Assembly (NCBI GenBank): GCA_009664345.1
Contig: CP043547.1
Coordinates: 2,136,709-2,200,708, forward strand
Direction: 5' to 3'
Length of the DNA: 64,000 bases
DNA from: Planctomycetales bacterium 10988
Lineage (GTDB): Bacteria > Planctomycetota > Planctomycetia > Pirellulales > Pb10988
Part shown: positions 1-64,000 of the stretch, in pieces
Layout of the letters: each line of letters opens with the position of its first letter
Numbering within the stretch: position 1 is the first letter of the stretch
Position numbers and translations under genes: made by a program
The notes under the pieces: model-generated
The model's database searches: none
Told to the model about the DNA's origin: nothing
The model's input: the letters and a program-made list of their open reading frames with translations, nothing else

Positions 1-156
1 ACAAAAAATCTCCATCACTGTATGGTACTGGACACCCTTGCCTTGTCAACGCACGCCCAGCCGTTGAGCGGGGAATCTCCGGAGGAAATTGAAATTTGAA
101 GTGAATTCGGAAGTTTTCCGACTTCGCCTCTGGAGAAATCTCGCCACGGACGCAAG

Positions 157-1728
157 TTAGAGCGTTTTGAGATATTCAATCACGGCCCATTTTTCTTCGG
201 TCGTGAGAACCTCGGGGAAGTCGTGTCCGGCGGCACTTTTGCCGGGAATGCGGGTATTGAAGTAGCGGCGTTTCTCTTTGGCCGTCTTGGCCGCGTCGGG
301 ATATGCTTGGAAACTTTCTAAAGTAATGCCAATCTTCTCGCGATCGTAGCCATTTTCCGAACGCCGCCAGAGTTGCGGGCGCTCCTCGGGATTCATTAAA
401 TGCCAGAGAGTCGGCACCGAGCCGTTATGTAAATAAGGAGCCGTCGCCCAAATGCCATCGAGCGGCGGAGCAACGTAACCACCGGGACTCGGTCGGACGG
501 GGTATTTGCCATAGTGTCCGATCCAACTTGCCTCGTATCGGCTGCGATGTTCCGCGGTGAGCGAATCCAACCGGAGCCGATCCGTGCCGACTTCTTCGAT
601 GGGAACGATGAGATTGGGATAGGTTTCCTTTTCTCCATAAGTTCCGTGGCAATCGGCACACGTTTGTTCAAAGAGCAGCTTCCCTTTATCTGCCAGTGGT
701 TGATCGATTTTCCCCGGATAAGGTGGCGGTTGAAGGGATTCAATCCAAGCCTGAATGTCGCGGAAATCTTCCTCCCAACCTTTGAGCGTTTCGGCATTGT
801 TTTGCGGAAGCATCACAAATTGCAACAGCGGCCGATGCTGCTTGGGGAGATAGCCATCGAAGTAGAGGTGCGATTTCTTCTGCAAATGCCACAGCGGCGG
901 CGGATCGACATCATGATGCAAGAGAGGGTAATTTTCTGTCGGAGTCACCACATTGAGGTCTTTATCCCGAAAACGACCAAAAGCGACTCCGAAAATGACG
1001 GCGTTCGTGGCTCCATCGGATTGAGCTAATGGCAACCGCAAGGCCCCATAATCCATATGCGAGAAAGATTCTCTAAGAAAAACCTTGCTTGCGGTCACAT
1101 CTTCGGTCAAAGTTTGCAAAGCATAATGCGAATTAGGGGCACCAAGCACCGGCTTTCCCGCCACTTTTCCACTATGGCAAGCCAGGCAACTCATTACCCA
1201 ATTCCCTTTTCCATCCGAAAGATAGCCAAGCGGTTGCTCCGGTTGCGAAGGGTCATGAATCAAGCCATAGCGGGAGAAAATCATCTTGCGGCGTTCCGCT
1301 TCCGTGGCGGCTTCCGCCTGAGAACGTTCCGGTTCCGACCAGCGTTTCCAAAGTGAAGAGAGAACCTTCTCGGAAAAATCCGGCGGTAAGTAGTCCTTCT
1401 TTCTGAGAAAGGCATACCCTCGCTCTTGTGGAGTTTGAGGATTTTCTACAGGAGCAAACGCCTGGGGATCGAGCGGCCAATGCGGAGAATCCCAATTCCA
1501 CTCGGTTGGATCACCGACCTCGTTTCGCTCGGAGGTTTTTGCTTCTGCGCTGGAAGTGTTCTTTGCAACTTTCTCGGCAGCCTGCAAACAGGGTGTTAGC
1601 GAAGCCACAATCAACAGCGAAAGGATTCCAAAAGCGATTCGCAAGCGAAAGGTGTCTATCATCGGAAATTTGGGAGGAGTATCAAACTTCATAACCTTAC
1701 TCGATCGGTCGGAAAAGGAATGATCCAA
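157..1728 (-). CDS. secreted di-haem c-type cytochrome
   Basis: The protein has two haem c attachment motifs, CLACH at about residues 181-185 and CADCH at about 357-361. A C-terminal segment (GIWATAPYLHNGSVP, about 430) is typical of di-haem cytochromes of the peroxidase/RoxA-like type. An N-terminal hydrophobic stretch (about residues 31-50) is a signal peptide or anchor, so it acts outside the cytoplasmic membrane in electron transfer or oxidation; the substrate cannot be told. The listed start is a TTG with GAGAGG six bases upstream. ATG codons at 1692 and 1662 are alternatives that leave the signal peptide intact. A perfect -10 box lies upstream on this strand. It stands alone, divergent from purD. 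Confidence 0.85.
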   Translation of the reverse strand: MDHSFSDRSSKVMKFDTPPKFPMIDTFRLRIAFGILSLLIVASLTPCLQAAEKVAKNTSSAEAKTSERNEVGDPTEWNWDSPHWPLDPQAFAPVENPQTPQERGYAFLRKKDYLPPDFSEKVLSSLWKRWSEPERSQAEAATEAERRKMIFSRYGLIHDPSQPEQPLGYLSDGKGNWVMSCLACHSGKVAGKPVLGAPNSHYALQTLTEDVTASKVFLRESFSHMDYGALRLPLAQSDGATNAVIFGVAFGRFRDKDLNVVTPTENYPLLHHDVDPPPLWHLQKKSHLYFDGYLPKQHRPLLQFVMLPQNNAETLKGWEEDFRDIQAWIESLQPPPYPGKIDQPLADKGKLLFEQTCADCHGTYGEKETYPNLIVPIEEVGTDRLRLDSLTAEHRSRYEASWIGHYGKYPVRPSPGGYVAPPLDGIWATAPYLHNGSVPTLWHLMNPEERPQLWRRSENGYDREKIGITLESFQAYPDAAKTAKEKRRYFNTRIPGKSAAGHDFPEVLTTEEKWAVIEYLKTL

Positions 1729-1760
1729 GAGATGCCTCTCTTCAAAGAAGACGACAGTTT

Positions 1761-1766
1761 ATTATA
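1761..1766 (-). promoter_or_regulatory. candidate -10 box for the di-haem cytochrome gene
   Basis: Read on the minus strand this is TATAAT, about 33 bases before the TTG start at 1728. No good -35 hexamer sits at the expected 16-18 base spacing, so the assignment rests on the -10 match and position. Confidence 0.35.
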
Positions 1767-1907
1767 GAGGATGAACAACTCAAAGCGAATTTGGTGGGGG
1801 AAGAGCCTTTTTACACCAGCTATTTTAACCGCCAACCTTCCACTCAAATAACCGTCTTTTTCCTTTCACCTTCTCTGCAATTCAAGAGAGAAGCCGAGAG
1901 AAGATCC

Positions 1908-1936
1908 TTGTCGATTTGTAGGCAAATGTTTAGGAT
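1908..1936 (+). promoter_or_regulatory. candidate sigma-70-like promoter of purD
   Basis: TTGTCG at 1908-1913 and TAGGAT at 1931-1936 are separated by exactly 17 bases, about 80 bases before the purD start. This is a pattern match only. A copy of the dispersed quasi-palindrome (1945-1959) falls within the predicted leader. Confidence 0.4.
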
Positions 1937-1944
1937 GGAGGTTT

Positions 1945-1959
1945 GAAAAACCGCTTTTC
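1945..1959. repeat. dispersed A/T-flanked quasi-palindrome, copy in the purD leader
   Basis: GAAAAACCGCTTTTC, whose reverse complement is GAAAAGCGGTTTTTC. It is the only intergenic copy seen directly upstream of, rather than after, a gene on the same strand. Confidence 0.5.
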
Positions 1960-2015
1960 TTTGGGCTTGGCGGAGGCCCAATCCGCTTGCTTCCATTTTC
2001 GCAGAGGCCAATCAG

Positions 2016-3302
2016 ATGAAAATTTTAATTGTCGGAAATGGGGGACGTGAACACGCCTTGGCTTGGAAAATCGCCCAAAGTCCGCGAGCGGATCGCGTTT
2101 TCGTGGCTCCTGGCAATGCCGGAACGCATACCGAACCGGGTGTCGAAAATGTCGATATTCCAGCAATGGACTTCGATCGGTTGATTAAATTTGCCAAACA
2201 AGAAGCGATCGACCTGACCGTAGTCGGCCCAGAGGCCCCTCTCGCGGCCGGGATTGTCGATGCCTTCCAAGCCGAAAAGCTCAAGGTTTTTGGTCCGACC
2301 AAAGCCGCCGCCGAACTCGAAGGAAGCAAGGTCTTTTGCAAAAATCTGCTCCGTCATGCCGATGTCCCCACGGCGGATTTCAAAGTCTTTCGAAAATCCG
2401 AAGATGCCTTGCACTATGTCAATCACCGTGAAGAAACCCCGCTGGTGATCAAGGCATCTGGCCTGGCGGCGGGCAAAGGCGTGATTGTCTGTCAAAATCG
2501 GGTCGAAGCCCGAGAAGCTGTTCAGCAAATTATGGACGATCGGGCCTTCGGCGAAGCTGGCGATCAATTGGTGGTGGAAGAATGCCTTCGAGGACAAGAA
2601 TTGAGCGTTTTGGCAATCACCGATGGCCGGACGATTCTTCCTTTGGAACCTGCTCAGGATCACAAACCAGCCTACGAAGGCGACCAAGGTCCGAACACCG
2701 GAGGCATGGGGGCTTACACACCGGTCCCGCAGTTTTCCGATGATCTTCTGGACAAAGTCGAAAGTGATATTCTCGTTCCGGTGGTGCATGCCATGAAGCG
2801 GCAGCGGAGGCCGTTTCGCGGTATCTTGTATGCTGGCTTGATGTTAACTCAACAAGGCCCGAAGGTTTTGGAGTTCAATGTTCGCTTCGGAGACCCGGAA
2901 TGTCAGCCGCTTTTGATGCGTCTCAAGACCGATCTGGTCGATCTCTTCGAAGCAGTTGTCGATCAGCGGTTGGATGAAATTGGCCCGTTGGAATGGGACC
3001 CACGTCCTAGCGTTTGTGTCGTGATGGCCAGCGAAGGGTATCCGGGAGAGTATAAAAAGGGGCATCCGATTCGTGGACTGGACGAAGCCGCCGAAGTTCC
3101 TCAAGTCAAAGTTTTCCATGCGGGAACGGCCATTTCCAATGATCTTGTCGTCAATAATGGCGGCCGAGTGCTGGGAGTGACAGCCTTGGGAGATTCGCTC
3201 CCTTCGGCAAAGTTGCAAGCCTATCGCGCTGTGAAAATGATCCGTTGGCCAGGGGCTTGGTGCCGCAAGGATATCTCGGACAAAGCCCTCTCCGACAGCT
3301 AA
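2016..3302 (+). CDS. purD: phosphoribosylamine--glycine ligase (GARS)
   Basis: Catalyses the ATP-dependent joining of glycine to 5-phosphoribosylamine, the second step of purine synthesis, in the cytosol. The 428-residue length fits PurD. Family signatures are visible in order: the N-terminal GNGGREHALAWK, the ATP-grasp loop KASGLAAGKGVIV (about 146-158), the GPNTGGMGAY segment (about 228-237) and the metal/phosphate motif LEFNVRFGDPE (about 287-297). GAGG lies eight bases before the ATG. No other purine gene adjoins it. It converges on the NYN gene with only about 30 bases between the stops. Confidence 0.97.
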   Translation: MKILIVGNGGREHALAWKIAQSPRADRVFVAPGNAGTHTEPGVENVDIPAMDFDRLIKFAKQEAIDLTVVGPEAPLAAGIVDAFQAEKLKVFGPTKAAAELEGSKVFCKNLLRHADVPTADFKVFRKSEDALHYVNHREETPLVIKASGLAAGKGVIVCQNRVEAREAVQQIMDDRAFGEAGDQLVVEECLRGQELSVLAITDGRTILPLEPAQDHKPAYEGDQGPNTGGMGAYTPVPQFSDDLLDKVESDILVPVVHAMKRQRRPFRGILYAGLMLTQQGPKVLEFNVRFGDPECQPLLMRLKTDLVDLFEAVVDQRLDEIGPLEWDPRPSVCVVMASEGYPGEYKKGHPIRGLDEAAEVPQVKVFHAGTAISNDLVVNNGGRVLGVTALGDSLPSAKLQAYRAVKMIRWPGAWCRKDISDKALSDS

Positions 3303-3308
3303 TAGTTC

Positions 3309-3346
3309 CGTAAGTTATTTATTTATATCACCTTACGATTTTTTAT
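3309..3346 (+). terminator. weak hairpin plus T-run after purD
   Basis: CGTAAG (3309-3314) can pair with CTTACG (3332-3337) across a 17-base A/T-rich loop, followed by A and six T. The stem is short and its 3' arm overlaps the stop of the convergent gene. Confidence 0.3.
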
Positions 3347-3890
3347 CTCTCTTTTTATCAAACAGCCCCTGGTCTTGAAATTGCTTCATCCAGAAGGCAA
3401 CTTCCTCCTCTGGAGGTGGATGACTTGGTTTGAAGGTCTTTCGCTTAGTGGGATTTCCGCTGCGGGTTTGGCGGTTCTGTTGCTGCTGAAACCAAATTTC
3501 ACTATCGAAGAATTGACTCTTCCTTCGCTTGGCTGCCGTTTGAATCCGGTGGTCGGAAGAGACGACGCTCAATCGTTTGGGAGCGGAATTGGCACGAATG
3601 AGTTCCTCAATCAAAGTATCCGCATCGGGAACTTGGACGGCGAAGTAAATCCACATCTCCCGAAATCGCGATCGCGAAGGTTGATCGGAAGGCCCATCAT
3701 TCGCATCGAAGACAATCGCCGTGCGAGGCCGTTCCGCCTGCGAGAGGGTATTGGCAATCTGATTCAGCAGCGAACGCCGGGCACGTTCCAACCCGCCCGG
3801 TCCCAAACCTCGGCCCAAAAGCCCAGCGGCGTGGATCAGATTGTAACCATCAATGAGTAATGTGAATTGTGCTTCGGCTTTGGGTGGCAT
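3333..3890 (-). CDS. NYN-domain (YacP-like) RNA-binding/nuclease protein
   Basis: A 185-residue protein with the PIN-like NYN fold. The acidic residues expected at the metal site are visible: DGYN near residue 14, FDAND about 61, DADT about 90 and SSDHRI about 112. Family members are predicted or shown to cleave RNA. The C-terminal third is basic and low in complexity (PTKRKTFKPSHPPPEEE), as in many YacP homologues. GGAGGG lies five to six bases before the ATG. It is followed upstream on the same strand by folC and pgi, possibly co-transcribed. Confidence 0.8.
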   Translation of the reverse strand: MPPKAEAQFTLLIDGYNLIHAAGLLGRGLGPGGLERARRSLLNQIANTLSQAERPRTAIVFDANDGPSDQPSRSRFREMWIYFAVQVPDADTLIEELIRANSAPKRLSVVSSDHRIQTAAKRRKSQFFDSEIWFQQQQNRQTRSGNPTKRKTFKPSHPPPEEEVAFWMKQFQDQGLFDKKRDKKS

Positions 3891-3967
3891 GCTTCCCTCC
3901 TTTCTCTAACGATAGACAAGAAAACGATTTAGAGAAGAGAAGCTTGCAGAAAACAGCAAGAAATGCC

Positions 3968-5359
3968 TCACGCCGATTCGACCTGACGGCAGGCGAGCAA
4001 GCTTGGTCGGAGTTCCGCGGCCAAGAACAAAGAACCGGTAATACAGATCAAATCGTCCGCAGAAGAAGTTTGCATCACCGTATTCCAAGCTTGATGTGGG
4101 TCTTCATAACATTCGATCCCGGCGATCTGTTCCTTGGAAAGATTTTGCTCCAAAGCGATAGCATGTAAATCTTCGACAGGCAGCGAACGAGGATTGCTGA
4201 GATATTGGGTCAGGACAATGCGATCGAATCGCGGCAACAGGAATTGGAGCATCCCCTGCACGTCTTTTCCTTTGGTTGTGGCAAAGACCAAAGTTCTTTT
4301 TACCGGGGGAAAACAAGCTTCGAGTGTCTGCCATAAAGCTCGAACCGAGGCGGCATTGTGGGCAGAATCGAGAATGACCGTCGGGTGATGTTGCACCACT
4401 TCGATACGGGCCGGCCACCTGACTTGTGAAAACCCCGTCTTTTGGGCAGTCGCCGGAATCGCCCACCCCTGCTCTTCCAATAGTTTGAGAATCGCCCAAG
4501 CAACTGCGGCATTGCGGGCTTGATGACCTCCGAGCAGGCCAAGCGGAATCGTTTCCATATTCTGAGCAGGAAGCCACCGCCCTTGGAAATCGACCGTGGC
4601 CAAAGCTTGCGGATGTTCCTTGCTGGGAGCATGATAATGGCAAGTAAAATGCTTTCCCAACTCCCAAAGTGGACACTTCCGCTCTTCGGCAATTTCCGCA
4701 ATCGCCTTGGCTGCCTCCGGTGCCATCACCCCACTAACGCAAGGAATTCCCGGTTTGAGGATTCCCGCCTTCTCCCGAGCAATCGCCGAAAGCGTGGAAC
4801 CAAGTTGCTGCATATGATCAAAGCTGATACTCGTGATCGCTGTGATCAGCGGTTGGCAGACATTGGTCGAATCGAGCCGCCCTCCAAGCCCCACTTCGAC
4901 AATGGCAATATCTACCTCCTGCTGGGCAAAATGCAAAAAGCCCATCGCGGTGAGAATCTCAAAGAAAGTCGCCCAGAAGCCATCTTCGGCTTCGTCCAAC
5001 ACTTGCACGACTTCCCGCACCGCCCAGGTGAGTTGCACCAACTGTTCCGGCGAACAAGGTTGGCCATTGATGGCGATCCGTTCTTCTAGGTGCGTTAGAT
5101 GGGGGGAAGTAAAAAGTCCTACACGGTAACCGCTGGCGGTCAATGTCGCGGAGAGCAAGGCGGCCGTTGAGCCTTTTCCCTTGGTGCCGGCGATATGAAT
5201 CGTGGGAACTTTCGTCTGTGGATTCCCTAAAGCTTCCAGCAAACGAACACTGCGAGCCAAACGGAAATGATTCTTTCCATAAGGCATCGCAGCAACTTTT
5301 TCGTAATTAATCCGGCTCTGGAGATATTCAAGAGCCTCATGATAGGTGGTCGTAGGCAT
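3968..5359 (-). CDS. folC: bifunctional folylpolyglutamate synthase/dihydrofolate synthase
   Basis: Adds L-glutamate to dihydropteroate and to folates, retaining and activating folate cofactors in the cytosol. The Mur-ligase type P-loop is seen as AGTKGKGSTAALL (about 57-69), followed by TSPHLTHLEERI (about 84-95), the usual folate-site segment after the P-loop. A VEVGLGGRLDSTN motif lies at about 155-167 and the C-terminal ligase domain contains LDSAHNAASVRAL (about 331-343). The 463-residue length is in the family range. Its start is 51 bases after the pgi stop, so the two are probably one transcript. Confidence 0.95.
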   Translation of the reverse strand: MPTTTYHEALEYLQSRINYEKVAAMPYGKNHFRLARSVRLLEALGNPQTKVPTIHIAGTKGKGSTAALLSATLTASGYRVGLFTSPHLTHLEERIAINGQPCSPEQLVQLTWAVREVVQVLDEAEDGFWATFFEILTAMGFLHFAQQEVDIAIVEVGLGGRLDSTNVCQPLITAITSISFDHMQQLGSTLSAIAREKAGILKPGIPCVSGVMAPEAAKAIAEIAEERKCPLWELGKHFTCHYHAPSKEHPQALATVDFQGRWLPAQNMETIPLGLLGGHQARNAAVAWAILKLLEEQGWAIPATAQKTGFSQVRWPARIEVVQHHPTVILDSAHNAASVRALWQTLEACFPPVKRTLVFATTKGKDVQGMLQFLLPRFDRIVLTQYLSNPRSLPVEDLHAIALEQNLSKEQIAGIECYEDPHQAWNTVMQTSSADDLICITGSLFLAAELRPSLLACRQVESA

Positions 5360-5410
5360 TAGGTCGCAGGAATGCTCCAGAGAAAAATTGCCTGGGAATC
5401 GTGGCAGGAA

Positions 5411-6850
5411 TCAAGAGCTGAGGTTGCTCTTCATATGTTTTTTATAGGCTTCCACGCCGGGTTGCCCATACGGATTGATGTCGATCAACCGGCCTTCCAC
5501 GACGGTGGCGAGCATCATCATTTGGAAGTATTGCCCCATCGTGGCTTCATCCAAGATCGGCATGATGAGGTCAGCGGTCGGTCGGCCATCTTCGTGATAA
5601 GCGGTATTCGTCCCTTGGATGGCGGCCGTCATGATTTCCGGCAACGTTTTCGCAGCCAGGTCATTGAGTTGATCTTGGTTGTAATCGGAATGCCCAACGG
5701 CGAGTCGATCGCGTTTCCACTGTTCGACAATGACATTCGTGATCAGCTTATCGCGTTTGCCTTCTTGATGTTGTTGCCCACGCGAGTGCAGGTCTCGCGT
5801 ATTGACCACAGTGAGCGGCATGGCCCCTTGTTCTTCCTTGCCAAGGCTTTCCGAAAGCAGCTGATCGTACCACATGCCGGCTGCTTCCAAGCCTTTTCCC
5901 CAAGTAGAAAGAAGGCGAATATCGGCACCATGTTTCTTTTCCATCGCATGGCAAACGCCGACATAATCGAGGACCGGATTTTCGCCAGGGCTTTTGGTTT
6001 GGAAGAGCTGATTCATGAAGCGTGCCCCTTGCAGAAGCTTCACGATATCGATGCCCATCAAAGCGGCTGGCAGAAGCCCGACCGCGGTAAAGATTGAGAA
6101 ACGGCCACCGACGCCATCTGGAATGAAGAATGTATCTGGGCAACCGAGTTCCGTTACGAGTTGGTGAAGCTTGCCCCCTTCGCCAGTGACGGGCACGACC
6201 AGTTCGGCCACGCAATCGCCATCGCGTCCGCAAGATTGCCACAAGAGCGAAAGGAACTGGCGGAAGGCAACCGCCGTTTCCAAAGTCCCGCCACTTTTAC
6301 TAATGACGACGATTCCCCATTGATCCTCGACGGAATCCGCTGTGCCTTCACGACCGAGCAGATCGAAAAGTCCCTGGGTGGCGTCGTTATCGACATTGTT
6401 TCCTTCAAAGTAAATCCGGGGATGTCCGCCGCGAGCCTTGCGAGAAAGTTCGTTGTAATAAGGATGGCAACAGGCTTCCATCAAGGCCCGAGCCCCCATG
6501 TAGGAACCACCAATTCCCAGGCTCACCACGCGATCGACTTTGCTACTGATCCGCTTGGCGGCCGCGATAATCTGACCGAGTTCGCTCTCGTCGCCCTCTT
6601 CTTCATAAGCCTTTAACAAACGATCCGGCAGATCGGTGAATCCGGCATCAAGCGGTTCTTTCTCCGCAGGAACCTCTTTCCCGGAATGCCAAAGCTCCAA
6701 ATCGGCCAGGACTTCGGAGCGGGCAGCTTCGAGCTGAGGGGCCAAAGCTTCTAAATCACTGGGGGAAAGGCCGGTTTTCTCGATCATGACCCCGGAGGGA
6801 TCGTAGCGAAGGGGTGCAATAGCAGGTTGGGCGGTTTCTGAAGAGGCCAT
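5411..6850 (-). CDS. pgi: glucose-6-phosphate isomerase
   Basis: Interconverts glucose 6-phosphate and fructose 6-phosphate. At 479 residues it belongs to the shorter bacterial PGI subfamily. Visible signatures are LGIGGSYMGARAL (about 111-123), the sugar-phosphate-binding VISKSGGTLET (about 182-192), GGRFSIFTAVGLLP (about 247-260) and the C-terminal GQPGVEAYKKHM that carries the catalytic lysine region. AAAGGAG lies six bases before the ATG. It is the first gene of a likely pgi-folC-NYN transcript and is divergent from apgM, another glycolytic gene. Confidence 0.96.
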   Translation of the reverse strand: MASSETAQPAIAPLRYDPSGVMIEKTGLSPSDLEALAPQLEAARSEVLADLELWHSGKEVPAEKEPLDAGFTDLPDRLLKAYEEEGDESELGQIIAAAKRISSKVDRVVSLGIGGSYMGARALMEACCHPYYNELSRKARGGHPRIYFEGNNVDNDATQGLFDLLGREGTADSVEDQWGIVVISKSGGTLETAVAFRQFLSLLWQSCGRDGDCVAELVVPVTGEGGKLHQLVTELGCPDTFFIPDGVGGRFSIFTAVGLLPAALMGIDIVKLLQGARFMNQLFQTKSPGENPVLDYVGVCHAMEKKHGADIRLLSTWGKGLEAAGMWYDQLLSESLGKEEQGAMPLTVVNTRDLHSRGQQHQEGKRDKLITNVIVEQWKRDRLAVGHSDYNQDQLNDLAAKTLPEIMTAAIQGTNTAYHEDGRPTADLIMPILDEATMGQYFQMMMLATVVEGRLIDINPYGQPGVEAYKKHMKSNLSS

Positions 6851-7194
6851 CGACGGCTCCTTTATTGAACATGGGTTTCAGGAAGAAGCAATCAGAAATC
6901 GGGATACCTGGAAACATCGCCATCGGATTGGAAGCAACTTGTACCCGGTGTGGGCCATCCACGATTCAGAAGGAAGACGATTTCGAACATTCCACGTACT
7001 CAAGAATGTTTGTGTCTAACATACTGCATCAAAAGGAGTCTGACGAGGGGCGACCAAGGAAATCTAGCGGACTCCCTTGTACTTATGGAACTTTCTGGTA
7101 CCACAAAGGCAGAGCGTATTTGAGTTTTTGCCAACGCTATAAAACAACAGAGATGATTTAACCTTCCTAGTATTTGAAAAGGGAGTATCCTGCG
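6851..7194. other. intergenic region between divergent pgi and apgM
   Basis: About 340 bases separating two glycolytic genes that point away from each other, so both promoters should lie here. A TATAAA at 7138-7143 is a possible -10 element for apgM, but no convincing -35 goes with it. No RNA gene or coding sequence was recognised. Confidence 0.5.
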
Positions 7195-8400
7195 ATGGAT
7201 ATGCACGACTTGACACGCGAGCTGTCTTTAAAAAATGACTCGAAGATCATCATGCTCGTTTCGGATGGGATCGGCGGGTGTGCCCTGGAGCCGGGTGGAC
7301 CGACCGAATTGGAAGCGGCCAACACGCCGAATCTCGATACCTTAGCACGCGAAGGTTCTTGCGGCCTCAGCATTCCGGTGCAGCCGGGCATCACTCCCGG
7401 AAGTGGGCCGGGCCACTTGGGGTTGTTCGGTTATGATCCGCTCAAATATCAAATCGGCCGCGGTGCCCTCGAAGCGACGGGGATCGGTTTTCAACTTCAA
7501 CCGAAAGATGTCGCCGTTCGCTGTAACTTCTGCACCGTGGATGATCAAGGAAACATTACCGATCGACGCGCGGGCCGCATTTCGACGGAAGAAGCCGCCC
7601 CGCTTGTGGAAAAGCTCAACAATATCAAACTGGATGGGGCCGAAGTCTTCGTTCAACCTGTGAAAGAATATCGCTTCGTACTCGTCCTGCGTGCGGCGGG
7701 CTTAGGCGGAAGTGTCGCCGATACCGATCCGCAAAAGACCGGCGTTCCGCCACTTGATCCGAAACCGCTTGGCGAACGCAGCAACTCTACCGCGGTCCTC
7801 GCCAAGCAGTTCTTCGAAAAAGCTTGCGAAGTCCTCAAAGGAGAACCGAAAGCGAATGCCCTCACCATGCGTGGTTTTTCGCCCCGCCCTTCTCTGCCGA
7901 CTTATGAAGAAGTTTACAAGCTCAAAGCCGGGGCCATTGCCGTTTATCCGATGTATAAAGGGTTGGCCTCGCTCGTCGGGATGGATTTACTCGGGGAAGC
8001 CAAGACGCTGTCCGAGCAAATCGATGTGCTGGAACAGAATTGGAATGATTACGATTTCTTCTTCATTCACTTCAAATATACCGACAGCACCGGCGAAGAC
8101 GGGAACTTCGAAGCCAAGGCGAAACGGATTGAAGAACTCGATGCGATCATCCCCCGGATTCGCAGCCTCGACCCGACCGTTTTGACCGTGACCGGCGATC
8201 ATAGTACTCCGGCCTTGATGAAAAGCCACTCTTGGCATCCCGTGCCGACTTTGATCCATGCCCCGCATGCCCGCGTCGATCGTTGTCAAAGCTTTGGAGA
8301 AAATGAAGCCGCCATCGGACAACTCGGAACGTTTGAAGCTCGCTTCCTGATGCCAATGCTGCTCGGTCATGCCGGACGCTTGAATAAGTTCGGCGCGTAG
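7195..8400 (+). CDS. apgM: 2,3-bisphosphoglycerate-independent phosphoglycerate mutase, archaeal type
   Basis: Interconverts 3- and 2-phosphoglycerate through a phosphoserine intermediate with two metal ions. The alkaline-phosphatase-fold signatures are the N-terminal LVSDGIGG, the serine nucleophile region TPGSGPGHLGLFGYDP (about 63-78) and the C-terminal metal motif TVTGDHSTPALMKSHSWHPVP (about 330-350). The length of 401 residues matches the aPGM family rather than the longer GpmI. The start is fixed at the ATG because GGGAG lies nine bases upstream of it; the in-frame TTG at 7174 lies before that ribosome-binding site. Confidence 0.95.
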   Translation: MDMHDLTRELSLKNDSKIIMLVSDGIGGCALEPGGPTELEAANTPNLDTLAREGSCGLSIPVQPGITPGSGPGHLGLFGYDPLKYQIGRGALEATGIGFQLQPKDVAVRCNFCTVDDQGNITDRRAGRISTEEAAPLVEKLNNIKLDGAEVFVQPVKEYRFVLVLRAAGLGGSVADTDPQKTGVPPLDPKPLGERSNSTAVLAKQFFEKACEVLKGEPKANALTMRGFSPRPSLPTYEEVYKLKAGAIAVYPMYKGLASLVGMDLLGEAKTLSEQIDVLEQNWNDYDFFFIHFKYTDSTGEDGNFEAKAKRIEELDAIIPRIRSLDPTVLTVTGDHSTPALMKSHSWHPVPTLIHAPHARVDRCQSFGENEAAIGQLGTFEARFLMPMLLGHAGRLNKFGA

Positions 8401-8407
8401 GATAATT

Positions 8408-8441
8408 CAAAAAGCGGTTTTCACATCAAAAGCGCTTTTTA
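8408..8441. repeat. two tandem copies of the dispersed quasi-palindrome after apgM
   Basis: CAAAAAGCGGTTTTCA (8408-8423) and CAAAAGCGCTTTTTA (8427-8441) lie between the apgM stop and its hairpin terminator. They are the only two adjacent copies in the window. Confidence 0.6.
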
Positions 8442-8454
8442 TATTGAACCAAAG

Positions 8455-8497
8455 AAGCCTCTTCTTTCGATCATTGAAGGAAGAGGCTTTTTGTTTT
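8455..8497 (+). terminator. intrinsic terminator of apgM
   Basis: A 14-bp stem (8455-8468 with 8476-8489, one G-U pair) around a 7-base loop is followed by a T-rich tail. It sits 55 bases after the apgM stop and before the convergent NPCBM gene. Confidence 0.85.
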
Positions 8498-8513
8498 CAA
8501 CGGTTGAAGGAAC

Positions 8514-9866
8514 TCAATATTCTTTATCGCCCTCGGCGGCATCGGATCGAATGAGTCGGGCATCGAGCCAATTCGCGTAATCGGCTGCGTCTCCCCGTTC
8601 AGCATAGCGAACGAGAAGCGTTAATTGCCGGGCCTTTTTGATATCAATGGAAATCGGCACCGGCCGGTCGCCCGTGCGAATGATAGGGCTTTGATACTTC
8701 AACTGTCGATCGACCACCACTTGAAATTGCACACTTCCTTCCGGTCCAGCGGCATCGTCGATCGCAAGTTCCGCCTCAAAGCGTTCGACTTTCGAATCCA
8801 ACCGATAGAGGAGTACCGAGGCACTGGGCACTCCGATCCCTTTCAAAAAGCGCTTTTCACTTACCCGAAGGGTTCGCCCGAGCAAATTACGATCTTGTTG
8901 ATAAGCGCGACTTAATGAAAGAAACGGCAGGTGCCGATAAGCGACCGGCCTTTCATCTGACAAATAACGGACCAGCCCGCCTCTCGGATTCCATGGTTGC
9001 ACAAAGCAAAGAGCTTCGGGAAAATCGACTCGCCATTGACTTTTTTGCAGACTCGGCAGAGCCGTTGATTGCAGCAACACCCCCGAATCGCCCAGTGAAA
9101 GCTTGCTGACTTGTAGAAGAGTTCCATCGGTAAAGCCGACCCAAGCCAAGGGCGAAGGGTATGTGGAAGCCGTCGGAAGCGTCCGTGGATGAACACTCTG
9201 CACTTGCGAAAAAGGAACCGTAAACTTTCCAACTTCCGACTCAAGCACCAACAGCAGTTCCGCAGGCTGAAGCCACGTCGGGCCGTTCGGCTCTTCATTT
9301 TCAGAACGGATTTCCAGCAAATTCCCCCGCAAACGATCCCCGTTAAGCAGCACAATCTCGTCTTGCTCTAAGTCCCAATCTGTCGCATTCGCCAGGCGTT
9401 GATCGAACTGCCCTGGACTGGAAGGCATGGTCAACAGCAGAGCCTTAATCTGATTGCGAGGAATTGCGATCGAGCCGAAGAGATAGCTTTCGATTTGCAA
9501 CATCCCTGCTTGAAGTGAGGCGGGATTGCCAATCAACTGACTTCCATCTGAAAGGAGCAACAGATGCGAACGCGGGGCCGGTCGCTTCAAGGCCCCCCAG
9601 CGAATGAGATGGGCAAGCGGGAATTCTCGCCGACGATTACGAATCGCCAGCGAAAGGGTTTTGGCCTGGGAATCCAACCTGGCGAGTTGCGACTCAAAGG
9701 CCTTTCCTTCAAAGACAGATTGATCCGTCAGCAAGGTTTCCGCCGCGGGAAGTTCTTGGGCAAAGCTAGGTTCTAAGTGAAGGAATCGCACAGATTCCCC
9801 ACCTAGCCAACTTCCACAAACAGTGACAAGCAAGCAGAGTCGCCGCCAGTTTCGCAAAAATTTCAC
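8514..9866 (-). CDS. secreted NPCBM-domain protein
   Basis: A 450-residue protein with an N-terminal signal peptide (hydrophobic stretch about residues 9-18) and a C-terminal NPCBM/NEW2 carbohydrate-binding-like domain of roughly the last 150 residues (KGIGVPSASVLLYRLDSK..., VERFEAELAIDDAAG..., ANWLDARLI). The middle has short repeated units with the sense 'L.NGD.L.G' typical of planctomycete extracytoplasmic proteins. A GTG start is chosen: GAGGAG lies four bases upstream, and the longer reading frame would overlap the preceding gene. It is the last gene of the MoxR-led block. The function is unknown; a role at the cell surface is inferred. Confidence 0.75.
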   Translation of the reverse strand: MKFLRNWRRLCLLVTVCGSWLGGESVRFLHLEPSFAQELPAAETLLTDQSVFEGKAFESQLARLDSQAKTLSLAIRNRRREFPLAHLIRWGALKRPAPRSHLLLLSDGSQLIGNPASLQAGMLQIESYLFGSIAIPRNQIKALLLTMPSSPGQFDQRLANATDWDLEQDEIVLLNGDRLRGNLLEIRSENEEPNGPTWLQPAELLLVLESEVGKFTVPFSQVQSVHPRTLPTASTYPSPLAWVGFTDGTLLQVSKLSLGDSGVLLQSTALPSLQKSQWRVDFPEALCFVQPWNPRGGLVRYLSDERPVAYRHLPFLSLSRAYQQDRNLLGRTLRVSEKRFLKGIGVPSASVLLYRLDSKVERFEAELAIDDAAGPEGSVQFQVVVDRQLKYQSPIIRTGDRPVPISIDIKKARQLTLLVRYAERGDAADYANWLDARLIRSDAAEGDKEY

Positions 9867-9924
9867 AAGGCTCCTCACACGAATCTTGTCAGGATTTAGG
9901 AAGGTACAGATAGAAACATAAACG

Positions 9925-10977
9925 CTATCGCTGAACGATCGGCAGGAAATTGTTGGGGAGTTGCAAAATGATGCAGGCCATCGCGGAGCCATATTCGAAA
10001 CAACGCTGATTCACCCAAGAGCCGTCGGAACGCTGGTCGCTGATGAGATCATCGCGGATCGCGGGATACCACTGTTCCCAATATTCTTCCCCAGCATACC
10101 ACATCGCTTGAATGGCATAATAATGGCCGTAGAGATAATGGCTATCGCGGCTCTGAACTCCAAAACGGTCGGGTTTGTACTGAATCAGATAATCCAAGCC
10201 TCGGTCAATCGCGGGGCCTTCATAGACTCCGGCCATATAAAGAGCGACGACTCCGGCCGCCGAACGGGGAAAGGCACTTGGTCCGCCTTCGATCATGTAT
10301 CGAAAGCCGCCATCGGTGTTTTGACATTGTTTGACGTATTCCGTGCAGCGGTCAATGGTCGCTTTGGGAACATAAATCCCGGCGTTTCGTGCAGCACGGA
10401 GGGCCATGACTTGGCAGATGGTCACCGAGACATCAGCATCGCTGGGCTGCGGGTGGTATCGCCAGCCGCCATCTTCATTTTGTGCCCGAATGATGAGCTG
10501 AATAGCCTTGGCAAGAATTTCTCGCAAATCCTCCCGCAAGGACATTCCATAACATTCCGCCAGGTACAAGGTCGCAAAACCATGCCCATACATGGGTCCG
10601 TGGCTGCTGGCACTTGGCTCGACAATGAAGCCATCTTCCCGCGTGTGATCGATTAAATATTGAATACAGCGAGCAATATTCGCCCCATATTGGCCTCGAT
10701 TGGGCGTACTTCCTTCGGCCATGAAGGCCAGCCCAGCTAGCCCGCAGACCCCGACATTCCGCGAGTATCCCCCGGTCCCGAACGAACCATCGGCATGTTG
10801 ACGGCTTGCTAGAAACTTCAGCCCTTTATCAATCGCCTGTTGCGCGGCCGGCGTAATCAAGCGGCGAGCACTGTTGTCGACTTGCTTCCCAAGGAGCGAA
10901 GATGTTGCTGCGACCCCTGCCAGCGTGCTACCTAGCATGGATTGCAGAAACTGCCGGCGAGGAGATACATGGGACAT
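9925..10977 (-). CDS. Tat-exported prenyltransferase/squalene-oxidase-repeat protein
   Basis: Begins MSHVSPRRQFLQSMLG, a twin-arginine signal followed by a hydrophobic stretch ending near an ALG-type site. The rest is an alpha-alpha toroid with repeated Q.DGG/DGSF units (ADGSFG, NEDGGWRYH, NTDGGFRYM, SDGSWVN), as in terpenoid cyclase/prenyltransferase folds. The acidic DxDD of squalene cyclases and a zinc site of prenyltransferases are not evident, so catalysis is doubtful. The ATG at 10977 is chosen because GGAAAG lies about seven bases upstream and it places the Tat motif correctly. It lies downstream of the MoxR block genes. Confidence 0.78.
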   Translation of the reverse strand: MSHVSPRRQFLQSMLGSTLAGVAATSSLLGKQVDNSARRLITPAAQQAIDKGLKFLASRQHADGSFGTGGYSRNVGVCGLAGLAFMAEGSTPNRGQYGANIARCIQYLIDHTREDGFIVEPSASSHGPMYGHGFATLYLAECYGMSLREDLREILAKAIQLIIRAQNEDGGWRYHPQPSDADVSVTICQVMALRAARNAGIYVPKATIDRCTEYVKQCQNTDGGFRYMIEGGPSAFPRSAAGVVALYMAGVYEGPAIDRGLDYLIQYKPDRFGVQSRDSHYLYGHYYAIQAMWYAGEEYWEQWYPAIRDDLISDQRSDGSWVNQRCFEYGSAMACIILQLPNNFLPIVQR

Positions 10978-11054
10978 CGGGACTCTTTCCAACAATTCGG
11001 GAAGACGAAGAACTCGTTCAAGGCACTTGGAAGCACTCGCTAAGGTCGAGGTTC

Positions 11055-11999
11055 TTATTCCATCCGTTCACGGGCGAGGCGGCTGTAATAAGCTTTGATC
11101 AACGCTTCATAACGAGGAAGATATTTTTGCTTGAAGGCCTGGATGAGCACTTCGCGTTGACGTTCCGGCAGGTGTCCCCAAACGGATTCCACCATACGGG
11201 CCAGCTCTTCCGGACTCGTCGCCGATTCGGTTTCCGAATACTCTTCGGGAGGCAACCGCTCGCTACTGTCATTCGGATTTCGATTCTCTTGCTCAGTCGG
11301 ATTCTGGGGTTCTGCATCCCCTTTTTGGTGCGAGGGAGGTTGCGAAGAGGGTTCCGAACGCTCGGAGGGTTGCTGCGATGGTTGTTTGGCTTGCTGAGGA
11401 TTCTGCCCTTTGTTTTCACATCGCGATTGCATCCGCTTGAGCATTTCGTCGAGTTCCTTGACGATTTGCTGCTGGGCTTGTTGCGTCTGATCGCCGGAAT
11501 TGGCTTTGGCAATGAGCCGCTGGACCTCTTGCATTTGCTTGCCCAAGCGGAAGAGGGGGCTTTCCTCATCATCGTTTTCGATGTCTGCTTCCAGTTCCTC
11601 GACCAAGGATCGCGTGAGGCCATCTTGCGGTTTCTTGGCTTTGCCCGTTGGGCGAGTCTCGGTGGTTTCGGCCGGCTCAGGCTGTTGCGGCTCTTCGGTC
11701 GCTTCTTCTTCAAGCTCCGGGATTTCCTCCTCGATCATCGGCAGACCATCAGTCAATTGCTTGAAGAGATCGTCATCCAAATCATCGGAAGGCATGAAGT
11801 TGAACCCGTTCGGATCAGAGGCTTCTTCCCCCTCTTCACCTTCGGCGGATTCTTCTTCAGCAGGGTCTTCCTCGGCAGGGGTTTCTTTCGCAGCAGGAGT
11901 TTCAGCAGGGTCTTGCTCTTGGGCCAAGCCTTGAGAAACGAGCAATCCTGCGACCAGTAAGAGCATCAAAAAACACCAGAGGTTTGAGAACGATTTCAT
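11055..11999 (-). CDS. acidic secreted protein of the MoxR/VWA cluster
   Basis: A 314-residue protein with a signal peptide (MKSFSNLWCFLMLLLVAGLL..., cleavage near GLA-QEQD). A glutamate-rich N-terminal half and a Q/P/S-rich linker follow. The conserved-looking C-terminus (about 265-314, ESVWGHLPERQREVLIQAF then YLPRYEALIKAYY) is probably the functional part. The ATG overlaps the stop of the upstream coiled-coil gene by ATGA, implying translational coupling. I do not recognise the family; proteins of this kind accompany the coiled-coil protein in planctomycete clusters. Confidence 0.75.
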   Translation of the reverse strand: MKSFSNLWCFLMLLLVAGLLVSQGLAQEQDPAETPAAKETPAEEDPAEEESAEGEEGEEASDPNGFNFMPSDDLDDDLFKQLTDGLPMIEEEIPELEEEATEEPQQPEPAETTETRPTGKAKKPQDGLTRSLVEELEADIENDDEESPLFRLGKQMQEVQRLIAKANSGDQTQQAQQQIVKELDEMLKRMQSRCENKGQNPQQAKQPSQQPSERSEPSSQPPSHQKGDAEPQNPTEQENRNPNDSSERLPPEEYSETESATSPEELARMVESVWGHLPERQREVLIQAFKQKYLPRYEALIKAYYSRLARERME

Positions 12000-14900
12000 T
12001 CGGATTCTCCTTCTTCGGCCTGGGCGGCTGCCTGCCAAGCCAAGTTGAGCAAGATATCGGCAAGCTTGCCTTGCTCAAGGCTGAGGCGCTCGTATTCTTG
12101 CTGTTCCGCCTCGGAAAGTTGTTGTTTGGTCCCCAGCCGAGATTCCAAGGCGAGGGTTCGTTCATTGATTTCTTCTTGCAAGAGTCTCAGTAATTTTACC
12201 TGAGCCAAGGCCGGGAGGCCATCGCTGGGGGGGCCTTGCTGATTTTCTTGACCGGCAGGCTGCTCACCGGGTTGCCCTTCTTGGTTCTCCTGGTCGCCGG
12301 GATCATTTTCAAAGGAAGCCAGCAATTGCTCCAATCGCCGCAGGGCATTGGCTTGAGCCGTTTGAGTATCTCGCCCGGTCGTTTCGTTTTGCAACAAGAT
12401 CGTCGCTTGTTCCATCTCGGCCATCGCTCCGGTGAGGGCCAGATAGAAGACCTCGCTTTCGCGGAGATTTTCGGCAATCGTGCCAAGTTCTTCCCTCAAA
12501 ATCCGTTGCGTGGCGGCGAGGTCGGCCAGCGTCGTTCGTTGCGGAGTCGTCAGCTCCCCGGTCTCTTGGCGAATTTCTTCCAAGCGAATCGTTTCTTGCC
12601 CGAGGCTCGCTTGTCGGTCACGAAGCCCGATCAGTAAGTCTTTCGTTTTGAGCAATTCCTCGTAAGCCAATTCCGCTTCGGCTTCTTGCTTCTGTTGGGT
12701 AAGTTGTTGTTCGGCTTCCTTGAGTTTTTCGGTGGCTTGCTGGGCCTGCTTGGTGGCTTGGTCCGCGTTTCCTTCGGCGGAAGCCTGCTGAGACTCCTGC
12801 ATTTCTTGGGTTGCCTCATTCACAATGTCGCCCGTCTCTTCCGCTTGCAACCGTTGCAACTTTCGCGTGAGGCGTTCGGCTTCTTGCTGGATACGTTGTT
12901 GTTCCGCTTGAAGTTTTTCGCTGGGCTGGCCGTTGGACTGCTCCAGCTGCTTTTGAACCTCCTCTTGTCTTTGACGCAATTGCTGCAAGAAAGTTTCCAC
13001 TTCGGACAATTGTTCGATCCGTTTGGTGAGATCACTTTCGGTACGATTGCTAAGAATATCGAGAAGCTCTTGCAGTTCCTTGGCCAAAGCCCGTTGGCGT
13101 TGAGTGGCCTGGGCAATATTATTTTCGCCGACTTCTTGGGCCGCTTCCCGCATCCCGCCGGGGAGAACCAACTGCTGGGCTTCCTCCAAAGCATCCGAAA
13201 GACGCTGGACAAGTTCCGGCTGTTCACCTTCCATTTCCTCGATTGTCTTCTGAATCGTTTGCAACAACCGGCTCAACTCCCTGGCGAGGTCTTGTTGCTT
13301 CGAGGCGTTTTGCCTCAATGCCGCTTGATGATGCGGGGAAAGGTCCTCAAAATTTTTCGTCAAAGTACGCGGCAAGAGTTCGGCAGATTCTTTGGCAAGT
13401 TCCTCTTGCTTGGTCTGGATTCTTCGCAATTCATGGCGAAACTGCCGGGCATCGTTCCATTGCGAAAGTTCCTCCAGTAGCGATTCGAGCACCTGAATCA
13501 CTTCGCCTTGCTGTTTGGTCGTTGTCGTCAAGGCAGTAAGTAAGGGATCGGTCCCGTCGTCGGAGGTGGGGATCGCGGCCTCTTGGGAGACCTTGAGGGC
13601 TTCGGTTAATCGCTGTCGAATCTCGGCAAGGGGACCGCTCCCGAGCTGGCCGATGACTTCCAAGAGCCCTTGCATCCGGCGTTCGATCTCTTGGTCTTCG
13701 ACACGGTTTTGATTGAGTTCTTCCAGCAATTGCCGAATGAGTTGCGTCACACCGTGTTGTTCATCGAAGAGGCTTTGCTCGACTTCACGTTGCGTCAGTT
13801 CGGCACTTTGCAGATGGTCTCGATCCTGAGCAGCGAGAGACTTCACCTCTTCATATTGAATTTGCACCGAACGGGTTTCGCTGCGAGCCTCTTGTTGCAA
13901 ACGAAGGATTCGTTGCAAGGCTTCCAACAAACGACCTTGGCGATTGGCCAACCGCTCCAAGACTTGATCGGAAGAGATAATCGTCAGCCGCCGCGACTGG
14001 CTTTGATTCGAAAGCGGTTGGTAATCCGAGGCGGTAGCGAAGAAGAGAATTTCCGTCCCCGGCTCCAAGGGCGGATCAAGTTGCTTGAGGTCCCAAACTT
14101 GTTCGACAACCTGACGTTCGCCCGTCGGAGATCGTTGAGGTTGTGAGGCCGGAGTCGTCGGACCTTGATAGAGGACAAAACGTTGCTCTTCCCCAGAGGT
14201 CGGCTGATTGCGGGTGTAGCTGATTGCAATGTCTTGAATCGCCAAATCATCACGTACCGCGACCCGCAACGGGACTTGGGCCTCCGGAGAAATCGCCAAA
14301 TGAAAGACAGGCTCTTCCAAGATCACCTCAGGAGGCGTATCCGGAATGCCCCGCATTTCAAAGCGACGGTCATCTCCCCCGATGAAGCCTTCTTCCCCTT
14401 CCAGCCGGAACCAGTAGCTACCGGATTGCGTCACGGTGAAATCGACTTCAAAACCATTCAACTCCCCATCAATGAACTTTAGCACCGCCGGACGGTCTTC
14501 GGCTCCTTCTTGTCGAAAGATGGCCGCTTGCAATTCTTTGCTACTTTCCCCTTCAATATGAACGTGCGTGCCAAGGAGTGCCTCGAAATGCGGTTGCACC
14601 GTCCGTTTGGCAAGCTGTGTATATTTCGGCGGCGTCAGGGTTACTTCAAGTTCGAGAATCTCCGGCGGATCGACGAGTTCCAATTCTTGATACGGCATAG
14701 AGAGATGATCCCCGCCATAAACCCGATACGAAAAAGGATCGATCACCGCATCCAGCCGCAGATACATAATGCCCTTTTCCGCAAGCTGCATCCGGTCGCG
14801 TTGGATCGAAACTTCGCTAGAGGCCGCATCGTAATAAATCCGTTCCAGCCACACGACGGAAGGGAGCGTTCCCGAAGGGCTTTTCACACGGAACTCTAGC

Positions 14901-15526
14901 GGTTGGCCTCGGGCGACTCGATTGGGGGCATCGACAAAGGCCAGCTCATTGCGTAACGGCCAAGGTTTTGCCTCCCAGGGAAAGATCAACCGTGTCCCGG
15001 CCAAGGCAACCGATTGCGGAAAGAAAACCGCTAAGAGTGTCGCCAATAAACAAATCGAGGCCGCCAACATCGTACGCCGAACGGTAGGGCGTGGCTCCAG
15101 GACTTCTTCGAAATTCAAATGTTCAATCGATGCGGAAGCTTGATGGATGACCGCCCGACGCAACCCCGGCGAACCCGCCTGCAGGTCAGCTTCGGGTTGT
15201 TTGAGAAACTCCACCGCACTCGCCAAGCGTTCGGCTAAGACCGGATATTGCCGCTGGAGATGTTGGGCCAAGGTCAAATCATCGAGCACCAAAAGCGACC
15301 GTTGATAATAGACCCAAAAGATCGTTCCTACCAACGTTCCCAGCACAACCAAACTGCTGAGCCATCGCAGAAGCACCCCTTCGAAACGGAGCAGATAATC
15401 CAACAATCCACAGACCACGGCCACCAGCACGACCGAACCGATCACAGTGCTCAAGGAAAAGAGCCACATGAGCCGGTAGGCCTTTGCTCGCAGTTCTGCC
15501 AGACGTTGTAAAATACCATGTTCCAT
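11996..15526 (-). CDS. giant membrane-anchored coiled-coil protein (DUF4175-like)
   Basis: 1176 residues. The N-terminus has two transmembrane segments (about 21-43 and 55-75) and a third hydrophobic segment near 155-172. A beta-rich region follows to about 480. Residues from about 510 to 1140 are almost continuous Q/E/L-rich coiled coil (runs such as QEEVQKQLEQ, KLQRLQAEE). The layout resembles DUF4175 proteins of MoxR/BatA clusters. It is probably a long extracytoplasmic fibre tethered to the membrane, with structure or assembly as the inferred role. It is coupled by ATGA to the next gene. Confidence 0.8.
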   Translation of the reverse strand: MEHGILQRLAELRAKAYRLMWLFSLSTVIGSVVLVAVVCGLLDYLLRFEGVLLRWLSSLVVLGTLVGTIFWVYYQRSLLVLDDLTLAQHLQRQYPVLAERLASAVEFLKQPEADLQAGSPGLRRAVIHQASASIEHLNFEEVLEPRPTVRRTMLAASICLLATLLAVFFPQSVALAGTRLIFPWEAKPWPLRNELAFVDAPNRVARGQPLEFRVKSPSGTLPSVVWLERIYYDAASSEVSIQRDRMQLAEKGIMYLRLDAVIDPFSYRVYGGDHLSMPYQELELVDPPEILELEVTLTPPKYTQLAKRTVQPHFEALLGTHVHIEGESSKELQAAIFRQEGAEDRPAVLKFIDGELNGFEVDFTVTQSGSYWFRLEGEEGFIGGDDRRFEMRGIPDTPPEVILEEPVFHLAISPEAQVPLRVAVRDDLAIQDIAISYTRNQPTSGEEQRFVLYQGPTTPASQPQRSPTGERQVVEQVWDLKQLDPPLEPGTEILFFATASDYQPLSNQSQSRRLTIISSDQVLERLANRQGRLLEALQRILRLQQEARSETRSVQIQYEEVKSLAAQDRDHLQSAELTQREVEQSLFDEQHGVTQLIRQLLEELNQNRVEDQEIERRMQGLLEVIGQLGSGPLAEIRQRLTEALKVSQEAAIPTSDDGTDPLLTALTTTTKQQGEVIQVLESLLEELSQWNDARQFRHELRRIQTKQEELAKESAELLPRTLTKNFEDLSPHHQAALRQNASKQQDLARELSRLLQTIQKTIEEMEGEQPELVQRLSDALEEAQQLVLPGGMREAAQEVGENNIAQATQRQRALAKELQELLDILSNRTESDLTKRIEQLSEVETFLQQLRQRQEEVQKQLEQSNGQPSEKLQAEQQRIQQEAERLTRKLQRLQAEETGDIVNEATQEMQESQQASAEGNADQATKQAQQATEKLKEAEQQLTQQKQEAEAELAYEELLKTKDLLIGLRDRQASLGQETIRLEEIRQETGELTTPQRTTLADLAATQRILREELGTIAENLRESEVFYLALTGAMAEMEQATILLQNETTGRDTQTAQANALRRLEQLLASFENDPGDQENQEGQPGEQPAGQENQQGPPSDGLPALAQVKLLRLLQEEINERTLALESRLGTKQQLSEAEQQEYERLSLEQGKLADILLNLAWQAAAQAEEGESE

Positions 15527-15613
15527 GAAAGGTCCATTCCGCCGTGTCTACCTGAGAAAAACTTCACCAAGGGATGGGAGTAAACTTCTTGCACGAAGCT
15601 TCCATTCGTTCGA

Positions 15614-17995
15614 TTATAACATGCCGGAACGTTTTCTCAGAATCCATTCGCAGGTAACCAGAAGTAAAAAAAGCAATAAAAATCCCCACCAGTTCCAAAT
15701 CGGAATCGGCGGCTCGGAGCGATCCGGCACCCTTCGCCCCGGCGGCAAATCCCCCAGGAGGTCTTCCACGGTCGCCAGGGTATAATACTGACCGCCGGTA
15801 TCCTGAGCGGCCCGCTTGAGTTCGTTTTCATCAAGTTGCAATTCTTGACGTTCGCTTTGCGGAGCTTCTACCAAAAAGTCGGTCGCCGGCGGATTTCCTG
15901 GCAGCGAAGGAGACGCCAGCCATAAATGATAATTCCCCGGCACCGGCTCGCGATAGACGCCTTCGAAGACTTGGGCATTCGCCGGAGTTCGGGTCAACGG
16001 GACGCGAATCTTGGAATTTTCTCGTTCCAAAATGACCATGGCCGCATCGCCCCCCTGCGGAGTGGACCGCGTATCTGCAAAACGAGCGGTAATCGTGACC
16101 GGTTCACCGGCTTCGTAAACTTCTCGATCCGTCGCCAGTTCGACCGGGGCATCTTGGCCGAGTAATTTCGTTCGACTCAAGTAGCGAATCGCTTGCAGCC
16201 AATACCGGGCAAAGTAAGTATCGCCCACCTGATATCGCCAGAGGTAGGTTTCATCAATGGCATGATAAAGGACGATACCGCCGCCGTAAAACTGGAGAAT
16301 CATCAGCGGCAGCGGCTGACCTTCGGGACCGGACTCGGTCGGATGCTCGGCCAAAACACGCGAAGCTGGTTTCAAATGGGAAATCCGTTGATACCAGCGG
16401 AGTGGATAGAGTTGCTCACTCCAGATGTCTTGGTTTTCCTGTCGCGAATCGCCGAGCTGCATAAAAGGGGTGGACCAACCGATATCCGTCGGGGCAACTG
16501 GAAAGGAGCGGTTTTGATTTTCACCTGGTTCCGGGACTCGCAGCCCTTCCACACTGATCGGCAAAATTTCCGCCAGCGGAGAATCACGATACATCTGTGG
16601 CAGATAACGGGGCCCTCCAAGAAAGACTAGCCCACCGCCCTTCTCGCCGACAAAATCGACGAGCGTTTGCATGAACTCTCGACTTAACAGTGCCGGATTC
16701 AAATCGCCGAAAAGAATGACATCATAGCTAAAAATTTCCTCCCGAGCGACCGGCAGCACTCGCAAGGCGGAACGGTCATTCTCGGCATATTCAGGATCGG
16801 CACCTTGCAAGAGCGTCGCAAGTTCAATGGTGCGATCCCGTTCGAGCAGCGTCTTGAGATAGCGAAATTCAAACCGGGGTTGCGAATCGACGAGCAAGAC
16901 GCGAATCCGTTCCTCACGGACACTCACGCGCTGCGGCGGAAGACGATTGTTTTCCAACCGCCGCTCGCCTGGCACGGCCTCCACTTCGACGAAGAAATCG
17001 TATTCGCCTACCTCCTGCGGCCGATACGGCAGAGTAATTGGCAGCGTTGTCTCTCCTGGTCCAACAGTAATTGTTTGCATCGCGAGGGCTTCGTCGGGAT
17101 TTTGCTTCTCCCGCAAAGAAACAATCACCTCTTCTTGCTCGCGGAGACCTGACCCCATTAGCGTCAATTCGAAGTAGATAATATCATTGACGAAGACAAC
17201 CTCATCGACAAGCAGTTGGGACAAGGCCAAGTCAGGCTCCGGGATGGTGCTTCCCATTCCCACAGTGAAAAGCGACACGCCACGCACGCGGGCGAAGCGG
17301 GCCACTTCGCCAGGTGATTCCCCTTCGGTCGTGATGCCGTCGCTCATGAGAATGATGGCCGAAGGCGGAGTTCCTCGCAAATCTTGCAACACCTGACGAA
17401 TGGAATCGCCCAACCGCGACTGCTTCCCGGTCGGTTGCAATTCCTTGATCTGTTCGGCAAACGCTTCGCCCCCTTCGCCGGTTTCCCACTGTTTTTGAAG
17501 GGATGTCGAGACGGAATAGATTTGTACTTTGAAGTTCTCTTCCAGCGACTTCAGCCAATTCTGGTCGTCTTGCAAGAGAATCGACTTGGCTTGATTGAGC
17601 CGGGTGGGGGAGTCGATTTCCCATTCCGCCAACACGTTGAGAAGTTGCTCTTCGTCAGGAAAATCCGCCGGGAGATCGGCTTCCGACATACTCGCCGAAT
17701 CATCGACCAAGAGCACCAAGTTCGGGAGTCGGGTCCGTTGCAGATGGATTTGCAGTTGAAAAATCATCATCACGGCAATCGCTATCGCCGCGATCCGCAA
17801 CGTGGCAAGCAAGATCTTTCGCCCCGTGCGAGCCTGCCCTTCTCGTCGATAGATATAGATGACAAAGGCAATCGCGACTGCGGCAAAGACGAAGACCCAC
17901 CCGGCCGGCCAAGCACCGGGGGCTTCTAGCTGCCACTCGATTGCTTCTCCGGCGGTTTGTTTCAAGCCGAAAAGTTGTTCTATCCAGGCCTTCAT
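15614..17995 (-). CDS. membrane VWA / glutamine-amidotransferase-like protein
   Basis: About 793 residues. Two N-terminal transmembrane helices precede a von Willebrand A domain with the MIDAS start LLVDDSASMSEADLP (about 80-94). After a beta-sandwich region comes a class-I-glutaminase-like segment (VLLVDSQPRFEFRYLKTLLERD, then VVDFVGEKGGGLVFLGGP-like). A single transmembrane helix lies near the C-terminus (WNWWGFLLLFLLLVTCEW). The ATG at 17995 is preferred because it starts just before the first helix; an in-frame TTG at 18028 is possible. It is part of the MoxR operon and probably works with the BatA-type protein upstream. Confidence 0.83.
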   Translation of the reverse strand: MKAWIEQLFGLKQTAGEAIEWQLEAPGAWPAGWVFVFAAVAIAFVIYIYRREGQARTGRKILLATLRIAAIAIAVMMIFQLQIHLQRTRLPNLVLLVDDSASMSEADLPADFPDEEQLLNVLAEWEIDSPTRLNQAKSILLQDDQNWLKSLEENFKVQIYSVSTSLQKQWETGEGGEAFAEQIKELQPTGKQSRLGDSIRQVLQDLRGTPPSAIILMSDGITTEGESPGEVARFARVRGVSLFTVGMGSTIPEPDLALSQLLVDEVVFVNDIIYFELTLMGSGLREQEEVIVSLREKQNPDEALAMQTITVGPGETTLPITLPYRPQEVGEYDFFVEVEAVPGERRLENNRLPPQRVSVREERIRVLLVDSQPRFEFRYLKTLLERDRTIELATLLQGADPEYAENDRSALRVLPVAREEIFSYDVILFGDLNPALLSREFMQTLVDFVGEKGGGLVFLGGPRYLPQMYRDSPLAEILPISVEGLRVPEPGENQNRSFPVAPTDIGWSTPFMQLGDSRQENQDIWSEQLYPLRWYQRISHLKPASRVLAEHPTESGPEGQPLPLMILQFYGGGIVLYHAIDETYLWRYQVGDTYFARYWLQAIRYLSRTKLLGQDAPVELATDREVYEAGEPVTITARFADTRSTPQGGDAAMVILERENSKIRVPLTRTPANAQVFEGVYREPVPGNYHLWLASPSLPGNPPATDFLVEAPQSERQELQLDENELKRAAQDTGGQYYTLATVEDLLGDLPPGRRVPDRSEPPIPIWNWWGFLLLFLLLVTCEWILRKRSGML

Positions 17996-18128
17996 ACTCG
18001 CCGATTCCTCACCAGATGCTCGCTTCAATAATCTTCTGACACTCTACAATGGCTAGCGATCTGGTTGTTTGTTTCTTTCTTGTACAAAGCAGGCATCGCC
18101 ACGTTCGCGACTTCTGCATACTTCTATT

Positions 18129-20345
18129 TTAAGTATGGTGAGCGAATCTCCAACCCAACAGGGTATCCAACAGGAGCAAGGCCAGGACTCCGTAGAGCAA
18201 GCCGGTCGACCAAGAGACCTGCTGCCGAAAGCCGGGAGCGGTCGCGGAACCAGGCTCCACCCGAGATTCCGGAAGTTGCGTCAAAAAAGTGATCGGCGAA
18301 GGCCAGATCTCTTCGCGAAATTCCTCCACCGATAACGATCGAAGGTCACTCTCTCGCGGATCAACATTCACAGCAAAGAGCATCTTTTGCGACAGCGGCG
18401 GCCCCCACATCACTTGATAATTCCCCGGCAAATGCGTCGCATGGAATTCCAAATGGCTCATCGCCCCGGAGGTTCGCAAGTTGACTTCTTCCTGTTCATT
18501 TCCGGGGGTCGTCACGGTGGCCTTCAAATCGGCGGACAACGTTCTGACCGAATACTGCAGCGGTTGATCGACAACGACTTGAAATTTCTCCTCCGGACCT
18601 TGCAGGGCAAACCGCAACAACTCTTGCACCAGTGGAACGAAGCTATGCCAGCGGGGCATTTCATTCCACCTTGTATCCGAAGTCGTCCCGATGAGTACCA
18701 CTTTCCCTTCGCCGACAGTTTGTTCCACGATCAGCGGGCCGTTGCCTTGAATATCGAGGATCGTTTCCGCGGAGCTCTCCTGCGGCATATCGAGTTGATG
18801 ATAGGTATAGACCGGGGTATCCGCGAGGCCGGCCAAGGGGTTTCCACGAAAGAGGTCCAGTACGGGATGTTGATATTGCCGGGGATCGATCTTGAACGGT
18901 TCGTCGTCCTCACTTCGTGAAATTCGCGGACCAATCAAAGCAGGGAGTAGTCGAAAGTCTGGATCAGCCTCTGGGCCTAGCCAGCGATTGTAACTTCCCG
19001 GCACCACCTGAGGCCCGAGGAAAATCAGCAAGCCACCGCCCCGCTCGACAAATGGCTGAAGGCGTTTCGCCTCCGATGCAGTGATTCGACCGACATCGCA
19101 GAGGAAGATCGCATCGTAGAAACTCAGGTCCGGAGCTTCCAACAAGACCGTTTCCGGGCGGACCTCCGGTTCAAAGAGTGAGGTCGATGCGACGCCTTGT
19201 TCGGGATTGAGGGCGATTCGTAAAAAGCCGGTATTTGGAGAGAAACGATCTCCTGAAGGTCGACCATCCACCAACAGCACATGCAGCGATTCCTTCACTT
19301 CTACCGACAAAAAACGGTGATCATCCAGTGGCAAGCGATCCTCTTGCAGGCGGGCCTCCATCGCATGAAAACCACCGTGGCGAAAGAGGTGTCCAAATCG
19401 CACGGTCTTCGGCACACGCGGTTCGAGGGAAACTTGCTCTTCGAAAACGACACTCCCATCAATCAAGACTTGGAGGGGTTTCGTTTCCGGCTCGCGGCCA
19501 TAAAGTTCCAGCGTGATTTCAAATTCGGTCTCTTCCGTCATCGTGGCGAATTGATCCACCATGCGAAAGTCAACCACGGCATGATTCACCGGACGACTAG
19601 AACCGACATTCCATAGAACTAAGGAAGCCTCACGACTGAGGGAGGTTCCCAGCTCTTGCAGCCGTGTTCTCTCCGGCGAATCAGCCCCTTGCGGAATCCA
19701 AGTCGATCGCCCTAAGTCCGAGATAAAATGAACTTCGGTCCGCTTCAGTTCGGGATTGGTCCGCTTGGCCTCTTCGATCAGCGATAGCGTTCGTTCCAGA
19801 CTCGCCACCACCTCGGCACGGCTGGTCCGCTCCGGGAGATGATTCAGTTCCAGAAGAAAGGCCTGTTCGTCAAAGGTAGGACTTCCGACAATCGCCTGCG
19901 GAGGCGAATCCATCAAGAGCAAACTCAAGCCATCGCCGGTCTGATGCGATTCGACCAAGGTGCGGGCGGTTTGCAAGGTCTCCTTCCAAACATCCCCTTC
20001 ATCGCCGGTCCGGTAGTTCATCGAATAGGAACCATCCAGCACAATCACCCGATGGACTCGCTCGCCGACTTTGATGGTGTACGGCATCTGCGAAGCCAAC
20101 GGTTGGGCGATCGCCAAGACCATCAAAATAATCAAAAGGGTTCGCACCAAAAGGAGGAGCCATTGTTCCACGCGAATCCGTTTGGCTCGTTTTTGGACAG
20201 CACTGCGAAGATAGCGCATAGCGGCCCACTCGCGTTCCCGAAATCGACGCTTGGAAAGCAAGTGAATCAAGAAAGGAACGCCTGCCGCTGCGAGCCAGCC
20301 CAACATGGAGACGCTCGCGAACTCAGGCAATTGAGCCAACACCAT
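18129..20345 (-). CDS. BatA/VWA membrane protein
   Basis: A 738-residue protein. It starts with the BatA N-terminal helix pair: WLAAAGVPFLIHLLSKRR with the arginine-rich linker REREWAAMRYLRSA, then a second helix (LLLLVRTLLIILMVLAIAQPL). A VWA domain has the MIDAS DGSYSMNYR (about 98-106). A long beta-rich region and a C-terminal transmembrane helix (LLYGVLALLLLDTLLGWRF) follow. AAGGA lies nine bases before the ATG at 20345. Such proteins form the membrane partner of MoxR ATPases. It lies 80 bases after the DUF58 gene in the same block. Confidence 0.88.
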   Translation of the reverse strand: MVLAQLPEFASVSMLGWLAAAGVPFLIHLLSKRRFREREWAAMRYLRSAVQKRAKRIRVEQWLLLLVRTLLIILMVLAIAQPLASQMPYTIKVGERVHRVIVLDGSYSMNYRTGDEGDVWKETLQTARTLVESHQTGDGLSLLLMDSPPQAIVGSPTFDEQAFLLELNHLPERTSRAEVVASLERTLSLIEEAKRTNPELKRTEVHFISDLGRSTWIPQGADSPERTRLQELGTSLSREASLVLWNVGSSRPVNHAVVDFRMVDQFATMTEETEFEITLELYGREPETKPLQVLIDGSVVFEEQVSLEPRVPKTVRFGHLFRHGGFHAMEARLQEDRLPLDDHRFLSVEVKESLHVLLVDGRPSGDRFSPNTGFLRIALNPEQGVASTSLFEPEVRPETVLLEAPDLSFYDAIFLCDVGRITASEAKRLQPFVERGGGLLIFLGPQVVPGSYNRWLGPEADPDFRLLPALIGPRISRSEDDEPFKIDPRQYQHPVLDLFRGNPLAGLADTPVYTYHQLDMPQESSAETILDIQGNGPLIVEQTVGEGKVVLIGTTSDTRWNEMPRWHSFVPLVQELLRFALQGPEEKFQVVVDQPLQYSVRTLSADLKATVTTPGNEQEEVNLRTSGAMSHLEFHATHLPGNYQVMWGPPLSQKMLFAVNVDPRESDLRSLSVEEFREEIWPSPITFLTQLPESRVEPGSATAPGFRQQVSWSTGLLYGVLALLLLDTLLGWRFAHHT

Positions 20346-20426
20346 CAAGTCGATTCCTTTTCCCTTCCCCTAAATGTTTCCTTGGCACGATCGTTTCTTC
20401 GCTGAATGCTCATCGCTTTTGAATCG

Positions 20427-21353
20427 TTAGACATGGACCCGTTTCGCCCTGGCGGCCAAGAATCGCGAGATCGATTGCCCTAAGGATTGATCCGTTTGCA
20501 AGCGGACATATTCCACTTGATGCAAACGACAACCGCGTTGAACCTCGGCTTGGAAGGCTTGAATTTCTTTGAGATAGGCCTGTCGCACTGCCCGCGGATC
20601 GGCCATCAATTCGGGTTCCGCCTCGAGTCCTCGAAAGAGCGTGGCATCGCGAAATGGAAATTCCCACTCCGCCGGATCAAACAGATGAAAGACAATCACA
20701 TCATGTTTTCGATGCCGCAAATGTTTCAAACCGGCGAGCATCGGCTCAACGTCATCAAACAGATCACTGACAATCACCACCAGGCCCCGCTTCGTAAATC
20801 GCTCGGCCAAGTCATGAAAGATCGGTCCGGTATTCGTTTTGTCAATCGCTTCGGTTTGATCGAGCAGATGCAACATTTGCTTAAAATGTTGTGCTGTGCC
20901 ACTGGGTCGCAGATATTGTCGCAAGGCCTCATCGAAAGTCGCCAGCCCGACGCTATCTTGTTGCATCAACACCAATCGCCCGAGTGCCGCGCAGATGCAC
21001 TTGGCATATTCCAATTTCGAAAGCGAGGCCGCATCGCTCTGATAGTGCATACTCCGACTGATATCCAACACGAGGTAGACCAGCAAATTGGTCTCTTCCT
21101 CAAAGCGTTTAAGATAAATCTTGTCGGTGCGTCCGTAGACCTTCCAATCGACATACCGCAAGTCATCGCCAGGTACATATTCTCGATGCTCGGCGAATTC
21201 AACGGAATAGCCTTGAAAGGGGCTTTTATGCAGGCCGGCGACGTACCCTTCGACGATGCGATGGGCCCGCAACTCCAGCCCTTGCAAACTAGCGAGCGTC
21301 TGCGGATCTAAATATTTCTGGGACGGCTGCACTCGTTCGTGCCTCATTTGCAT
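20427..21353 (-). CDS. DUF58 protein (VWA-like MoxR partner)
   Basis: About 308 residues. The DUF58 signature GDDLRYVDWKVYGRTDKIYLKRFE (from about residue 48) is complete and is followed by a VWA-like MIDAS, YLVLDISRSMHYQ (about 82-94). No membrane helix is present, so it is cytosolic. It overlaps the 3' end of the moxR-type gene, which indicates coupling. The start is uncertain: ATG codons at 21353 and 21347 have no Shine-Dalgarno, whereas a GTG at 21332 has GAGG nine bases upstream. MoxR and DUF58 proteins are typically neighbours that act together on protein assembly or folding. Confidence 0.88.
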   Translation of the reverse strand: MQMRHERVQPSQKYLDPQTLASLQGLELRAHRIVEGYVAGLHKSPFQGYSVEFAEHREYVPGDDLRYVDWKVYGRTDKIYLKRFEEETNLLVYLVLDISRSMHYQSDAASLSKLEYAKCICAALGRLVLMQQDSVGLATFDEALRQYLRPSGTAQHFKQMLHLLDQTEAIDKTNTGPIFHDLAERFTKRGLVVIVSDLFDDVEPMLAGLKHLRHRKHDVIVFHLFDPAEWEFPFRDATLFRGLEAEPELMADPRAVRQAYLKEIQAFQAEVQRGCRLHQVEYVRLQTDQSLGQSISRFLAARAKRVHV

Positions 21354-22344
21354 CGCGAGGAATGGTCTCAATCAAACGGCGAATGATGTCGTCGGAGGTC
21401 AACCCTTCCGCTTCCGCATTAAAGTTGGTAATGATGCGATGACGTAACACCGGCAAGGCCACCGCGCGGACATCCTCGGTACTTACATAATAGCGACCGT
21501 TCAGCACCGCCCTGGCTTTGGCACCGAGTACCAAATACTGACTTGCCCGCGGTCCGGCTCCGTAAGTGACAAAATCCCGCACAAAATCGGGAACTTCGCC
21601 TTTGTCCTTCCGCGTCAGTCGGGCGAATTGAATCGCATAGCGAGCCACATGGTCAGCCACAGGCACCCGACGAACGATTTGATGAAGTTGCAAAATCTCC
21701 GCCGCATCGAGCGTGGCGCTAATCTCAAAATCTTGTGGAGCCGTGGTTTGTTTGACGATTTGCAACTCTTCTTCTTCGGTCGGATAATCGACAAAGATAT
21801 TGAACATAAACCGATCAAGCTGGGCTTCCGGCAGCGGGTAGGTTCCTTCGGACTCGATTGGGTTTTGCGTAGCCAGCACAAAAAAAGGACGAGGCAACGC
21901 ATGCCCTTGCCCGCCGACAGTCACTTGCGTTTCTTGCATAGCCTCTAATAATGCCGCCTGCGTTTTCGGCGGAGTCCGGTTGATTTCATCGGCCAAAATC
22001 ACATTGGCAAAGATCGGCCCTTTGAGAAATCGTAACTCGCGGGTGCCGGATTGCTTGTCCTCTTGAATGACCTCGGTTCCGGTGATGTCCGCCGGCATCA
22101 AATCGGGCGTAAATTGAATGCGTTCAAAGTCCAACGACAAGGCCGAAGCCAGCGTGCGAATCATCAAGGTCTTCGCCAGACCGGGCACACCAACGAGCAA
22201 GCAATGGCCCTGAGCGAACAAGGCGGTGAGCAATTCTTCCAGCACTTGCCGTTGCCCAACAATCACCTTGCCGAGTTCTTGAATAATCCGTTCGTAAGCC
22301 TCGTTCAGCCGCTGAACGGACTGGATATCATCTTCCTGGAGCAT
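21289..22344 (-). CDS. MoxR-family AAA+ ATPase
   Basis: A 351-residue AAA+ protein with Walker A VGVPGLAKT (about 51-59), Walker B VILADEINR (about 115-123), sensor I region ATQNPIESEGTYPLPEAQLDRFMF and a C-terminal lid. The length and motifs are typical of MoxR. It is the first gene of the DUF58/BatA/VWA/coiled-coil block and likely provides ATP-driven chaperone activity for the VWA proteins. No Shine-Dalgarno is obvious. A 6-bp hairpin (22380-22398) lies in the leader. Confidence 0.93.
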   Translation of the reverse strand: MLQEDDIQSVQRLNEAYERIIQELGKVIVGQRQVLEELLTALFAQGHCLLVGVPGLAKTLMIRTLASALSLDFERIQFTPDLMPADITGTEVIQEDKQSGTRELRFLKGPIFANVILADEINRTPPKTQAALLEAMQETQVTVGGQGHALPRPFFVLATQNPIESEGTYPLPEAQLDRFMFNIFVDYPTEEEELQIVKQTTAPQDFEISATLDAAEILQLHQIVRRVPVADHVARYAIQFARLTRKDKGEVPDFVRDFVTYGAGPRASQYLVLGAKARAVLNGRYYVSTEDVRAVALPVLRHRIITNFNAEAEGLTSDDIIRRLIETIPRDANEARTSAAVPEIFRSADAR

Positions 22345-22493
22345 CTTCGAGAAGCCATCTCAATCAAAAATAGAATACGCGAGGGTGGTAGCCCCTCGTT
22401 GTAGCGGGTTATTTCGAAATTGCAAGAAAGCCGGTTCTGAGCAAACGGTTCCCCCTTGCCCTTGGATCTTCTCCCTTTGAAAAATCACAGGGA

Positions 22494-24767
22494 CTACCGG
22501 GTTTGTTTGAAAAAGGACTCCAGCCGCCCCAGCGAAGCTCGCCCTGGTTCGGGGGGTTGAAACAAAAAACGCTCTCGGGATTTCGATTGTGGTTGACTAC
22601 TTTGGGAATAACAAACCAAACGGTCCGGCTCCGCCAAAATCCAATGGGAATCCGCCAGCAGGAGATTCCCTCCGTAAAATGGAACTCGGTCAAGTAGCGG
22701 GTCGGCCGCTGTGAGAAGCTGCCCTGTCGGTTGAGCTGATTTCAAATCATAGAGCGAAATTCCTTCTGGATTCGGCCAAACGACTTGGCCCCCCGCCAAC
22801 AAGCCTCGACCATATTCATGAACAGAACCATCGCCAGCCCAAGCAATGATACTTCCCCCCTGCTCTGGATTGGTGATCGATAAATCAATCCAGAAAAGAC
22901 GATTTCCACTCGCCACCAAACGATCGGCATCGGCCCCGAGCAATTGTCGCACTTCTGGGAGCGATCGCTTCCAATAAATTTGTCCCGTTTCCGCATCGAG
23001 TGCCATCACCAGCGGTGTCTCCGCACAAGCAACCAACAACAATCCATGATAATACACACATGGCACCAAATCACGATAATACCAACTTTGGGGCGTTTGC
23101 TGATTGATCTCCAATGTTCGCGGATACTGCACGAGCCAGTTGAAGGTTCCTTCCTTCTTATTTAAAGAGGCCACCGCTCCCAAGCCGGTATTGATAAACA
23201 AGTCTTCGCCTTGCAGCGTCACTAGGGTGTGGGTGATCTCCGCCTGATCGGCATTCGGCCAAGTCTCCGCGGAACAGATAAATTGCCGCCAGAGAATCTT
23301 CCCGGTTTCCGCATCCAAACAGGCAAGATGCAGCTTAGGACTTCCTCCACTTTGCCGCATGGCGACATAGATTCGCTTCCCATCGCCGATCGGGGTTCCT
23401 TCGAAAGCCCAGCCATCGCCGCCGGAAGTCATCTCCCAGAGCAATTCCCCTTCACGCTGCAAGTCCAAACAGATCAAGAGCGTCGGCTCTAGCCCGTTCT
23501 CCAAGCGAGTAACTGGCGACCGCAAGCGAGCGAAAAGCTTCTGATCATGGACCGTGAGTGTAAATCGCGGCACGCCGAAACTTGGTACCGAATACATCGT
23601 TTGATCGCTATCCCGATAAATGACCGGATCGTCCCGGCCCCAAGCAGGTTGCCCTGTCTCCAAGTCGAAGGCCAGGATTTCATTGAGGTACCGATTGCGA
23701 GATTCATTCGGTCGCCGCTGATAGACAAAGACCAAATCCCCTGCCACGACGGGAAAATAGTTACAAGCCCGGCGGTTCTTCGCCTCTCCGATTGCCTGAT
23801 CCGCAACACTTTCGATGACCGGGCGATTTCCCTGCACAGGACTAAGCGGATAACTCCACGCCACCCCCGCCAGGCCAGTCATGGGAAAAGCTTGTCCATT
23901 CCGTTGAAAATTGCCGGCAAAAGTCGGCCAATCCCCAGGAGGAAGTCCTTTCCAACCGTCACTCTCTTCGAGAAGTTCTTGCAACAAAGAAGCATAACTC
24001 CCGGTGCGTCCTCCCATCGTTCCGCTGGCCTCGGGAAATTTCTTCAAAAAACCTTGCGAATCCCCAAAGAGCGATTCCTCCAAAAGTCGCCGGGCGGTGG
24101 GCGAATCACCTTCCACGATATAGGTCAATACCAACTGAGCATAGAGGTCCGCCGCGGGCCGTTTTCGCTTGCGATACGCAAGGTACGAAGTCCCTCTCTC
24201 AGCAAAGGAACCAGGCTCATTTGGAGAGAGAAGTTTCCGCCACCAAGTCCTTGCCTGATCGAAGTCTCCCCGCTGAAAGGCAAACTCGCCCAAAGTGAGT
24301 AAAGCATCTTCCGTCCACTCACTGGCAAAAGCATCCTGCACCATTTGTCTTAGCAACGCTTCGTCACGATTTCGAATTCCCTCTTCCAACCACAACCTGG
24401 TTTGCGAATCGACCCGTTGGCGATAAAGTTTCAAAGCGTTTTCGGGCAGCCCATTCAAGAGCTGTTGAACATATCGTTGCAGGCTGACAGAGTGCTGAAA
24501 CGAAGATTCCGCCGAGGTGGAAGAGATAAGGACATTGCTGCGAACTTCTGAAAGTTGCTGCAACAGATCGAGAGCTTCGGTCCACTTTTCGTTTTTGAGA
24601 TAGGCTTGAGCCAATTCGATACGAAAACGAGTCGTCGAATCGGGCTTACTGATTTGAATGGCGGAAGAAAGCGACTCCCGCGGCGGCGGCCCGAACTGAG
24701 CCAAGACAGTTACCGGAAACATTAATCCAGCCAGGCAACATATCCATCGAGAAAGAAGACCCGCCAT
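22494..24767 (-). CDS. secreted PQQ-like beta-propeller protein
   Basis: 757 residues with a signal peptide (MAGLLSRWICCLAGLMFPVTVLA). The N-terminal third is helical and tetratricopeptide-like (ALDLLQQLSEV, DFDQARTWWRKLL). The rest carries PQQ/pyrrolo-quinoline-type propeller repeats with the consensus 'aLdaeTGqivWkr' (FDLETGQPAWGRDD, LDAETGKILWRQF, LDAETGQIYWKRS). No active-site assignment is possible, so an enzymatic or a scaffold role are both open. The ATG at 24767 is chosen because it begins the signal peptide and has AAGG nine bases upstream. It lies 150 bases before moxR on the same strand. Confidence 0.85.
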   Translation of the reverse strand: MAGLLSRWICCLAGLMFPVTVLAQFGPPPRESLSSAIQISKPDSTTRFRIELAQAYLKNEKWTEALDLLQQLSEVRSNVLISSTSAESSFQHSVSLQRYVQQLLNGLPENALKLYRQRVDSQTRLWLEEGIRNRDEALLRQMVQDAFASEWTEDALLTLGEFAFQRGDFDQARTWWRKLLSPNEPGSFAERGTSYLAYRKRKRPAADLYAQLVLTYIVEGDSPTARRLLEESLFGDSQGFLKKFPEASGTMGGRTGSYASLLQELLEESDGWKGLPPGDWPTFAGNFQRNGQAFPMTGLAGVAWSYPLSPVQGNRPVIESVADQAIGEAKNRRACNYFPVVAGDLVFVYQRRPNESRNRYLNEILAFDLETGQPAWGRDDPVIYRDSDQTMYSVPSFGVPRFTLTVHDQKLFARLRSPVTRLENGLEPTLLICLDLQREGELLWEMTSGGDGWAFEGTPIGDGKRIYVAMRQSGGSPKLHLACLDAETGKILWRQFICSAETWPNADQAEITHTLVTLQGEDLFINTGLGAVASLNKKEGTFNWLVQYPRTLEINQQTPQSWYYRDLVPCVYYHGLLLVACAETPLVMALDAETGQIYWKRSLPEVRQLLGADADRLVASGNRLFWIDLSITNPEQGGSIIAWAGDGSVHEYGRGLLAGGQVVWPNPEGISLYDLKSAQPTGQLLTAADPLLDRVPFYGGNLLLADSHWILAEPDRLVCYSQSSQPQSKSRERFLFQPPEPGRASLGRLESFFKQTR

Positions 24768-24896
24768 TGACAGCCTTGCTTGGAAAAAGAATACAAAACA
24801 CTCGGAAAAGCCCCCCGAGATTCTTTCTATTCTAAAAAACAAACAGGCTCGGGTCAAAACCATCAAGTGAGGAGAATCACAGGAAAGAAACTGGAA

Positions 24897-25193
24897 TCAC
24901 TGAGAGATGACTTTTTCTTGAGAAGACGGGGAGACTTGTTGATTCGCTTCCGCTTTTCGTGCCTTGCAAACTTCATAATACATATAAAGTCCAAAGGAAC
25001 CAAAAATCAAAAACGGCATCGCCATCATAAACAAAATACTCCACTGATAGGCTTCCGCCAATTTTTCTCCATCTTCGCCAATCGTTTGTTTACAAGTCGG
25101 ACAAGCCAATAGAGGCAAGACTTGCCCCAAAGACAAATAAAGAAAGCTCAACAAAAAGAAAAACTTCGTCCGTTTTGTGGAATCATTAAACAT
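24897..25193 (-). CDS. small CPxC membrane protein at the end of the oxidase locus
   Basis: 98 residues: a signal-like N-terminal helix, then ACPTCKQTIGEDGEKL (about 31-46), a transmembrane helix (about 50-72) and a short polar tail. The CPTC pair next to a membrane suggests redox or metal handling. Given the neighbours (SCO, DUF420, oxidase subunits) a role in oxidase maturation is inferred. I do not recognise a named family. Confidence 0.65.
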   Translation of the reverse strand: MFNDSTKRTKFFFLLSFLYLSLGQVLPLLACPTCKQTIGEDGEKLAEAYQWSILFMMAMPFLIFGSFGLYMYYEVCKARKAEANQQVSPSSQEKVISQ

Positions 25194-25213
25194 GATGAAA
25201 TCTCAGAAATATT

Positions 25214-25756
25214 TTAACAACTTGAGTGTAGCCAATTTACAAGACGGGGGAGTGAAGAAGTTTCAATTTCGGCACCGCCGGGATAAATATAAAGCATTAA
25301 GTAGATAATCACCCCAGTGACCGAAACATAAAGCCAGATCGGAAAGGCCCATTTTGTAAGTCGACGATGTTTATGACGGTAAGGATCGCCAGCGACCGGC
25401 GGTTCTTGAACTCGAAAACCGTAATACATGCTCATGATTGCCAAAACCGGAACGGAAATCGCAAGGAGGATATGACTGATCAAAATCGTAAAGTAAAGAT
25501 AGCGTACCGGGCCTTGAGCCGTAAAACGAACATGTAAAACATTCGCATGATAAATTAAATAACAAACGAGAAAAATCGCCGAAACGACAAACGCACTAAT
25601 CATGACTACTTTATGCCACCACTCGATGCGAACTACATCTTTCGCTTTGGCCCGGCTTTTAATTAACACATAACCAATCAACAAAAGAATCGTCGCTAAG
25701 CCATTTAAACAGGCATTCACAGTCGCTAAAGATTCAATTTGAAAAGACCCGAACAA
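25214..25756 (-). CDS. DUF420 membrane protein (oxidase-assembly type)
   Basis: 180 residues with about five transmembrane helices and the DUF420 features HKVVMISAFVVSAIFLVCYLIYH, YFTILISHILLAISVPVLA and RHKHRRLTKWAFPIWLYVSVTG, in which several histidines line the membrane. DUF420 proteins (CtaM-like) are needed for assembly of some haem-copper oxidases. The start is a TTG with AGGAA nine bases upstream; no ATG is available in frame. It follows the SCO gene by 47 bases. Confidence 0.85.
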   Translation of the reverse strand: MFGSFQIESLATVNACLNGLATILLLIGYVLIKSRAKAKDVVRIEWWHKVVMISAFVVSAIFLVCYLIYHANVLHVRFTAQGPVRYLYFTILISHILLAISVPVLAIMSMYYGFRVQEPPVAGDPYRHKHRRLTKWAFPIWLYVSVTGVIIYLMLYIYPGGAEIETSSLPRLVNWLHSSC

Positions 25757-25803
25757 AATATCAATTCCTGAAGTTTGTAGAAAAGAAGTGAGAAGCCATT
25801 TCT

Positions 25804-26517
25804 CTAACGAGTTGACGTTTGGGAAGTTTTTTGACTGACGCGTTCCAACTCCGGTTGAGCAGAAAGTTTTCGAACCTTCCGTTTTAACATTTCAAGTTCC
25901 GAATCGGACAACGCAGAAAAATACCCCTGCACCATTCCTTCTTGATCAATCAAAATTAAACGATCGGAATGAGTAATTTCATGATCCCCTTGCTCAGGAG
26001 CCATACCCGCTCCGGTGGCCACTTTAAAAATTTCCTGACCGATCTGCTGCACATTGTCAGGTTCACCCGTCAGAAACAACCAGCGTTTCGGATCGGCATT
26101 GAAATGATCCGCGTAGGTTTGAAGCCGCTCCGGAGTATCTAACGAAGGATCAACACTAATACTGACAAAAGTAATCTCTTCACCCTGAAAAGCGTTTTGA
26201 AGTTGTTCAATACTTCGATTCAACGTTGCACAAGGGCCGGTACACGAAGTGTAGAAAAAACTTACAACCCACAACTTTCCATCCATCGTAGCGGAATCAA
26301 AAGCTTCCCCACTTCTTTCAATTAACTGAAAGTTTTGAATGGGTTCAACCGTTGGAGAAAATTCAAGCGCATAGCGAGGGTCTTCTTTAAACTGAATCGG
26401 TTCCGGTTGAGCCAGAATTCGCCAAGTATAGAGACTCCCCATAGTCACCAAAACAAGCAGCCATAGACCAAGCTGTAGAAAAAAGAAAGGAGATCGTGAT
26501 TGTTTATTCATTGTCAT
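25804..26517 (-). CDS. SCO1/SenC-family copper chaperone
   Basis: 237 residues: one N-terminal transmembrane helix, then a thioredoxin-fold domain with the copper motif FFYTSCTGPC and the distal histidine in DHEITHSDRLILID. It delivers copper to, or reduces, the CuA site of oxidase subunit II on the outer face of the membrane. The ATG at 26517 overlaps the stop of the ABC permease gene by ATGA, so the two are coupled. A longer reading frame upstream runs inside the permease gene and is not credible. Confidence 0.92.
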   Translation of the reverse strand: MTMNKQSRSPFFFLQLGLWLLVLVTMGSLYTWRILAQPEPIQFKEDPRYALEFSPTVEPIQNFQLIERSGEAFDSATMDGKLWVVSFFYTSCTGPCATLNRSIEQLQNAFQGEEITFVSISVDPSLDTPERLQTYADHFNADPKRWLFLTGEPDNVQQIGQEIFKVATGAGMAPEQGDHEITHSDRLILIDQEGMVQGYFSALSDSELEMLKRKVRKLSAQPELERVSQKTSQTSTR

Positions 26518-27389
26518 TGATAATCTCCTGCGGTTCGTTGAGCACTCATAAAACAACAAGCCCAAAACAAAAGGCCTGTAAATAGCAAAGTAATCACCCA
26601 AGAAAGTGTCAGGCTTGGAAGTCCCAAGGGAAAAGGAGCATCGGCGATACCCCAATAAAAAGTTCTTCGAAAGGCAGCCACGGCATAAGTGAAAGGATTG
26701 AGCCGAATCACCCAACTAATCCAGCCTTCGGTCGCAGGAAAAAAGGCTCCAGAAAGCAACCACATCGGCAGCAAAACAAGACTCATGATCGCATGAAAAC
26801 CTTGGGTAGAATCCATTCTCCAAGCGATACAATATCCCAATCCACAAAGTCCAAAGGCAACAATAAATAATAAACCGATCGTCGCGGCCCAATTAAACAC
26901 CCCAACGGAAATCCCCAACGCCCAGCATCCTAGAATTAAAAAAAGAATACCTTGTGTTAATGCCAAGAGTGTTCCACCAAGCAGTTTCCCAGCCACCATC
27001 GCCATACGTGAAATGGGAGCAACAAGTACCGATTGCATGATCCCTTCTTTTCGATCTTCAATAATAGAAATTGTCGAAAAGATCGCCGTAAACAACAATA
27101 TCAACATCACGGTGCCGGGTAGAAAATATTCTTGATAACTACTACTTTCTGACACAACCGTTTCCGCAGGAAGTTGAAAAGACGGACCAAGGCCTGCTCC
27201 GAACAGTACCCAAAAAAGGAGCGGCTGCCCAAAGGCACCGATCACGCGATTCTTCTGTCGAAAAAAACGAATCATCTCTCGCCATGTCAAAGCCCAAATA
27301 ACAAGGAAATGATTCATCAACCCGGAAGGCGGACTTGGCTTTGTTAATGTCAAAGAGGCCTCCTTGGCTGGATCAATGAGCGTTTTCAA
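26514..27389 (-). CDS. ABC-2 type transporter permease
   Basis: 291 residues with six transmembrane segments in the ABC-2 layout (WREMIRFFRQKNRVIGAF at the N-terminus, then LPGTVMLILLFTAIFSTISIIEDRKEGIMQSVLVAPISR). The start is a TTG: the sequence AGGAGG ends six bases before it, a near-perfect ribosome-binding site lying inside the end of the ATPase gene. An ATG at 27317 lacks this. It forms a transporter with the ATPase upstream and is embedded in the oxidase locus. Confidence 0.9.
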   Translation of the reverse strand: MKTLIDPAKEASLTLTKPSPPSGLMNHFLVIWALTWREMIRFFRQKNRVIGAFGQPLLFWVLFGAGLGPSFQLPAETVVSESSSYQEYFLPGTVMLILLFTAIFSTISIIEDRKEGIMQSVLVAPISRMAMVAGKLLGGTLLALTQGILFLILGCWALGISVGVFNWAATIGLLFIVAFGLCGLGYCIAWRMDSTQGFHAIMSLVLLPMWLLSGAFFPATEGWISWVIRLNPFTYAVAAFRRTFYWGIADAPFPLGLPSLTLSWVITLLFTGLLFWACCFMSAQRTAGDYQ

Positions 27390-28356
27390 CTTCGGCCTCC
27401 TTTTCTAAAGAGAAAGATTCGTCCCTTGTATCATCAGATAAACGCTGGCCCGTTGCATTAATAAACACATCTTCAAGCGTTGGTTTTCCTAACGTTAAGG
27501 ATTGAATTGTGTCAGAAAATCGTTCCATTAAAGGAACAATTTGTTGAGCGGCCTCTGGGGGTTGTACGCGAACTTGATGATCTAAGATAGAGACTGGCCA
27601 AGAAAAAACTTGTTGAATCGCATCAGCTAACGCTTGTGGCTGATCCGCCGTTAAATAAATAGACTCGCCACCAATTTGCTGTTGCAATGTTTCCGGCGAT
27701 CCTTGCTCAATAATTTTTCCTTGATGGAGAATCGCCAATTGATCGACTTTGTCGGCTTCTTCCAACAAGTGCGTGGTGATCACAATGGTAACGTCATGTT
27801 CTTCTTTCAGTGTTAACAACGCTTCCCAAAGTTGACTTCGAATCCGTGGATCAAGCCCATTACTTGGTTCATCCAACAATAAAAGTCGCGGCGAATGCAA
27901 TAAACTTTTCGCGATTTCCACGCGACGGCGTAAACCTCCAGAAAGCTCTTGCACCAAGTCCGCACGCCGGTCTTCAATTTTCAATAAGTCTAACAGTTCA
28001 TCAATTCGCTTTTTTAAAGACTTTCCAAAGTAGCCGTAAAGGTTTCCTTGAAAGACTAAATTTTCATAAACGGTTAGATGCCGGTCGAGACTCGGAGCTT
28101 GAAAAACAACCCCTAACGATTCGCGAACTTGGGGTTGTTCGGCAGGCAGTGGATATTCAAAAACTTTGATCGAGCCAGATTGCAATGGGATGAGCGTGGA
28201 AAGTAAGCGAAAGAGAGTTGTTTTTCCTCCCCCATTGGGTCCGAGGAAGGCGAACATTTCTCCAGCAGGAATCTGAACACTTAATCCGTTTAAAGCCAAA
28301 CGCTGGCCATAGCGATGTTGAACATTTTCTACATCAATGGCCCAAGTTGACATCAT
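27373..28356 (-). CDS. ABC transporter ATP-binding protein
   Basis: 327 residues. It has Walker A LGPNGGGKTT (about 38-47), signature LSGGLRRRVEIA (about 138-149), Walker B LLLLDEPSNGLDP (about 157-169) and H-loop TTHLLEEADKV. It has the short C-terminal extension of DrrA/CcmA-like exporters. It overlaps the permease gene by 17 bases. CcmA-like transporters next to oxidase genes are thought to serve haem or cofactor traffic, but the substrate is not shown by the sequence. The A in the 'GPNGGGKTT' loop region is normal. Confidence 0.93.
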   Translation of the reverse strand: MMSTWAIDVENVQHRYGQRLALNGLSVQIPAGEMFAFLGPNGGGKTTLFRLLSTLIPLQSGSIKVFEYPLPAEQPQVRESLGVVFQAPSLDRHLTVYENLVFQGNLYGYFGKSLKKRIDELLDLLKIEDRRADLVQELSGGLRRRVEIAKSLLHSPRLLLLDEPSNGLDPRIRSQLWEALLTLKEEHDVTIVITTHLLEEADKVDQLAILHQGKIIEQGSPETLQQQIGGESIYLTADQPQALADAIQQVFSWPVSILDHQVRVQPPEAAQQIVPLMERFSDTIQSLTLGKPTLEDVFINATGQRLSDDTRDESFSLEKEAEVENAH

Positions 28357-28379
28357 TCCCTTCTTTCTTCAATGATAAA

Positions 28380-28826
28380 TTAACTGTCAGAATTTTCTTC
28401 GATGTTTAACTTTCCTTCACGCATCAAGGCCGCTTCCGGTGCTGCTTCGCGAATTTCTTCCGCCTCCTGCGGATGGGCGGCGAATCGTTCTCGCTCTGTT
28501 GAATAATCCAACATTCGATAGCCGATGTCAGGCACCAAACCCAATAACAAAATGGTCGCCATGAGAAGGCTTGGAATGGTTAACACATACTTCCAGGCGA
28601 CCTCCCAATGAAGATGCATAAAAAAGAGAATGACTAACGATGCCTTGACCACGGCAATCGCCATCATAAAAAGACGGCTGGAAGCAGTCGGCACGCGGGT
28701 ATTCCAAAATTCAAAATAAGTCAAAAAGGAACCGAGCGTTAACAAACATAGAGCCAAGAAAACAACAAAAAATAGATTGCTGTGATCATGTCCTTTTTCT
28801 ACGGTCTGATCAGAAGAAGATTCCAT
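28380..28826 (-). CDS. cytochrome c oxidase subunit IV-type protein
   Basis: 148 residues with three transmembrane helices: NLFFVVFLALCLLTLGSFLTYFEF, LFMMAIAVVKASLVILFFMHLHWE and YVLTIPSLLMATILLLGL. The pattern K-A-S-L-V-x-x-F-F-M-H-L is diagnostic of the prokaryotic COX4/CyoD-like small subunit. AAGGG lies five to six bases before the ATG. It lies directly after subunit III and probably stabilises the oxidase core. Confidence 0.88.
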   Translation of the reverse strand: MESSSDQTVEKGHDHSNLFFVVFLALCLLTLGSFLTYFEFWNTRVPTASSRLFMMAIAVVKASLVILFFMHLHWEVAWKYVLTIPSLLMATILLLGLVPDIGYRMLDYSTERERFAAHPQEAEEIREAAPEAALMREGKLNIEENSDS

Positions 28827-28885
28827 CGCGTCCCTTTTTACTTTTCAATACTTGCTAGTTGTCAGCCATTCTCTCTTACACAAAA

Positions 28886-29938
28886 CTAAAAAAGATAGAG
28901 AAGTGGAAAGAGAAAGATCCAAACCAAGTCAACAAAGTGCCAATAAAGGCCTAAATTTTCAACAAGCCCTGCCCTGGCGACGGTCAACCGCAAAGGTAAA
29001 ACAAGCGCAAAGGCAATTAATCCAACTAGTACATGGATGGCATGAAACCCAGTTAAGAGAAAGTAAGTGCTCACCCACATATTTCCACCGGGGATGACCA
29101 TGGGAAGTTCCAACCAAGGTTCTAAAACATTCCAGCCCGCAAAGTGTTCTTCTTCATGATCGTCACTACCATGATGAACAGGGGCCGGAGGCATCACATT
29201 ATAGGCAAAGGCCGGCATTTGGCTGACAGGAAGATCGGCCCAAACCCAACGCTCTACCACTTCCCCATCTCGTTCTTCAATCAACTTTGTTTTAAAATGA
29301 AAATCTTTTAACACTTGTTGTCGATGTGCATTGCGATCTAAAGCAAGTTCTATCGTTCCAAGTCGATCCAATGCCTGGGGGGAATCCTCTTCGGCAAGCT
29401 CTTTTTTCTCTCGAAGTAGTTCGGATTCCTCTGAAGAAAGCTCTTGATCAATTTCTAAAAGTCGTTGTTTAACAGCTGTGCGATAATAAACATCAGGTCG
29501 TTCGTAAATTAAGCTTCTTGGTTGTGAAGGATAAAGGTGATGAGCAAATTTTTCTTTATATTCATAGCCTTTCACACCTAGAAAAACGGTCCCTAATAAC
29601 AGAGTGGCCAAGAGCCAAGCCTTCGCCCTTCGTGGGTAGGAACCTCGAATCGATTCCAAAGCAAAAACAATCGTGACACTCGAACAGATCAACACAAAAG
29701 TATTTAATGCTCCCAATGGTTCGGAAAGATGCACATCATGCTGACGCGGCCACACAGGCGCGCCGAATCTTAACACAATATAGGAGCCGATCAAAGCGGC
29801 GAAGAACATAATCTCCGTGGAGAGAAAAAGCCATAAACAGACCTTTCCCCGCGGAATCGGAAGTCCCGGTTGATATTGAAACCCACCGTGGTGGTGAGCT
29901 TCAGCAGTTGAGGTTTCAGCAGGAGGGGAAGCATTCAT
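28886..29938 (-). CDS. ctaE: cytochrome c oxidase subunit III with a long hydrophilic insert
   Basis: 350 residues, well above the usual ~200 of five-helix subunit III proteins. The conserved helices are [24 protein letters not shown] (about 31-54), two more to about 125, and the C-terminal pair containing [18 protein letters not shown] and [19 protein letters not shown]. Between helices, residues about 130-285 form a charged, partly coiled-coil region ([24 protein letters not shown]) that is not part of the canonical fold. The protein accompanies subunits I and II in the membrane oxidase. Confidence 0.92.
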
Positions 29939-30020
29939 CTTGGGGAAACCTAATAGGCAGGAAAGGTTAGACTTTATGGTAATCGTAAATTGAGCGTTTA
30001 GACAATGAAGTCTCGTCTAT

Positions 30021-30953
30021 TTAATTTCCACTAACAAAGAAGGGAGTGATCAAGGTACAATCAATCACATAACTCATAAACACAAGTGGAAGATAAAGTA
30101 AAGAGCAGCGTAACAGCCCACGGGCAGTTTTTTCTGCCGGCTGATAACTAAACACCCAGGAATATTTCAAAAAGATACAGTTCAACAGAAAGGAAGTCAC
30201 TAGAAAGAAGAGACCTGTATTTCCTTGAGCGACCAACATTCCATTGATGGGAAATAAAAGTAAACAACTAAAGAGTGTCATTCCCGCAGTCCAACGATGG
30301 GAAGGATCATAGGAAGGAAGCATCTTAATTCCCGCTTGGAAATAATCTTGTTTACATAGCCAAGCAATGGAAAAGAAGTGTGGAAATTGCCACAGGAAGA
30401 CCACCATAAAGAGAGCGATTGCCTCTAAATTGATCGGTCGCCCCGTTGCAACCCAACCGATTAAGACCGGCAAGGCTCCAGGGAATGCCCCGACGAAAGT
30501 ATTCCAAACGGTGACTTTCTTTAAAGGTGTATAAACCAAGACATAAAGGCACCAACTTAACAGCGCCAGCTCCGCCGTAAAAAGATTGACCCATTCCGAC
30601 AAAACAATCCAACCAAGCACGCCCAAGCCAATCCCTAAGGCATAGGCTTCCATCAAGCGAAGTCTTCCCGTCGGAAGTGGCCTGCCGGCAGTCCGAGGCA
30701 TAAGGCGATCGAGTTTTCTTTCCCAAATATGATTGAACACACTGGCGCTAGCGGCCACCGCACCGACCCCGAACATCGTGACAAAGAGGAGCAAGGGAGA
30801 AAGGGCTCCACCTGTCGCTGCGAAACTGCCAACCATCACCGTCAGGATGACCAGAGTCACAATCCGCGGCTTGGTTAATTCCAAATAATCGGCCCAATGG
30901 GCAAGCGATAAGGCTCGCCGTACTTCGTGAACAAGGGCCTCTGCTGTACTCAT
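30021..30953 (-). CDS. ctaB: protohaem IX farnesyltransferase (haem O synthase)
   Basis: Farnesylates haem B to haem O in the membrane. 310 residues, UbiA superfamily, with eight to nine helices. The prenyl-diphosphate motif is NHIWERKLDRLMPRTAGRPLP (about 92-112); the first aspartate of the usual N-D-x2-D pattern is a glutamate here. The second loop reads YTPLKKVTVWNTFVGAFPGALPVLIGW. Its ATG overlaps the stop of the haem A synthase gene by ATGA, so the two haem-modification enzymes are coupled. Confidence 0.94.
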   Translation of the reverse strand: MSTAEALVHEVRRALSLAHWADYLELTKPRIVTLVILTVMVGSFAATGGALSPLLLFVTMFGVGAVAASASVFNHIWERKLDRLMPRTAGRPLPTGRLRLMEAYALGIGLGVLGWIVLSEWVNLFTAELALLSWCLYVLVYTPLKKVTVWNTFVGAFPGALPVLIGWVATGRPINLEAIALFMVVFLWQFPHFFSIAWLCKQDYFQAGIKMLPSYDPSHRWTAGMTLFSCLLLFPINGMLVAQGNTGLFFLVTSFLLNCIFLKYSWVFSYQPAEKTARGLLRCSLLYLPLVFMSYVIDCTLITPFFVSGN

Positions 30954-31969
30954 GATACGGGCTCCGCAATGCTGGCTGAAGCGGTCGTTTCAGCTGGCTG
31001 ATCGATGGAAGAAGGCGAGGAGGAAAGCCATCGGAAAGAACCGACAGCAATCACCAAGGTGAGAGAAAAGAAGGTCGCTCCGCCTAAAACATGTCCGGTT
31101 GTGCTGAGAAGTTGATCGGCCCCGCCGGCGACGACGACATAAGTTTCCAAGCCCCCATAGCGAGCGAGCCAGACACCTCCCCCTAGCAGTAATTGAAGGA
31201 GAAGAACACTCAAAAGTCCGCCTGAGGCCCAGCGAAAACCTGGTACTTGGCGGCCTACCAGAGCAAGCGAAATGGCCAACCAAGTCACAAGGCAACTTAA
31301 TAAGGTCGCCAAGGCTAAGTGAGAGAGGACCGAATGCCAATGGGGAAAATGCCGAAGGGCGGCTCCGAAAACGACTTGAAGATAGGTCAACCCCGCGACA
31401 GAAACGGCCAAGGCATGGACTTTCCCAGCGGCAGGATGATAGATGGGCTTCGCTTCTTGCCAGCGTTTGGTTGCAAAGAAAACCATCAGCATCGCCATGG
31501 CAAAGAAAAGTTGCCCGGTGCAGCCGTGGATCATGGCCAAGGCTTGATCGATGTGCAACACCCTCAATCCGCCCAAAACCCCTTGTAAAATGACAGCGAC
31601 CAGGACGACGAGTGAGAAATATTTCACAATCCGCAGCGAAGATTTCCACCAGGAAACCCCGACCAGAAAGATCGAAAGGATTCCGACAAGCGAGCCTAAC
31701 AGCCGATGGCCGTGTTCCACCAGCACATCGCGCGGGCCATTCAACCAAGCGGCTAGCGGGTAAGTAAACATATTGTAGCCAAAAGTCGTCGGCCAATCGG
31801 GAACCGCCATGCCGGCTTTCAAGGTCGTTACCATGGCCCCGACTGCAATCAGCAAAAACGTACACCCCATCACCAAGAGCGCGGCTATCCAAGGCAGCGG
31901 ACTCCAAAAGGTAGAGGCCCCTTGCTTTGGTTGATTGCTGTCAGGTTGTTTGCTTGTCCGGGTAGACAT
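30950..31969 (-). CDS. ctaA: haem A synthase, COX15/CtaA family
   Basis: Oxidises haem O to haem A for the aa3 oxidase. 339 residues with eight predicted helices. The conserved histidines are visible in EHGHRLLGSLVG (about 84-95), MIHGCTGQLFFA (about 142-153), SVLSHLALATLLS and LSTTGHVLGGATFF. The E-H-x-H-R motif marks the catalytic half. A 56-base gap holding a copy of the dispersed palindrome separates it from the subunit I gene. Confidence 0.93.
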   Translation of the reverse strand: MSTRTSKQPDSNQPKQGASTFWSPLPWIAALLVMGCTFLLIAVGAMVTTLKAGMAVPDWPTTFGYNMFTYPLAAWLNGPRDVLVEHGHRLLGSLVGILSIFLVGVSWWKSSLRIVKYFSLVVLVAVILQGVLGGLRVLHIDQALAMIHGCTGQLFFAMAMLMVFFATKRWQEAKPIYHPAAGKVHALAVSVAGLTYLQVVFGAALRHFPHWHSVLSHLALATLLSCLVTWLAISLALVGRQVPGFRWASGGLLSVLLLQLLLGGGVWLARYGGLETYVVVAGGADQLLSTTGHVLGGATFFSLTLVIAVGSFRWLSSSPSSIDQPAETTASASIAEPVS

Positions 31970-31995
31970 GGCTTACGACGACCTTGAAGAGAAAA

Positions 31996-32012
31996 CAAAA
32001 ACTACTTTTTGA
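31996..32012. repeat. dispersed quasi-palindrome between ctaD and ctaA
   Basis: CAAAAACTACTTTTTGA. The 17-base core is identical to the copy at 52136-52152, and the preceding A-rich bases also match closely. It lies 14 bases after the ctaD stop on the minus strand. Confidence 0.6.
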
Positions 32013-32025
32013 TAAAAATCCTTCG

Positions 32026-33825
32026 CTAGGTGGATTCCTTAGGAGCGACAGGTTTCGGAGCGATCCACTGGGGATAAAAATCTTGCTCGCGACCCGGCAC
32101 ACTATATTCATACGGGCCTCGATAGATAATCGGTTGAAAATCATAATTCCCATGGCCGGGAGGACTTGGTGCCGACCATTCTAACGTCGTGGCATGCCAA
32201 GGGTTTCGCCCTGCTCGCGGTCCCAAAAAGATGCTGAGAAAAAAGTTCAACACAAACGGAATTTGAGCGAGGAACATTCCAAAAGCACAAATCGTCATCA
32301 ATTGATTCAGCGGCAACATGTGGGCGAAGATTTCGTAATGATACGGATCGGCCAATCTCCGCGGGAATCCCCCTGCCCCGAGAATGTGCATCGTGAAGAA
32401 AGTCCCATTGAAAAAGACGAACGTCAGGAAGAAGTGAACCTTCCCCCAAAAATCATTCATCATCCGGCCGAACATTTTCGGGAACCAATAGTAAATTCCC
32501 CCGAACACCGCAAAGGCCGTTCCTCCGAAGAGGATGTAATGGAAATGGGCCACGATGAAATAAGTGTCGTGAATGTAGCGATCGACCGGCGTGACTGCCA
32601 TGAAAATGCCGGAGAGCCCCCCGATAATAAACATCGAGAGAAATCCAATACTATAGAGCATCGGCGTGGTGAAATGGATGCGACCACCCCAAAGCGTACC
32701 GAGCCAGTTGAATGTTTTAATCGCACTCGGCAAGGCAATCATAATTGTTGAAAGCATAAACGTGGTGCCCAGCATCGGATTCATGCCGGAGACAAACATA
32801 TGGTGCCCCCACACGATAAATCCTAAAGCGGCAATTCCCCCGATGGCGAAGATCATCGGCTTATAGCCAAAGATTGGTTTTCTAGCAAAACAGGCCATGA
32901 TATCGCTGACCATTCCCATCGCAGGCAGCAACATAATATAGACAGCCGGGTGCGAATAAAACCAAAAGAGGTGTTGCCATAAAAGCGGTTGCCCACCCCC
33001 TGCCCCCGCCGAAACTCCGTTGACGGTTAATCCTTCAGGGATAAAAAAGCCGGTGCCAATCAAGCGGTCGCTAAGTTGCATAAACCCGGCCGCGGTCAGG
33101 ACTGGTAAGGCAAAAGCCTGCAAAATCGCCGTGATGAACATTCCCCAAATTGTCAGCGGTAAACGGAACATCGTCATACCAGGAGCCCGCATCTGGAGGA
33201 TGGTCGTCATGTAATTGACCGATCCGAGCATCGAAGAGATGCCGACAAACGTCAGACCCAATAGCCATAAGGTTTGAGCAAAGCCGCTCCCTGGGGCTGC
33301 ATTCGAAACCGAAGAAAGCGGGGGATACGAGGTCCAACCGGTTGCTGGTCCGCCAGCGAAAAACATACTGGCAGTGAAAGCAATAAACGCCGGCCACATA
33401 AACCAATAGCTCAACATATTCAGCGTAGGAAAGGCCATATCTTCCGCCCCGATCATGAGCGGAATCAAATAATTTCCAAAAGCCCCGGCCAAAATCGGAA
33501 TGATCACCAAGAAGACCATCACCGTACCGTGCATCGTAAAGAGGACCGTGTAAAATTCTGGGGAGATTTGACCTCCGGTATGCGGAAAGAGGAGCGGTCC
33601 GACCAGCGGCATTTCCGCCCAAGGCCAGGCCAGTTGCCAGCGAATCGCCATCGCGAGCAACCCGCCGACAAAAAACCAAAGCAGTGTCGAAAACAGGAAT
33701 TGAATCCCAATCACTTTATGATCAACAGAAAAAACATAGGTACCAAGGAAATCGATCGCTCGGCCAAAGAGGCCCCGTCGCGAATCGGCTGGCAGGGCAT
33801 GTCCCGAATGAACCGTACTACTCAT
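32026..33825 (-). CDS. ctaD: cytochrome c oxidase subunit I, A2 type
   Basis: 599 residues with twelve helices. Haem a ligands are H99 in TMHGTVMVF and H429 in VAHFHYILFG, where H427 is the haem a3 ligand. CuB ligands are H292 and the pair H341-H342 in VWGHHMFVSGM. The motif FYSHPAVYI (289-297) keeps the His-Tyr pair (H292, Y296) but lacks the D-channel glutamate of mitochondrial-like enzymes; the preceding Tyr-Ser marks the A2 subclass. It reduces oxygen to water and pumps protons. The ATG overlaps the ctaC stop by ATGA. Confidence 0.97.
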   Translation of the reverse strand: MSSTVHSGHALPADSRRGLFGRAIDFLGTYVFSVDHKVIGIQFLFSTLLWFFVGGLLAMAIRWQLAWPWAEMPLVGPLLFPHTGGQISPEFYTVLFTMHGTVMVFLVIIPILAGAFGNYLIPLMIGAEDMAFPTLNMLSYWFMWPAFIAFTASMFFAGGPATGWTSYPPLSSVSNAAPGSGFAQTLWLLGLTFVGISSMLGSVNYMTTILQMRAPGMTMFRLPLTIWGMFITAILQAFALPVLTAAGFMQLSDRLIGTGFFIPEGLTVNGVSAGAGGGQPLLWQHLFWFYSHPAVYIMLLPAMGMVSDIMACFARKPIFGYKPMIFAIGGIAALGFIVWGHHMFVSGMNPMLGTTFMLSTIMIALPSAIKTFNWLGTLWGGRIHFTTPMLYSIGFLSMFIIGGLSGIFMAVTPVDRYIHDTYFIVAHFHYILFGGTAFAVFGGIYYWFPKMFGRMMNDFWGKVHFFLTFVFFNGTFFTMHILGAGGFPRRLADPYHYEIFAHMLPLNQLMTICAFGMFLAQIPFVLNFFLSIFLGPRAGRNPWHATTLEWSAPSPPGHGNYDFQPIIYRGPYEYSVPGREQDFYPQWIAPKPVAPKEST

Positions 33826-34580
33826 TGAACGGCCTCCTGTTCATTCGCCATCGTCTTGAGCCATTGTTGAAAATTCTCTTGCGATTGAATGGTTAATCGC
33901 CCTTTCATCTTGTAATGCCCCCAACCACACAACTCCGCACAGACAAGGTCGAACTCACCAACTTCCTTGGCACGAAACCAAACTCGGCCCGTCATGCCAG
34001 GAACAATGTCTTGCTTCAGCCGCAAATTCGGCAAAAAGAAACTGTGCAATACATCTTCACTTTTTAAATAGACCACGACTTCACGATTGACCGGCACATG
34101 CAAATCGTTGACATGATAAAGATCGTCCGGCGTGTCAAATTCTCCATCGGGACCAGGATACCGAATCCGCCATTCAAACTGTCGTCCGGTGACTTCGACT
34201 TCCAAAGCGGGGTCTTCTGGCGGACGCATCGTGAGATTCGCCCAAGCTTGAATTTGATACAGTCCTAAAAAGACAAGAATAAAGGCAGGAATCACCGTCC
34301 AAAAAAGTTCCAGCGAATGATTTCCATGACTATAAATGGCCGGTTCGGTTCTCCGCCTAGCATCATAAAACCAAACAAAGAAAGCCAACAAGATTTGCGT
34401 CAATAAAAAGACCACCCCCGTCAACCACAAGATTAAATAAAATAGGTGATCAATTTCGCCTCCCATGACCGAGACATCTTTGGGAAGCCAGAGATTCATC
34501 GCCGGGGCAGCAACAAAAATCGCCGTTCCAATCAAAGGAACGAGAAGAAAGAATAAACTCCAATGGGTGAATGCTTTCAC
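33822..34580 (-). CDS. ctaC: cytochrome c oxidase subunit II
   Basis: 252 residues from a GTG start, chosen because GGAGAAGG lies just upstream; the longer frame to 34676 adds an unrelated N-terminus. Three hydrophobic segments (about 5-25, 45-70 and 95-115) precede the cupredoxin domain. All CuA ligands are present: H179 in LHSFFLPNLRLKQD, then C214, E216, C218, H222 and M225 in CAELCGWGHYKM. No cytochrome c domain is fused, so electrons must come from a separate cytochrome, possibly the di-haem lipoprotein encoded upstream. Confidence 0.95.
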   Translation of the reverse strand: MKAFTHWSLFFLLVPLIGTAIFVAAPAMNLWLPKDVSVMGGEIDHLFYLILWLTGVVFLLTQILLAFFVWFYDARRRTEPAIYSHGNHSLELFWTVIPAFILVFLGLYQIQAWANLTMRPPEDPALEVEVTGRQFEWRIRYPGPDGEFDTPDDLYHVNDLHVPVNREVVVYLKSEDVLHSFFLPNLRLKQDIVPGMTGRVWFRAKEVGEFDLVCAELCGWGHYKMKGRLTIQSQENFQQWLKTMANEQEAVQ

Positions 34581-34820
34581 CGAGACCTTCTCCAACTTTT
34601 CAGAGGCGAGCGATGGCGACCTGTTCCCTCGAAAGGTATGGCCAAAACTTAAATGAAATAAAGAACACTCGATCAAAAGTGAATTTCAATTCGTTTTGTC
34701 CACCCATTCGAAAATCAATCCAAACCAAGCAAGTGTTCTCAGTGTAAAGGAGATCGATTTTCTAGATAGGGATAAAAGTGAAAAAATGCCAACCTGAGCA
34801 AAATCTCACAAGATCAAAAG

Positions 34821-36257
34821 TTAAAATCGCTCACGAGCGGGGGCTTGTGGATTATGATCAACAGCGGCTTTGCTGATCGAATCATAAGGTAGGGATTGTA
34901 CATAATGCACGAGGTGCCAGATATCATCCGAAGACAAACTCGAACCGAACTCTGGCATCCCCGAAGGAATCACCCCGCAATACATTCTCCAATAAAGATC
35001 GATGGGGCGACGGCCGCCACGATACGTTCCGATACGGAGATTGCGAGGATTAATCTTTTGTAAAGGCAAGGCGAAAAGCTTATCGACATCTTCCACCGGT
35101 TCGCCTTGAGTATTTGCTTTTAATTTATTCCAATAATCGACTTGGATTTGGCCATCCCCCAGGGCGTAATCTCCATGACAACCGGCACACTTGGTCCGCT
35201 TTTCGTCATAAAATAATTCACGCCCTAAAGCGATCGATTCTTCCAAGGGCATTTCCGGAGGGGCTGGCGGCTGAACGCGTTTGGAATCCAAATCCTGCCA
35301 ATTTCCTGACACATAATCGATGCCGGAATCGACCAACTCTTTGGTAAAATCTTCTTCCCCAGGGACAGCAAAGTCTTCTTCAATTTCACTAAGCTGTCGT
35401 AAATAAAGTTCGATCTCGCCCCGCATACTTAAGTAAATAACATATTCCGCCAACGCTCCCAGTTGATCATCGGGAAGCAAAAGAAAAGCCGGCATCGCTG
35501 TGCCATGAATTCCATTTTTTAAAATGCGAATTAAATCGTCTTTGGTTGGTTTTTCGGAGGCCCGATGTGTCGAAATAAATTTAAATTTTCCAGGGCGAAA
35601 ATCTCGTGGATAAGGATGTAGAAAAGAAGCGGTGGGGCCATTGCCGTCACCCGTCATTCCATGACAATGCATGCAATGCTGACGGTAAAGCCCTCGCTGT
35701 GGAAAACGATCGGCAATTTTACTTTTTTCAAGTGTTAAAGGCCCCGCATTTAAATCTTCTAAAACAAGGGTCGATTCTGTTTCTTGTAGCGGCATCCCGG
35801 CATAAACTTGGCCGGATTTTGTTAACACCAAATCATTGGCGGAATTGGTAGGACCGGAAGCCAATGCAATTTGTTTATAATCAAGGCCCAACTCTTTCGA
35901 CACATAAGGTTTATTCGGAGTACCAAAGTAACCTTTTAAAACGTTTGCAAGCTCGGTACTGACTTCTTTCTCTCGCAAGAAGCGTTCGCGATACTCTTCA
36001 TCAATCTCTTTTTTTCGCTCTTGCAGTTGTGTTTCTAAAGCTTGTTGCTGGGCTGGGTCTTCAAGCTGGGCCAACTCTTCTTCACGACGTTCCTGCAAAG
36101 ACTCCATTTGCTCCGCAAACCAATACTGTGGAGTCACCAAACCTTCGGTATTCGCGGTAAATTCAGCGGGCGTTTGCTCACAGCCGAGCATTCCCCCAAA
36201 AAGTGTCAGAAGGAAACACCCTAGAAAAATCGAAGAGGAGGTAGAGGAAACGTTCAT
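34821..36257 (-). CDS. di-haem c-type cytochrome lipoprotein of the oxidase locus
   Basis: 478 residues with a lipoprotein signal (LFGGMLGC at about 19-26). A charged coiled-coil segment follows (about 50-95, LQERREEELAQLED). Two cytochrome c domains carry CMHCH (about 196-200) and CAGCH (about 360-364). It is tethered outside the membrane and sits directly upstream of subunit II. It is the likely electron carrier to the oxidase or part of an alternative complex; this role is inferred from position. Confidence 0.88.
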   Translation of the reverse strand: MNVSSTSSSIFLGCFLLTLFGGMLGCEQTPAEFTANTEGLVTPQYWFAEQMESLQERREEELAQLEDPAQQQALETQLQERKKEIDEEYRERFLREKEVSTELANVLKGYFGTPNKPYVSKELGLDYKQIALASGPTNSANDLVLTKSGQVYAGMPLQETESTLVLEDLNAGPLTLEKSKIADRFPQRGLYRQHCMHCHGMTGDGNGPTASFLHPYPRDFRPGKFKFISTHRASEKPTKDDLIRILKNGIHGTAMPAFLLLPDDQLGALAEYVIYLSMRGEIELYLRQLSEIEEDFAVPGEEDFTKELVDSGIDYVSGNWQDLDSKRVQPPAPPEMPLEESIALGRELFYDEKRTKCAGCHGDYALGDGQIQVDYWNKLKANTQGEPVEDVDKLFALPLQKINPRNLRIGTYRGGRRPIDLYWRMYCGVIPSGMPEFGSSLSSDDIWHLVHYVQSLPYDSISKAAVDHNPQAPARERF

Positions 36258-36375
36258 AGGTGAATTTTTCGTGTGGCTAGAATAGAAATAGTGTCCAATT
36301 TCACTATAGAAAAAGATTGACTATTTCCTTGGCTGGGTCGCAGGTCGTTGTGTTTAGTTTTGTAGTGAAAGAACA

Positions 36376-36410
36376 GGAAGAAGGGGAAGATTGAACTCCC
36401 CCGTTCTTCC
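36376..36410 (-). terminator. hairpin after the cupredoxin lipoprotein gene
   Basis: GGAAGAA (36376-36382) pairs with TTCTTCC (36404-36410), and GGGG with CCCC after a one-base bulge. On the minus strand the stem is followed by TGTTCTTTC, a modest U-rich tail. It lies about 70-100 bases after the gene. Confidence 0.5.
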
Positions 36411-36427
36411 CTATTGTCAGACTCATT

Positions 36428-36469
36428 TTCTATTTAAAAATAACGAGAAGTTATACTGTTTAAATAGAA
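36428..36469. repeat. long A/T-rich inverted repeat after the cupredoxin lipoprotein gene
   Basis: TTCTATTTAAA (36428-36438) is perfectly inverted at 36459-36469. Inside it ATAAC (36440-36444) pairs with GTTAT (36450-36454) around GAGAA. The outer arm is 10 bases from the stop codon. It could be an RNA stabiliser or terminator stem, or a DNA binding site. Confidence 0.65.
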
Positions 36470-36478
36470 ACAAAGACT

Positions 36479-37474
36479 TTATTTTTCAAAGACAGCGGGA
36501 GCGACTTTGATCGTTCCCAGATCAAGCGTTTGACCCGGTTCCAATTTGATCGTCTTGCGGCCTCGTTCCCAACCATCAATATCGAGATAGCCGGCTTTTT
36601 CTTGCCAAAGACGAAATTCAATTTCTTCTCCGGTCGGAACCAAAGCAATTTCAAACGCCCCTTCTTGATTGGTGGCCGCGGCATAAGGATTGTCTCGGGG
36701 GAAAATCCAAGCTTTCATCCAAGGGTGGATATTGCAGGTAACCGGAATCGGCACAGGTTGTTCACGATTAAACTTGTGGGTGATCTCCGAATCAGCCGGC
36801 AACAATGGGTTGATCGCTTCGTCGCCAAATGGGCTGATCGCGGCGTTATGCGAAACGGGATCACTGTTAAGAATACGCACATCTTGTCCAGTACGGACCA
36901 ACGAAACATGAGACAAAAATTCACAATGTTCTTGGTCAAAGACATACGGTTCCAAGGCCGAGGCATCTTCCAAACTCGGGTGAATTTTAGAAACGTCTTT
37001 GGCAAAGATCACCACATTGGCGATTCCACCATCTTCGGAAACGATCAACTCTTTGTCGAGAATGTCATGATGCTCGCAAGCTTCGGCGTCTTTACCTTGG
37101 GTATCCATAGCTTCACGGGCCGGAGGATCGCCATCATAGACGAATTTTCCAACAATTTTTCCCCAAGCGGGATCGGAATTTTCTTCTTCTTTCTCGTCGC
37201 TGGATTCTTCTTTTTCGTCTTCCTTGGCAGCGACCATTTCTTCTTTGGGTGCATCTTCGGTAGCTTCCGCCGTTTCTTCAGGAGCGGCAGGTTCTTCTTC
37301 CGGAGCCTTTTCTTCCTCTTCTTCTACTTCACGATAGGCAGATTCATCTTCTACCGGAGGAGGAGCCGGAGTATTGTTGCAACCAAAGGTCACGACCGCC
37401 ATTAACATCATGGCTGGGAGCAGAAGACGCTGCAAAGGGGACTGAAAATTTGCAACTGTCAAAGCAATGTTCAT
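36479..37474 (-). CDS. cupredoxin-like lipoprotein with acidic linker
   Basis: 331 residues. Lipoprotein signal VVTFGC (cysteine near residue 32), then about 75 residues very rich in glutamate. The folded domain has the type-1 copper ligand pattern: SHNAAISPFG, and further on VTCNIHPWMKAW, giving His, Cys, His and Met. A carboxypeptidase-regulatory-like strand set closes it. It is likely an outer-face copper electron carrier for the oxidase. The ATG at 37474 has AAGGAAT eight bases upstream. It is the first gene of the oxidase block. Confidence 0.8.
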   Translation of the reverse strand: MNIALTVANFQSPLQRLLLPAMMLMAVVTFGCNNTPAPPPVEDESAYREVEEEEEKAPEEEPAAPEETAEATEDAPKEEMVAAKEDEKEESSDEKEEENSDPAWGKIVGKFVYDGDPPAREAMDTQGKDAEACEHHDILDKELIVSEDGGIANVVIFAKDVSKIHPSLEDASALEPYVFDQEHCEFLSHVSLVRTGQDVRILNSDPVSHNAAISPFGDEAINPLLPADSEITHKFNREQPVPIPVTCNIHPWMKAWIFPRDNPYAAATNQEGAFEIALVPTGEEIEFRLWQEKAGYLDIDGWERGRKTIKLEPGQTLDLGTIKVAPAVFEK

Positions 37475-37926
37475 ACAATGATTCCTTGGAGGGCTATAGG
37501 AGGAGGTGTCAACGAGGACCAACAATGACGACTTTTCAAATAATCATTTCAAAAAGCCAACTGATAATACATGACGTTGTGTACTCGAATGAATGAAACA
37601 ATCTCCTCAGTATACTAATACAACCAGGGTTAGGGCAAACCTCCCCTAGAGGAAGAATCGTTCGTTCTGAAAATTTTCCCAGAAAAAAGAGCGAGCCGAG
37701 CCTATCAAATCAATAATATGGGTTAGTCGTTTCGTTCAACAAAATCAGGCCGTGACGAGGTCCCGATTTCCGACAACCAAAGAACAAGATGGTTGACAAA
37801 ACTTTTCCGCACGAAACACTCTTGAATTGTACTCCAATCGGCAACAAACTTCAGCAATCTCAAGTGCGGTAAATCGTCTCATCATACCATCGACTAATCC
37901 ATATCGCCAACAGGAGGCGACTTTTA
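37475..37926. other. divergent intergenic region, oxidase locus / D-glutamate cyclase-like gene
   Basis: About 450 bases that must hold promoters for both directions. GGAGG lies nine bases before the plus-strand gene. No RNA gene, terminator or clear promoter pair was recognised. Confidence 0.5.
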
Positions 37927-38919
37927 ATGAATGCACTCTCGGATTCTGTCCTTCGTCAACTCGAAGAAACCATCTGGCAGGACCCTGGCAACCGGGCTCT
38001 CCTGGGCAATCCGACGATTCAGGCTTGGCTGAAAAAGCAAAACGGCCTTCAGCGGGCTGCGGAACGATTGGCAGATTCCCCGACTGGCTTGGGGATTGTA
38101 ACCGGCTTTTGCATCACATCCGTGAATCCTCCTATTTGCGAAACCGATGGCCCCAGTGGTGCGTTGGTCTTGGGATATCTCTGCGAACAGCTGAAAATTC
38201 CCTATGCTTTTGTTACCGATTGTTTTGCGAAAGGCGTGATGCAAGTAGGTTGCGATTGGCTAGGCTTGCAACCACTAGGTGTCTTTAGCTGCCCCATAGA
38301 AAGGAGCGAAGGAGAGAAATGGCTCCAAGATTTTTTAACTCAATCGCCCTACTCTTCTTGGGATTGGTTGGCGATCGAACGAGCAGGACCAAGCCATCAA
38401 TCTGCTTCAATTAATGGCTTCCAACATGACACTCCTGAGGAAGATTGGAATCAGCCTCATTCCATGCGAGGAAACATTTTAACGGATTGGACGGCACCTT
38501 TACATCTTCTTTTTGAAAGTCAAAGCATTCAGAACAAAAGGATGACGATCGGCATCGCCGACGGGGGAAATGAAATCGGTTGCGGTTTGTTGCCGTGGGA
38601 GGGACTTTGTGAGGCATTAACCCCAGAACTCGCAGCAAAAATTGCCTGTCGCATTTCGACCGAAGCTCTGATTCTAGCAGGAGTTAGCAACTGGGGTGGG
38701 TTTGCCCTGGCGGCTGCAACCTGCCACTTACGTGACGAAAAGCATCTATTGAAAGATTGGACGCCATCGTTTGAACAAGAGCTAATCGAAGCACTTGTCA
38801 AGCAAGGCGGGGCTGTCGATGCTGGAAGACGATCGCGTACCGCGAACGTAGATGGATTGAGCCAAGCGGATTACTTGGCTCCTTATCTTCAGATACGAAA
38901 ATCCATCGGCTTGGCTTAG
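37927..38919 (+). CDS. DUF4392 / D-glutamate cyclase-like protein
   Basis: 330 residues. Matches the D-glutamate cyclase C-terminal-like family by GIVTGFCI..NPPICETDGPSGALVL (about 58-82) and IGIADGGNEIGCG (about 205-217). A nucleotide-like glycine pattern in TDGPSGA and the acidic DGGNE pair are the visible active-site candidates. The eukaryotic relative converts D-glutamate to 5-oxo-D-proline; activity here is inferred. GGAGG nine bases before the ATG supports the start. It stands alone, converging on rpmJ. Confidence 0.8.
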   Translation: MNALSDSVLRQLEETIWQDPGNRALLGNPTIQAWLKKQNGLQRAAERLADSPTGLGIVTGFCITSVNPPICETDGPSGALVLGYLCEQLKIPYAFVTDCFAKGVMQVGCDWLGLQPLGVFSCPIERSEGEKWLQDFLTQSPYSSWDWLAIERAGPSHQSASINGFQHDTPEEDWNQPHSMRGNILTDWTAPLHLLFESQSIQNKRMTIGIADGGNEIGCGLLPWEGLCEALTPELAAKIACRISTEALILAGVSNWGGFALAAATCHLRDEKHLLKDWTPSFEQELIEALVKQGGAVDAGRRSRTANVDGLSQADYLAPYLQIRKSIGLA

Positions 38920-38945
38920 ACAAACCCAACACCGAATCCGTTTTA

Positions 38946-39098
38946 TTAACGTCGGCCACGCTTGGACTTACAACCACCTTGGCGGACTTTGAAGCGGGGA
39001 TTGCTTTTGCAAATGACGTAAATTCGACCTTTACGGCGAACGACTTGGCAATCCGGGTGGCGGTATTTCAACGATCCAATGGAAGAAACAACTTTCAT
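38946..39098 (-). CDS. rpmJ: 50S ribosomal protein L36, alternative type
   Basis: 50 residues: [40 protein letters not shown]. The sequence has the '[29 protein letters not shown]' form of the longer L36 group. The first cysteine (C17) and C33 remain, but the full four-residue C-x2-C/C-x4-H zinc site of classical L36 is not complete, as is usual for this form. GAGG lies eight bases before the ATG. Confidence 0.93.
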
Positions 39099-39271
39099 CA
39101 CATTATCCTCATTAAGCGTATGCGAATTTCGCACAGATGATTGTTCTGGAAGGAACCTATTTTAGGGATCTTTGAGAGCTTCACAAGGGGGCTTTTGCAA
39201 CTCTCGCCCTCTTTTCACAAGAATCAACCTTACCTCAGTTGGTTCTCTTGCTTCCAATCAACTTAATCCCT

Positions 39272-42200
39272 TTAAGATTGTGGGTTATATCCCAAGGTCG
39301 GCGAAAGCCAGCGTTCGATCTGTTCGACCGACATCCCTTTTCGCTGGGCGTAGTTCTCCACCTGATCTTTGCCGATGCGATCCACAGCAAAATAACAGCT
39401 TTCCGGATGGGCAAAATATAGCCCTGAAACGGAAGCCGCCGGATACATTGCAAAGTGTTCGGTTAGCTTAATTCCTGTATTGGATTCAACTTGCATCAAG
39501 TCAAAGAGCGTTCGCTTTTCGGTATGGTCCGGGCAGGCAGGATAGCCGGGAGCCGGTCGGATGCCGCGATATTTCTCAGCGATGAGGTCCTCGTTACTGA
39601 ATTCTTCCTCACGCCCATAACCCCAATCCTGGCGAGCGGCCGCATGGAGTTTTTCCGCAAAGGCTTCCGCCAAACGATCCGCGAGGGCTTGAATCATAAT
39701 CTTTCGATAGTCGTCATGATCGGCTTGGGCGGCGGCAATTAACGGTTCAATTCCGATTCCAGTCGTGACGGCAAAAGCCCCTAAATAATCAAGCCGACCA
39801 CTATCTTTAGGAGCAATGAAGTCCGCCAAGGCATAATGCGGAGCTTCAGTGCGACGTTCCCACTGTTGCCGGAGCGTATGGAAGCGGGTTAGCTCTTCCG
39901 ATTTCGATTCATCCGTAAAGAGGACAATGTCATCCCCTTCACTGTGTGCCGGCCAGAAACCATAGACCCCGTTGGCTTGCAGAGCATTCTTTTCCACAAT
40001 TTCTTGCAAAATCTGCTGGGCGGAATTGAAAAGGTCTCTGGCCTGCGGGCCGACTTTTTTATCGTCGAAAATGCGGGGATATTTTCCTCGAAGTTCCCAA
40101 GTCATGAAAAATGGCGACCAATCGATAAAAGGCACCAACTCCGCCAAGGGATAATTCGACAAGATTTTTTTCCCGGTAAATTCCGGCTTATTCAGCTCAA
40201 CCGCATCCCAATCGCAAGTGAATTTATTCGCAACCGCTTCTTCATAAGAGATCAGCGCCCGTTGCTGTTTCTTTGCAAAAGAAGCGACCTCACTCACTTG
40301 GCGGCTGGCATTCGCGATGAGGAAATCTTCCTTTCGCTCCTTGCTCATCAAGCTATCGACCACCCCGACACTTCGCGAGGCATCCAGAACATGGACCGTT
40401 CCATGTCGATAAGCCGGCGCAATTTTCACGGCGGTGTGTTTGGCACTCGTGGTTGCTCCGCCGATCAAAAGAGGAACCGTAAAGTCAAGCCGTTGCATCT
40501 CTTGCGCGACATAGACCATTTCATCCAGGCTCGGCGTAATCAGCCCGCTGAGACCGATAATATCGACTTGTTCTTTCTTGGCGGTTTCCAAAATCTTTTC
40601 ACAAGGGACCATCACGCCGAGGTCGATGATCTCATAATTGTTACAGCCCAGAACGACGCCGACGATGTTCTTGCCAATGTCGTGGACATCTCCTTTGACG
40701 GTAGCCAGAAGGACTTTGCCGCGACCGGAAGTATCGTCACTCTCATCCTTTTCTTCTTCCATAAAAGGGAGCAAGTAAGCGACGGCTTTTTTCATAACCC
40801 GAGCACTTTTCACGACTTGCGGCAGGAACATCTTTCCTTCGCCGAAGAGGTCCCCGACAATCGACATGCCATCCATCAAGGGGCCTTCGATGATATTCAG
40901 GCACTTTGCAAAGTCACCGGACTGGCGGGCTTCCTCCACATCTTGCTCAATATAATCGGCGATCCCATGAACGAGGGCATGGGCGATTCGCTCGGAAAGC
41001 GGTTTTTCTCGCCATTCGTTAACTTGCTTTTGGTCTTTCTTTTTCGTCTGGACCGTTGCCGCAAAATCGACGAGTCGTTCGGTGGCATCGGGACGACGGT
41101 CGAAGAGGACATCCTCGATCATCTCACGAAGCGTCGGATCAAGATCATCGTAAACCGCTAATTGTCCAGCATTTACGATCCCCATATCCATCCCAGCCTT
41201 CACGGCATGATAGAGAAACGCGGAGTGCATCGCCTCACGAACCCCATCATTTCCCCGGAAAGAGAACGAAATATTGCTGACCCCGCCGGAGACCTTTGCT
41301 CCAGGGCAGACTTCTTTGATCTTCCGAGTAGCTTCGATGAAGTTGATTGCATATTGATTGTGCTCTTCGATCCCCGTGGCAACGGTCAAAATGTTCGGAT
41401 CGAAGATAATGTCTTCTGGAGGGAAGCCGATGGTCTGCGTGAGGAGATCATAAGAACGCTTGCAGATATCGACTTTGTGCTGCATTTCGGTGGCCTGGCC
41501 CTCTTCATCGAAAGCCATAATCACAACGGCAGCGCCATATTGTCGGCAGAGTCGGGCCTTTTCGAGAAACTCCGCTTCGCCTTCTTTCAAGCTGATCGAG
41601 TTGACAATCGGCTTGCCTTGGACACATTTCAACCCCGCTTCGAGGACCGACCATTTCGAACTGTCGATCATAATCGGGACGCGGCTGATATCCGGTTCGG
41701 CGGCAATCAGATTGAGGAACGTCTGCATCACCTTTTCACTATCGATCAGCCCTTCATCCATATTGATGTCGATAATATTGGCCCCGTTTTCAACTTGCTG
41801 GCGGGCAACCGAAAGGGCCTCTTCATATTTCTCTTCGCGAATCAGTCGGGCGAATTTCCGCGAACCAGTGATGTTGGTCCGCTCCCCGATCATCAGGAAA
41901 TTGCTTTCCGGACGGACAGTCAATGCCTGAAGTCCGCTGTAGGAAGAGAGTTGCGTCTTTTTCTTAATGCGGCGAGGTTCGACATCTTTGAGGGCTTCGG
42001 CGATCGCTTGTATATGACCGGGCGAAGAACCACAGCATCCCCCGACCACATTCACCCAACCGAGTTCGGCGAATTCGCGGATTCGCTCGGCCATCGCCTT
42101 GGGAGTCATATCGTATTCCCCAAAGGCATTCGGCAAACCGGCATTCGGATGGCAAGTGATATAAGTCGAAGAAGCGGTCGCCATTTCTTGCAAATAAGGC

Positions 42201-42991
42201 CGCATTTTGTCCGGACCAAAGGCACAGTTCAGGCCCACGCTAAATAAAGGAGCATGTTTGATCGAAGTCCAAAAGGCATCGATCGTTTGTCCGGTCATCG
42301 TGGTCATGCTATTTCCGCTCGGATCGGTGACCGTGAGCGAAGTCATTACCGGCAGCCAGATATCGTTGTCGCGGAAATATTGAGAAATGGCAAAGAGACA
42401 AGCCTTCAAATTGAGCGTATCGAAAACCGTTTCAGGCATCAGAATATCGACACCGCCGGCAACCAGCCCATCGATTTGTTCATAATAGGCGTCGCGCATC
42501 TCTTCAAAAGTGACATCGCGATAGCCGGGGTCTTGGACTTTGGGCGAAATAGACAAGGTTTTATTCGTCGGACCAATCGCTCCCGCCACGAAGCGAGGGG
42601 TATCCGGATCGATGGCCATCATGCGATCCACCGCCCGGCGGGCACATTGGGCCGCAGCTATATTCAACTCACGAGCCAGGTCTTCCAATTGATAATCGGC
42701 CTGCGAAATCCGGGTGGAGTTGAATGTATTCGTCTCCACGATATGAGCACCCGCACTCAAATATTGATAATGGATCTCTTCGATCGCCTCGGGTTTGGTC
42801 ATGCAGAGAAGATCGTTATTTCCCTTCAATTGCGGAGCAGGATGATCGACGAACTGCGTTCCGCGAAAATCCGGTTCCTCTAATTTCAAGGTTTGAATCA
42901 TCGTCCCCATTGCACCATCAAGAACCAGAATTTGTTCTTGGGCAATGTCTTTGAGCAGATGTTGAGAACGACCGAGGCTGGAAACCGACAT
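39272..42991 (-). CDS. metH: cobalamin-dependent methionine synthase
   Basis: 1239 residues with all four modules. The homocysteine domain has the zinc motif [13 protein letters not shown] (about 320-332). The methyltetrahydrofolate domain starts near [13 protein letters not shown] (about 370). The cobalamin cap and binding domains contain [16 protein letters not shown] with the D-x-H-x2-G ligand (about 775-790). The reactivation domain has [15 protein letters not shown] (about 1170-1184). It makes methionine from homocysteine. GGGAGG lies seven bases before the ATG. No cobalamin riboswitch was recognised in the leader. Confidence 0.97.
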
Positions 42992-43614
42992 AGAAGACCC
43001 TCCCTGTCGTGGTCAGGATCAGGATAGAGAAACGAGCAGGTTCAAGACCCTGCTGGCCGAATCCTTGGCTGAATGTGAAAGCATTTGAAGATCACTTCCA
43101 CACATGAAATAAACGTAAGTATGTCAAAACCTTCTTTTTCCGACAAGGGAGGATTGAACGATCTGGGCAAAACAGGTGAGATCATGCTGTCCAAACAAAC
43201 CTTCTTGAATAGAAGTATTGAATAACAACTTTGGAATCGAAGTGATCTGCTACGCTTGCATTGAAGTCGCTGCAGAAAAGCCTCATTAGCATTTAGACAC
43301 GGCTCTCACTGGCTAAGTTCACAGCATTAACAATCATCTATTCTCTGCATCCTTCTTTAAATCACCATTCCTATTATCCTACACAATCAAAAAAGATTTC
43401 CTGTCAAGGAAATTTGACACAATACTCAAGACCCGACCCCTATGCGGACGATATTACGACCATCCCTGCAATTCAGGCTGATAAAACATCTGAAGGAAGG
43501 GGCTAGGAAGCGAACACAGCCAAACCATGAAGTGCCTTCGGGCTGCAAGGCGATTGCAAAGAAATGCCAAGCACTCATGGATCACGAGATGCAAAACGTT
43601 TGCGGGAGCAAACC
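42992..43614. other. long divergent intergenic region upstream of metH
   Basis: 623 bases without a recognisable gene. Toward metH there is a small hairpin, GCAGG and CCTGC around an 8-base loop (about 43036-43053). A perfect 7-bp inverted repeat with 4-base loop (ATTTCCT-GTCA-AGGAAAT) lies at 43396-43413 and may be an operator. The 3' portion leads into the acidic membrane protein gene. Confidence 0.55.
43396..43413. repeat. perfect 7-bp inverted repeat, possible operator
   Basis: ATTTCCT and AGGAAAT flank GTCA. It lies about 200 bases before the acidic membrane protein start and about 400 before metH. Its role is unknown. Confidence 0.4.
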
Positions 43615-44949
43615 ATGACTTTCACTCCCGAGGGGACACGTCCGGCAGAATCTCGAGATTCCGCTTCCCCAGCGGCACCGAAACTTGAACAGTTGCTGGA
43701 ATCAAGGCAAGTCCTCATGCGGTTGCCCCATTTAAACGGCTCGATGGAAGAAACGATTTCGGAACCCACCAGTGTTCAATCGCTGGTTAGTTTCGATGAA
43801 GAAGAGCTGGCCATTGAGGAAAGCCTCGTTCCCGCAGTGACGCCGAGTACCTCGGAAACCGTTCGCGAAACAATCGACGAACCTGCTGAGATGATCGCGG
43901 AAGAAGTTGAAGCAGAGGAAGCGATCGTTGAAGAAATTCCTCACCTCGAACCAAAATTAATCATCGAAGAAAAACCATCGGCCAAACCGACGACCTCCTT
44001 GGTCGATTTCGATGAGGAAGAAACAGAGGACCCCGTCAATGAAATGGAAGAGGAAGTCTCAGAGTCTCTGATTGATCTTCCTCTAATTCCCAATGTCGAG
44101 TTGAATACAGAACCGAGTGAGGAACCCGCCGCCGAAACAGAAGCGGAGGAAGAATCGCTCGTTGAGGAAACCCTGGTTACCCATTGCGAGAAGCCTGCTG
44201 AAGTTGACATGCTTCCCGTCTCCACCACTCCTCATATTTCCACGAAGGGAGAAGGCGTGGACAACAACTGGAAATCCAAAGTCACGACTCACTTGAAGAC
44301 GGTCACCACCACCGTCACCAAGGTCCAAGTGCTGAAACGAATTGTTCCTGTCACGAAGCAGTTGGCAGCTGGGGCAGGCTCAGGTGTAAAAAAGATTCAA
44401 TGGAAGCGGGATGGGCTTTTGATTGGCGGACTCTGTGCCATGGTCGCCTTCGGCATCTTGGTCAGCCTCGACATGATGAAGGGTCCCGAAGCTGAAGTCG
44501 AACCGCAACCAGAAGAGAGTCTGGTCGAGACACCGTTCGAACTGCCTCCCGATTTCGACATGGAAGCCGGCGGCAACGAACCGGTGGTCGTCTTCCCCAC
44601 GAGCACGCCTCCTGCAGAATTGGACAACGCCTTGGAAGCCCCGTCTCCTTTGTTGGAAGAATCGAAGCCCGCTGCTGAACCCGCACCGGCTCCGGTCGCA
44701 GAGAACAAACCACCGAAGAGCGAAGTGAATCAACCTACGGAAACGGCCCCGGTCGCCGTCGCTCCGGCGGAACCAAACAACCCGGCCGGCGTCATTCCGA
44801 CCGAGGCAATGTCGGCGAATAACGTTCAAACCGCTTCCTTGGAAGTTCCCGCAGTCGAACCCGGTGTTGCTCGACTCAAAGGAATCATCGAGAGTGTCAC
44901 CCCTACGCGTGAGGCCCACTATGAGCCATACCGACCTGGCCTTCATTAA
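43615..44949 (+). CDS. acidic single-pass membrane protein of a putative polysaccharide locus
   Basis: 444 residues. The first ~210 residues are extremely glutamate-rich, with two related units SLVSFDEEE (about 57-65) and SLVDFDEEE (about 128-136). A basic linker (about 220-262) precedes one transmembrane helix (LLIGGLCAMVAFGILVSL, about 266-283). The rest is P/A/E-rich and presumably extracytoplasmic. The ATG at 43615 is chosen because GGGAG lies six bases upstream; an ATG at 43564 has none. It overlaps the next gene by 29 bases. I do not recognise a family; a Wzz-like partner or scaffold role is only inferred from context. Confidence 0.72.
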   Translation: MTFTPEGTRPAESRDSASPAAPKLEQLLESRQVLMRLPHLNGSMEETISEPTSVQSLVSFDEEELAIEESLVPAVTPSTSETVRETIDEPAEMIAEEVEAEEAIVEEIPHLEPKLIIEEKPSAKPTTSLVDFDEEETEDPVNEMEEEVSESLIDLPLIPNVELNTEPSEEPAAETEAEEESLVEETLVTHCEKPAEVDMLPVSTTPHISTKGEGVDNNWKSKVTTHLKTVTTTVTKVQVLKRIVPVTKQLAAGAGSGVKKIQWKRDGLLIGGLCAMVAFGILVSLDMMKGPEAEVEPQPEESLVETPFELPPDFDMEAGGNEPVVVFPTSTPPAELDNALEAPSPLLEESKPAAEPAPAPVAENKPPKSEVNQPTETAPVAVAPAEPNNPAGVIPTEAMSANNVQTASLEVPAVEPGVARLKGIIESVTPTREAHYEPYRPGLH

Positions 44950-46213
44950 GGCATATCAACCGGCCAAGCCGAACGCTTCTCAAGAAGTACCTGCGGAGCA
45001 ACCGGTTGAAGCTATCGCTCAAGAAGTCACGACGACTACTTCGAAGACCGAATCCAAACATATCGTGCATCGCTCTGAAAAGAGCTTGGCCGGTCCGCAC
45101 CACCATGTCGCTCCGGCCAGTGAAGAGGTCTTTTACGAAGAAGAGGTGACCGAAGAAACGATTCAAGCCGAAGTGGAAGCCGTCCATCAAGAGGAAGTAA
45201 TCGAATCCCCTCTCGATGCAAAAACTACTTTTGAAGAGTCGGAAGCGATCGAAACTTCGCAAGAAATCAACATTGAAGAAGAAGTCGCAACCGTTTCGGT
45301 GCAAACGGAAGAAGCGATCCTCGATCATACCGAATGTCTCAAGAGTCCGGCTGCGGCTCTCTTGACCCCGGATGAAACCGAACTTCTCTGTGGCAACGAC
45401 GCCCAGCTAGAAGCCGCCGCAGAACAGTTCGAAAAAGAACGGCATTCCGAAGAAGCGACTGCCGACGATGAAGATATCGAAGAAGTGGTCAATGAAGAGA
45501 AACCGACTTCGGCGAAATCTGCCGGAGTTGGGCGACTACAAGAACTTTCGCAAGCTCATCGCCAATCGAAGGTAGAAGCCGAGAATAAGGCCGAACTTAA
45601 GCTCGATGCGATTGAGGAAGGTCTTCTCGAAGTCGCGGAAGAAGATTATTCGCAAGTCGCCGAACTACTGATCAAGAACGCCAAAGAGGGAATTCGTACG
45701 GTCCTTGTTTCCGGCTGCACTCCGCAGGAAGGAAGCACCACGATTACGCTGACGCTCGGAGTGGCCTTGGCTCGGCTCGGTTGCCGTGTGGCCTTGGTCG
45801 ATGGACATTTTACTTCCCCCGGCTTGGCCTATCGCTGCCAGTTAGAAAACGAAACGGATTGGATTGACGTTCTTCAGGGCAAAGCTTCTTTGTCGGAAGC
45901 CCTCGTGCAACTTGGGTCCGACGAACTGGTGGTGCTACCCTTGAACGAACCACCTGAGGAACCGGCCCGTTGGGCGAATGAACCTCGCCTGCGTATGACC
46001 TTGGGCTTGCTGCGTCGAGACTACGACCTTGTCCTCGTCGATGGTGGACCTGCGACCGAGGCCCGACCGCGACCGATTGGCTGGCCGCAAGTGGATGCCG
46101 CGTTGTTAGTCTGCGATCACCAAACCACCAGCGGCGAACACTACCTCGAAGCCGAAGAAATCCTCCGCGATGCCGGCGTGAAACTTCTCGGAGTCGTGGA
46201 GAACTTCCGTTAA
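44921..46213 (+). CDS. CpsD/CapB-like P-loop protein lacking the Walker A lysine
   Basis: 430 residues. Residues about 20-240 are acidic and low in complexity, like the neighbouring membrane protein. The C-terminal 170 residues have the BY-kinase/MinD-like fold: GCTPQEGSTTITLTLG (about 265-280), Walker A' VALVDGHF (about 290-297) and Walker B LVLVDGG (about 371-377). In the P-loop the lysine expected in GxGKST is a serine, and no tyrosine cluster follows (it ends GVVENFR). A kinase activity is therefore doubtful. The ATG has GAGG six bases upstream, inside the preceding gene. Confidence 0.75.
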   Translation: MSHTDLAFIKAYQPAKPNASQEVPAEQPVEAIAQEVTTTTSKTESKHIVHRSEKSLAGPHHHVAPASEEVFYEEEVTEETIQAEVEAVHQEEVIESPLDAKTTFEESEAIETSQEINIEEEVATVSVQTEEAILDHTECLKSPAAALLTPDETELLCGNDAQLEAAAEQFEKERHSEEATADDEDIEEVVNEEKPTSAKSAGVGRLQELSQAHRQSKVEAENKAELKLDAIEEGLLEVAEEDYSQVAELLIKNAKEGIRTVLVSGCTPQEGSTTITLTLGVALARLGCRVALVDGHFTSPGLAYRCQLENETDWIDVLQGKASLSEALVQLGSDELVVLPLNEPPEEPARWANEPRLRMTLGLLRRDYDLVLVDGGPATEARPRPIGWPQVDAALLVCDHQTTSGEHYLEAEEILRDAGVKLLGVVENFR

Positions 46214-46251
46214 AGAATGATTGAGTTCGAGATCGATTACGAGAGATATAT

Positions 46252-46267
46252 AAAAAACACTTTTTAA
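46252..46267. repeat. dispersed quasi-palindrome after the P-loop gene
   Basis: AAAAAACACTTTTTAA, 38 bases after the stop codon of the P-loop gene. Confidence 0.5.
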
Positions 46268-46425
46268 TAGATGCTGCATGAGACTTCACCAGACCCGACC
46301 AAAACTCGGTAACGGAATCCTTTCATGCAACAGTGAATCAGTTTGATGCCATAACAACCCGATCTCGCAGCCGGATATCCAGTGTTGCGGGAAGCGTCGA
46401 GTTTGTTTCTCTGGGAGACCGAAAC

Positions 46426-47247
46426 ATGTACGAGGCCTATTGGCAATTGAACCACCGCCCATTCGAGAACGTTTCGGATGCCGATTTTTATTATCCCGGA
46501 GAGGGGCATCAAGGAGCCTTGCTCAAGCTCCGTTATTGCATCGAAAACAAAAAAGGAGCCGCTCTCCTAGCAGGCGATCATGGCTCGGGCAAGACGCTCG
46601 TCGTCGACATGCTCGCCCGGCAACTGCCTGAGGAATATCAACCTTTCGTGCATGTGGTCTTTCCGCAAATGCCACCTGCGGACCTTCTCTCTTTCTTAGC
46701 GGAAGAATTTTCTGCACAAGATCAGAACGCTGCACCACGTAGCATGGATCAAAGTGTACGCAGCCTCCAACGCAGCCTAGCGGAGAACACCGAACGCGGT
46801 CGTCATGCCGTCATCGCGATCGACGAGGCCCACTTGCTTGAAGACAATGCTTGCTGGGAAGCCCTCCGTCTGCTGATGAATTTCCGCAGTAATGGGCATC
46901 CAGATCTCACCTTCCTTCTCATCGGTCAGATGCCCGTCTTGAGCACGATCAATCGCATGCCGAGTTGGGAAGAACGCCTCAACGTGAAGTGCCTACTCAA
47001 GTCACTTACCCTCGACGAAACGGCTTGTTATCTCCAACACCGCTTGGTTGCCGCTGGTGGACGCCCCGAGATTTATAGCCCTGAAGCCGTGACCACAATC
47101 CACCGTCTGGCCGAAGGAATGCCCCGCCGCATTAACCGCTTAGCTGATCTCGCCCTGGTTGTCGGCTATGCGGAAGAGCTGGATCAAATTGGTGCAGCCG
47201 AAGTCGAAGCAGTTTGTGAAGAATTGATTACCGTCGGTGCCGAGTAA
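46426..47247 (+). CDS. ExeA-like AAA ATPase
   Basis: 273 residues. It starts MYEAYWQLNHRPFENVSDADFYYP, the typical opening of ExeA/PEP-CTERM-locus secretion ATPases. Walker A is LAGDHGSGKT (about 45-54) and Walker B VIAIDEAHLLED (about 124-135). The C-terminal helices include GMPRRINRLADLALV. ATPases of this type act with polysaccharide or secretion systems on the inner membrane. The ATG at 46426 with GGGAG eight bases upstream is preferred over the longer frame. It lies 212 bases after the P-loop gene. Confidence 0.9.
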   Translation: MYEAYWQLNHRPFENVSDADFYYPGEGHQGALLKLRYCIENKKGAALLAGDHGSGKTLVVDMLARQLPEEYQPFVHVVFPQMPPADLLSFLAEEFSAQDQNAAPRSMDQSVRSLQRSLAENTERGRHAVIAIDEAHLLEDNACWEALRLLMNFRSNGHPDLTFLLIGQMPVLSTINRMPSWEERLNVKCLLKSLTLDETACYLQHRLVAAGGRPEIYSPEAVTTIHRLAEGMPRRINRLADLALVVGYAEELDQIGAAEVEAVCEELITVGAE

Positions 47248-47250
47248 TCT

Positions 47251-47267
47251 CAAAAAATGCTTTTCGG
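47251..47267. repeat. dispersed quasi-palindrome after the ExeA-like gene
   Basis: CAAAAAATGCTTTTCGG, four bases after the stop codon. It is a weaker match in the centre. Confidence 0.4.
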
Positions 47268-47444
47268 TTTCTGCGGCCTGCCTCCTACCAGACGCAAGCC
47301 CGCATCCATAACTTCGAAGCGAGTTGAAACCAAAAAGTGAATTTTGAGTTGAGTCCCAGCCCCGGTAGTTCCCACCTTGTTCACTTCGCAACTTGTCGAA
47401 GTCTATCCAGGCAGTGTAGCCTCTTGATCCGTTGGTAGGACCCT

Positions 47445-48527
47445 ATGACAAAGCAGCCTCGAAACTCCGAAGCCCTTGAGAATCCATTTCAAGCCGCGGG
47501 CCTTTCACTAGGGGCACCGACAACGAATCCGAGTAAAGAATGCGATTTGTGTTGCAAGACCACCTATCGCACGCTGTGTCGGCAAGATCGGCATGGCAAT
47601 CCTCTTGAAACCGCGATCTGCGACCATTGCGGTTTGATTTCGCATGCCAAGATTCCTACCGAGGCCGAACTTAGCGACTTCTACGCTCACCGCTACCGCA
47701 AAAGTTATCATGGACAGGCCGAACTTTCCCCGCGTCGCATCATGCGTGCCTGGAAGAAAGGCCAACGGGTCCACGGCGATTTAGCGAAGTTCTTGCCTCG
47801 GTCAACCCGCCTCTTCGAAGTCGGTGCGGGCCTCGGTTGCACGATCAAGATTTTCGAACTGGATGGATTCGAAACCTCCGGCATTGAGCCTGGCCGCAGC
47901 TTTCAAAACTTCGCCCAAGAAAAAATTCTTGCCTCGGTAAGCTCGGAAAGTCTATTCGATCTGCCCCCCATTCCGCAGTTCGATGTGATTCTCCTGATTC
48001 ATGTCATTGAACATTTTGCCTCACCACGGCGTGCCTTGAAGGCGATTCATCAACTGCTGCATCCCGGCGGACAACTCTATGTCGAATGCCCCAATGTCGC
48101 TGGTTATTTCGCCACGCCCAAGCGATGGTTTCATTATGCCCATGTGCATAACTTCACCCCTTGGACGCTGACGGCGCTCGCTAAGGAATGTGGATTCGAG
48201 GTTCATCAACGCTGGGGAAATGACGAGTCCGCGAATTTGAAGTATCTGCTAACTCGCAGTTCCACCCCGTCTCAGGGGATTGATGTGGAAGAACTTACAA
48301 AAAGCGGTTTTGAGAAGACGATCGAAGCCCTCAAGGACCGTTCCTTCACAGCTTACCATTTCCGCAAAAGCTATTTGAAAGAGCGGGCCAAAAAGCTACA
48401 ACGCTATCTCGTTGAAATGACGCAAGCCAAGCGTTTTGTCCAGTCGATCGTGACAATGTGCCAAGAAGTCGAAGCCAATCGCGTCGACCCAACGCCGCTG
48501 CCGACACCCCTACGCCGCGCCGCCTAA
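47445..48527 (+). CDS. zinc-ribbon class I SAM-dependent methyltransferase
   Basis: 360 residues. The N-terminal CDLCCKTTY..CDHCGLI (about 34-65) is a four-cysteine zinc ribbon, as in sugar or secondary-metabolite C-methyltransferases. The Rossmann core has LFEVGAGLGCTIKIFE (motif I, about 122-137), then FDVILLIHVIEHFASPRRALK (about 174-194) and HPGGQLYVECPNV. A C-terminal helical extension follows. The substrate is unknown; the neighbouring glycosyltransferase makes a sugar or glycan intermediate plausible. AGGA lies four to five bases before the ATG. Confidence 0.88.
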   Translation: MTKQPRNSEALENPFQAAGLSLGAPTTNPSKECDLCCKTTYRTLCRQDRHGNPLETAICDHCGLISHAKIPTEAELSDFYAHRYRKSYHGQAELSPRRIMRAWKKGQRVHGDLAKFLPRSTRLFEVGAGLGCTIKIFELDGFETSGIEPGRSFQNFAQEKILASVSSESLFDLPPIPQFDVILLIHVIEHFASPRRALKAIHQLLHPGGQLYVECPNVAGYFATPKRWFHYAHVHNFTPWTLTALAKECGFEVHQRWGNDESANLKYLLTRSSTPSQGIDVEELTKSGFEKTIEALKDRSFTAYHFRKSYLKERAKKLQRYLVEMTQAKRFVQSIVTMCQEVEANRVDPTPLPTPLRRAA

Positions 48528-48557
48528 ATTGGCATCCTCTTCGTTCCAGCCAACAAA

Positions 48558-50303
48558 ATGAATTGTGTCCCTATGGATACTGCCCCCTCTAATGCGAAGA
48601 TTCCCAGGGCACCAAGCGGGAAGAGTTGGCAATTTAACTTGAGGCTCTTGGAAAAAAGTCTCCATCCGCTCGACCGCTTTCCTGCCCTTTTGTTGGCGCT
48701 CGGGGCGATGCTTGCCGGGCTATTGCTCTTCATTTCGACAAGCGATTCCATCCCGATGGTCTGGGACGAAGGCGATTACATTCGTCGTGGGCAACTCGTA
48801 CAGTCGAGGATTCTCAACAAGGATGCTCCGCAAAATGCGAGTTCGCCACCGCTAGCCTGGCCCTTTTTAAACGTTCGCGAGGGACACCCTTCCGGTTTTA
48901 TCTACCCGATCGCTCTCGGGGAATGGCTCGCTCCGGCCTCGTGGTCCCCGCTGACACGCTATCGCTACGGGCCGATGATTTGTTTTTCGTTGGCAGGCGG
49001 TTGCCTGTTCTATCGACTGGCGCGAGAGGCTTCTTCTCTCGCCGGTATCGTGACCTGCCTAGCTCTCTTCGGTCAATCACGCCTCTTCGCCCACGCACAC
49101 TTTGCGACACAAGACGGTCAACTCGTCGCCTGGACGTTGATTGCCTGGGCTTTCTTCTCCCCTGCTCTGCGTTCCTGGATCGCCTGTGGTTTCTGGGGAA
49201 TTTGTTTGGGAATGCTTCTTTCAGTCAAGTTCTCCGCGTTACTTGTCATTCCTACTTTTTGGATTGCTGTCCTCTTTCTATGGAGTAGGCGTGCTTGGGT
49301 TTCGATTTTCATAAGCACGGCAATTGCGATAAGTACTTTTTGGATATTCAATCCACCGCTTTGGACGGAACCGCTTGAAGGCTTGAAGGCTTACTTTCGA
49401 CTCAACCTCAACCGCCAAGAAAATTTTAATATTACCGGGTATTTTCTTGGAGGCTACTACGACCTTGACCATCCCCTCCCCTGGTATAATTCCCTCTTTT
49501 GGCTGGCGATTGTCTTACCGCTTCCATGGCTGATTCTCGGCCTCTTCGGCCTCGGCCACTGGTGTTTCATTTCCATTCGTGATCGAAAAGATCACTGCTT
49601 TCTGCTTTCTGCGCTCGGAATCCTCGCAGTCTTTCTCATTACACGAGCCATGCCGGGGGTGCCTGTGCATGACGGAGTTCGCCTGTTTTTGCCGGCGTTT
49701 GGAGTCTGGGCGATCTTCGTCGGATGGGGAACGCACCACTTTATGCGATGGTCGCTTTGCGAGTTTTCACGATGGAAAGCTGCAAGTTGGCTAATTCTGT
49801 TTGGTACGATGCTAGGAGGCGTTCACGGCGCAGCTAGGTATTTTCCACAAAACCTTTCCTACTACAATCTTCTCATTGGCGGGCTGCGTGGGGCAACGGA
49901 TGCAGGAATGGAGCCAACGTATTGGTGGGATGGGCTAGATGCGGAAGCCTTGAACTGGTTGCATGAGCATACTCCAGAAGGGGAAAAGATTGGTTTTTCC
50001 GCTTGCTCGGTGCAGAATCTCCAGCTATTGCAAGAGTGGAAAATTTTGCAACGAGGGACCCTTCGTCATCAACCGGGGGCCTATCGCTGGTATGTGGTCC
50101 AGAATCGGCCCAGCGGGATGAACCCGATTGATCAATACTTAATTGCCAACGAGAAGCCAGCGTTCAGAAAATATATCCATCCGCCAAGCGACGACTGGGG
50201 ACCGTGGAAGTTAGATGTGCCGCTTCTGGAAGTCTACTCGATGGAACAGTTCGCCCGTGCTGTTCAAGCGATCCAACAAGCAAAGCATTCAGAGAAAAAT
50301 TAA
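48558..50303 (+). CDS. GT39-type membrane glycosyltransferase
   Basis: 581 residues with about ten transmembrane helices. The first periplasmic loop carries SIPMVWDEGDYIRRG (about 68-82), with the acidic Asp-Glu pair typical of the dolichyl/undecaprenyl-phosphate-sugar-using GT-C superfamily (ArnT/PMT-like). A soluble C-terminal part (about 440-575) follows. It likely transfers a sugar from a polyprenyl carrier to a lipid or protein. It is 30 bases after the methyltransferase gene. The start has no clear Shine-Dalgarno, and an ATG 15 bases downstream is possible. Confidence 0.83.
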   Translation: MNCVPMDTAPSNAKIPRAPSGKSWQFNLRLLEKSLHPLDRFPALLLALGAMLAGLLLFISTSDSIPMVWDEGDYIRRGQLVQSRILNKDAPQNASSPPLAWPFLNVREGHPSGFIYPIALGEWLAPASWSPLTRYRYGPMICFSLAGGCLFYRLAREASSLAGIVTCLALFGQSRLFAHAHFATQDGQLVAWTLIAWAFFSPALRSWIACGFWGICLGMLLSVKFSALLVIPTFWIAVLFLWSRRAWVSIFISTAIAISTFWIFNPPLWTEPLEGLKAYFRLNLNRQENFNITGYFLGGYYDLDHPLPWYNSLFWLAIVLPLPWLILGLFGLGHWCFISIRDRKDHCFLLSALGILAVFLITRAMPGVPVHDGVRLFLPAFGVWAIFVGWGTHHFMRWSLCEFSRWKAASWLILFGTMLGGVHGAARYFPQNLSYYNLLIGGLRGATDAGMEPTYWWDGLDAEALNWLHEHTPEGEKIGFSACSVQNLQLLQEWKILQRGTLRHQPGAYRWYVVQNRPSGMNPIDQYLIANEKPAFRKYIHPPSDDWGPWKLDVPLLEVYSMEQFARAVQAIQQAKHSEKN

Positions 50304-50316
50304 AAACCACTTTTTA
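50302..50316. repeat. dispersed quasi-palindrome overlapping the glycosyltransferase stop
   Basis: AAAAACCACTTTTTA begins within the TAA stop codon of the GT39-type gene. Confidence 0.5.
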
Positions 50317-50396
50317 TATTTTGTAGTCAAAAGAAATTTGATAGTAACACTTTCTACGTGCCCCAACTGTTTCTGTTGGGTTTTGTCCACTGGCTC

Positions 50397-51212
50397 TTAG
50401 TATTTGCCTCGACGACGCTCTTTCCCCGGCAATACTTCCAAACAGGTCGTCCACCATCCTGTGAGAATCGTTTCGATGAACTCTTCGGGAAGCCCTTCTT
50501 CGGCCATCTCTCTGGCCAAGCGATCGTGGTCATACTCTACCGGAACGAATTCTATTTTAAGACTTCCTGATGAGTCGACTTCGAGCAAGGTATACCAAAC
50601 ACAAGCTTGCCCGTCATTTTCCGGTCTGCCTAAGACCCCAACATTCAAAAAACACTTTTCGTTAGAAAGTCGACGCTCCCAATGAATCCCCGTGTGAGTG
50701 GCCACGATCACATCGGCCTCGTAATCCTCCAGCAAAAATTCCAGAAACGCGGACGACGTAGTTGACTCCCAAAGAAACTCATTGACCTTACGTGGACTCC
50801 CATGACAAAGCAAAAAGCGTTTTTTGTTTATCGTAAAGCGAAATTCAGTTGGGAGCGATCGCATCCAGATTCGATTCGTTTCGGAAGTCTTTTGCAAGGT
50901 ATAGTCAAAACTGATTTTTGCGAAATGATTATCGCGGGGGTCCGTATATCCACACTGACAATCATCGAGCGACCACCCGACGGAATGATCGTAATTCCCC
51001 TGCATGCACTGAACTTGATATTTTTGCAAAAGTGGAAAGACGCGATCGGGATGAGGGCCGAACGCTCCCAAGTCTCCTTGGCAATAAATCGCATCGACGC
51101 CACGGTTTTCAATCTCTTTCAGGGCCGATTCCAAAGCTAAATAATTGCTGTAGATGCCCCCGAGGCAGGCAAATCTGTAAACGGCTTTGCTCATTTTGCT
51201 TTCACTGCTCAT
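50397..51212 (-). CDS. metallophosphoesterase-fold protein lacking the D-x-H motif
   Basis: 271 residues, similar to YfcE/MJ0936-type phosphoesterases. Later motifs are present: QGDLGAFGPHPD (D47), QGNYDHS (N73), LLCHGSP (H137) and ATHTGIHW (H173, H177). The first motif, normally S-D-x-H-G-N, reads G-G-I-Y-S-N (18-23), so the metal-binding Asp and His are Gly19 and Tyr21. The two-metal site is therefore incomplete. Its ATG directly follows the TGA of the radical SAM gene (TGAATG), so translation is coupled. The reaction is unknown. Confidence 0.85.
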   Translation of the reverse strand: MSSESKMSKAVYRFACLGGIYSNYLALESALKEIENRGVDAIYCQGDLGAFGPHPDRVFPLLQKYQVQCMQGNYDHSVGWSLDDCQCGYTDPRDNHFAKISFDYTLQKTSETNRIWMRSLPTEFRFTINKKRFLLCHGSPRKVNEFLWESTTSSAFLEFLLEDYEADVIVATHTGIHWERRLSNEKCFLNVGVLGRPENDGQACVWYTLLEVDSSGSLKIEFVPVEYDHDRLAREMAEEGLPEEFIETILTGWWTTCLEVLPGKERRRGKY

Positions 51213-52115
51213 TCACTCTCGGTGTGCCTGCCCCGAAGGATTGGAGCAAATCGCCCCATATTGATAGCAGGTGAAGCAGGCCCCGTGACGTATCGAAAAG
51301 TGCTTTTTGCTTTCATTAAGTGTCTGGCCAAGTTGCGAACCTTCTTCCTCGATTAAGATAGGACAAACTTGAACACCCCGATCGGTGATGATCCGGCTAT
51401 GTTCACACAGAAGTTGCGAAGTATCGAAATCTTGCATCATTTCTTCTGTAACCCGCTCGTCCTGTAAGTAACCGTTGGTCCGCTTGGCCTCCGCTCCAAT
51501 TTGCAACGTCGGTAGGATTTTCAACCTTGGCCTAGTATATCCATGCTCCTTCAAGGTCGAAATAAACGCCTGAAGAATCTCTTCCTCATCTTGAATCGGC
51601 CAAGTTCGGGCCGCAGTGATGATGGGTAGAAAGCCATGCTTCACGAGTTTTGTTACCCCTTGTATCGCTTTGCGGAAGGTATTCTTTCCACGAATCGGAT
51701 CGTTGGTTTCAGGAGAAAAGCCATCGATCGACACACGAAATTCCAAGGAATACAGCGATTTTTGTTCTGCCTTACGAAGACTTTTCAACCAAGGCTCTTT
51801 CAAAATGGTGCCATTGGTCAAGACTGTGGCAGGCCCGTAATTGAGGGTTTCTTCGAGAATTGCGACCATTTCGCGATTAAGAAAAGGCTCGCCTCCGGTG
51901 AAATAATATTCTTTCACTCCGTGCGAGACCGATTCTTCCAAACGTTGACGCACTTGTTCAAGCGAGAGAAAGCCAAAATTCCGATTCGTTGGGCTACAGG
52001 AAATAAAACAGTGATGACAAGTGATGTTGCAGAGCGTTCCTCCGACTTGAAACCAAAGCTGGTCCAAGTGGCTTAGTGCAACGCTCGGAGCTTGAGTGGA
52101 AGTCTTCTTTCCCAT
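51213..52115 (-). CDS. radical SAM protein with C-terminal cysteine cluster
   Basis: 300 residues. The canonical C-x3-C-x2-C motif is CNITCHHC (29-36). TGGEPFLN (about 74-81) is the SAM-binding GGEP motif, and the barrel strands follow (VLTNGTIL, EFRVSIDG). The C-terminal part has extra cysteines, LLCEHSR, VCPIL and ACFTCYQYGAIC, consistent with a SPASM/twitch auxiliary cluster. Such enzymes often modify peptides or small molecules; the substrate is unknown. It is between an FAD oxidoreductase gene upstream and the phosphoesterase-fold gene downstream. Confidence 0.9.
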   Translation of the reverse strand: MGKKTSTQAPSVALSHLDQLWFQVGGTLCNITCHHCFISCSPTNRNFGFLSLEQVRQRLEESVSHGVKEYYFTGGEPFLNREMVAILEETLNYGPATVLTNGTILKEPWLKSLRKAEQKSLYSLEFRVSIDGFSPETNDPIRGKNTFRKAIQGVTKLVKHGFLPIITAARTWPIQDEEEILQAFISTLKEHGYTRPRLKILPTLQIGAEAKRTNGYLQDERVTEEMMQDFDTSQLLCEHSRIITDRGVQVCPILIEEEGSQLGQTLNESKKHFSIRHGACFTCYQYGAICSNPSGQAHRE

Positions 52116-52135
52116 CGACCTGCTTCACAGAAAAA

Positions 52136-52152
52136 CAAAAACTACTTTTTGA
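52136..52152. repeat. dispersed quasi-palindrome between the oxidoreductase and radical SAM genes
   Basis: CAAAAACTACTTTTTGA, identical to the copy near ctaD (31996-32012). It lies about 29 bases after the oxidoreductase stop on the minus strand. Confidence 0.6.
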
Positions 52153-52180
52153 AATAGGTAGTTCACAAATCAAAAAATCA

Positions 52181-53443
52181 TTATTTAATTTTTTCGGCAG
52201 CGCTCGCATAAAGATCCAATTCCGCGCGATCGCCGATTAACGTGAATAACTCTCGGACTTGGTTCAATCCTTGTTGGATCAAGAAATTTGTATTCCGTCC
52301 GTAACTTTTCGAGCCGAGTACATAGAAATGAGCTTCCGGATTTAAGAGAGATTCAACACCGGCAGAAGTTTGTTGCAAGCAGTCCGCCGACTCGTTCTGC
52401 ATCAACGAGGCAGCGAGCTTCATCGGCCCTTCGGTTGCATAACAGAGGTGCATCTGACATTCCCGAACCATTTCCCAATCGGGCCGAAACCCGACATTCG
52501 CGATGATTTCATTGACGTCAAAAGGTTCGATTTCTTTTTGATTCGTCGTGATGGTTAGCCGAGCGGACGAACTTTCGCTAGAGCAAATAGTCTCGACGGT
52601 GGCCCCTGGATGGAAGGTTAAGCATTTCGGGGGATTGCTTGCAAGTTGGTTGACTTTCTCGGCAAGCTCGTCGCGATATTTCAAGGAATCCTCGGGAAAA
52701 CGAGCAATCGGCTCCTGAGATTCTTTCCGCGTTAGCCAAGTGATTTCCGTCTGTGGTTCTTGCTCCGCTAAAGCGATCAAGTTCAGGAGATTTGTGGCGG
52801 CAGAGTATCCCGATCCTATCAAAAGCACTTTTTGATTTGCATAGCGATTGCGATCTGTTCCTAATAGATCTGGCAATTGATAATGAATTCGCGAGGAGAG
52901 CTTTCGTTCTCCTAGGGCAGGAATCCCGCCACTGCCGAGCCAGTTCGGATTTCCGAACGTGCCTGTCGTATCAATCACCACTTCGGCACTAGCGATCGAT
53001 TCACTGCCATCGGGCTTTTCCAACAGAAGCCGAAAATCATACTCCTCACGTTCTTCATCGCCAACGAGGTCCCCTTTGAGAAGGTCGTTATGGCTTACCG
53101 CGATCACCTTGGTTTGCTCTTGGATGCAGTCGAGAAGAAGGTCGGTCTTTGCCAACGGTTGCAAAAATTGCTCGACATACTCCTTGCCAGTCAACAATGC
53201 TTGGTCGTCTGGAAAGTTCTGCTGCTCATCATGAATCTGGAGGGCCATGATCGCCAGCGAGGAACGGTTGAGGGTGAAGGGGCTGAACATTCGCACGTGG
53301 CCCCATTGCAACATGTTCTCGCCCACCCTGCCCTGCTCATAGACATCGACATTGTATCCAAGAAATCGGGCATAAAGAGCGGTCTCCAGACCGATGGGGC
53401 CTGCTCCGAGAATCGCAATGCGGGCGGGCGCATCAACGGCCAT
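52181..53443 (-). CDS. FAD/NAD(P)-binding oxidoreductase of the radical SAM trio
   Basis: 420 residues. FAD fingerprint IAILGAGPIGLETALYAR with the acidic residue VYEQG at the end of the second strand (about 8-37). A second dinucleotide fold, VLLIGSGYSAATNLLNL (about 205-221), binds NAD(P)H. The layout resembles flavin monooxygenases and thioredoxin-reductase-like enzymes, but no redox C-x2-C is visible. The ATG at 53443 is chosen because GAGGA lies just upstream; a TTG at 53482 with GAGG six bases before is an alternative. It heads the trio, 65 bases before the radical SAM gene. Confidence 0.85.
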   Translation of the reverse strand: MAVDAPARIAILGAGPIGLETALYARFLGYNVDVYEQGRVGENMLQWGHVRMFSPFTLNRSSLAIMALQIHDEQQNFPDDQALLTGKEYVEQFLQPLAKTDLLLDCIQEQTKVIAVSHNDLLKGDLVGDEEREEYDFRLLLEKPDGSESIASAEVVIDTTGTFGNPNWLGSGGIPALGERKLSSRIHYQLPDLLGTDRNRYANQKVLLIGSGYSAATNLLNLIALAEQEPQTEITWLTRKESQEPIARFPEDSLKYRDELAEKVNQLASNPPKCLTFHPGATVETICSSESSSARLTITTNQKEIEPFDVNEIIANVGFRPDWEMVRECQMHLCYATEGPMKLAASLMQNESADCLQQTSAGVESLLNPEAHFYVLGSKSYGRNTNFLIQQGLNQVRELFTLIGDRAELDLYASAAEKIK

Positions 53444-53595
53444 ACCTTCCTCAACTTTCGCAAAAATAGAGTTCTTGTCCAAACCAAACCTCGGAAATTA
53501 CCTCTACTGTTGGCAATCTTTGAAGTTTGACAAGACTGAATTTTACGGCTTTTGACAAGAAAGGTCAGTATGCTCCCTCACAATTTTGCTGCGAT

Positions 53596-54549
53596 TTACG
53601 CCCTGGGATGAAATTGTTGGTGAATCGATTTGAGCCTGGTGGGATCGACATGGGTGTAGATTTGCGTCGTGGCGATGCTGGCGTGACCGAGCATTTCTTG
53701 CACATGCCGCAAGTCCGCACCGCCGGAAAGAAGGTGCGTGGCGAAGCTGTGCCGCAAGGTATGCGGGCTGACATCCGTTAAGCCGAGCCGCTTTGTATGT
53801 TTTTTGATCAGCTCCCAAATTGCCTCGCGGCGGAAACGGCGACCGGTTCGCGACAGGATCACCCAATCAGGATGACTCCCGCGGGCCGCGAGCGTGGGAC
53901 GTTCTTTTTGCAAGTATTCCTGAAGTGCGGCCTTTGCCCTTCCGCCCAATGGCACCAGGCGTTGCTTGTCCCCTTTTCCATGACAGCGGCAGAAGCCCTC
54001 TTCCAAATGTAGATCGGCCAGCTTGAGGTCACTTGCCTCACTCGCCCGACATCCGGTAGCGTAAAGGAGTTCCAATAAAGCACGACCGCGTAAATAATGA
54101 GCATCGCTAGGACGAGGGCTATTTAGCAGGGCCTCAACTTCAGAAGGATTGAGAACGTGAGGAATCTTTTGCCACAGCGTCGGACTGCCCAAGAGTTCCA
54201 CAAGGTTTTCGCTCAGAATGCCTTCGAGTTGCAGATAACGGAAGAACATTTTCAGCGAAATAATATGGCGGGCGATGGTGCCCGGCGCGAGCTGCTGACG
54301 GTGCATCCAACTTAAATAGTCGGAAAGATCACTCAAGGTCAAGCCAGGGATCGGGCGGCCTGCGAGCCATTGTTGAAATCGTTGCAGATCGAGACTGTAG
54401 GCGGAAACCGTATTGTCGGCCATCCCGCATTCGCTACGGAGATAGCTAATAAACGCCTGAATCCAGGGATGCACGGAGGCGGAACCACCGGCGGCCATCC
54501 GCTGGGGCTGGCCCGGCAAGGGTCGCGGAATCGGGGTGCGACGTGGCAT
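53596..54549 (-). CDS. tyrosine recombinase, XerC/XerD family
   Basis: 317 residues, normal for Xer. An N-terminal SAM-like DNA-binding domain (VHPWIQAFISYLRSE...) precedes the catalytic domain with R168 (ATGCRASEASDLK), K192, H263-x-x-R266 (HTLRHSFATHLL), H289 and the nucleophile Y298 (TTQIYTHV). It resolves chromosome dimers at dif or acts on an integrative element; with no element nearby the first is likelier. XerC and XerD cannot be separated by eye. The ATG at 54549 has AAGGA nine bases upstream; the longer frame is not needed. Confidence 0.92.
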   Translation of the reverse strand: MPRRTPIPRPLPGQPQRMAAGGSASVHPWIQAFISYLRSECGMADNTVSAYSLDLQRFQQWLAGRPIPGLTLSDLSDYLSWMHRQQLAPGTIARHIISLKMFFRYLQLEGILSENLVELLGSPTLWQKIPHVLNPSEVEALLNSPRPSDAHYLRGRALLELLYATGCRASEASDLKLADLHLEEGFCRCHGKGDKQRLVPLGGRAKAALQEYLQKERPTLAARGSHPDWVILSRTGRRFRREAIWELIKKHTKRLGLTDVSPHTLRHSFATHLLSGGADLRHVQEMLGHASIATTQIYTHVDPTRLKSIHQQFHPRA

Positions 54550-54643
54550 GAAGCAAGTTCCTTTCGCGGGTGTCCTCGTTGAATCGGCACCTTGGTCGAG
54601 AAGATGCCTTATTCGTTCTTTCGTCCGCCGAGTAGCAAAACTT

Positions 54644-54660
54644 GCAAAAGGTACTTTTTC
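54644..54660. repeat. dispersed quasi-palindrome between xer and the YhaM-like gene
   Basis: GCAAAAGGTACTTTTTC in the divergent region, upstream of both genes. Confidence 0.5.
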
Positions 54661-54717
54661 CAAATACAGTCGTTACATTCCTAAAATTCCTTACTTTAAG
54701 CGAGTGAGACTTTCACG

Positions 54718-55773
54718 ATGGCAAAGACTTCCAAGAAAATAGCGATTGTGCCGCTTCACGAATTAATCGATGGGCAAGAGGCGGATTGCTTCGTCATGCT
54801 GTTTAAAAAAGAAGTACTACAGACGAAGGAAGGGAAGCCTTATTTCCGTGTGGGTTTTCGCGATCGGGAACGCGAAGTGGTCTTTCCGATTTGGAATGAT
54901 GGACCGCTGGCAGAAGAATGCCGCAATGCCTGGGAGGTGGGAATTTGTTACAAAGTGCGAGCCCTCTTTCGCGAAACGCAGTACGGCCCACAGCTTGATA
55001 TTCGTAAGATTCGCCCTGTCAACGATGACGATCAGCAAGATGGCTTTGACCGCAATGATCTTTTTCCAGCCGGAAGGTGTCGTCCGGAGGCGATGTTCGA
55101 TCAGATCATCGAATGGATTGAGGAAAACATAGTGGACGATCGTTGGAAGCAGTTAGCAAACTCGATCTTCCAAATTTATAAAAAGCACCTTTTGGAAATG
55201 CCAGCCTCGACCGGGCGACATCATACCTATCGCGGGGGACTCTTGGAGCATTTATTGAGTGTGGCAAAGCTTGCCGATTCGATGGCGGAACACTTTGCGG
55301 CAGTCTATTCAGAGATGCAGCCACCTTTGCATCGCAACCTGCTCCGTGTCGGGGCGTTGCTTCATGACATTGGAAAATTACGAGAACTGGAAGTCATCGC
55401 CGGAACGGGACAATATTCGCCGGCGGGGCATCTGGTTGGTCATGTGGTTTTAGGAAGGGATGTAGTTCGCGAAGCAATGGCGACGCTCTCGGAAGAAGTG
55501 ACTTTCACGGAAGAAGAGCAACTTCGCCTGGAGCATTTGTTGCTCAGTCATCAGGGGACGTTAGAGATGGGATCACCCAAGTTGCCGATGACGGCCGAGG
55601 CGATGTTGATCGCTCATGCGGATCGGTGCGAAACGGAATTTTTTCAACTCGTCGAAGGCTTCGCGGAAGATACGCAGGAAGGTCCCGTCACGGGCAGACG
55701 AAAGAACTTGCAAAGAGTACTTTTTAGAGGTTGGAAAAGTTCTTCTTCAGAGAGCAACAACGACGAAGGTTAA
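54718..55773 (+). CDS. YhaM-like 3'-5' exoribonuclease (OB fold plus HD domain)
   Basis: 351 residues. An N-terminal OB fold (about 10-105) binds nucleic acid. The HD phosphohydrolase domain has HHTYRGGLLEH (about 164-174), LLHDIGKLRE (about 210-219) and later histidines in GHLVGHVVLGRD and LLLSHQG, giving the metal ligands. YhaM-type proteins degrade RNA 3' to 5' with a metal cofactor. Its stop overlaps the stop of the convergent prmC gene (TTAA). Confidence 0.88.
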   Translation: MAKTSKKIAIVPLHELIDGQEADCFVMLFKKEVLQTKEGKPYFRVGFRDREREVVFPIWNDGPLAEECRNAWEVGICYKVRALFRETQYGPQLDIRKIRPVNDDDQQDGFDRNDLFPAGRCRPEAMFDQIIEWIEENIVDDRWKQLANSIFQIYKKHLLEMPASTGRHHTYRGGLLEHLLSVAKLADSMAEHFAAVYSEMQPPLHRNLLRVGALLHDIGKLRELEVIAGTGQYSPAGHLVGHVVLGRDVVREAMATLSEEVTFTEEEQLRLEHLLLSHQGTLEMGSPKLPMTAEAMLIAHADRCETEFFQLVEGFAEDTQEGPVTGRRKNLQRVLFRGWKSSSSESNNDEG

Positions 55774-56657
55774 TTCCCGTTGCGTTTGGCTCGAACAATG
55801 CGAGGATGTTTGGCCAAGTCCTTCACTGTCGGCAGGATCTCAAAGCGACCATCGTTTTGAATTAGCTCGCGAACGTGGGGTTCGATTTGAGGGCTGACTT
55901 CCATCAAGAAACCACCACCGGGTAGCAACCGCTCGGCCGAGGCGGGAATGAGTCGCTCGATCAGATCGGTCCCCTGCTCCCCTCCGTCGAGGGCGAGATG
56001 CGGCTCGAAGTCACGGACATCTCGCGGCAACTCGGGGATCTCTTTCGAGAGAATATAAGGCGGATTGCTGACGATAAAATGATAGGCAGCCTCGGCAGGA
56101 ACGGCGGCAAGACCGTCGCTCCGTTCAAAATGAATCCGATCAATCACTTCATGATGAGCGGCATTTTTCTCCGCCACTTCCAACGCCTCATGGCTGAGGT
56201 CCAACGCCAGCCAATGCAGGTTCGCCGCATGTTTCGCGGAAGAAACAGGAATACAACCGCTGCCGGTTCCAATGTCGATGGCGTGAATGGCTTCCTCTTT
56301 GGCATACGATTCCTTGATCCAATCCAAAAGCGAAATCACCAAAAATTCCGTTTCCGGGCGAGGGATCAACACTTCGGGACCCACGAAGAACGAAAGCGAA
56401 TAGAACTCCCGGTGCCCGACCAGATACGCGACCGGCTTCCCTTCGGCCCGTTGTTTGACAAGTTCGCGAAAGGTCTGCCGGACGGATTCCTCGGGTTCTT
56501 CGTGAAAAGCCGTGTAAAGCTCGATCCGTTCGCAACCGCAGGCGTGAGCCAACAACACTTCCGCGTCAAGTCGCGGAGATTCCGCCCCGTGCTTGGCTAA
56601 AAAATCTTTCGTCCAGTTGATTAAGCGTCCGGTCGTCCATGTTTCCGTCGAGGTCAT
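55770..56657 (-). CDS. prmC: release factor glutamine N5-methyltransferase
   Basis: Methylates the glutamine of the GGQ motif in release factors. 295 residues with an N-terminal helical domain, SAM motif I AIDIGTGSGCIPVS (about 126-139) and the glutamine-binding NPPY at 198-201 (IVSNPPYIL). It lies 153 bases after prfA, its substrate gene, on the same strand, a common arrangement. The gap holds a copy of the dispersed palindrome at 56775. Confidence 0.95.
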   Translation of the reverse strand: MTSTETWTTGRLINWTKDFLAKHGAESPRLDAEVLLAHACGCERIELYTAFHEEPEESVRQTFRELVKQRAEGKPVAYLVGHREFYSLSFFVGPEVLIPRPETEFLVISLLDWIKESYAKEEAIHAIDIGTGSGCIPVSSAKHAANLHWLALDLSHEALEVAEKNAAHHEVIDRIHFERSDGLAAVPAEAAYHFIVSNPPYILSKEIPELPRDVRDFEPHLALDGGEQGTDLIERLIPASAERLLPGGGFLMEVSPQIEPHVRELIQNDGRFEILPTVKDLAKHPRIVRAKRNGN

Positions 56658-56774
56658 AGGCCATCCAATGTGTTGATTCGAACGTTTTCAAAAAGTTCCA
56701 TCTCACGCCGACAAACTGTCACTTCGCCAAACGAAATCTTCATCAAGTAAAGTCAAGAACATGCCCGCAAAACC

Positions 56775-56791
56775 CAAAAGTGCTTTTTGCA
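56775..56791. repeat. dispersed quasi-palindrome between prfA and prmC
   Basis: CAAAAGTGCTTTTTGCA, 20 bases after the prfA stop on the minus strand. Confidence 0.55.
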
Positions 56792-56810
56792 AAAATCCGG
56801 CAGGGTACTG

Positions 56811-57884
56811 TTAGTCGAGGGCACCGACGGAGTCGCGGATTTGTTGGCGATCATATTCGATCAGAGCCTCGGTGACCGGATCGAGGTTGCCGGCGAGAAC
56901 TTGATCTAGTTTATACAGCGTGAAGTTGATCCGGTGATCCGTGATGCGGTTTTCAGGAAAGTTGTAAGTGCGAATCCGTTGACTCCGGTCGCCGGAACCG
57001 ACGAGGCTTTTGCGTTCATCGGCCCGTTTCTGTTGGGCTTCGCTTTGGCGGAGTTCGTAAAGACGGGACTTCATCACCCGGACGGCTTTGGCCAAGTTTT
57101 TATGCTGACTCTTTTCATCTTGGCAAGTCACGACGATGCCGGTTTCATGGTGCGTCAAGCGAATCGCGGAGGCCGTTTTATTGACGTGCTGACCGCCCGG
57201 TCCGCTGGCGTGGTAGATATCTTTACGGTAGTCATCCGGCTTGAGATCGATCTCGACATCCTCCGGTTCGGCCATGACCGCGACGGTGGCAGCGGAGGTA
57301 TGTACACGACCTTTGGCTTCTGTTTCCGGGACGCGTTGAACGCGATGGCCCCCACTTTCATATTGCAAAGAAGCGAAACTGCCGTCGCCACTGACCCCAA
57401 GGACGACTTCTTTAAATCCACCGAGTTCGGTCGGGCTGGCGTCCATGACCTCTGTCTTCCAACCTTTGGTCTCCGCATATTTCTTATACATTTCGAACAA
57501 ATCCCGAGCGAAGAGGGCGGCTTCATCGCCCCCGGTTCCGGCCCGGATTTCGAGCATGACCTTGGTGCGGTTCCCTTCATCGCCAGCTGCGGAAATGTCG
57601 AGGAGTTCCTCCCAAACTTCTTCACGCTGGGCGAGGAGGCTAGGCAATTCCCCTTCGGCAAGTTCCTTCATCTCCGGATCATCGCCTTCGATCATTTCGC
57701 GGACTTGCGTGATCTCTTCGTTTAAATCTTTAAAGCGGCGATAGGCCGAAGCAACCCGCACGAGCGAACCTTGCTCCCTGGCGATATTGGCGATTTGATT
57801 GCCATCGGCCAGAATTTCCGGATCGGTCATCATCCGTTCGAGTTCTTCATAGCGAGCGAGTTTTTCTTCGAGCATCTCTTTCAT
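56811..57884 (-). CDS. prfA: peptide chain release factor 1
   Basis: Reads UAA and UAG stop codons and releases the peptide. 357 residues. The stop-recognition loop is RVPETE (P186-E187-T188, the P-x-T of RF1) and the catalytic GGQ is at 230-232 in [20 protein letters not shown] lies ten bases before the ATG. A 9-bp hairpin (57917-57940) lies in its leader, 33 bases upstream of the start. It is followed by prmC. Confidence 0.97.
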
Positions 57885-57916
57885 GCTTGGTTGTCTCCTT
57901 TGTCGTTGTTGGATAA

Positions 57917-57940
57917 GTCCGCAAAATCTCCTTTGCGGAC
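57917..57940 (-). promoter_or_regulatory. hairpin in the prfA leader
   Basis: GTCCGCAAA and TTTGCGGAC pair perfectly (9 bp) around a 6-base loop that reads GGAGAT on the minus strand. It is 33 bases before the prfA start, so it may act in RNA as a leader element. Confidence 0.55.
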
Positions 57941-58302
57941 GGTTTCGTTCCTCCGTTTATTTCCAAGCAAGCCAAGCTACCATCTCGAAGGTTTCTTCAT
58001 TCGACTGTCAACACTATAAAAACTGAGTGAATTTTTGGGGACCGATTGATGAGTTTCTAAAGACATAAATCTCTGGGAACGGTTCGGAATTTGGGAGAAT
58101 CTTTATTGTAAGGTTTGCACTCGATCGAGGCAATGCACTCCATTCTCTATTCGCCTCTGGAAATCCCTGCCCTCAGGACGGTTTCGAATTCTCAAAACGT
58201 GGTCCGTTCTCCCGGCCTTTGGATGTCCTCCCCCTGTCGAACGCGGGGTAAAGTTGTTAACTTATAGATACCCACAAACCACTTATCAAAACCTTCGCAC
58301 AG

Positions 58303-58330
58303 TTGGAAGGTTTGGCGAAAGCTCTATAGT
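58303..58330 (+). promoter_or_regulatory. candidate sigma-70-like promoter of tal
   Basis: TTGGAA (58303-58308) and TATAGT (58325-58330) with a 16-base spacer, 116 bases before the tal start. A perfect 7-bp hairpin CTTCTCC-TCGC-GGAGAAG (58353-58370) then lies in the predicted leader. Confidence 0.45.
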
Positions 58331-58445
58331 GAAAGGTTGAGGCCTAGGCAAACTTCTCCTCGCGGAGAAGCTCGAACAATGCTCTGCCGCCTCATGTTTC
58401 CAGCTTTCATGGCATTTTGAAAATCGATTTCTTGAGGCAAGTACC

Positions 58446-59504
58446 ATGTCGTCTCCCTTAGAAAGTTTAGTCGCTGCCGGAACGAAACTCTGGCTGGATT
58501 CGATCGATCCCGATTTGGTGGCCAGCAACCGCGCGCTTGGGGCAACCGGGGCCACTTCCAATCCCGTGATTGTTTCGGATCTCATTAAAACCGGTCGGTT
58601 TGATGAAGAGATCGAAGAACTCATCGGTCAAGGCAAAGATGATGATTCGATTGCGTGGGAATTGACCGACACCCTGGTCAAACGGGCTCAAGAGGTCTTT
58701 TTGCCGGTGTGGGAAGAATCCAACGGCAACGATGGCTATGTCAGCTTTGAACTTGATCCGCTGTTGGAAGACCCGGAACGCGACCTCCCACATGGTGAAC
58801 GTGTCGCTCAATATGTTGAACTTGGCAAGAAATGGGCGGAAGGCCACACCAACCGTATGATCAAAGTCCCCGCCACCCCGGCTGGGCTTGATTCCTTGGA
58901 AGCCCTTTCCGCGGCGGGCATCACCTTGAATGTCACCTTGATTTTCAGTGATAAGCAATATCGTCAAGCCCGCGAAGCCATTTGGAAAGGGGCTTTGCAA
59001 CGCGATTCGTTAGACAAATTCAAAAGCGTTTACAGTATTTTTGTCTCACGCTTGGATGTTTATACCGAACAACATGCCGCGGACCTCTCCGCTGCCGCCC
59101 AAGGTCAAGTCGGGATTGTCAACGCCAAACGCATCTGGGCCGAAAACAAATCGTGGTGGAATTCCCGTCCGACTGCTTTGCAACAAGAAATGATCTTTGC
59201 CAGCACCGGAACCAAAAAATCGGAAGACCCCGCTTGGAAATATGTCGAAGCCTTCGCCGGCAGCGACATTGAGACGAACCCTCCAGGCACCAACGATAAA
59301 GTTCAAGCAAGTGGCCGCACCATCGAAGCCCACGTCTGTAAACTGCCGGCAGATGAAGTCTTGATCGAAATCGATCGCAAAGTCGATATGGATCATTTGG
59401 AAAAAACCTTGATGGAAGAAGGGATCGCCAAATTCGCCGGTCCTCAAAAGGCTCTGCTTTCCTTGATTGCCGACAAACGGAAATCCCTGAGTGCCGCCAG
59501 CTAA
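58446..59504 (+). CDS. tal: transaldolase
   Basis: Moves a dihydroxyacetone unit between sugar phosphates in the pentose phosphate pathway. 352 residues, near the TalA/TalB-type size though with a divergent sequence. The Schiff-base lysine is K140 in [22 protein letters not shown] (about 36-45) and [11 protein letters not shown] are the usual barrel motifs. GAGG lies eight bases before the ATG. It is followed by a strong terminator, so it is probably monocistronic. Confidence 0.93.
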
Positions 59505-59536
59505 CCTGCTTAGGCATTCGACAGAATCAACCACAG

Positions 59537-59575
59537 GAAGAGAGGGGCCCTTGCTTGGTCTCTCTCTTCTTTTAT
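59537..59575 (+). terminator. intrinsic terminator of tal
   Basis: A stem of about 13 bp (59537-59549 with 59557-59569, including G-U pairs) around a 7-base loop, then TTTTAT. It lies 32 bases after the tal stop. Confidence 0.8.
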
Positions 59576-59616
59576 CGAACTAGAGACAACGAACTCTCAA
59601 CAGGAGGTAACGTAGC

Positions 59617-61848
59617 ATGCCGCTCGATCCCTACGCGCTCTGTCCCTGCGGTTCGGGGAAAAAGCTGAAATTTTGCTGCGAGAAGCTTCAGCCCGAAATG
59701 GAAAAAGTTGGCCGCTTGCTCGAAGGGGGGCAAGAACAGGCCGCGGTTCGCAAGCTGGAATCGTTGGAAGCCAAGTTTCCCAAAAACGCTTGGATCGCCA
59801 CCACGCTCGCGACGATTTTCATTGAATTGCAACAACCGCTGCAGGCCGAACCTTACCTTCAACAAGTTCTCGAACAATATCCGGTTCATGCCGAGGCTCT
59901 CTCTCTGGCTTCGTTGATGTTCATCGAACGAGGACAAGTCGGCGAGGCGATCCACGCCATTCAAACTGTCTTGGAACATCTCCCCGATCAAATCAGCGAA
60001 ACGCTGGTCGATGCCTTGGGCTTGCTCGGTTCGAGTCTCTTCAGTGAAGGCGCCATCATCGCCGCGCGGGGGCATTTGCTGACCGCCATGCTTTTCAAAG
60101 CGGATAATCAACAAGCCGCCCGTTTCTTGAATCATATTCATCACAGCCCTGACATCCCTCTGCCCTTGCGGGATTCGTTGATTTGGAAAAAGGCCCCGGA
60201 AGGGTATGCGGAAAGCGAAGCCTTCGATCAAGCGGTCGTCTTGGCGAGTCGCGGGGCCTGCCTAGCGGCCATGAAAGCCTTCCAAGCTTTACCCGCCGAA
60301 GATGCAGAAAAACTGCCGGAGTACTGGGAAAACATCGCCTTTTGCCAAGCTTTCCTTGGACAAGAACAACCCGCTGGCGAATCGTTCCGCCGCTTGGCAA
60401 ACATCCTGACCGAGCAAGAGGACAATGCCTGGCTAAAGGAAACATCCAGCACCAAGCCGGAGATGGCCGTTCGCGCCGAACTACTGGCTCAGCTTTTGGA
60501 GCGGACCAAAGAAGAAGACCTCAAGGAATTTTTGGAAGTGACCACCACCCCGATCACTGATTGGGATTTAGTTCAAACGCACTTCATCGCGGATCGACGG
60601 AGTTGGAAAATCGATCAACCGCCGGAACAATATCAAGAAAATGAACTTGGCATTCCCGACCAAGTTTATTGGGTTCTCGATCGTGCGAAGCCCTCCGTGG
60701 AAGAAGTCACCGCCGATACCCTGCCCCGCTGTTCCGCCATCGTCGAGATGTACGCAAAGACGACTGAACGTGATGCCTTGCTCCGCGTGACTTACTTGGC
60801 TCCCGACTTGCGAGAGACAACCAAAGCTTACTTGCAAGAAGAACTTGGCTCCGCCCTGGGCGAACCGCAGGAGCCGAAACAAATCCCGCTCGATACCGAA
60901 ATGCAACTGTTGCGGTTTAACGAATACATTCCTCCGGAAACGCCTCCGACGACGATTCGAGAACTGGTCAAAACCGTTGGCAGGCGTCGTATTTTAGAAG
61001 AATGGCCGCAACTTCCGCAGTGGCGTTTCGAAGGGAAAACCCCTGCCGAATACACCCAAGAACCGGGGCAAGCTATTCAGGTCTTGGCTTCGATCAAGCG
61101 AATCGAAATGCTCAATATGTACGATCTCCCTGCGGAGGATTTCGAGACCTTGCGAGCAAAGTTGGACCTTCCCCAAGAAGGACCGATTGATAGTAGCGAA
61201 TTGGATGCGGTCCGTCTGCCCTTGATTTGGTTGCACCGACTTCAGCCCGAGCAGCTGGATGATGAAACCCTCAACAAGGTCTATCTACATGCCCAGCGAA
61301 ACGATGTCCCGTCGATGTTGAAATTCGGTCGGGAAATCTTGAACCGCCCTGCCCTGGCGGAATCGTATGGCAAACGCCGACTCTACCAAGAAATGCTGCA
61401 TTTGCGTTCGCAACGGCCGAATGAAAAAACCTTCGAACTGCTGGCCGAGGCCCGAGAAGACTGCACGCAAGGCCGCGAAGATCAGGCCATGTGGGACCTC
61501 GTTGAATTTCCCATGCGGGCGATGTCGGGGCAAAGTGGTCCGGAAACCGTCGAAGTCTTCCGCCGTTTGACCAGCGATTACCAAGACCTTCCGGAGATCC
61601 AACAACGTATTTTCCAATTGTTCATGCGAATGGGACTGATCTCGCCGGATGGGCAAATGTCCGGCATGGGACCGATGGGCGGACCTCCAGCCGGAAGCCC
61701 AATGACGGAATCCCCTGCTAGTCCAGCCCAACCCCCCCCTGCGAGCGAAGCCTCGCCACCTTCCTCCGGCGGGCTCTGGACCCCAGGCCAATCCAGCAGC
61801 GGATCAACCTCGGAAAAACCAAAACTCTGGACTCCAGGCAGCGATTAG
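59617..61848 (+). CDS. SEC-C motif / tetratricopeptide-like protein
   Basis: 743 residues. The N-terminal CPCGSGKKLKFCC (about 9-21) is a SEC-C zinc motif. TPR-like helices follow (about 30-160, for example AEPYLQQVLEQYPVHAEALSLAS) and a long helical body. The C-terminal ~65 residues are G/P/S-rich with LWTPG occurring twice. SEC-C motifs bind zinc and often mediate contacts with the secretion or translation machinery; the role here is not known. AGGAGGT lies about nine bases before the ATG, a near-perfect ribosome-binding site. Confidence 0.85.
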   Translation: MPLDPYALCPCGSGKKLKFCCEKLQPEMEKVGRLLEGGQEQAAVRKLESLEAKFPKNAWIATTLATIFIELQQPLQAEPYLQQVLEQYPVHAEALSLASLMFIERGQVGEAIHAIQTVLEHLPDQISETLVDALGLLGSSLFSEGAIIAARGHLLTAMLFKADNQQAARFLNHIHHSPDIPLPLRDSLIWKKAPEGYAESEAFDQAVVLASRGACLAAMKAFQALPAEDAEKLPEYWENIAFCQAFLGQEQPAGESFRRLANILTEQEDNAWLKETSSTKPEMAVRAELLAQLLERTKEEDLKEFLEVTTTPITDWDLVQTHFIADRRSWKIDQPPEQYQENELGIPDQVYWVLDRAKPSVEEVTADTLPRCSAIVEMYAKTTERDALLRVTYLAPDLRETTKAYLQEELGSALGEPQEPKQIPLDTEMQLLRFNEYIPPETPPTTIRELVKTVGRRRILEEWPQLPQWRFEGKTPAEYTQEPGQAIQVLASIKRIEMLNMYDLPAEDFETLRAKLDLPQEGPIDSSELDAVRLPLIWLHRLQPEQLDDETLNKVYLHAQRNDVPSMLKFGREILNRPALAESYGKRRLYQEMLHLRSQRPNEKTFELLAEAREDCTQGREDQAMWDLVEFPMRAMSGQSGPETVEVFRRLTSDYQDLPEIQQRIFQLFMRMGLISPDGQMSGMGPMGGPPAGSPMTESPASPAQPPPASEASPPSSGGLWTPGQSSSGSTSEKPKLWTPGSD

Positions 61849-61995
61849 TGAGTGGTGGGTGAAGTGTGGGGTGTGGGGAGAGATTGGTTTTCAAAATCAT
61901 CTTTAAACCTTTTACCCTTCGGTCTCTCACCCCGAAATTTTATTGACGCCCAACTTGGAAATGATTTTCTATCAGGATAAGGGGGTGAAACTCCA

Positions 61996-62034
61996 AATTC
62001 TCGCCCCTCGTCCCTAACCCCTCGCCCCTCGAAA
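61996..62034. repeat. degenerate C-rich heptamer-type repeat before ribD
   Basis: Repeated CTCGCCCCT / CCCTAAC units abut the ribD start codon, leaving no room for a Shine-Dalgarno. An inverted copy lies at the end of ribD (63165-63200), and a same-orientation relative at 63328-63382. Confidence 0.65.
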
Positions 62035-62035
62035 C

Positions 62036-63202
62036 ATGTCCACCGATTTCTCTGCCGCCGACACCCGATTCATGCAACGAGCCTTGGAACTCGCGGCCGA
62101 GGGGCAAGGCTGGGTCGAGCCGAATCCGATGGTCGGGTGTGTCTTGGTCCAGGGGGAAGAGATCGTCGGCGAAGGTTATCACGAACGGTATGGCCAAGCC
62201 CATGCCGAGCGAAATGCGTTGAAGAATGCCGGAGAAGCCGCCCGGGGAGCAACGGCCTATGTGACGTTGGAACCTTGCTCGCATCAAGGAAAAACGCCCC
62301 CTTGCACCCAGGGCCTTTTGGAAGCTGGCGTAGCGAAGGTGATCGCCGCCATGCGTGACCCCTTCCCACTCGTGGCAGGCCAGGGTTTCAAGCAACTCAC
62401 CGAGGCCGGCGTTGAAGTTACTTTTGGGCTGCTGGAGGAAGAAGCACGGTGGCTGAATGCCCCTTATCTAAAACTTCTTGCGAAGAAGCGTCCCTTTATT
62501 CTCGCAAAGTGGGCCATGACGCTCGATGGTAAAATCGCCACCAGAACAGGTGATTCCCGTTGGATCTCCGGACCTGCCAGCCGTCAGATCGTGCATCAAA
62601 TCCGCTCTCGCGTGGATGGGGTCTTGGTCGGCAGCCAAACGGCCCTCAAAGATGATCCGCAATTGAATGCCCGTCTGCCTGCGACTTCGGAAGGAACTCC
62701 CAAACTTCCGCGTCTTGCCAGCCGGATCGTCGTCGATTCGCAGGCAAGTCTTTCTCTCAACAGTCGCTTGGTTCAAACCGTACACGAACAACCTGTCCTC
62801 GTTGCCATCGGCCCCCAAGCAGATCCGACCAAATGTGCCCAACTTCAAGCAGCCGGTTGCGAACTAATTCTATGTGAAGCCGCCACGCATCACGAACGTC
62901 TTTTGCAACTTCTTGACGAACTCGGCCGGCGACGGATGACGAATATCCTGGTCGAAGGCGGTGGCCAAATTCTCGGGATGCTGCATGACTTACAAGAAAT
63001 CGACGAAGTTCACCTCTTCCTCGCTCCGAAAATCCTCGGCGGTGCCCAAGCCCCCGGCCCTTTTGCTGGCATCGGCCTGGAGTGGATGAAAGATGCAGAA
63101 ATGCTGGATGAGATTCAGGTCAGAATGATCGAAGAAGATGTGTATGTGGTGGGAAGGGGAGTAGAAAGGGGCGAGAAGCAAGGGGCGAGGGGCGAGATTT
63201 GA
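62036..63202 (+). CDS. ribD: bifunctional riboflavin deaminase/reductase
   Basis: 388 residues. The N-terminal deaminase has the zinc ligands HAE (about 57-59) and PCSHQGKTPPC (about 81-91). The C-terminal reductase begins ILAKWAMTLDGKIATRTGDSRWISG (about 155-180) and has LVEGGGQILG. It converts the early pyrimidine intermediate of riboflavin synthesis by deamination and then NADPH reduction. The last dozen residues (GRGVERGEKQGARGEI) are encoded by the C-rich intergenic-type repeat read on the other strand, so the real functional end is probably earlier. An ATG at 62072 could be used. Confidence 0.93.
   Translation: MSTDFSAADTRFMQRALELAAEGQGWVEPNPMVGCVLVQGEEIVGEGYHERYGQAHAERNALKNAGEAARGATAYVTLEPCSHQGKTPPCTQGLLEAGVAKVIAAMRDPFPLVAGQGFKQLTEAGVEVTFGLLEEEARWLNAPYLKLLAKKRPFILAKWAMTLDGKIATRTGDSRWISGPASRQIVHQIRSRVDGVLVGSQTALKDDPQLNARLPATSEGTPKLPRLASRIVVDSQASLSLNSRLVQTVHEQPVLVAIGPQADPTKCAQLQAAGCELILCEAATHHERLLQLLDELGRRRMTNILVEGGGQILGMLHDLQEIDEVHLFLAPKILGGAQAPGPFAGIGLEWMKDAEMLDEIQVRMIEEDVYVVGRGVERGEKQGARGEI
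63165..63200. repeat. inverted copy of the C-rich repeat inside the ribD 3' end
   Basis: G-rich on the plus strand (GGGGCGAG units). Its reverse complement aligns with 61996-62034, starting with AAAT-TCTCGCCCCTCG in both. Confidence 0.65.
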
Positions 63203-63327
63203 AGGTTTCCTTCTTCTTGCCTATGAAATTTTTTTATTCAAAAACAAAAAGCTGAGCCAAACTTTTAAAGAGATAAGGACGGATGGACAGTTAAGCAATA
63301 ACAGGCTGGTGCAGGTTTCCACTACCA

Positions 63328-63382
63328 AACACTAACCCCTAACTTCTGGCCCCTGACCCCTCTCTAATCCCTACTCCCTCTA
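63328..63382. repeat. degenerate C-rich repeat between ribD and smpB
   Basis: CCCCTAAC, GGCCCCTGA, CCCCTCTC and CCCTACTC units with a loose seven-base period, in the gap between the convergent ribD and smpB genes. Confidence 0.55.
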
Positions 63383-63384
63383 TC

Positions 63385-63942
63385 CTATCTCCTTCTCAAC
63401 GCTCGTTGCATCTCCCGTTCGGCGGTTTTCTTCTTCATCACATTTCGCTTGTCATGCAATTGACGACCACGGCAAATACCGAGCAATACCTTGACTTTGC
63501 CCTCTTTGAAATACATTTTGAGCGGAACTAACGTGAGACCTTTTTGATACGCCTTGCTGGCAAACTTGATGATCTCGCGCTTGTGCATCAAGATTTTTCG
63601 CGACCGTTGAGGGTCATGATTGAGATAACTCGCCTCTTTATATTCAGGAATGTCACAGCCGACGAGCCAAACTTCGTCATTGCGTACGCGACCATAGGAC
63701 TCTTCCAACGAACAATGCCCGACGCGGAGACTCTTCACTTCGCTGCCGCGTAGCACCAATCCGCATTCAAGCGTTTCCAATACATCATATTCATGGCGGG
63801 CCTTCCGATTGTTGGCGATCATTCGCTCATTATCGTGTTCGCGATCCGCTTTTTTCTTCTTTGACTTCGCCGTGGGACCATCCTCCAACTGTCGCTTTCC
63901 TCTGCCACGCCCGTTCAATCTGCTGGCGGAAAGCCGTCTCAT
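63385..63942 (-). CDS. smpB: SsrA-binding protein
   Basis: Binds tmRNA and carries it to stalled ribosomes. The conserved core is NNRKARHEYDVLE, LVLRGSEVKSLR and VGCDIPEYKEASYLNHDP, ending with the basic tail KRNVMKKKTAEREMQRALRRR. The open frame gives 185 residues; the first ~40 (KSKKKKADRE) are a basic extension. An ATG at 63822 gives a 145-residue protein close to the usual size, so the start is unsure. The ssrA gene is not in this window. Confidence 0.95.
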   Translation of the reverse strand: MRRLSASRLNGRGRGKRQLEDGPTAKSKKKKADREHDNERMIANNRKARHEYDVLETLECGLVLRGSEVKSLRVGHCSLEESYGRVRNDEVWLVGCDIPEYKEASYLNHDPQRSRKILMHKREIIKFASKAYQKGLTLVPLKMYFKEGKVKVLLGICRGRQLHDKRNVMKKKTAEREMQRALRRR

Positions 63943-64000
63943 CTTGTTTGAAAGTATCTATTTCCATTATGGGGAAAACTCGCCTCTCGGCAATCCGTGA

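What the first reader, a model, noticed from the sequence alone, without database searches (positions are those of the whole stretch)
1945..56791. Dispersed 15-17 bp quasi-palindrome CAAAAAGYRSTTTTKR, about 17 copies
Copies seen at 1945, 8408, 8427, 8844, 31996, 45219, 46252, 47251, 48298, 50302, 50646, 50811, 51295, 52136, 52820, 54644, 55180, 55711 and 56775 (some weak). Such a constrained A-tract, GC core, T-tract word should be rare by chance in 64 kb, and the copies cluster at 45-57 kb. Two copies 20 kb apart share the same 17-base core. Many intergenic copies lie within 0-40 bases after a stop codon, which would suit a small bidirectional terminator. Yet roughly half lie inside genes, in both orientations and different frames, more like a HIP-type highly iterated palindrome. 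I know of no described element with this consensus.
Basis: partly seen in the sequence, partly recalled or inferred. Interest (0 to 1): 0.8.

Follow-up and report, generated by a model that had tools for sequence, protein, structure and literature searches.

The report
Genome-wide 22-base palindrome marking gene ends
One bacterial genome carries an estimated 1,200 copies of a short symmetric DNA word, most densely just after genes and often in pairs exactly 25 bases apart; it looks like the docking site of an unidentified protein, and nothing comparable turned up in the related genomes that were searched.

Summary
Of the 19 listed copies 18 are strong sites (1945 is not); three more exist. In the whole 6.65-Mb genome YAAAAAGYRCTTTTTR with up to one mismatch occurs 615 times against 2 for the reversed control; 669 other genomes of the class have 0-10. 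A 24-bp matrix finds 382 sites in 2.06 Mb (control 19), about 1,200 by extrapolation.

New anatomy: a 22-bp palindrome, WWnYAAAAAGYRCTTTTTRnWW. Sites per kb: 2.3 between convergent genes, 0.66 between tandem genes, 0.09 in divergent gaps and in coding sequence. They peak 0-45 bases after stop codons, and neighbours are often exactly 25 bp apart. Seventeen of 20 coding sites checked align ungapped with homologues, so most arose by substitution. Mirrored positions do not covary, single sites fold weakly, and sites ignore tandem gap length. So an RNA terminator or an inserted REP/MITE is unlikely.

Best reading: operator of an unidentified homodimeric DNA-binding protein with an architectural or transcription-boundary role at gene 3' ends. 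The protein was not found.

The parts
8405..8444 (.). two sites, 8408-8423 and 8426-8441, 18 bp apart, after the PhosphMutase/Metalloenzyme gene (7195-8400)
   Evidence: matrix scores 24.7 and 23.7; Pfam
8841..8862 (.). site 8844 inside the NPCBM-domain gene 8514-9866
   Evidence: 24.3 bits; Pfam
31993..32014 (.). site 31996, 15 bases after the stop of the COX1 gene 32026-33825 (minus)
   Evidence: 27.0 bits; Pfam COX1
45216..45237 (.). site 45219 inside gene 44921-46213 (match to polysaccharide tyrosine autokinase below the curated cut-off)
   Evidence: 22.5 bits; NCBIfam
46248..46269 (.). site 46251, 38 bases after stop 46213
   Evidence: 23.2 bits
47248..47269 (.). site 47251, directly after stop 47247 of an AAA ATPase gene (XrtA/PEP-CTERM-associated ATPase match below cut-off)
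   Evidence: 24.2 bits
   Evidence: 20.1 bits
48295..48316 (.). site 48298 inside methyltransferase gene 47445-48527
   Evidence: 22.4 bits; Pfam
   Evidence: 20.9 bits
50298..50319 (.). site 50301 overlapping stop codon 50303, between convergent genes
   Evidence: 27.6 bits
50643..50664 (.). site 50646 inside metallophosphoesterase gene 50397-51212
   Evidence: 22.2 bits; Pfam
50808..50829 (.). site 50811 in the same gene
   Evidence: 25.4 bits
   Evidence: 18.3 bits
51291..51312 (.). site 51294 inside radical SAM gene 51213-52115
   Evidence: 25.4 bits; Pfam
52133..52154 (.). site 52136 between tandem genes, about 30 bases after the stop of 52181-53443 (minus); weak neighbour at 52172
   Evidence: 29.2 bits, best in the window; 52172 scores 14.3
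52816..52837 (.). site 52819 inside the pyridine-nucleotide oxidoreductase-type gene 52181-53443
   Evidence: 23.0 bits; aligned without gaps to 19 orthologues; Pfam
54642..54663 (.). site 54645 in the divergent gap between the phage-integrase-family recombinase gene and the HD-domain gene (a rare placement)
   Evidence: 19.5 bits
55176..55197 (.). site 55179 inside HD-domain gene 54718-55773
   Evidence: 22.0 bits; Pfam
55708..55729 (.). site 55711 near the 3' end of the same gene
   Evidence: 18.2 bits
56771..56792 (.). site 56774, 22 bases after the stop of the release-factor gene 56811-57884 (minus)
   Evidence: 27.2 bits; Pfam
45216..56792 (.). cluster of 15 independent positions, largest of 11 clusters in the sampled 2.06 Mb

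Best explanation
Each palindrome is the operator of a homodimeric, sequence-specific DNA-binding protein that reads two A-tracts and a central pyrimidine-purine step. Neighbouring dimers pack side by side on the same DNA with a 25-bp repeat. About 1,200 sites are spread over the chromosome and kept mainly at gene 3' ends, as tolerated in coding sequence, and rarely in divergent (promoter-bearing) gaps. The most likely role is chromosome architecture combined with a boundary for transcription past gene ends: elongating polymerase followed by ribosomes passes single sites, while polymerase beyond a stop codon or running antisense is slowed. Shown by computation: the motif, its numbers, phasing, placement, ungapped alignment of most tested coding sites, absence of base-pair covariation, and no comparable enrichment in the relatives searched. 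Inferred: the protein, cooperative binding, and the architectural or boundary role.
For: Palindromic tight motif with a bimodal score distribution: 311 sites at 20 bits or more against 0 in the reversed-matrix control, few in between. Nearly the same motif in coding and intergenic DNA. One-sided deviations are common, and both-sided ones at the G/C pair are rarer than independence (24 against 36.8 expected), as for dimer binding. Twenty-five intergenic pairs at exactly 25 bp against a mean of 1.0 (largest 6 of 1,000) in random placement within the same 37 gaps; runs of three and one of four at 24-26-bp steps. Convergent 2.3/kb, tandem 0.66/kb, divergent and coding 0.09/kb; 149 site-stop pairs with the site centre 0-45 nt past a stop. 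Seventeen of 20 coding sites align without gap to homologues, and one more to 19 orthologues. 615 against 2 copies in the genome. Sites are sparse in the quarter of pieces with the lowest coding GC: 0.14/kb of non-divergent gap against 0.95-1.39 in the others.
Against: No binding protein was identified; the one ParB_N match was not linked to these sites. No expression, occupancy or 3'-end data. Part of the left-right anticorrelation of deviations follows from selecting sites by total score. 3'-end placement may reflect tolerance rather than function. Three of 20 tested coding sites do have gaps, two of them with 3-4 extra residues in the site-bearing protein, as an insertion would give. Genes with a homologue in 0.8 Mb of relative G014 carry no more sites (37 in 255 genes, 0.101/kb) than genes without (135 in 974, 0.104/kb), so the low-GC effect is not a clear sign of 'native' genes. 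Under the roadblock variant, sites between genes of one operon (glycosyltransferase genes in L037, prophage-like L064) would lower downstream expression. Of three 16S rRNA copies found, two have a doublet beyond their intrinsic terminator and the third has none.
Confidence: 0.5

Rival explanations
1. Uptake or self-recognition signal (USS/DUS-like or HIP-like): a sequence preferred by DNA uptake, recombination or repair, accumulating slowly by point mutation and biased retention wherever it does little harm.
For: Hundreds of copies in coding and intergenic DNA, all three frames, mostly by substitution where tested, poor in low-GC regions; a resident prophage-like stretch carries 9 sites in 20 kb.
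Against: Genes with and without a homologue in relative G014 have equal site density. Sites cluster. Competence and methylation were not examined.
Confidence: 0.2
2. Operator of a global repressor or silencer that coats operons (extended occupancy domains), such as the two regions with the densest clusters, both of which include polysaccharide-type genes.
For: The two largest clusters include glycosyltransferase or exopolysaccharide-like genes; genes in clusters have weaker codon bias (median score 0.186 against 0.212, p=0.0025, 57 against 1,330 genes); divergent gaps are nearly empty of sites.
Against: Other clusters hold ectoine synthase, a DDE transposase, sulfatases, FAD oxidoreductases and kinases. 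Low-GC DNA has few sites, the opposite of what xenogeneic silencing would give.
Confidence: 0.15
3. Repeat spread by a transposase (REP/REPIN or MITE): copies were inserted at gene ends and the 25-bp doublet is the mobile unit.
For: Placement between convergent and tandem genes is the same as for REPs (passages of PMC3733652); doublets and short arrays exist; three of 20 coding sites have alignment gaps.
Against: Seventeen of 20 coding copies align ungapped and the window's 52819 site to 19 orthologues. Doublet partners are usually neither identical nor mutual inverses. Few degraded copies in the score distribution. Flank conservation fades about 5 bp outside the 16-mer.
Confidence: 0.08
4. 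Bidirectional transcription terminator acting as an RNA hairpin.
For: Peak 0-45 nt after stops, convergent enrichment; 8 of 35 doublets fold at -11 kcal/mol or below. In convergent gaps of 20-75 bp sites occur in 17 of 71 where the intrinsic-terminator rule finds 1.
Against: Single sites fold at a median of -1.05 kcal/mol; no covariation; no exclusion or linkage with predicted intrinsic terminators (convergent gaps 9/38 with sites, 33/121 without; tandem 4/73 and 49/552); no dependence on tandem gap length from 35 bp up; 148 sites of at least 18 bits inside genes.
Confidence: 0.07

Closest known systems
HIP1 and related highly iterated palindromes of cyanobacteria (PMC4390886; abstract and passages seen)
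   Same: Short palindrome at very high frequency; biological significance little known.
   Different: HIP1 is GCGATCGC and is tied to GATC/CGATCG methyltransferases; here the word is 22 bp, A/T-tract based, concentrated after genes and phased at 25 bp. No methyltransferase link was tested.
REP elements, GTAG/CGTC families (PMC3733652; passages seen)
   Same: 20-40 bp palindromes between convergent and unidirectional genes, singly and in dimers, some within genes.
   Different: No covarying stem, no GTAG/CGTC tag in the consensus, preferred partner spacing of exactly 25 bp, coding copies mostly by substitution where tested.
USS/DUS uptake sequences (PMC2346458; abstract seen)
   Same: Hundreds to thousands of copies per genome, also inside genes.
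   Different: According to the abstract one orientation is favoured in reading frames, so the motif has an orientation; here it is a twofold-symmetric palindrome with phased doublets.
Sites of chromosome-organising dimers (Noc, SlmA, MatP) and ComK AT-boxes (recalled; a paper search for ComK with the box written AAAAN5TTTT found nothing)
   Same: Palindromic or two-box sites spread over a chromosome and bound by dimers.
   Different: Those I recall have tens of sites, or another box spacing; none that I recall has this sequence and copy number.

Membership tests
HIP-type iterated palindrome | palindrome far above Markov and codon expectation, coding copies in all frames | tested here: met
   148 against 3-10 in codon shuffles; frames 69/50/38 of 157
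HIP-type iterated palindrome | GCGATCGC-type sequence | tested here: not met
   consensus is YAAAAAGYRCTTTTTR
HIP-type iterated palindrome | associated methyltransferases acting on the site | not tested
   no search for such enzymes and no methylation data
REP (GTAG/CGTC) | stem-loop with paired stem and tag | tested here: not met
   mirrored positions do not covary; weak folding of single sites; no tag in the consensus
REP (GTAG/CGTC) | location between convergent or unidirectional genes | tested here: met
MITE/insertion repeat | copies are insertions relative to homologues | tested here: not met
   17 of 20 coding sites ungapped, 3 gapped; the 20 are the covered part of 176 coding sites, and several homologues are only 24-35% identical; intergenic copies not testable
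Intrinsic terminator | stable hairpin plus U-run at transcription-unit ends | tested here: not met
   a minority of doublets fold strongly
USS/DUS | preferential uptake of DNA bearing the motif | not testable with these tools
   no assay
USS/DUS | motif with an orientation | tested here: not met
   the motif is a palindrome
ParB/Noc binding site | a second ParB-family protein to read a non-parS site | tested here: not met
   one ParB_N match in the genome

The most novel reading that the evidence does not exclude
A lineage-specific, genome-wide punctuation system: a dimeric DNA-binding protein with about 1,200 operators marks gene 3' ends and forms 25-bp phased arrays there, acting as a translation-sensitive roadblock (ribosome-coupled polymerase passes, uncoupled or antisense polymerase stops) and thereby also organising the chromosome.
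Probability: 0.2. Interest if true: 0.9.

Novelty: new variant of a known kind. Interest (0 to 1): 0.75.

Why it matters
Bacterial sequence-specific site systems known to me with this many copies are few (Chi, KOPS, USS/DUS, HIP1; recalled), and HIP1 is still unexplained. Here is one with strong anatomy: fixed phasing, 3'-end preference, near-absence from divergent gaps and an origin mostly by point substitution where tested, seen in one of 670 genomes searched in its class. It gives a direct way to fish out the protein with a doublet probe and to ask what a bacterium gains from about a thousand marked gene ends.

Tried and rejected
Rejected: RNA hairpin terminator. Doublets as one large inverted repeat: most partners match each other directly about as well as inversely. 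Insertion repeat. Extra ParB/Noc. Xenogeneic silencing, by the GC trend. Regular 1-kb spacing, suggested by 45219-51294 in the window, does not hold genome-wide. Regulator genes beside the divergent or promoter-proximal sites: I read the translations and saw no evident DNA-binding regulator, but searched only the two window genes among them for families and a few others in passing. Doublets elsewhere: 14 records with one place each, named Clostridia, Bacilli, Bacteroidetes-type bacteria and one Akkermansia; taken as chance, loci not inspected; no match in viral contigs. Class relatives have small excesses of CAAAAACCACTTTTTG-type words: G411 7 against 0 and G420 4 against 0. With 2 mismatches G420 has 10, 9 of them within 121 kb. 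In three loci of G480 and G411 that I read, the word continues as TTCAAAAACCACTTTTTGAA; the G420 loci were not read. I set these aside as a different element. Paper searches on uptake sequences, Planctomycete nucleoid proteins, gyrase/REP and ComK gave nothing with this motif in the listings. The first protein search of named genomes found no relative of the query.

Limits: gene calls are from my own codon-score caller. The sample is 2.06 of 6.65 Mb, denser in the first 1.66 Mb; one piece (L093) lies where one search had listed matches, and one adjoins the window. All relatives returned were 'same order' or farther, so conservation of individual sites in close relatives could not be tested. 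The correlation of intergenic density with GC returned no value; only quarter-by-quarter figures are given. The intrinsic-terminator rule is crude: it fires in 43 of 220 divergent gaps and can miss hairpins that reach into genes. One search stopped with an error after printing the gap tables and six arrays, so its array list is partial. That the repeated gene beside the doublets is 16S rRNA is my reading of the sequence, not an Rfam result.
Full report
CHECK. The window is G000:C1:2136709-2200708 of a 6.65-Mb single-contig genome; there CAAAAAGNNCTTTTTG with up to 2 mismatches occurs 899 times, the reversed control 73 times; YAAAAAGYRCTTTTTR with up to 1 mismatch 615 times, control 2. I fetched 100 pieces of 20 kb and with the window examined 2.064 Mb. 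A symmetric 24-bp matrix trained on these sites gives 382 sites at 14 bits or more (reversed-matrix control 19) and 311 at 20 bits or more (control 0), with few in between. Scaled up this is about 1,200 sites, an extrapolation from 31% of the genome.

ANATOMY. Consensus WWnYAAAAAGYRCTTTTTRnWW: four A and four T positions nearly invariant, a central pyrimidine-purine step in every combination (TA 123, TG 84, CA 80, CG 58 of 345), mostly G and C beside it, and hardly any G or C at the outer W. The motif is nearly the same in genes and between genes. Mirrored positions do not covary: at the G/C pair 153 of 345 are complementary where independence predicts 173. Neighbouring sites show a sharp spacing peak at exactly 25 bp (31 nearest-neighbour pairs). 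Among the 37 gaps with two or more sites there are 25 such pairs, against a mean of 1.0 and a largest value of 6 in 1,000 random placements. Six runs of three or four at 24-26-bp steps were printed (partial list). TTCAA or TTGAA lies at the midpoint to the next 25-bp position on each side of 19 of 188 intergenic sites, against 1 and 3 of 157 coding sites; it is where the A/T flanks of two neighbours overlap. Partners are usually not mutual inverses.

PLACEMENT. With my own gene caller (1,514 genes, 84.8% coding) the 345 sites of 18 bits or more fall as 157 coding, 111 tandem, 59 convergent, 9 divergent and 9 at piece edges; per kb 0.09, 0.66, 2.3 and 0.09 for the first four. There are 149 site-stop pairs with the site centre 0-45 nt past the stop (a site between convergent genes can count twice). 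Coding sites use all frames (69/50/38). A synonymous-codon shuffle leaves 3-10 against 148 lying wholly in genes; an order-4 Markov model of gaps leaves 0-1 against 179. Sites are clustered: 11 clusters against 1.0 expected, the largest in this window at 45-57 kb. The two largest clusters include polysaccharide-type genes, but other clusters hold unrelated functions. Density rises with GC of the piece (rho 0.38 over 101 pieces) and is lowest in the quarter with the lowest coding GC (0.14 against 0.95-1.39 per kb of non-divergent gap). Against a simple 'native DNA' reading, genes with a homologue in 0.8 Mb of relative G014 carry the same density as genes without (0.101 and 0.104 per kb). A prophage-like stretch (terminase, Erf-like annealing protein, primase) carries 9 sites, all within 32 nt of a gene boundary, where 15% of random positions lie within 40 nt.

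ORIGIN. Homologues of site-bearing genes in 0.8 Mb of relative G014 cover 20 of 176 coding sites, at 24-66% identity; 17 align without gaps across the site and 3 have gaps, two of these with 3-4 extra residues in the site-bearing protein. The site at 52819 lies in an oxidoreductase-type gene whose 19 orthologues from other families (42-52% identical by my BLAST) align without a gap there and show other residues. So most coding sites tested arose by substitution. In the order, 395 other genomes have at most 7 matches; in the class draw of 396 other genomes, 274 of them new, the most is 10. Controls are mostly of the same size; small excesses such as 7 against 0 occur, chiefly in family f23. The doublet pattern occurs at one place each in 14 records of the collection of 84,980 species genomes (very near relatives may be left out) and not in viral contigs.

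MECHANISM. Twofold symmetry without covariation, very weak RNA folding of single sites (median -1.05 kcal/mol) and preferred 25-bp phasing point to DNA read by a dimer that packs every 25 bp. A terminator is unlikely: predicted intrinsic terminators rise with tandem gap length (0-3% under 75 bp, 30% above 300 bp; the rule also fires in 43 of 220 divergent gaps) while sites stay at 8-17% from 35 bp up, and site-bearing convergent gaps have predicted intrinsic terminators as often as others (9/38 against 33/121). Of the three 16S rRNA copies found, two have a doublet beyond their intrinsic terminator, and homology between those two ends at the doublet; the third has the terminator and no site. 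The role I commit to, architecture plus a boundary for untranslated transcription at gene ends, is inference. It fits 3'-end placement, tolerance inside translated genes, near-absence in divergent gaps, and the finding that 25-bp doublets are almost confined to gaps, although coding constraint alone could explain the last point. The uptake or self-mark reading is the main rival.

KNOWN KINDS. From passages of PMC3733652 REPs share the gene-end placement; from abstract and passages of PMC4390886 HIP1 shares the high frequency; from the abstract of PMC2346458 USS/DUS share high copy number and copies inside genes. Each fails at least one defining feature that was tested. Paper searches for a dispersed palindrome of this kind listed no described element with this consensus; I saw listings and passages only.

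Noticed in passing
L064 (G000:C1:3652001-3672000): Prophage-like region (terminase large subunit, Erf-like annealing protein, primase) whose 9 palindromes all lie within 32 nt of a gene boundary.
   Followed up: partly
L070:18856-18902 and L078:19575-19621: Two of three 16S rRNA copies found share a perfectly inverted doublet after their intrinsic terminator, and their homology stops at its outer edge; the third copy (L180) keeps the terminator but has no site.
   Followed up: partly
G480 and G411 loci L186, L192, L201; G420:C1:4375825-4496798: A 20-bp palindrome TTCAAAAACCACTTTTTGAA recurs in relatives of family f23; in G420 9 of 10 similar words (not read in context) lie within 121 kb.
   Followed up: no
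L067:17100-18500 (in G000:C1:3901001-3921000): A repetitive reading frame open across the whole 20-kb piece; three palindromes lie 417 and 420 bases apart at like places of its repeats.
   Followed up: no
44921-47247: Genes resembling polysaccharide tyrosine autokinase and XrtA/PEP-CTERM-associated ATPase (below curated cut-offs), suggesting an exopolysaccharide locus under the densest cluster.
   Followed up: partly
window 24001-36000: A lower-GC stretch (45-48%) with cytochrome oxidase genes and only one palindrome.
   Followed up: no

Follow-up and report, generated by a model that had tools for sequence, protein, structure and literature searches.

A planctomycete trio of flavoprotein, radical SAM and phosphoesterase-fold genes as a probable arsenosugar-type biosynthesis cassette without ArsS

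What do three adjacent genes of Planctomycetales bacterium 10988, encoding an FAD oxidoreductase, a radical SAM enzyme and a phosphoesterase-fold protein, produce together? The locus lies in a 64,000 nucleotide stretch of DNA (the window). An earlier note, made from the sequence, described the genes as a coupled unit of an undescribed pathway modifying a small molecule or a peptide. The minus strand indeed carries the three open reading frames, separated by 65 and 0 bases as stated there:

52181..53443, minus strand: FAD/NAD(P)H oxidoreductase, 420 aa, relative of ArsV-type flavin monooxygenases (Pfam Pyr_redox_3; homologues in ars regions)
51213..52115, minus strand: radical SAM enzyme, 300 aa, proposed carbon-arsenic bond former (Pfam Radical_SAM, 3.6e-21; tree; ArsM fusions and neighbors; genome profiles)
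50397..51212, minus strand: metallophosphoesterase-fold protein, 271 aa, relative of Car1-type arsenate reductases (domain, fold and alignment comparisons)

The FAD gene starts with ATG (52181–53443), and the mechanical open reading frame extends to a TTG at 53482. Since relatives start at MA[VI]D.PA.IAILGAGPIG, the end at 53443 given in the earlier note is correct.

Of 53 planctomycete radical SAM loci with enough flank to be assessed, 38 have the order FAD–radical SAM–phosphoesterase on one strand. Thus the arrangement is not a chance one, and the coupling of the three genes as a conserved small-molecule unit is borne out. In the other assessable loci, the radical SAM gene has no adjacent FAD gene (7 loci), no phosphoesterase gene (3 loci) or stands alone (5 loci). 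The relatives share about 50–70% (radical SAM), 57–68% (phosphoesterase) and 37–53% (FAD) identity with the proteins of the window. Some have unrelated genes as neighbors of the trio (FhcD/FhcC, MetH, XerC). Thalassoglobus neptunius KOR42 (L044) carries at least the phosphoesterase and radical SAM genes. A literature search showed nothing on planctomycetes combining radical SAM and metallophosphoesterase.

Bacterial carbon-arsenic bonds are credited to the arsenite methyltransferase ArsM, to ArsS and to ArsL. The trio is probably a cassette for the biosynthesis of arsenosugar-type organoarsenicals, with a different radical SAM enzyme in the role of ArsS. The radical SAM protein shows these features:

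52008..52031, minus strand: radical SAM cluster motif C29-x3-C33-x2-C36 (alignment)
51246..51407, minus strand: C-terminal cysteines C237, C251, C280, C283 and C290, of twitch/partial SPASM type

The full C-x3-C-x2-C and the extra C-terminal cysteines, both pointed out previously, are all invariant in an alignment of 33 sequences. The known arsenosugar enzyme ArsS (TIGR04167) is likewise a radical SAM protein with extra C-terminal cysteines, but the trio enzyme gives 52.4 bits with the ArsS model against a curated cut-off of 300, and TIGR04167 has no match in the window's own genome. In a tree made by a quick method and with long deep branches, ArsS forms a clade with support of 100, whereas the trio enzyme falls in a separate clade (SH-aLRT 93) together with ArsM-fused and ArsM-adjacent radical SAM proteins. 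Sister groups are fused to ArsM (L077–L081) or adjoin an ArsM-like gene (L082, L083, L085, L086), some with TIGR04283/TIGR04282 as well. The fusions of planctomycete family f62 (anammox-like, an identity that is presumed) belong to the same radical SAM family and a close clade, and are 39–45% identical. They differ from the trio in being single fused proteins with no FAD or phosphoesterase gene of the trio type within flanks of roughly 1.5 kb. The Rv1681 family (NF049973) was tried as a guide and set aside; the score is 98.5 bits against a curated cut-off of 380, and its literature concerns tuberculosis biomarkers and antigens.

The predicted fold of the radical SAM protein (pLDDT 93) gives SkfB as the best PDB match (Z 21.4, rmsd 3.0 over 239 residues), followed by SuiB (Z 19.2), BlsE (18.9), MoaA (17.3) and viperin (17.1). 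ArsL, Car1 and ArsV structures are absent among the matches listed, an absence that excludes nothing. The top two are peptide maturases, which could mean that the trio acts in the maturation of a peptide or some other small molecule and that its arsenic links reflect old shared ancestry; the unrelated neighbors seen in some relatives fit this as well. However, the non-peptide structures match nearly as well, ArsM fusions and neighbors occur throughout the radical SAM clade, all three genes have arsenic-linked relatives, and the trio co-occurs with ArsM-long and TIGR04283 (below), so that a role apart from arsenic is very improbable. Among open reading frames of at least 70 aa beside the radical SAM gene, the sole conserved small one is a glutaredoxin-like gene. 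Of the two kinds of substrate suggested earlier, the small molecule is supported and the peptide is not, given the arsenic-linked relatives and the arsenosugar-gene profile; a RiPP role is unlikely.

The partners of the proposed arsenosugar-type cassette were followed in two genome sets, in comparisons that are partly confounded by phylogeny, with family-level collapse as the sole correction. Canonical ArsM (NF008823) matched every genome and was too broad a marker; for the phylum set it was replaced by a query specific to ArsM-long. In the relatives set, ArsM-long is found in 11/16 trio genomes, 6/8 ArsS genomes and 1/33 genomes with neither (p = 1.6e-6, trio vs neither). In the phylum set, among ArsS-negative genomes, it is found in 9/15 trio genomes vs 9/188 others (p = 1.4e-7). 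The trio genomes that lack it (5/16 and 6/15, respectively) include some that carry another ArsM and some that are incomplete MAGs. The TIGR04283 glycosyltransferase shows the same pattern in 14/16 trio, 7/8 ArsS and 4/33 genomes with neither (p = 4e-7), and after family collapse in 9/9 vs 1/12 (p = 3e-5). One relative (G059) carries a single-strand run consisting of a TIGR04282-like glycosyltransferase, FAD, radical SAM, phosphoesterase and ArsM, and in another (L042) ArsM-long lies 1.9 kb downstream of the trio. In the window's own genome, ArsM lies 1.4 Mb and TIGR04283 3.6 Mb away from the trio, so the link there is by profile only. The earlier view of an undescribed pathway is not supported insofar as it leaves the trio unconnected to any known one: all three genes have relatives that either lie in arsenic operons or are fused to ArsM, and the trio tracks arsenosugar genes across genomes.

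The trio and ArsS thus have an ArsM type and TIGR04282/TIGR04283 glycosyltransferases as common genomic partners but are never found in the same genome, and the trio enzyme has FAD and phosphoesterase partners of its own. ArsS is present in 0/29 trio genomes. In the relatives set (n = 57) there are 16 trio and 8 ArsS genomes with no overlap (p = 0.06 alone), and in the phylum set (n = 294) 15 and 91 with no overlap (p = 0.003). In ArsS genome G031 the FAD gene and synteny are kept with radical SAM and phosphoesterase genes missing, and in ArsS genome G052 the glycosyltransferase and ThiO are kept with FAD present only as a truncated remnant. We propose that both loci are footprints of replacement. 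The best reading of the trio radical SAM protein is a non-orthologous replacement of ArsS that would form a C-As bond from SAM.

ArsL is also a CX3CX2C radical SAM enzyme that acts with ArsM (PMC8552651). This resemblance raises the alternative of an ArsL-type (arsinothricin) system, in which radical SAM and ArsM likewise serve C-As bonds. The best score of the partner ArsM is to the arsinothricin ArsM model (337 bits, under the cut-off of 500), and FAD relatives in ars operons adjoin the arsinothricin resistance gene arsN1. But the ArsM score does not discriminate, because most ArsS genomes have an ArsM of this type next to ArsS (ArsM-long is within 2 kb of ArsS in 37/48). Unlike ArsL/ArsM, the trio tracks arsenosugar glycosyltransferases and no arsQ-like transporter is seen adjoining it, a separation from ArsL drawn from genomic partners. 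An arsinothricin-type function is rather unlikely.

The phosphoesterase had been described as lacking part of its metal site, and the alignment confirms it, with D-x-H of motif I changed to G-x-Y and GHTH to THTG:

51150..51161, minus strand: motif I GGIY replacing S-D-I-H, two site-1 ligands lost (48/48 sequences)
50952..50960, minus strand: redox motif C85-Q-C87 (48/48), aligned with C74-x-C76 of ars-operon phosphoesterases
50688..50699, minus strand: motif V THTG replacing GHTH, third site-1 ligand lost (48/48)
50442..50456, minus strand: C-terminal W-W-T-T-C257, missing in ars-operon relatives (Cys257 invariant, 48/48)

All three site-1 ligands (D/H/H) are therefore replaced by Gly/Tyr/Gly in every sequence, while site-2 ligands D47, N73, H137 and H173 are retained; the binuclear center present in the ars-operon relatives is thereby incomplete. 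The fold matches SapH (Z 26). The protein has the fold and the CxC redox motif of Car1-type arsenate reductases (Orf1 of Paraclostridium), a likeness drawn from alignment with C74/C76 of ars-operon phosphoesterase relatives. In Car1, Cys of the CxC is reported to be essential (PMC12124457). The trio protein differs from the Car1 type in its G/Y/G site 1, its added WWTTC tail and its linkage to a radical SAM gene rather than to arsR/ACR3. A radical SAM-linked cluster in Roseomonas has the same Gly/Tyr/Gly plus CxC form, which suggests that this form may be a general partner of the radical SAM clade.

The FAD protein carries two cysteines of interest:

52442..52444, minus strand: Cys334 (420-aa numbering), invariant in 45/45
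52379..52381, minus strand: Cys355, invariant in 45/45, matching in the alignment the HSCGT cysteine of homologues from ars operons

Homologues at 30–36% identity adjoin arsR/MFS/arsN1/arsA on plasmids, and 11/11 plasmid regions examined are near arsR or other ars genes (H57 is the weakest case). The arsR-FAD-MFS order is the published arsR–arsV–arsW arrangement. The similarity to the FAD proteins found in such operons is full-length and includes a conserved KSYGR motif and one Cys. The trio protein differs in having no Cys-rich C-terminal tail or MFS partner and in lying outside an ars operon. A PDB sequence search showed no close relative. Of the two functions suggested earlier for the flavoprotein, product oxidation is probable, and no evidence was found for electron supply to the radical SAM enzyme. 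We propose that it is an oxidase of a trivalent organoarsenical. A TGA in the FAD gene of G343, considered as selenocysteine, is a plain stop codon.

The presence of FAD and phosphoesterase relatives in ars resistance operons would also suit a detoxification set, with arsenate reduction, radical SAM conversion of As(III) and oxidation but no dedicated sugar product. However, the trio neighborhood is not an ars operon; inspection of planctomycete loci showed no recognizable arsR, ACR3 or arsC next to the trio, and the profile is the one common with arsenosugar genes. Detoxification alone is accordingly improbable.

For the arsenosugar-type cassette, we infer the following steps, substrates and product. 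The phosphoesterase-fold protein would reduce a pentavalent arsenical (As(V) or methylated) to the trivalent form through C85/C87. ArsM, encoded elsewhere in the window's genome and adjoining the trio in one relative, would methylate As(III). The radical SAM enzyme would cleave SAM and attach a carbon fragment, most likely 5′-deoxyadenosyl, to trivalent arsenic; the flavoprotein would convert the trivalent organoarsenical to a stable pentavalent form, and TIGR04282/TIGR04283 glycosyltransferases would complete an arsenosugar-like product. A more tentative extension is that the phosphoesterase-fold protein might be a new organoarsenical reductase (one metal plus CxC) that hands trivalent arsenic directly to the radical SAM enzyme; together the two might mean that evolution arrived at the arsenosugar pathway twice, with repeated exchange between this version and ArsS.

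If the cassette is as proposed, two or more radical SAM routes have led to arsenosugar-type compounds, and organoarsenical production is predicted in many planctomycetes without an annotated producer gene. The three uncharacterized enzymes gain a concrete, testable substrate class, and the arsenic reading would account for the strict conservation of a phosphoesterase whose catalytic metal site is partly lost.

Methanopterin was considered as the main link of the trio and rejected; in the phylum set 19/30 FTR genomes are without the trio and 4/15 trio genomes are without FTR. FhcD precedes the trio in L056 and L059 (with FhcC in L056), and the window's own genome encodes FhcD.

Three co-directional genes lie on the minus strand, separated by 65 and 0 bases exactly as the earlier note stated, in a genome of one contig (6.65 Mb) whose relatives are Planctomycetota. 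The names of the two outer neighbours are read from the sequence.

53596-54663, minus, XerC, upstream neighbour of the trio
52181-53443, minus, FAD oxidoreductase
51213-52115, minus, radical SAM enzyme
50397-51212, minus, phosphoesterase
48558-50303, plus, GT39-like membrane protein, downstream of the trio and convergent

MetH (methionine synthase, 39272-42991) lies about 8 kb from the trio, and at least six relatives also have it close by; in some, the GT39-like gene and an ExeA-like ATPase are close as well. Synteny around the trio is thus conserved. An aa3-type cytochrome oxidase region (28886-36257), in which subunits I and III could be recognised along with haem O synthase, lies in a lower-GC part of the window with a strong AT skew.

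The radical SAM enzyme is present in 15 additional genomes of the same order (56 searched) and, at high similarity, in 15 genomes, the window's own among them, of a phylum-wide set of 294. Named genomes give 29 loci, and for all of these but one the label is Planctomycetota or some group belonging to it. Gene order was counted at the 53 loci with sufficient flank on both sides. The order FAD protein, radical SAM enzyme, phosphoesterase on one strand is found at 38, which shows that the coupling, for which the earlier note had proposed a search of other genomes, is real. The radical SAM and phosphoesterase genes occur without an adjacent FAD gene at 7 loci, the FAD and radical SAM genes without the phosphoesterase at 3, and the radical SAM gene alone at 5. 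A glutaredoxin-like gene, a TIGR04282 glycosyltransferase (the NCBIfam name refers to arsenosugar biosynthesis) and a ThiO-like oxidase precede the block in many relatives, and the GT39-like gene and MetH flank it in some. In two metagenome-assembled planctomycetes FhcD stands before the trio (L056:1966-4459, with FhcC too, and L059:5852-6751); these are methanopterin C1 pathway genes, and their co-occurrence with the trio across the phylum is only partial.

A trio that makes an organoarsenical would be expected to co-occur with arsenosugar genes. ArsM-long is a distinctive arsenite methyltransferase (ArsM) paired with the arsenosugar radical SAM enzyme ArsS in ArsS-type clusters of this phylum; of the 48 genomes having both genes, 37 have them no more than 2 kb apart. 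In the order set (57 genomes) the trio is found in 16 and ArsS in 8, with no overlap. ArsM-long is present in 11/16 genomes with the trio, 6/8 with ArsS and 1/33 with neither, and the arsenosugar glycosyltransferase TIGR04283 scores above cut-off in 14/16, 7/8 and 4/33, respectively. The phylum set (294 genomes), which shares at least five genomes with the order set (G000, G014, G016, G031 and G052, two of them trio-positive) and is therefore not fully independent of it, has 15 trio and 91 ArsS genomes, again with no overlap (p = 0.003); among its ArsS-negative genomes ArsM-long occurs in 9/15 with the trio vs 9/188 without (p = 1.4e-7). With both sets pooled, ArsS is found in 0 of 29 distinct trio genomes. 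Collapsed to families, TIGR04283 accompanies the trio in 9/9, against 1/12 where neither trio nor ArsS is present (p = 3e-5); the corresponding counts for ArsM-long are 6/9 and 0/12 (p = 0.0015). A search of the single contig of the window's own genome yields no ArsS; the two partners are located as follows.

3593051-3594214 of the contig, ArsM-long
5746506-5747162 of the contig, TIGR04283 glycosyltransferase

The best NCBIfam matches of the radical SAM enzyme are all far under cut-off (Rv1681 family, 98.5 bits vs 380), and the ArsS profile TIGR04167 gives 52 bits against a cut-off of 300. The next relatives outward (39-45% identity) come from a single planctomycete family, f62; about 610-627 aa long, they carry the radical SAM domain and an arsenite methyltransferase domain as one fused protein. 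These fused proteins (L077-L081) end in CGPxCC, and we know of no characterised function for them; the family is perhaps anammox-like, to judge in part by a multihaem neighbour. At 30-38% identity a separate ArsM-like gene lies beside the radical SAM gene in 4/5 loci, two of which (L083 and L085) also carry TIGR04283 or fused TIGR04283/TIGR04282 genes. The trio, ArsM-fused and ArsM-adjacent enzymes form a single clade (SH-aLRT 93) separate from the ArsS clade (100), in a tree that leaves the relation between the two clades unsettled because the method is quick and the deep branches are long.

On plasmids, homologues of the FAD protein (125 records, nearly full length and mostly at 30-36% identity) adjoin arsR, and often also an MFS gene, arsN1, arsH, arsA or an arsenic transporter. 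Ars-type neighbours are seen in 11/11 plasmid regions read, of which six were picked evenly along the homologue ranking; H57 from Streptomyces xanthophaeus is the weakest case. The arsR-FAD-MFS arrangement matches the published arsV-arsW pair, the products of which oxidise methylarsenite and export methylarsenate (reviewed in PMC10080717). From gene order and enzyme type we infer that the flavin monooxygenase ArsV is of the same family as this FAD protein. In G257, which has ArsM-long and lacks both the trio radical SAM enzyme and ArsS, a small Cys-rich protein (GGCCGS...SCCG...SCCS; L183:7247-7591), perhaps an arsenic carrier, is encoded immediately upstream of an FAD homologue of the trio type.

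The phosphoesterase also has plasmid homologues (about 28-32% identity) in ars operons, e.g. arsR-MPE-arsM, arsR-DUF6428-ACR3-MPE-MPE and arsR-arsN2-arsM-MPE-ACR3, among others, where MPE denotes the phosphoesterase homologue. Car1 of Rufibacter is a metallophosphoesterase acting as an arsenate reductase, with Cys74 and Cys76 essential, and a Paraclostridium gene of this type is about 40% identical to it (PMC12124457). A CxC is found at 74/76 in the aligned ars-operon proteins (75/77 in Rubrobacter), and C85/C87 of the window protein aligns with it. The CxC is also found in a Picosynechococcus plasmid phosphoesterase (L195:3004-3828) in which Cys occupies two metal-ligand positions; an FAD/NAD(P)-binding protein is encoded nearby and no ars gene is annotated there, so the CxC alone is no marker of an ars operon.

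The earlier note had described this phosphoesterase as lacking part of its metal site, and the alignment bears this out. In 48/48 planctomycete proteins the ligands of what we take, from general knowledge of calcineurin-like enzymes, to be site 1 (motif I Asp and His, motif V second His) are Gly19, Tyr21 and Gly175, while the presumed site-2 set D47, N73, H137 and H173 is retained with the CxC, and an additional C257 in a WWTTC tail is invariant. Car1-like relatives in ars operons, in contrast, keep the full D/H/H. Outside the planctomycete set, G/Y/G with CxC is seen only in one phosphoesterase, encoded on a Roseomonas plasmid in a cluster with TIGR04282 and a trio-clade radical SAM protein. 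The recurrence of G/Y/G there and in all 48 planctomycete proteins argues that the site-1 loss is orderly, accompanies a radical SAM partner and is unlike decay. The Roseomonas cluster (L109:3989-10949) consists of TIGR04282, DUF547, two radical SAM genes, a phosphonate-type ABC transporter and the phosphoesterase; it may be a proteobacterial cluster for organoarsenicals or for the uptake of arsenic. The predicted model of the window phosphoesterase (pLDDT 87) matches SapH and PH1004 with Z 25-26.

The trio is very probably connected to arsenic. Its parts resemble known families, and we place it in organoarsenical biosynthesis, outside both ArsS and Car1, since the radical SAM enzyme fails the ArsS profile test and the phosphoesterase lacks the metal-site feature of Car1-like relatives. 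A partial literature search found no paper describing it. It is probably a non-orthologous counterpart of ArsS in a substitute role. In the best-supported reading, in which every catalytic step is a proposal, the CxC phosphoesterase-fold protein would reduce pentavalent arsenic, ArsM would methylate it, the radical SAM enzyme would form a C-As bond, and the flavoprotein would oxidise the trivalent product. According to a recent review, radical SAM chemistry makes C-As bonds in two reactions, ArsS adenosylation (PMC12159101) and the aminocarboxypropyl transfer of arsinothricin biosynthesis (PMC12159101; PMC8552651), so the radical SAM enzyme may instead run the latter, ArsL-like reaction. The arsenosugar glycosyltransferases common to trio and ArsS genomes make 5'-deoxyadenosyl the most likely group, and its transfer is, by a modest lean, the reaction we favour.

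Physical linkage and traces of exchange bear on the substitute role. In G059 a five-gene run on a single strand consists of a TIGR04282-like gene (99.7 bits, under the cut-off of 134), the FAD, radical SAM and phosphoesterase genes, and ArsM-long. At another locus (L042) ArsM-long is on the opposite strand, 1.9 kb downstream from the phosphoesterase gene. Two ArsS-bearing genomes of planctomycete family f15 show traces of the trio locus: G031 keeps the synteny and the FAD gene, with the radical SAM and phosphoesterase genes absent there, and G052 retains ThiO, a gene that by eye resembles TIGR04282, and an FAD protein fragment of no more than about 130 residues. Their kin G014, also of f15, has an intact trio and no ArsS. 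Replacement, whichever way it went, would leave such a pattern.
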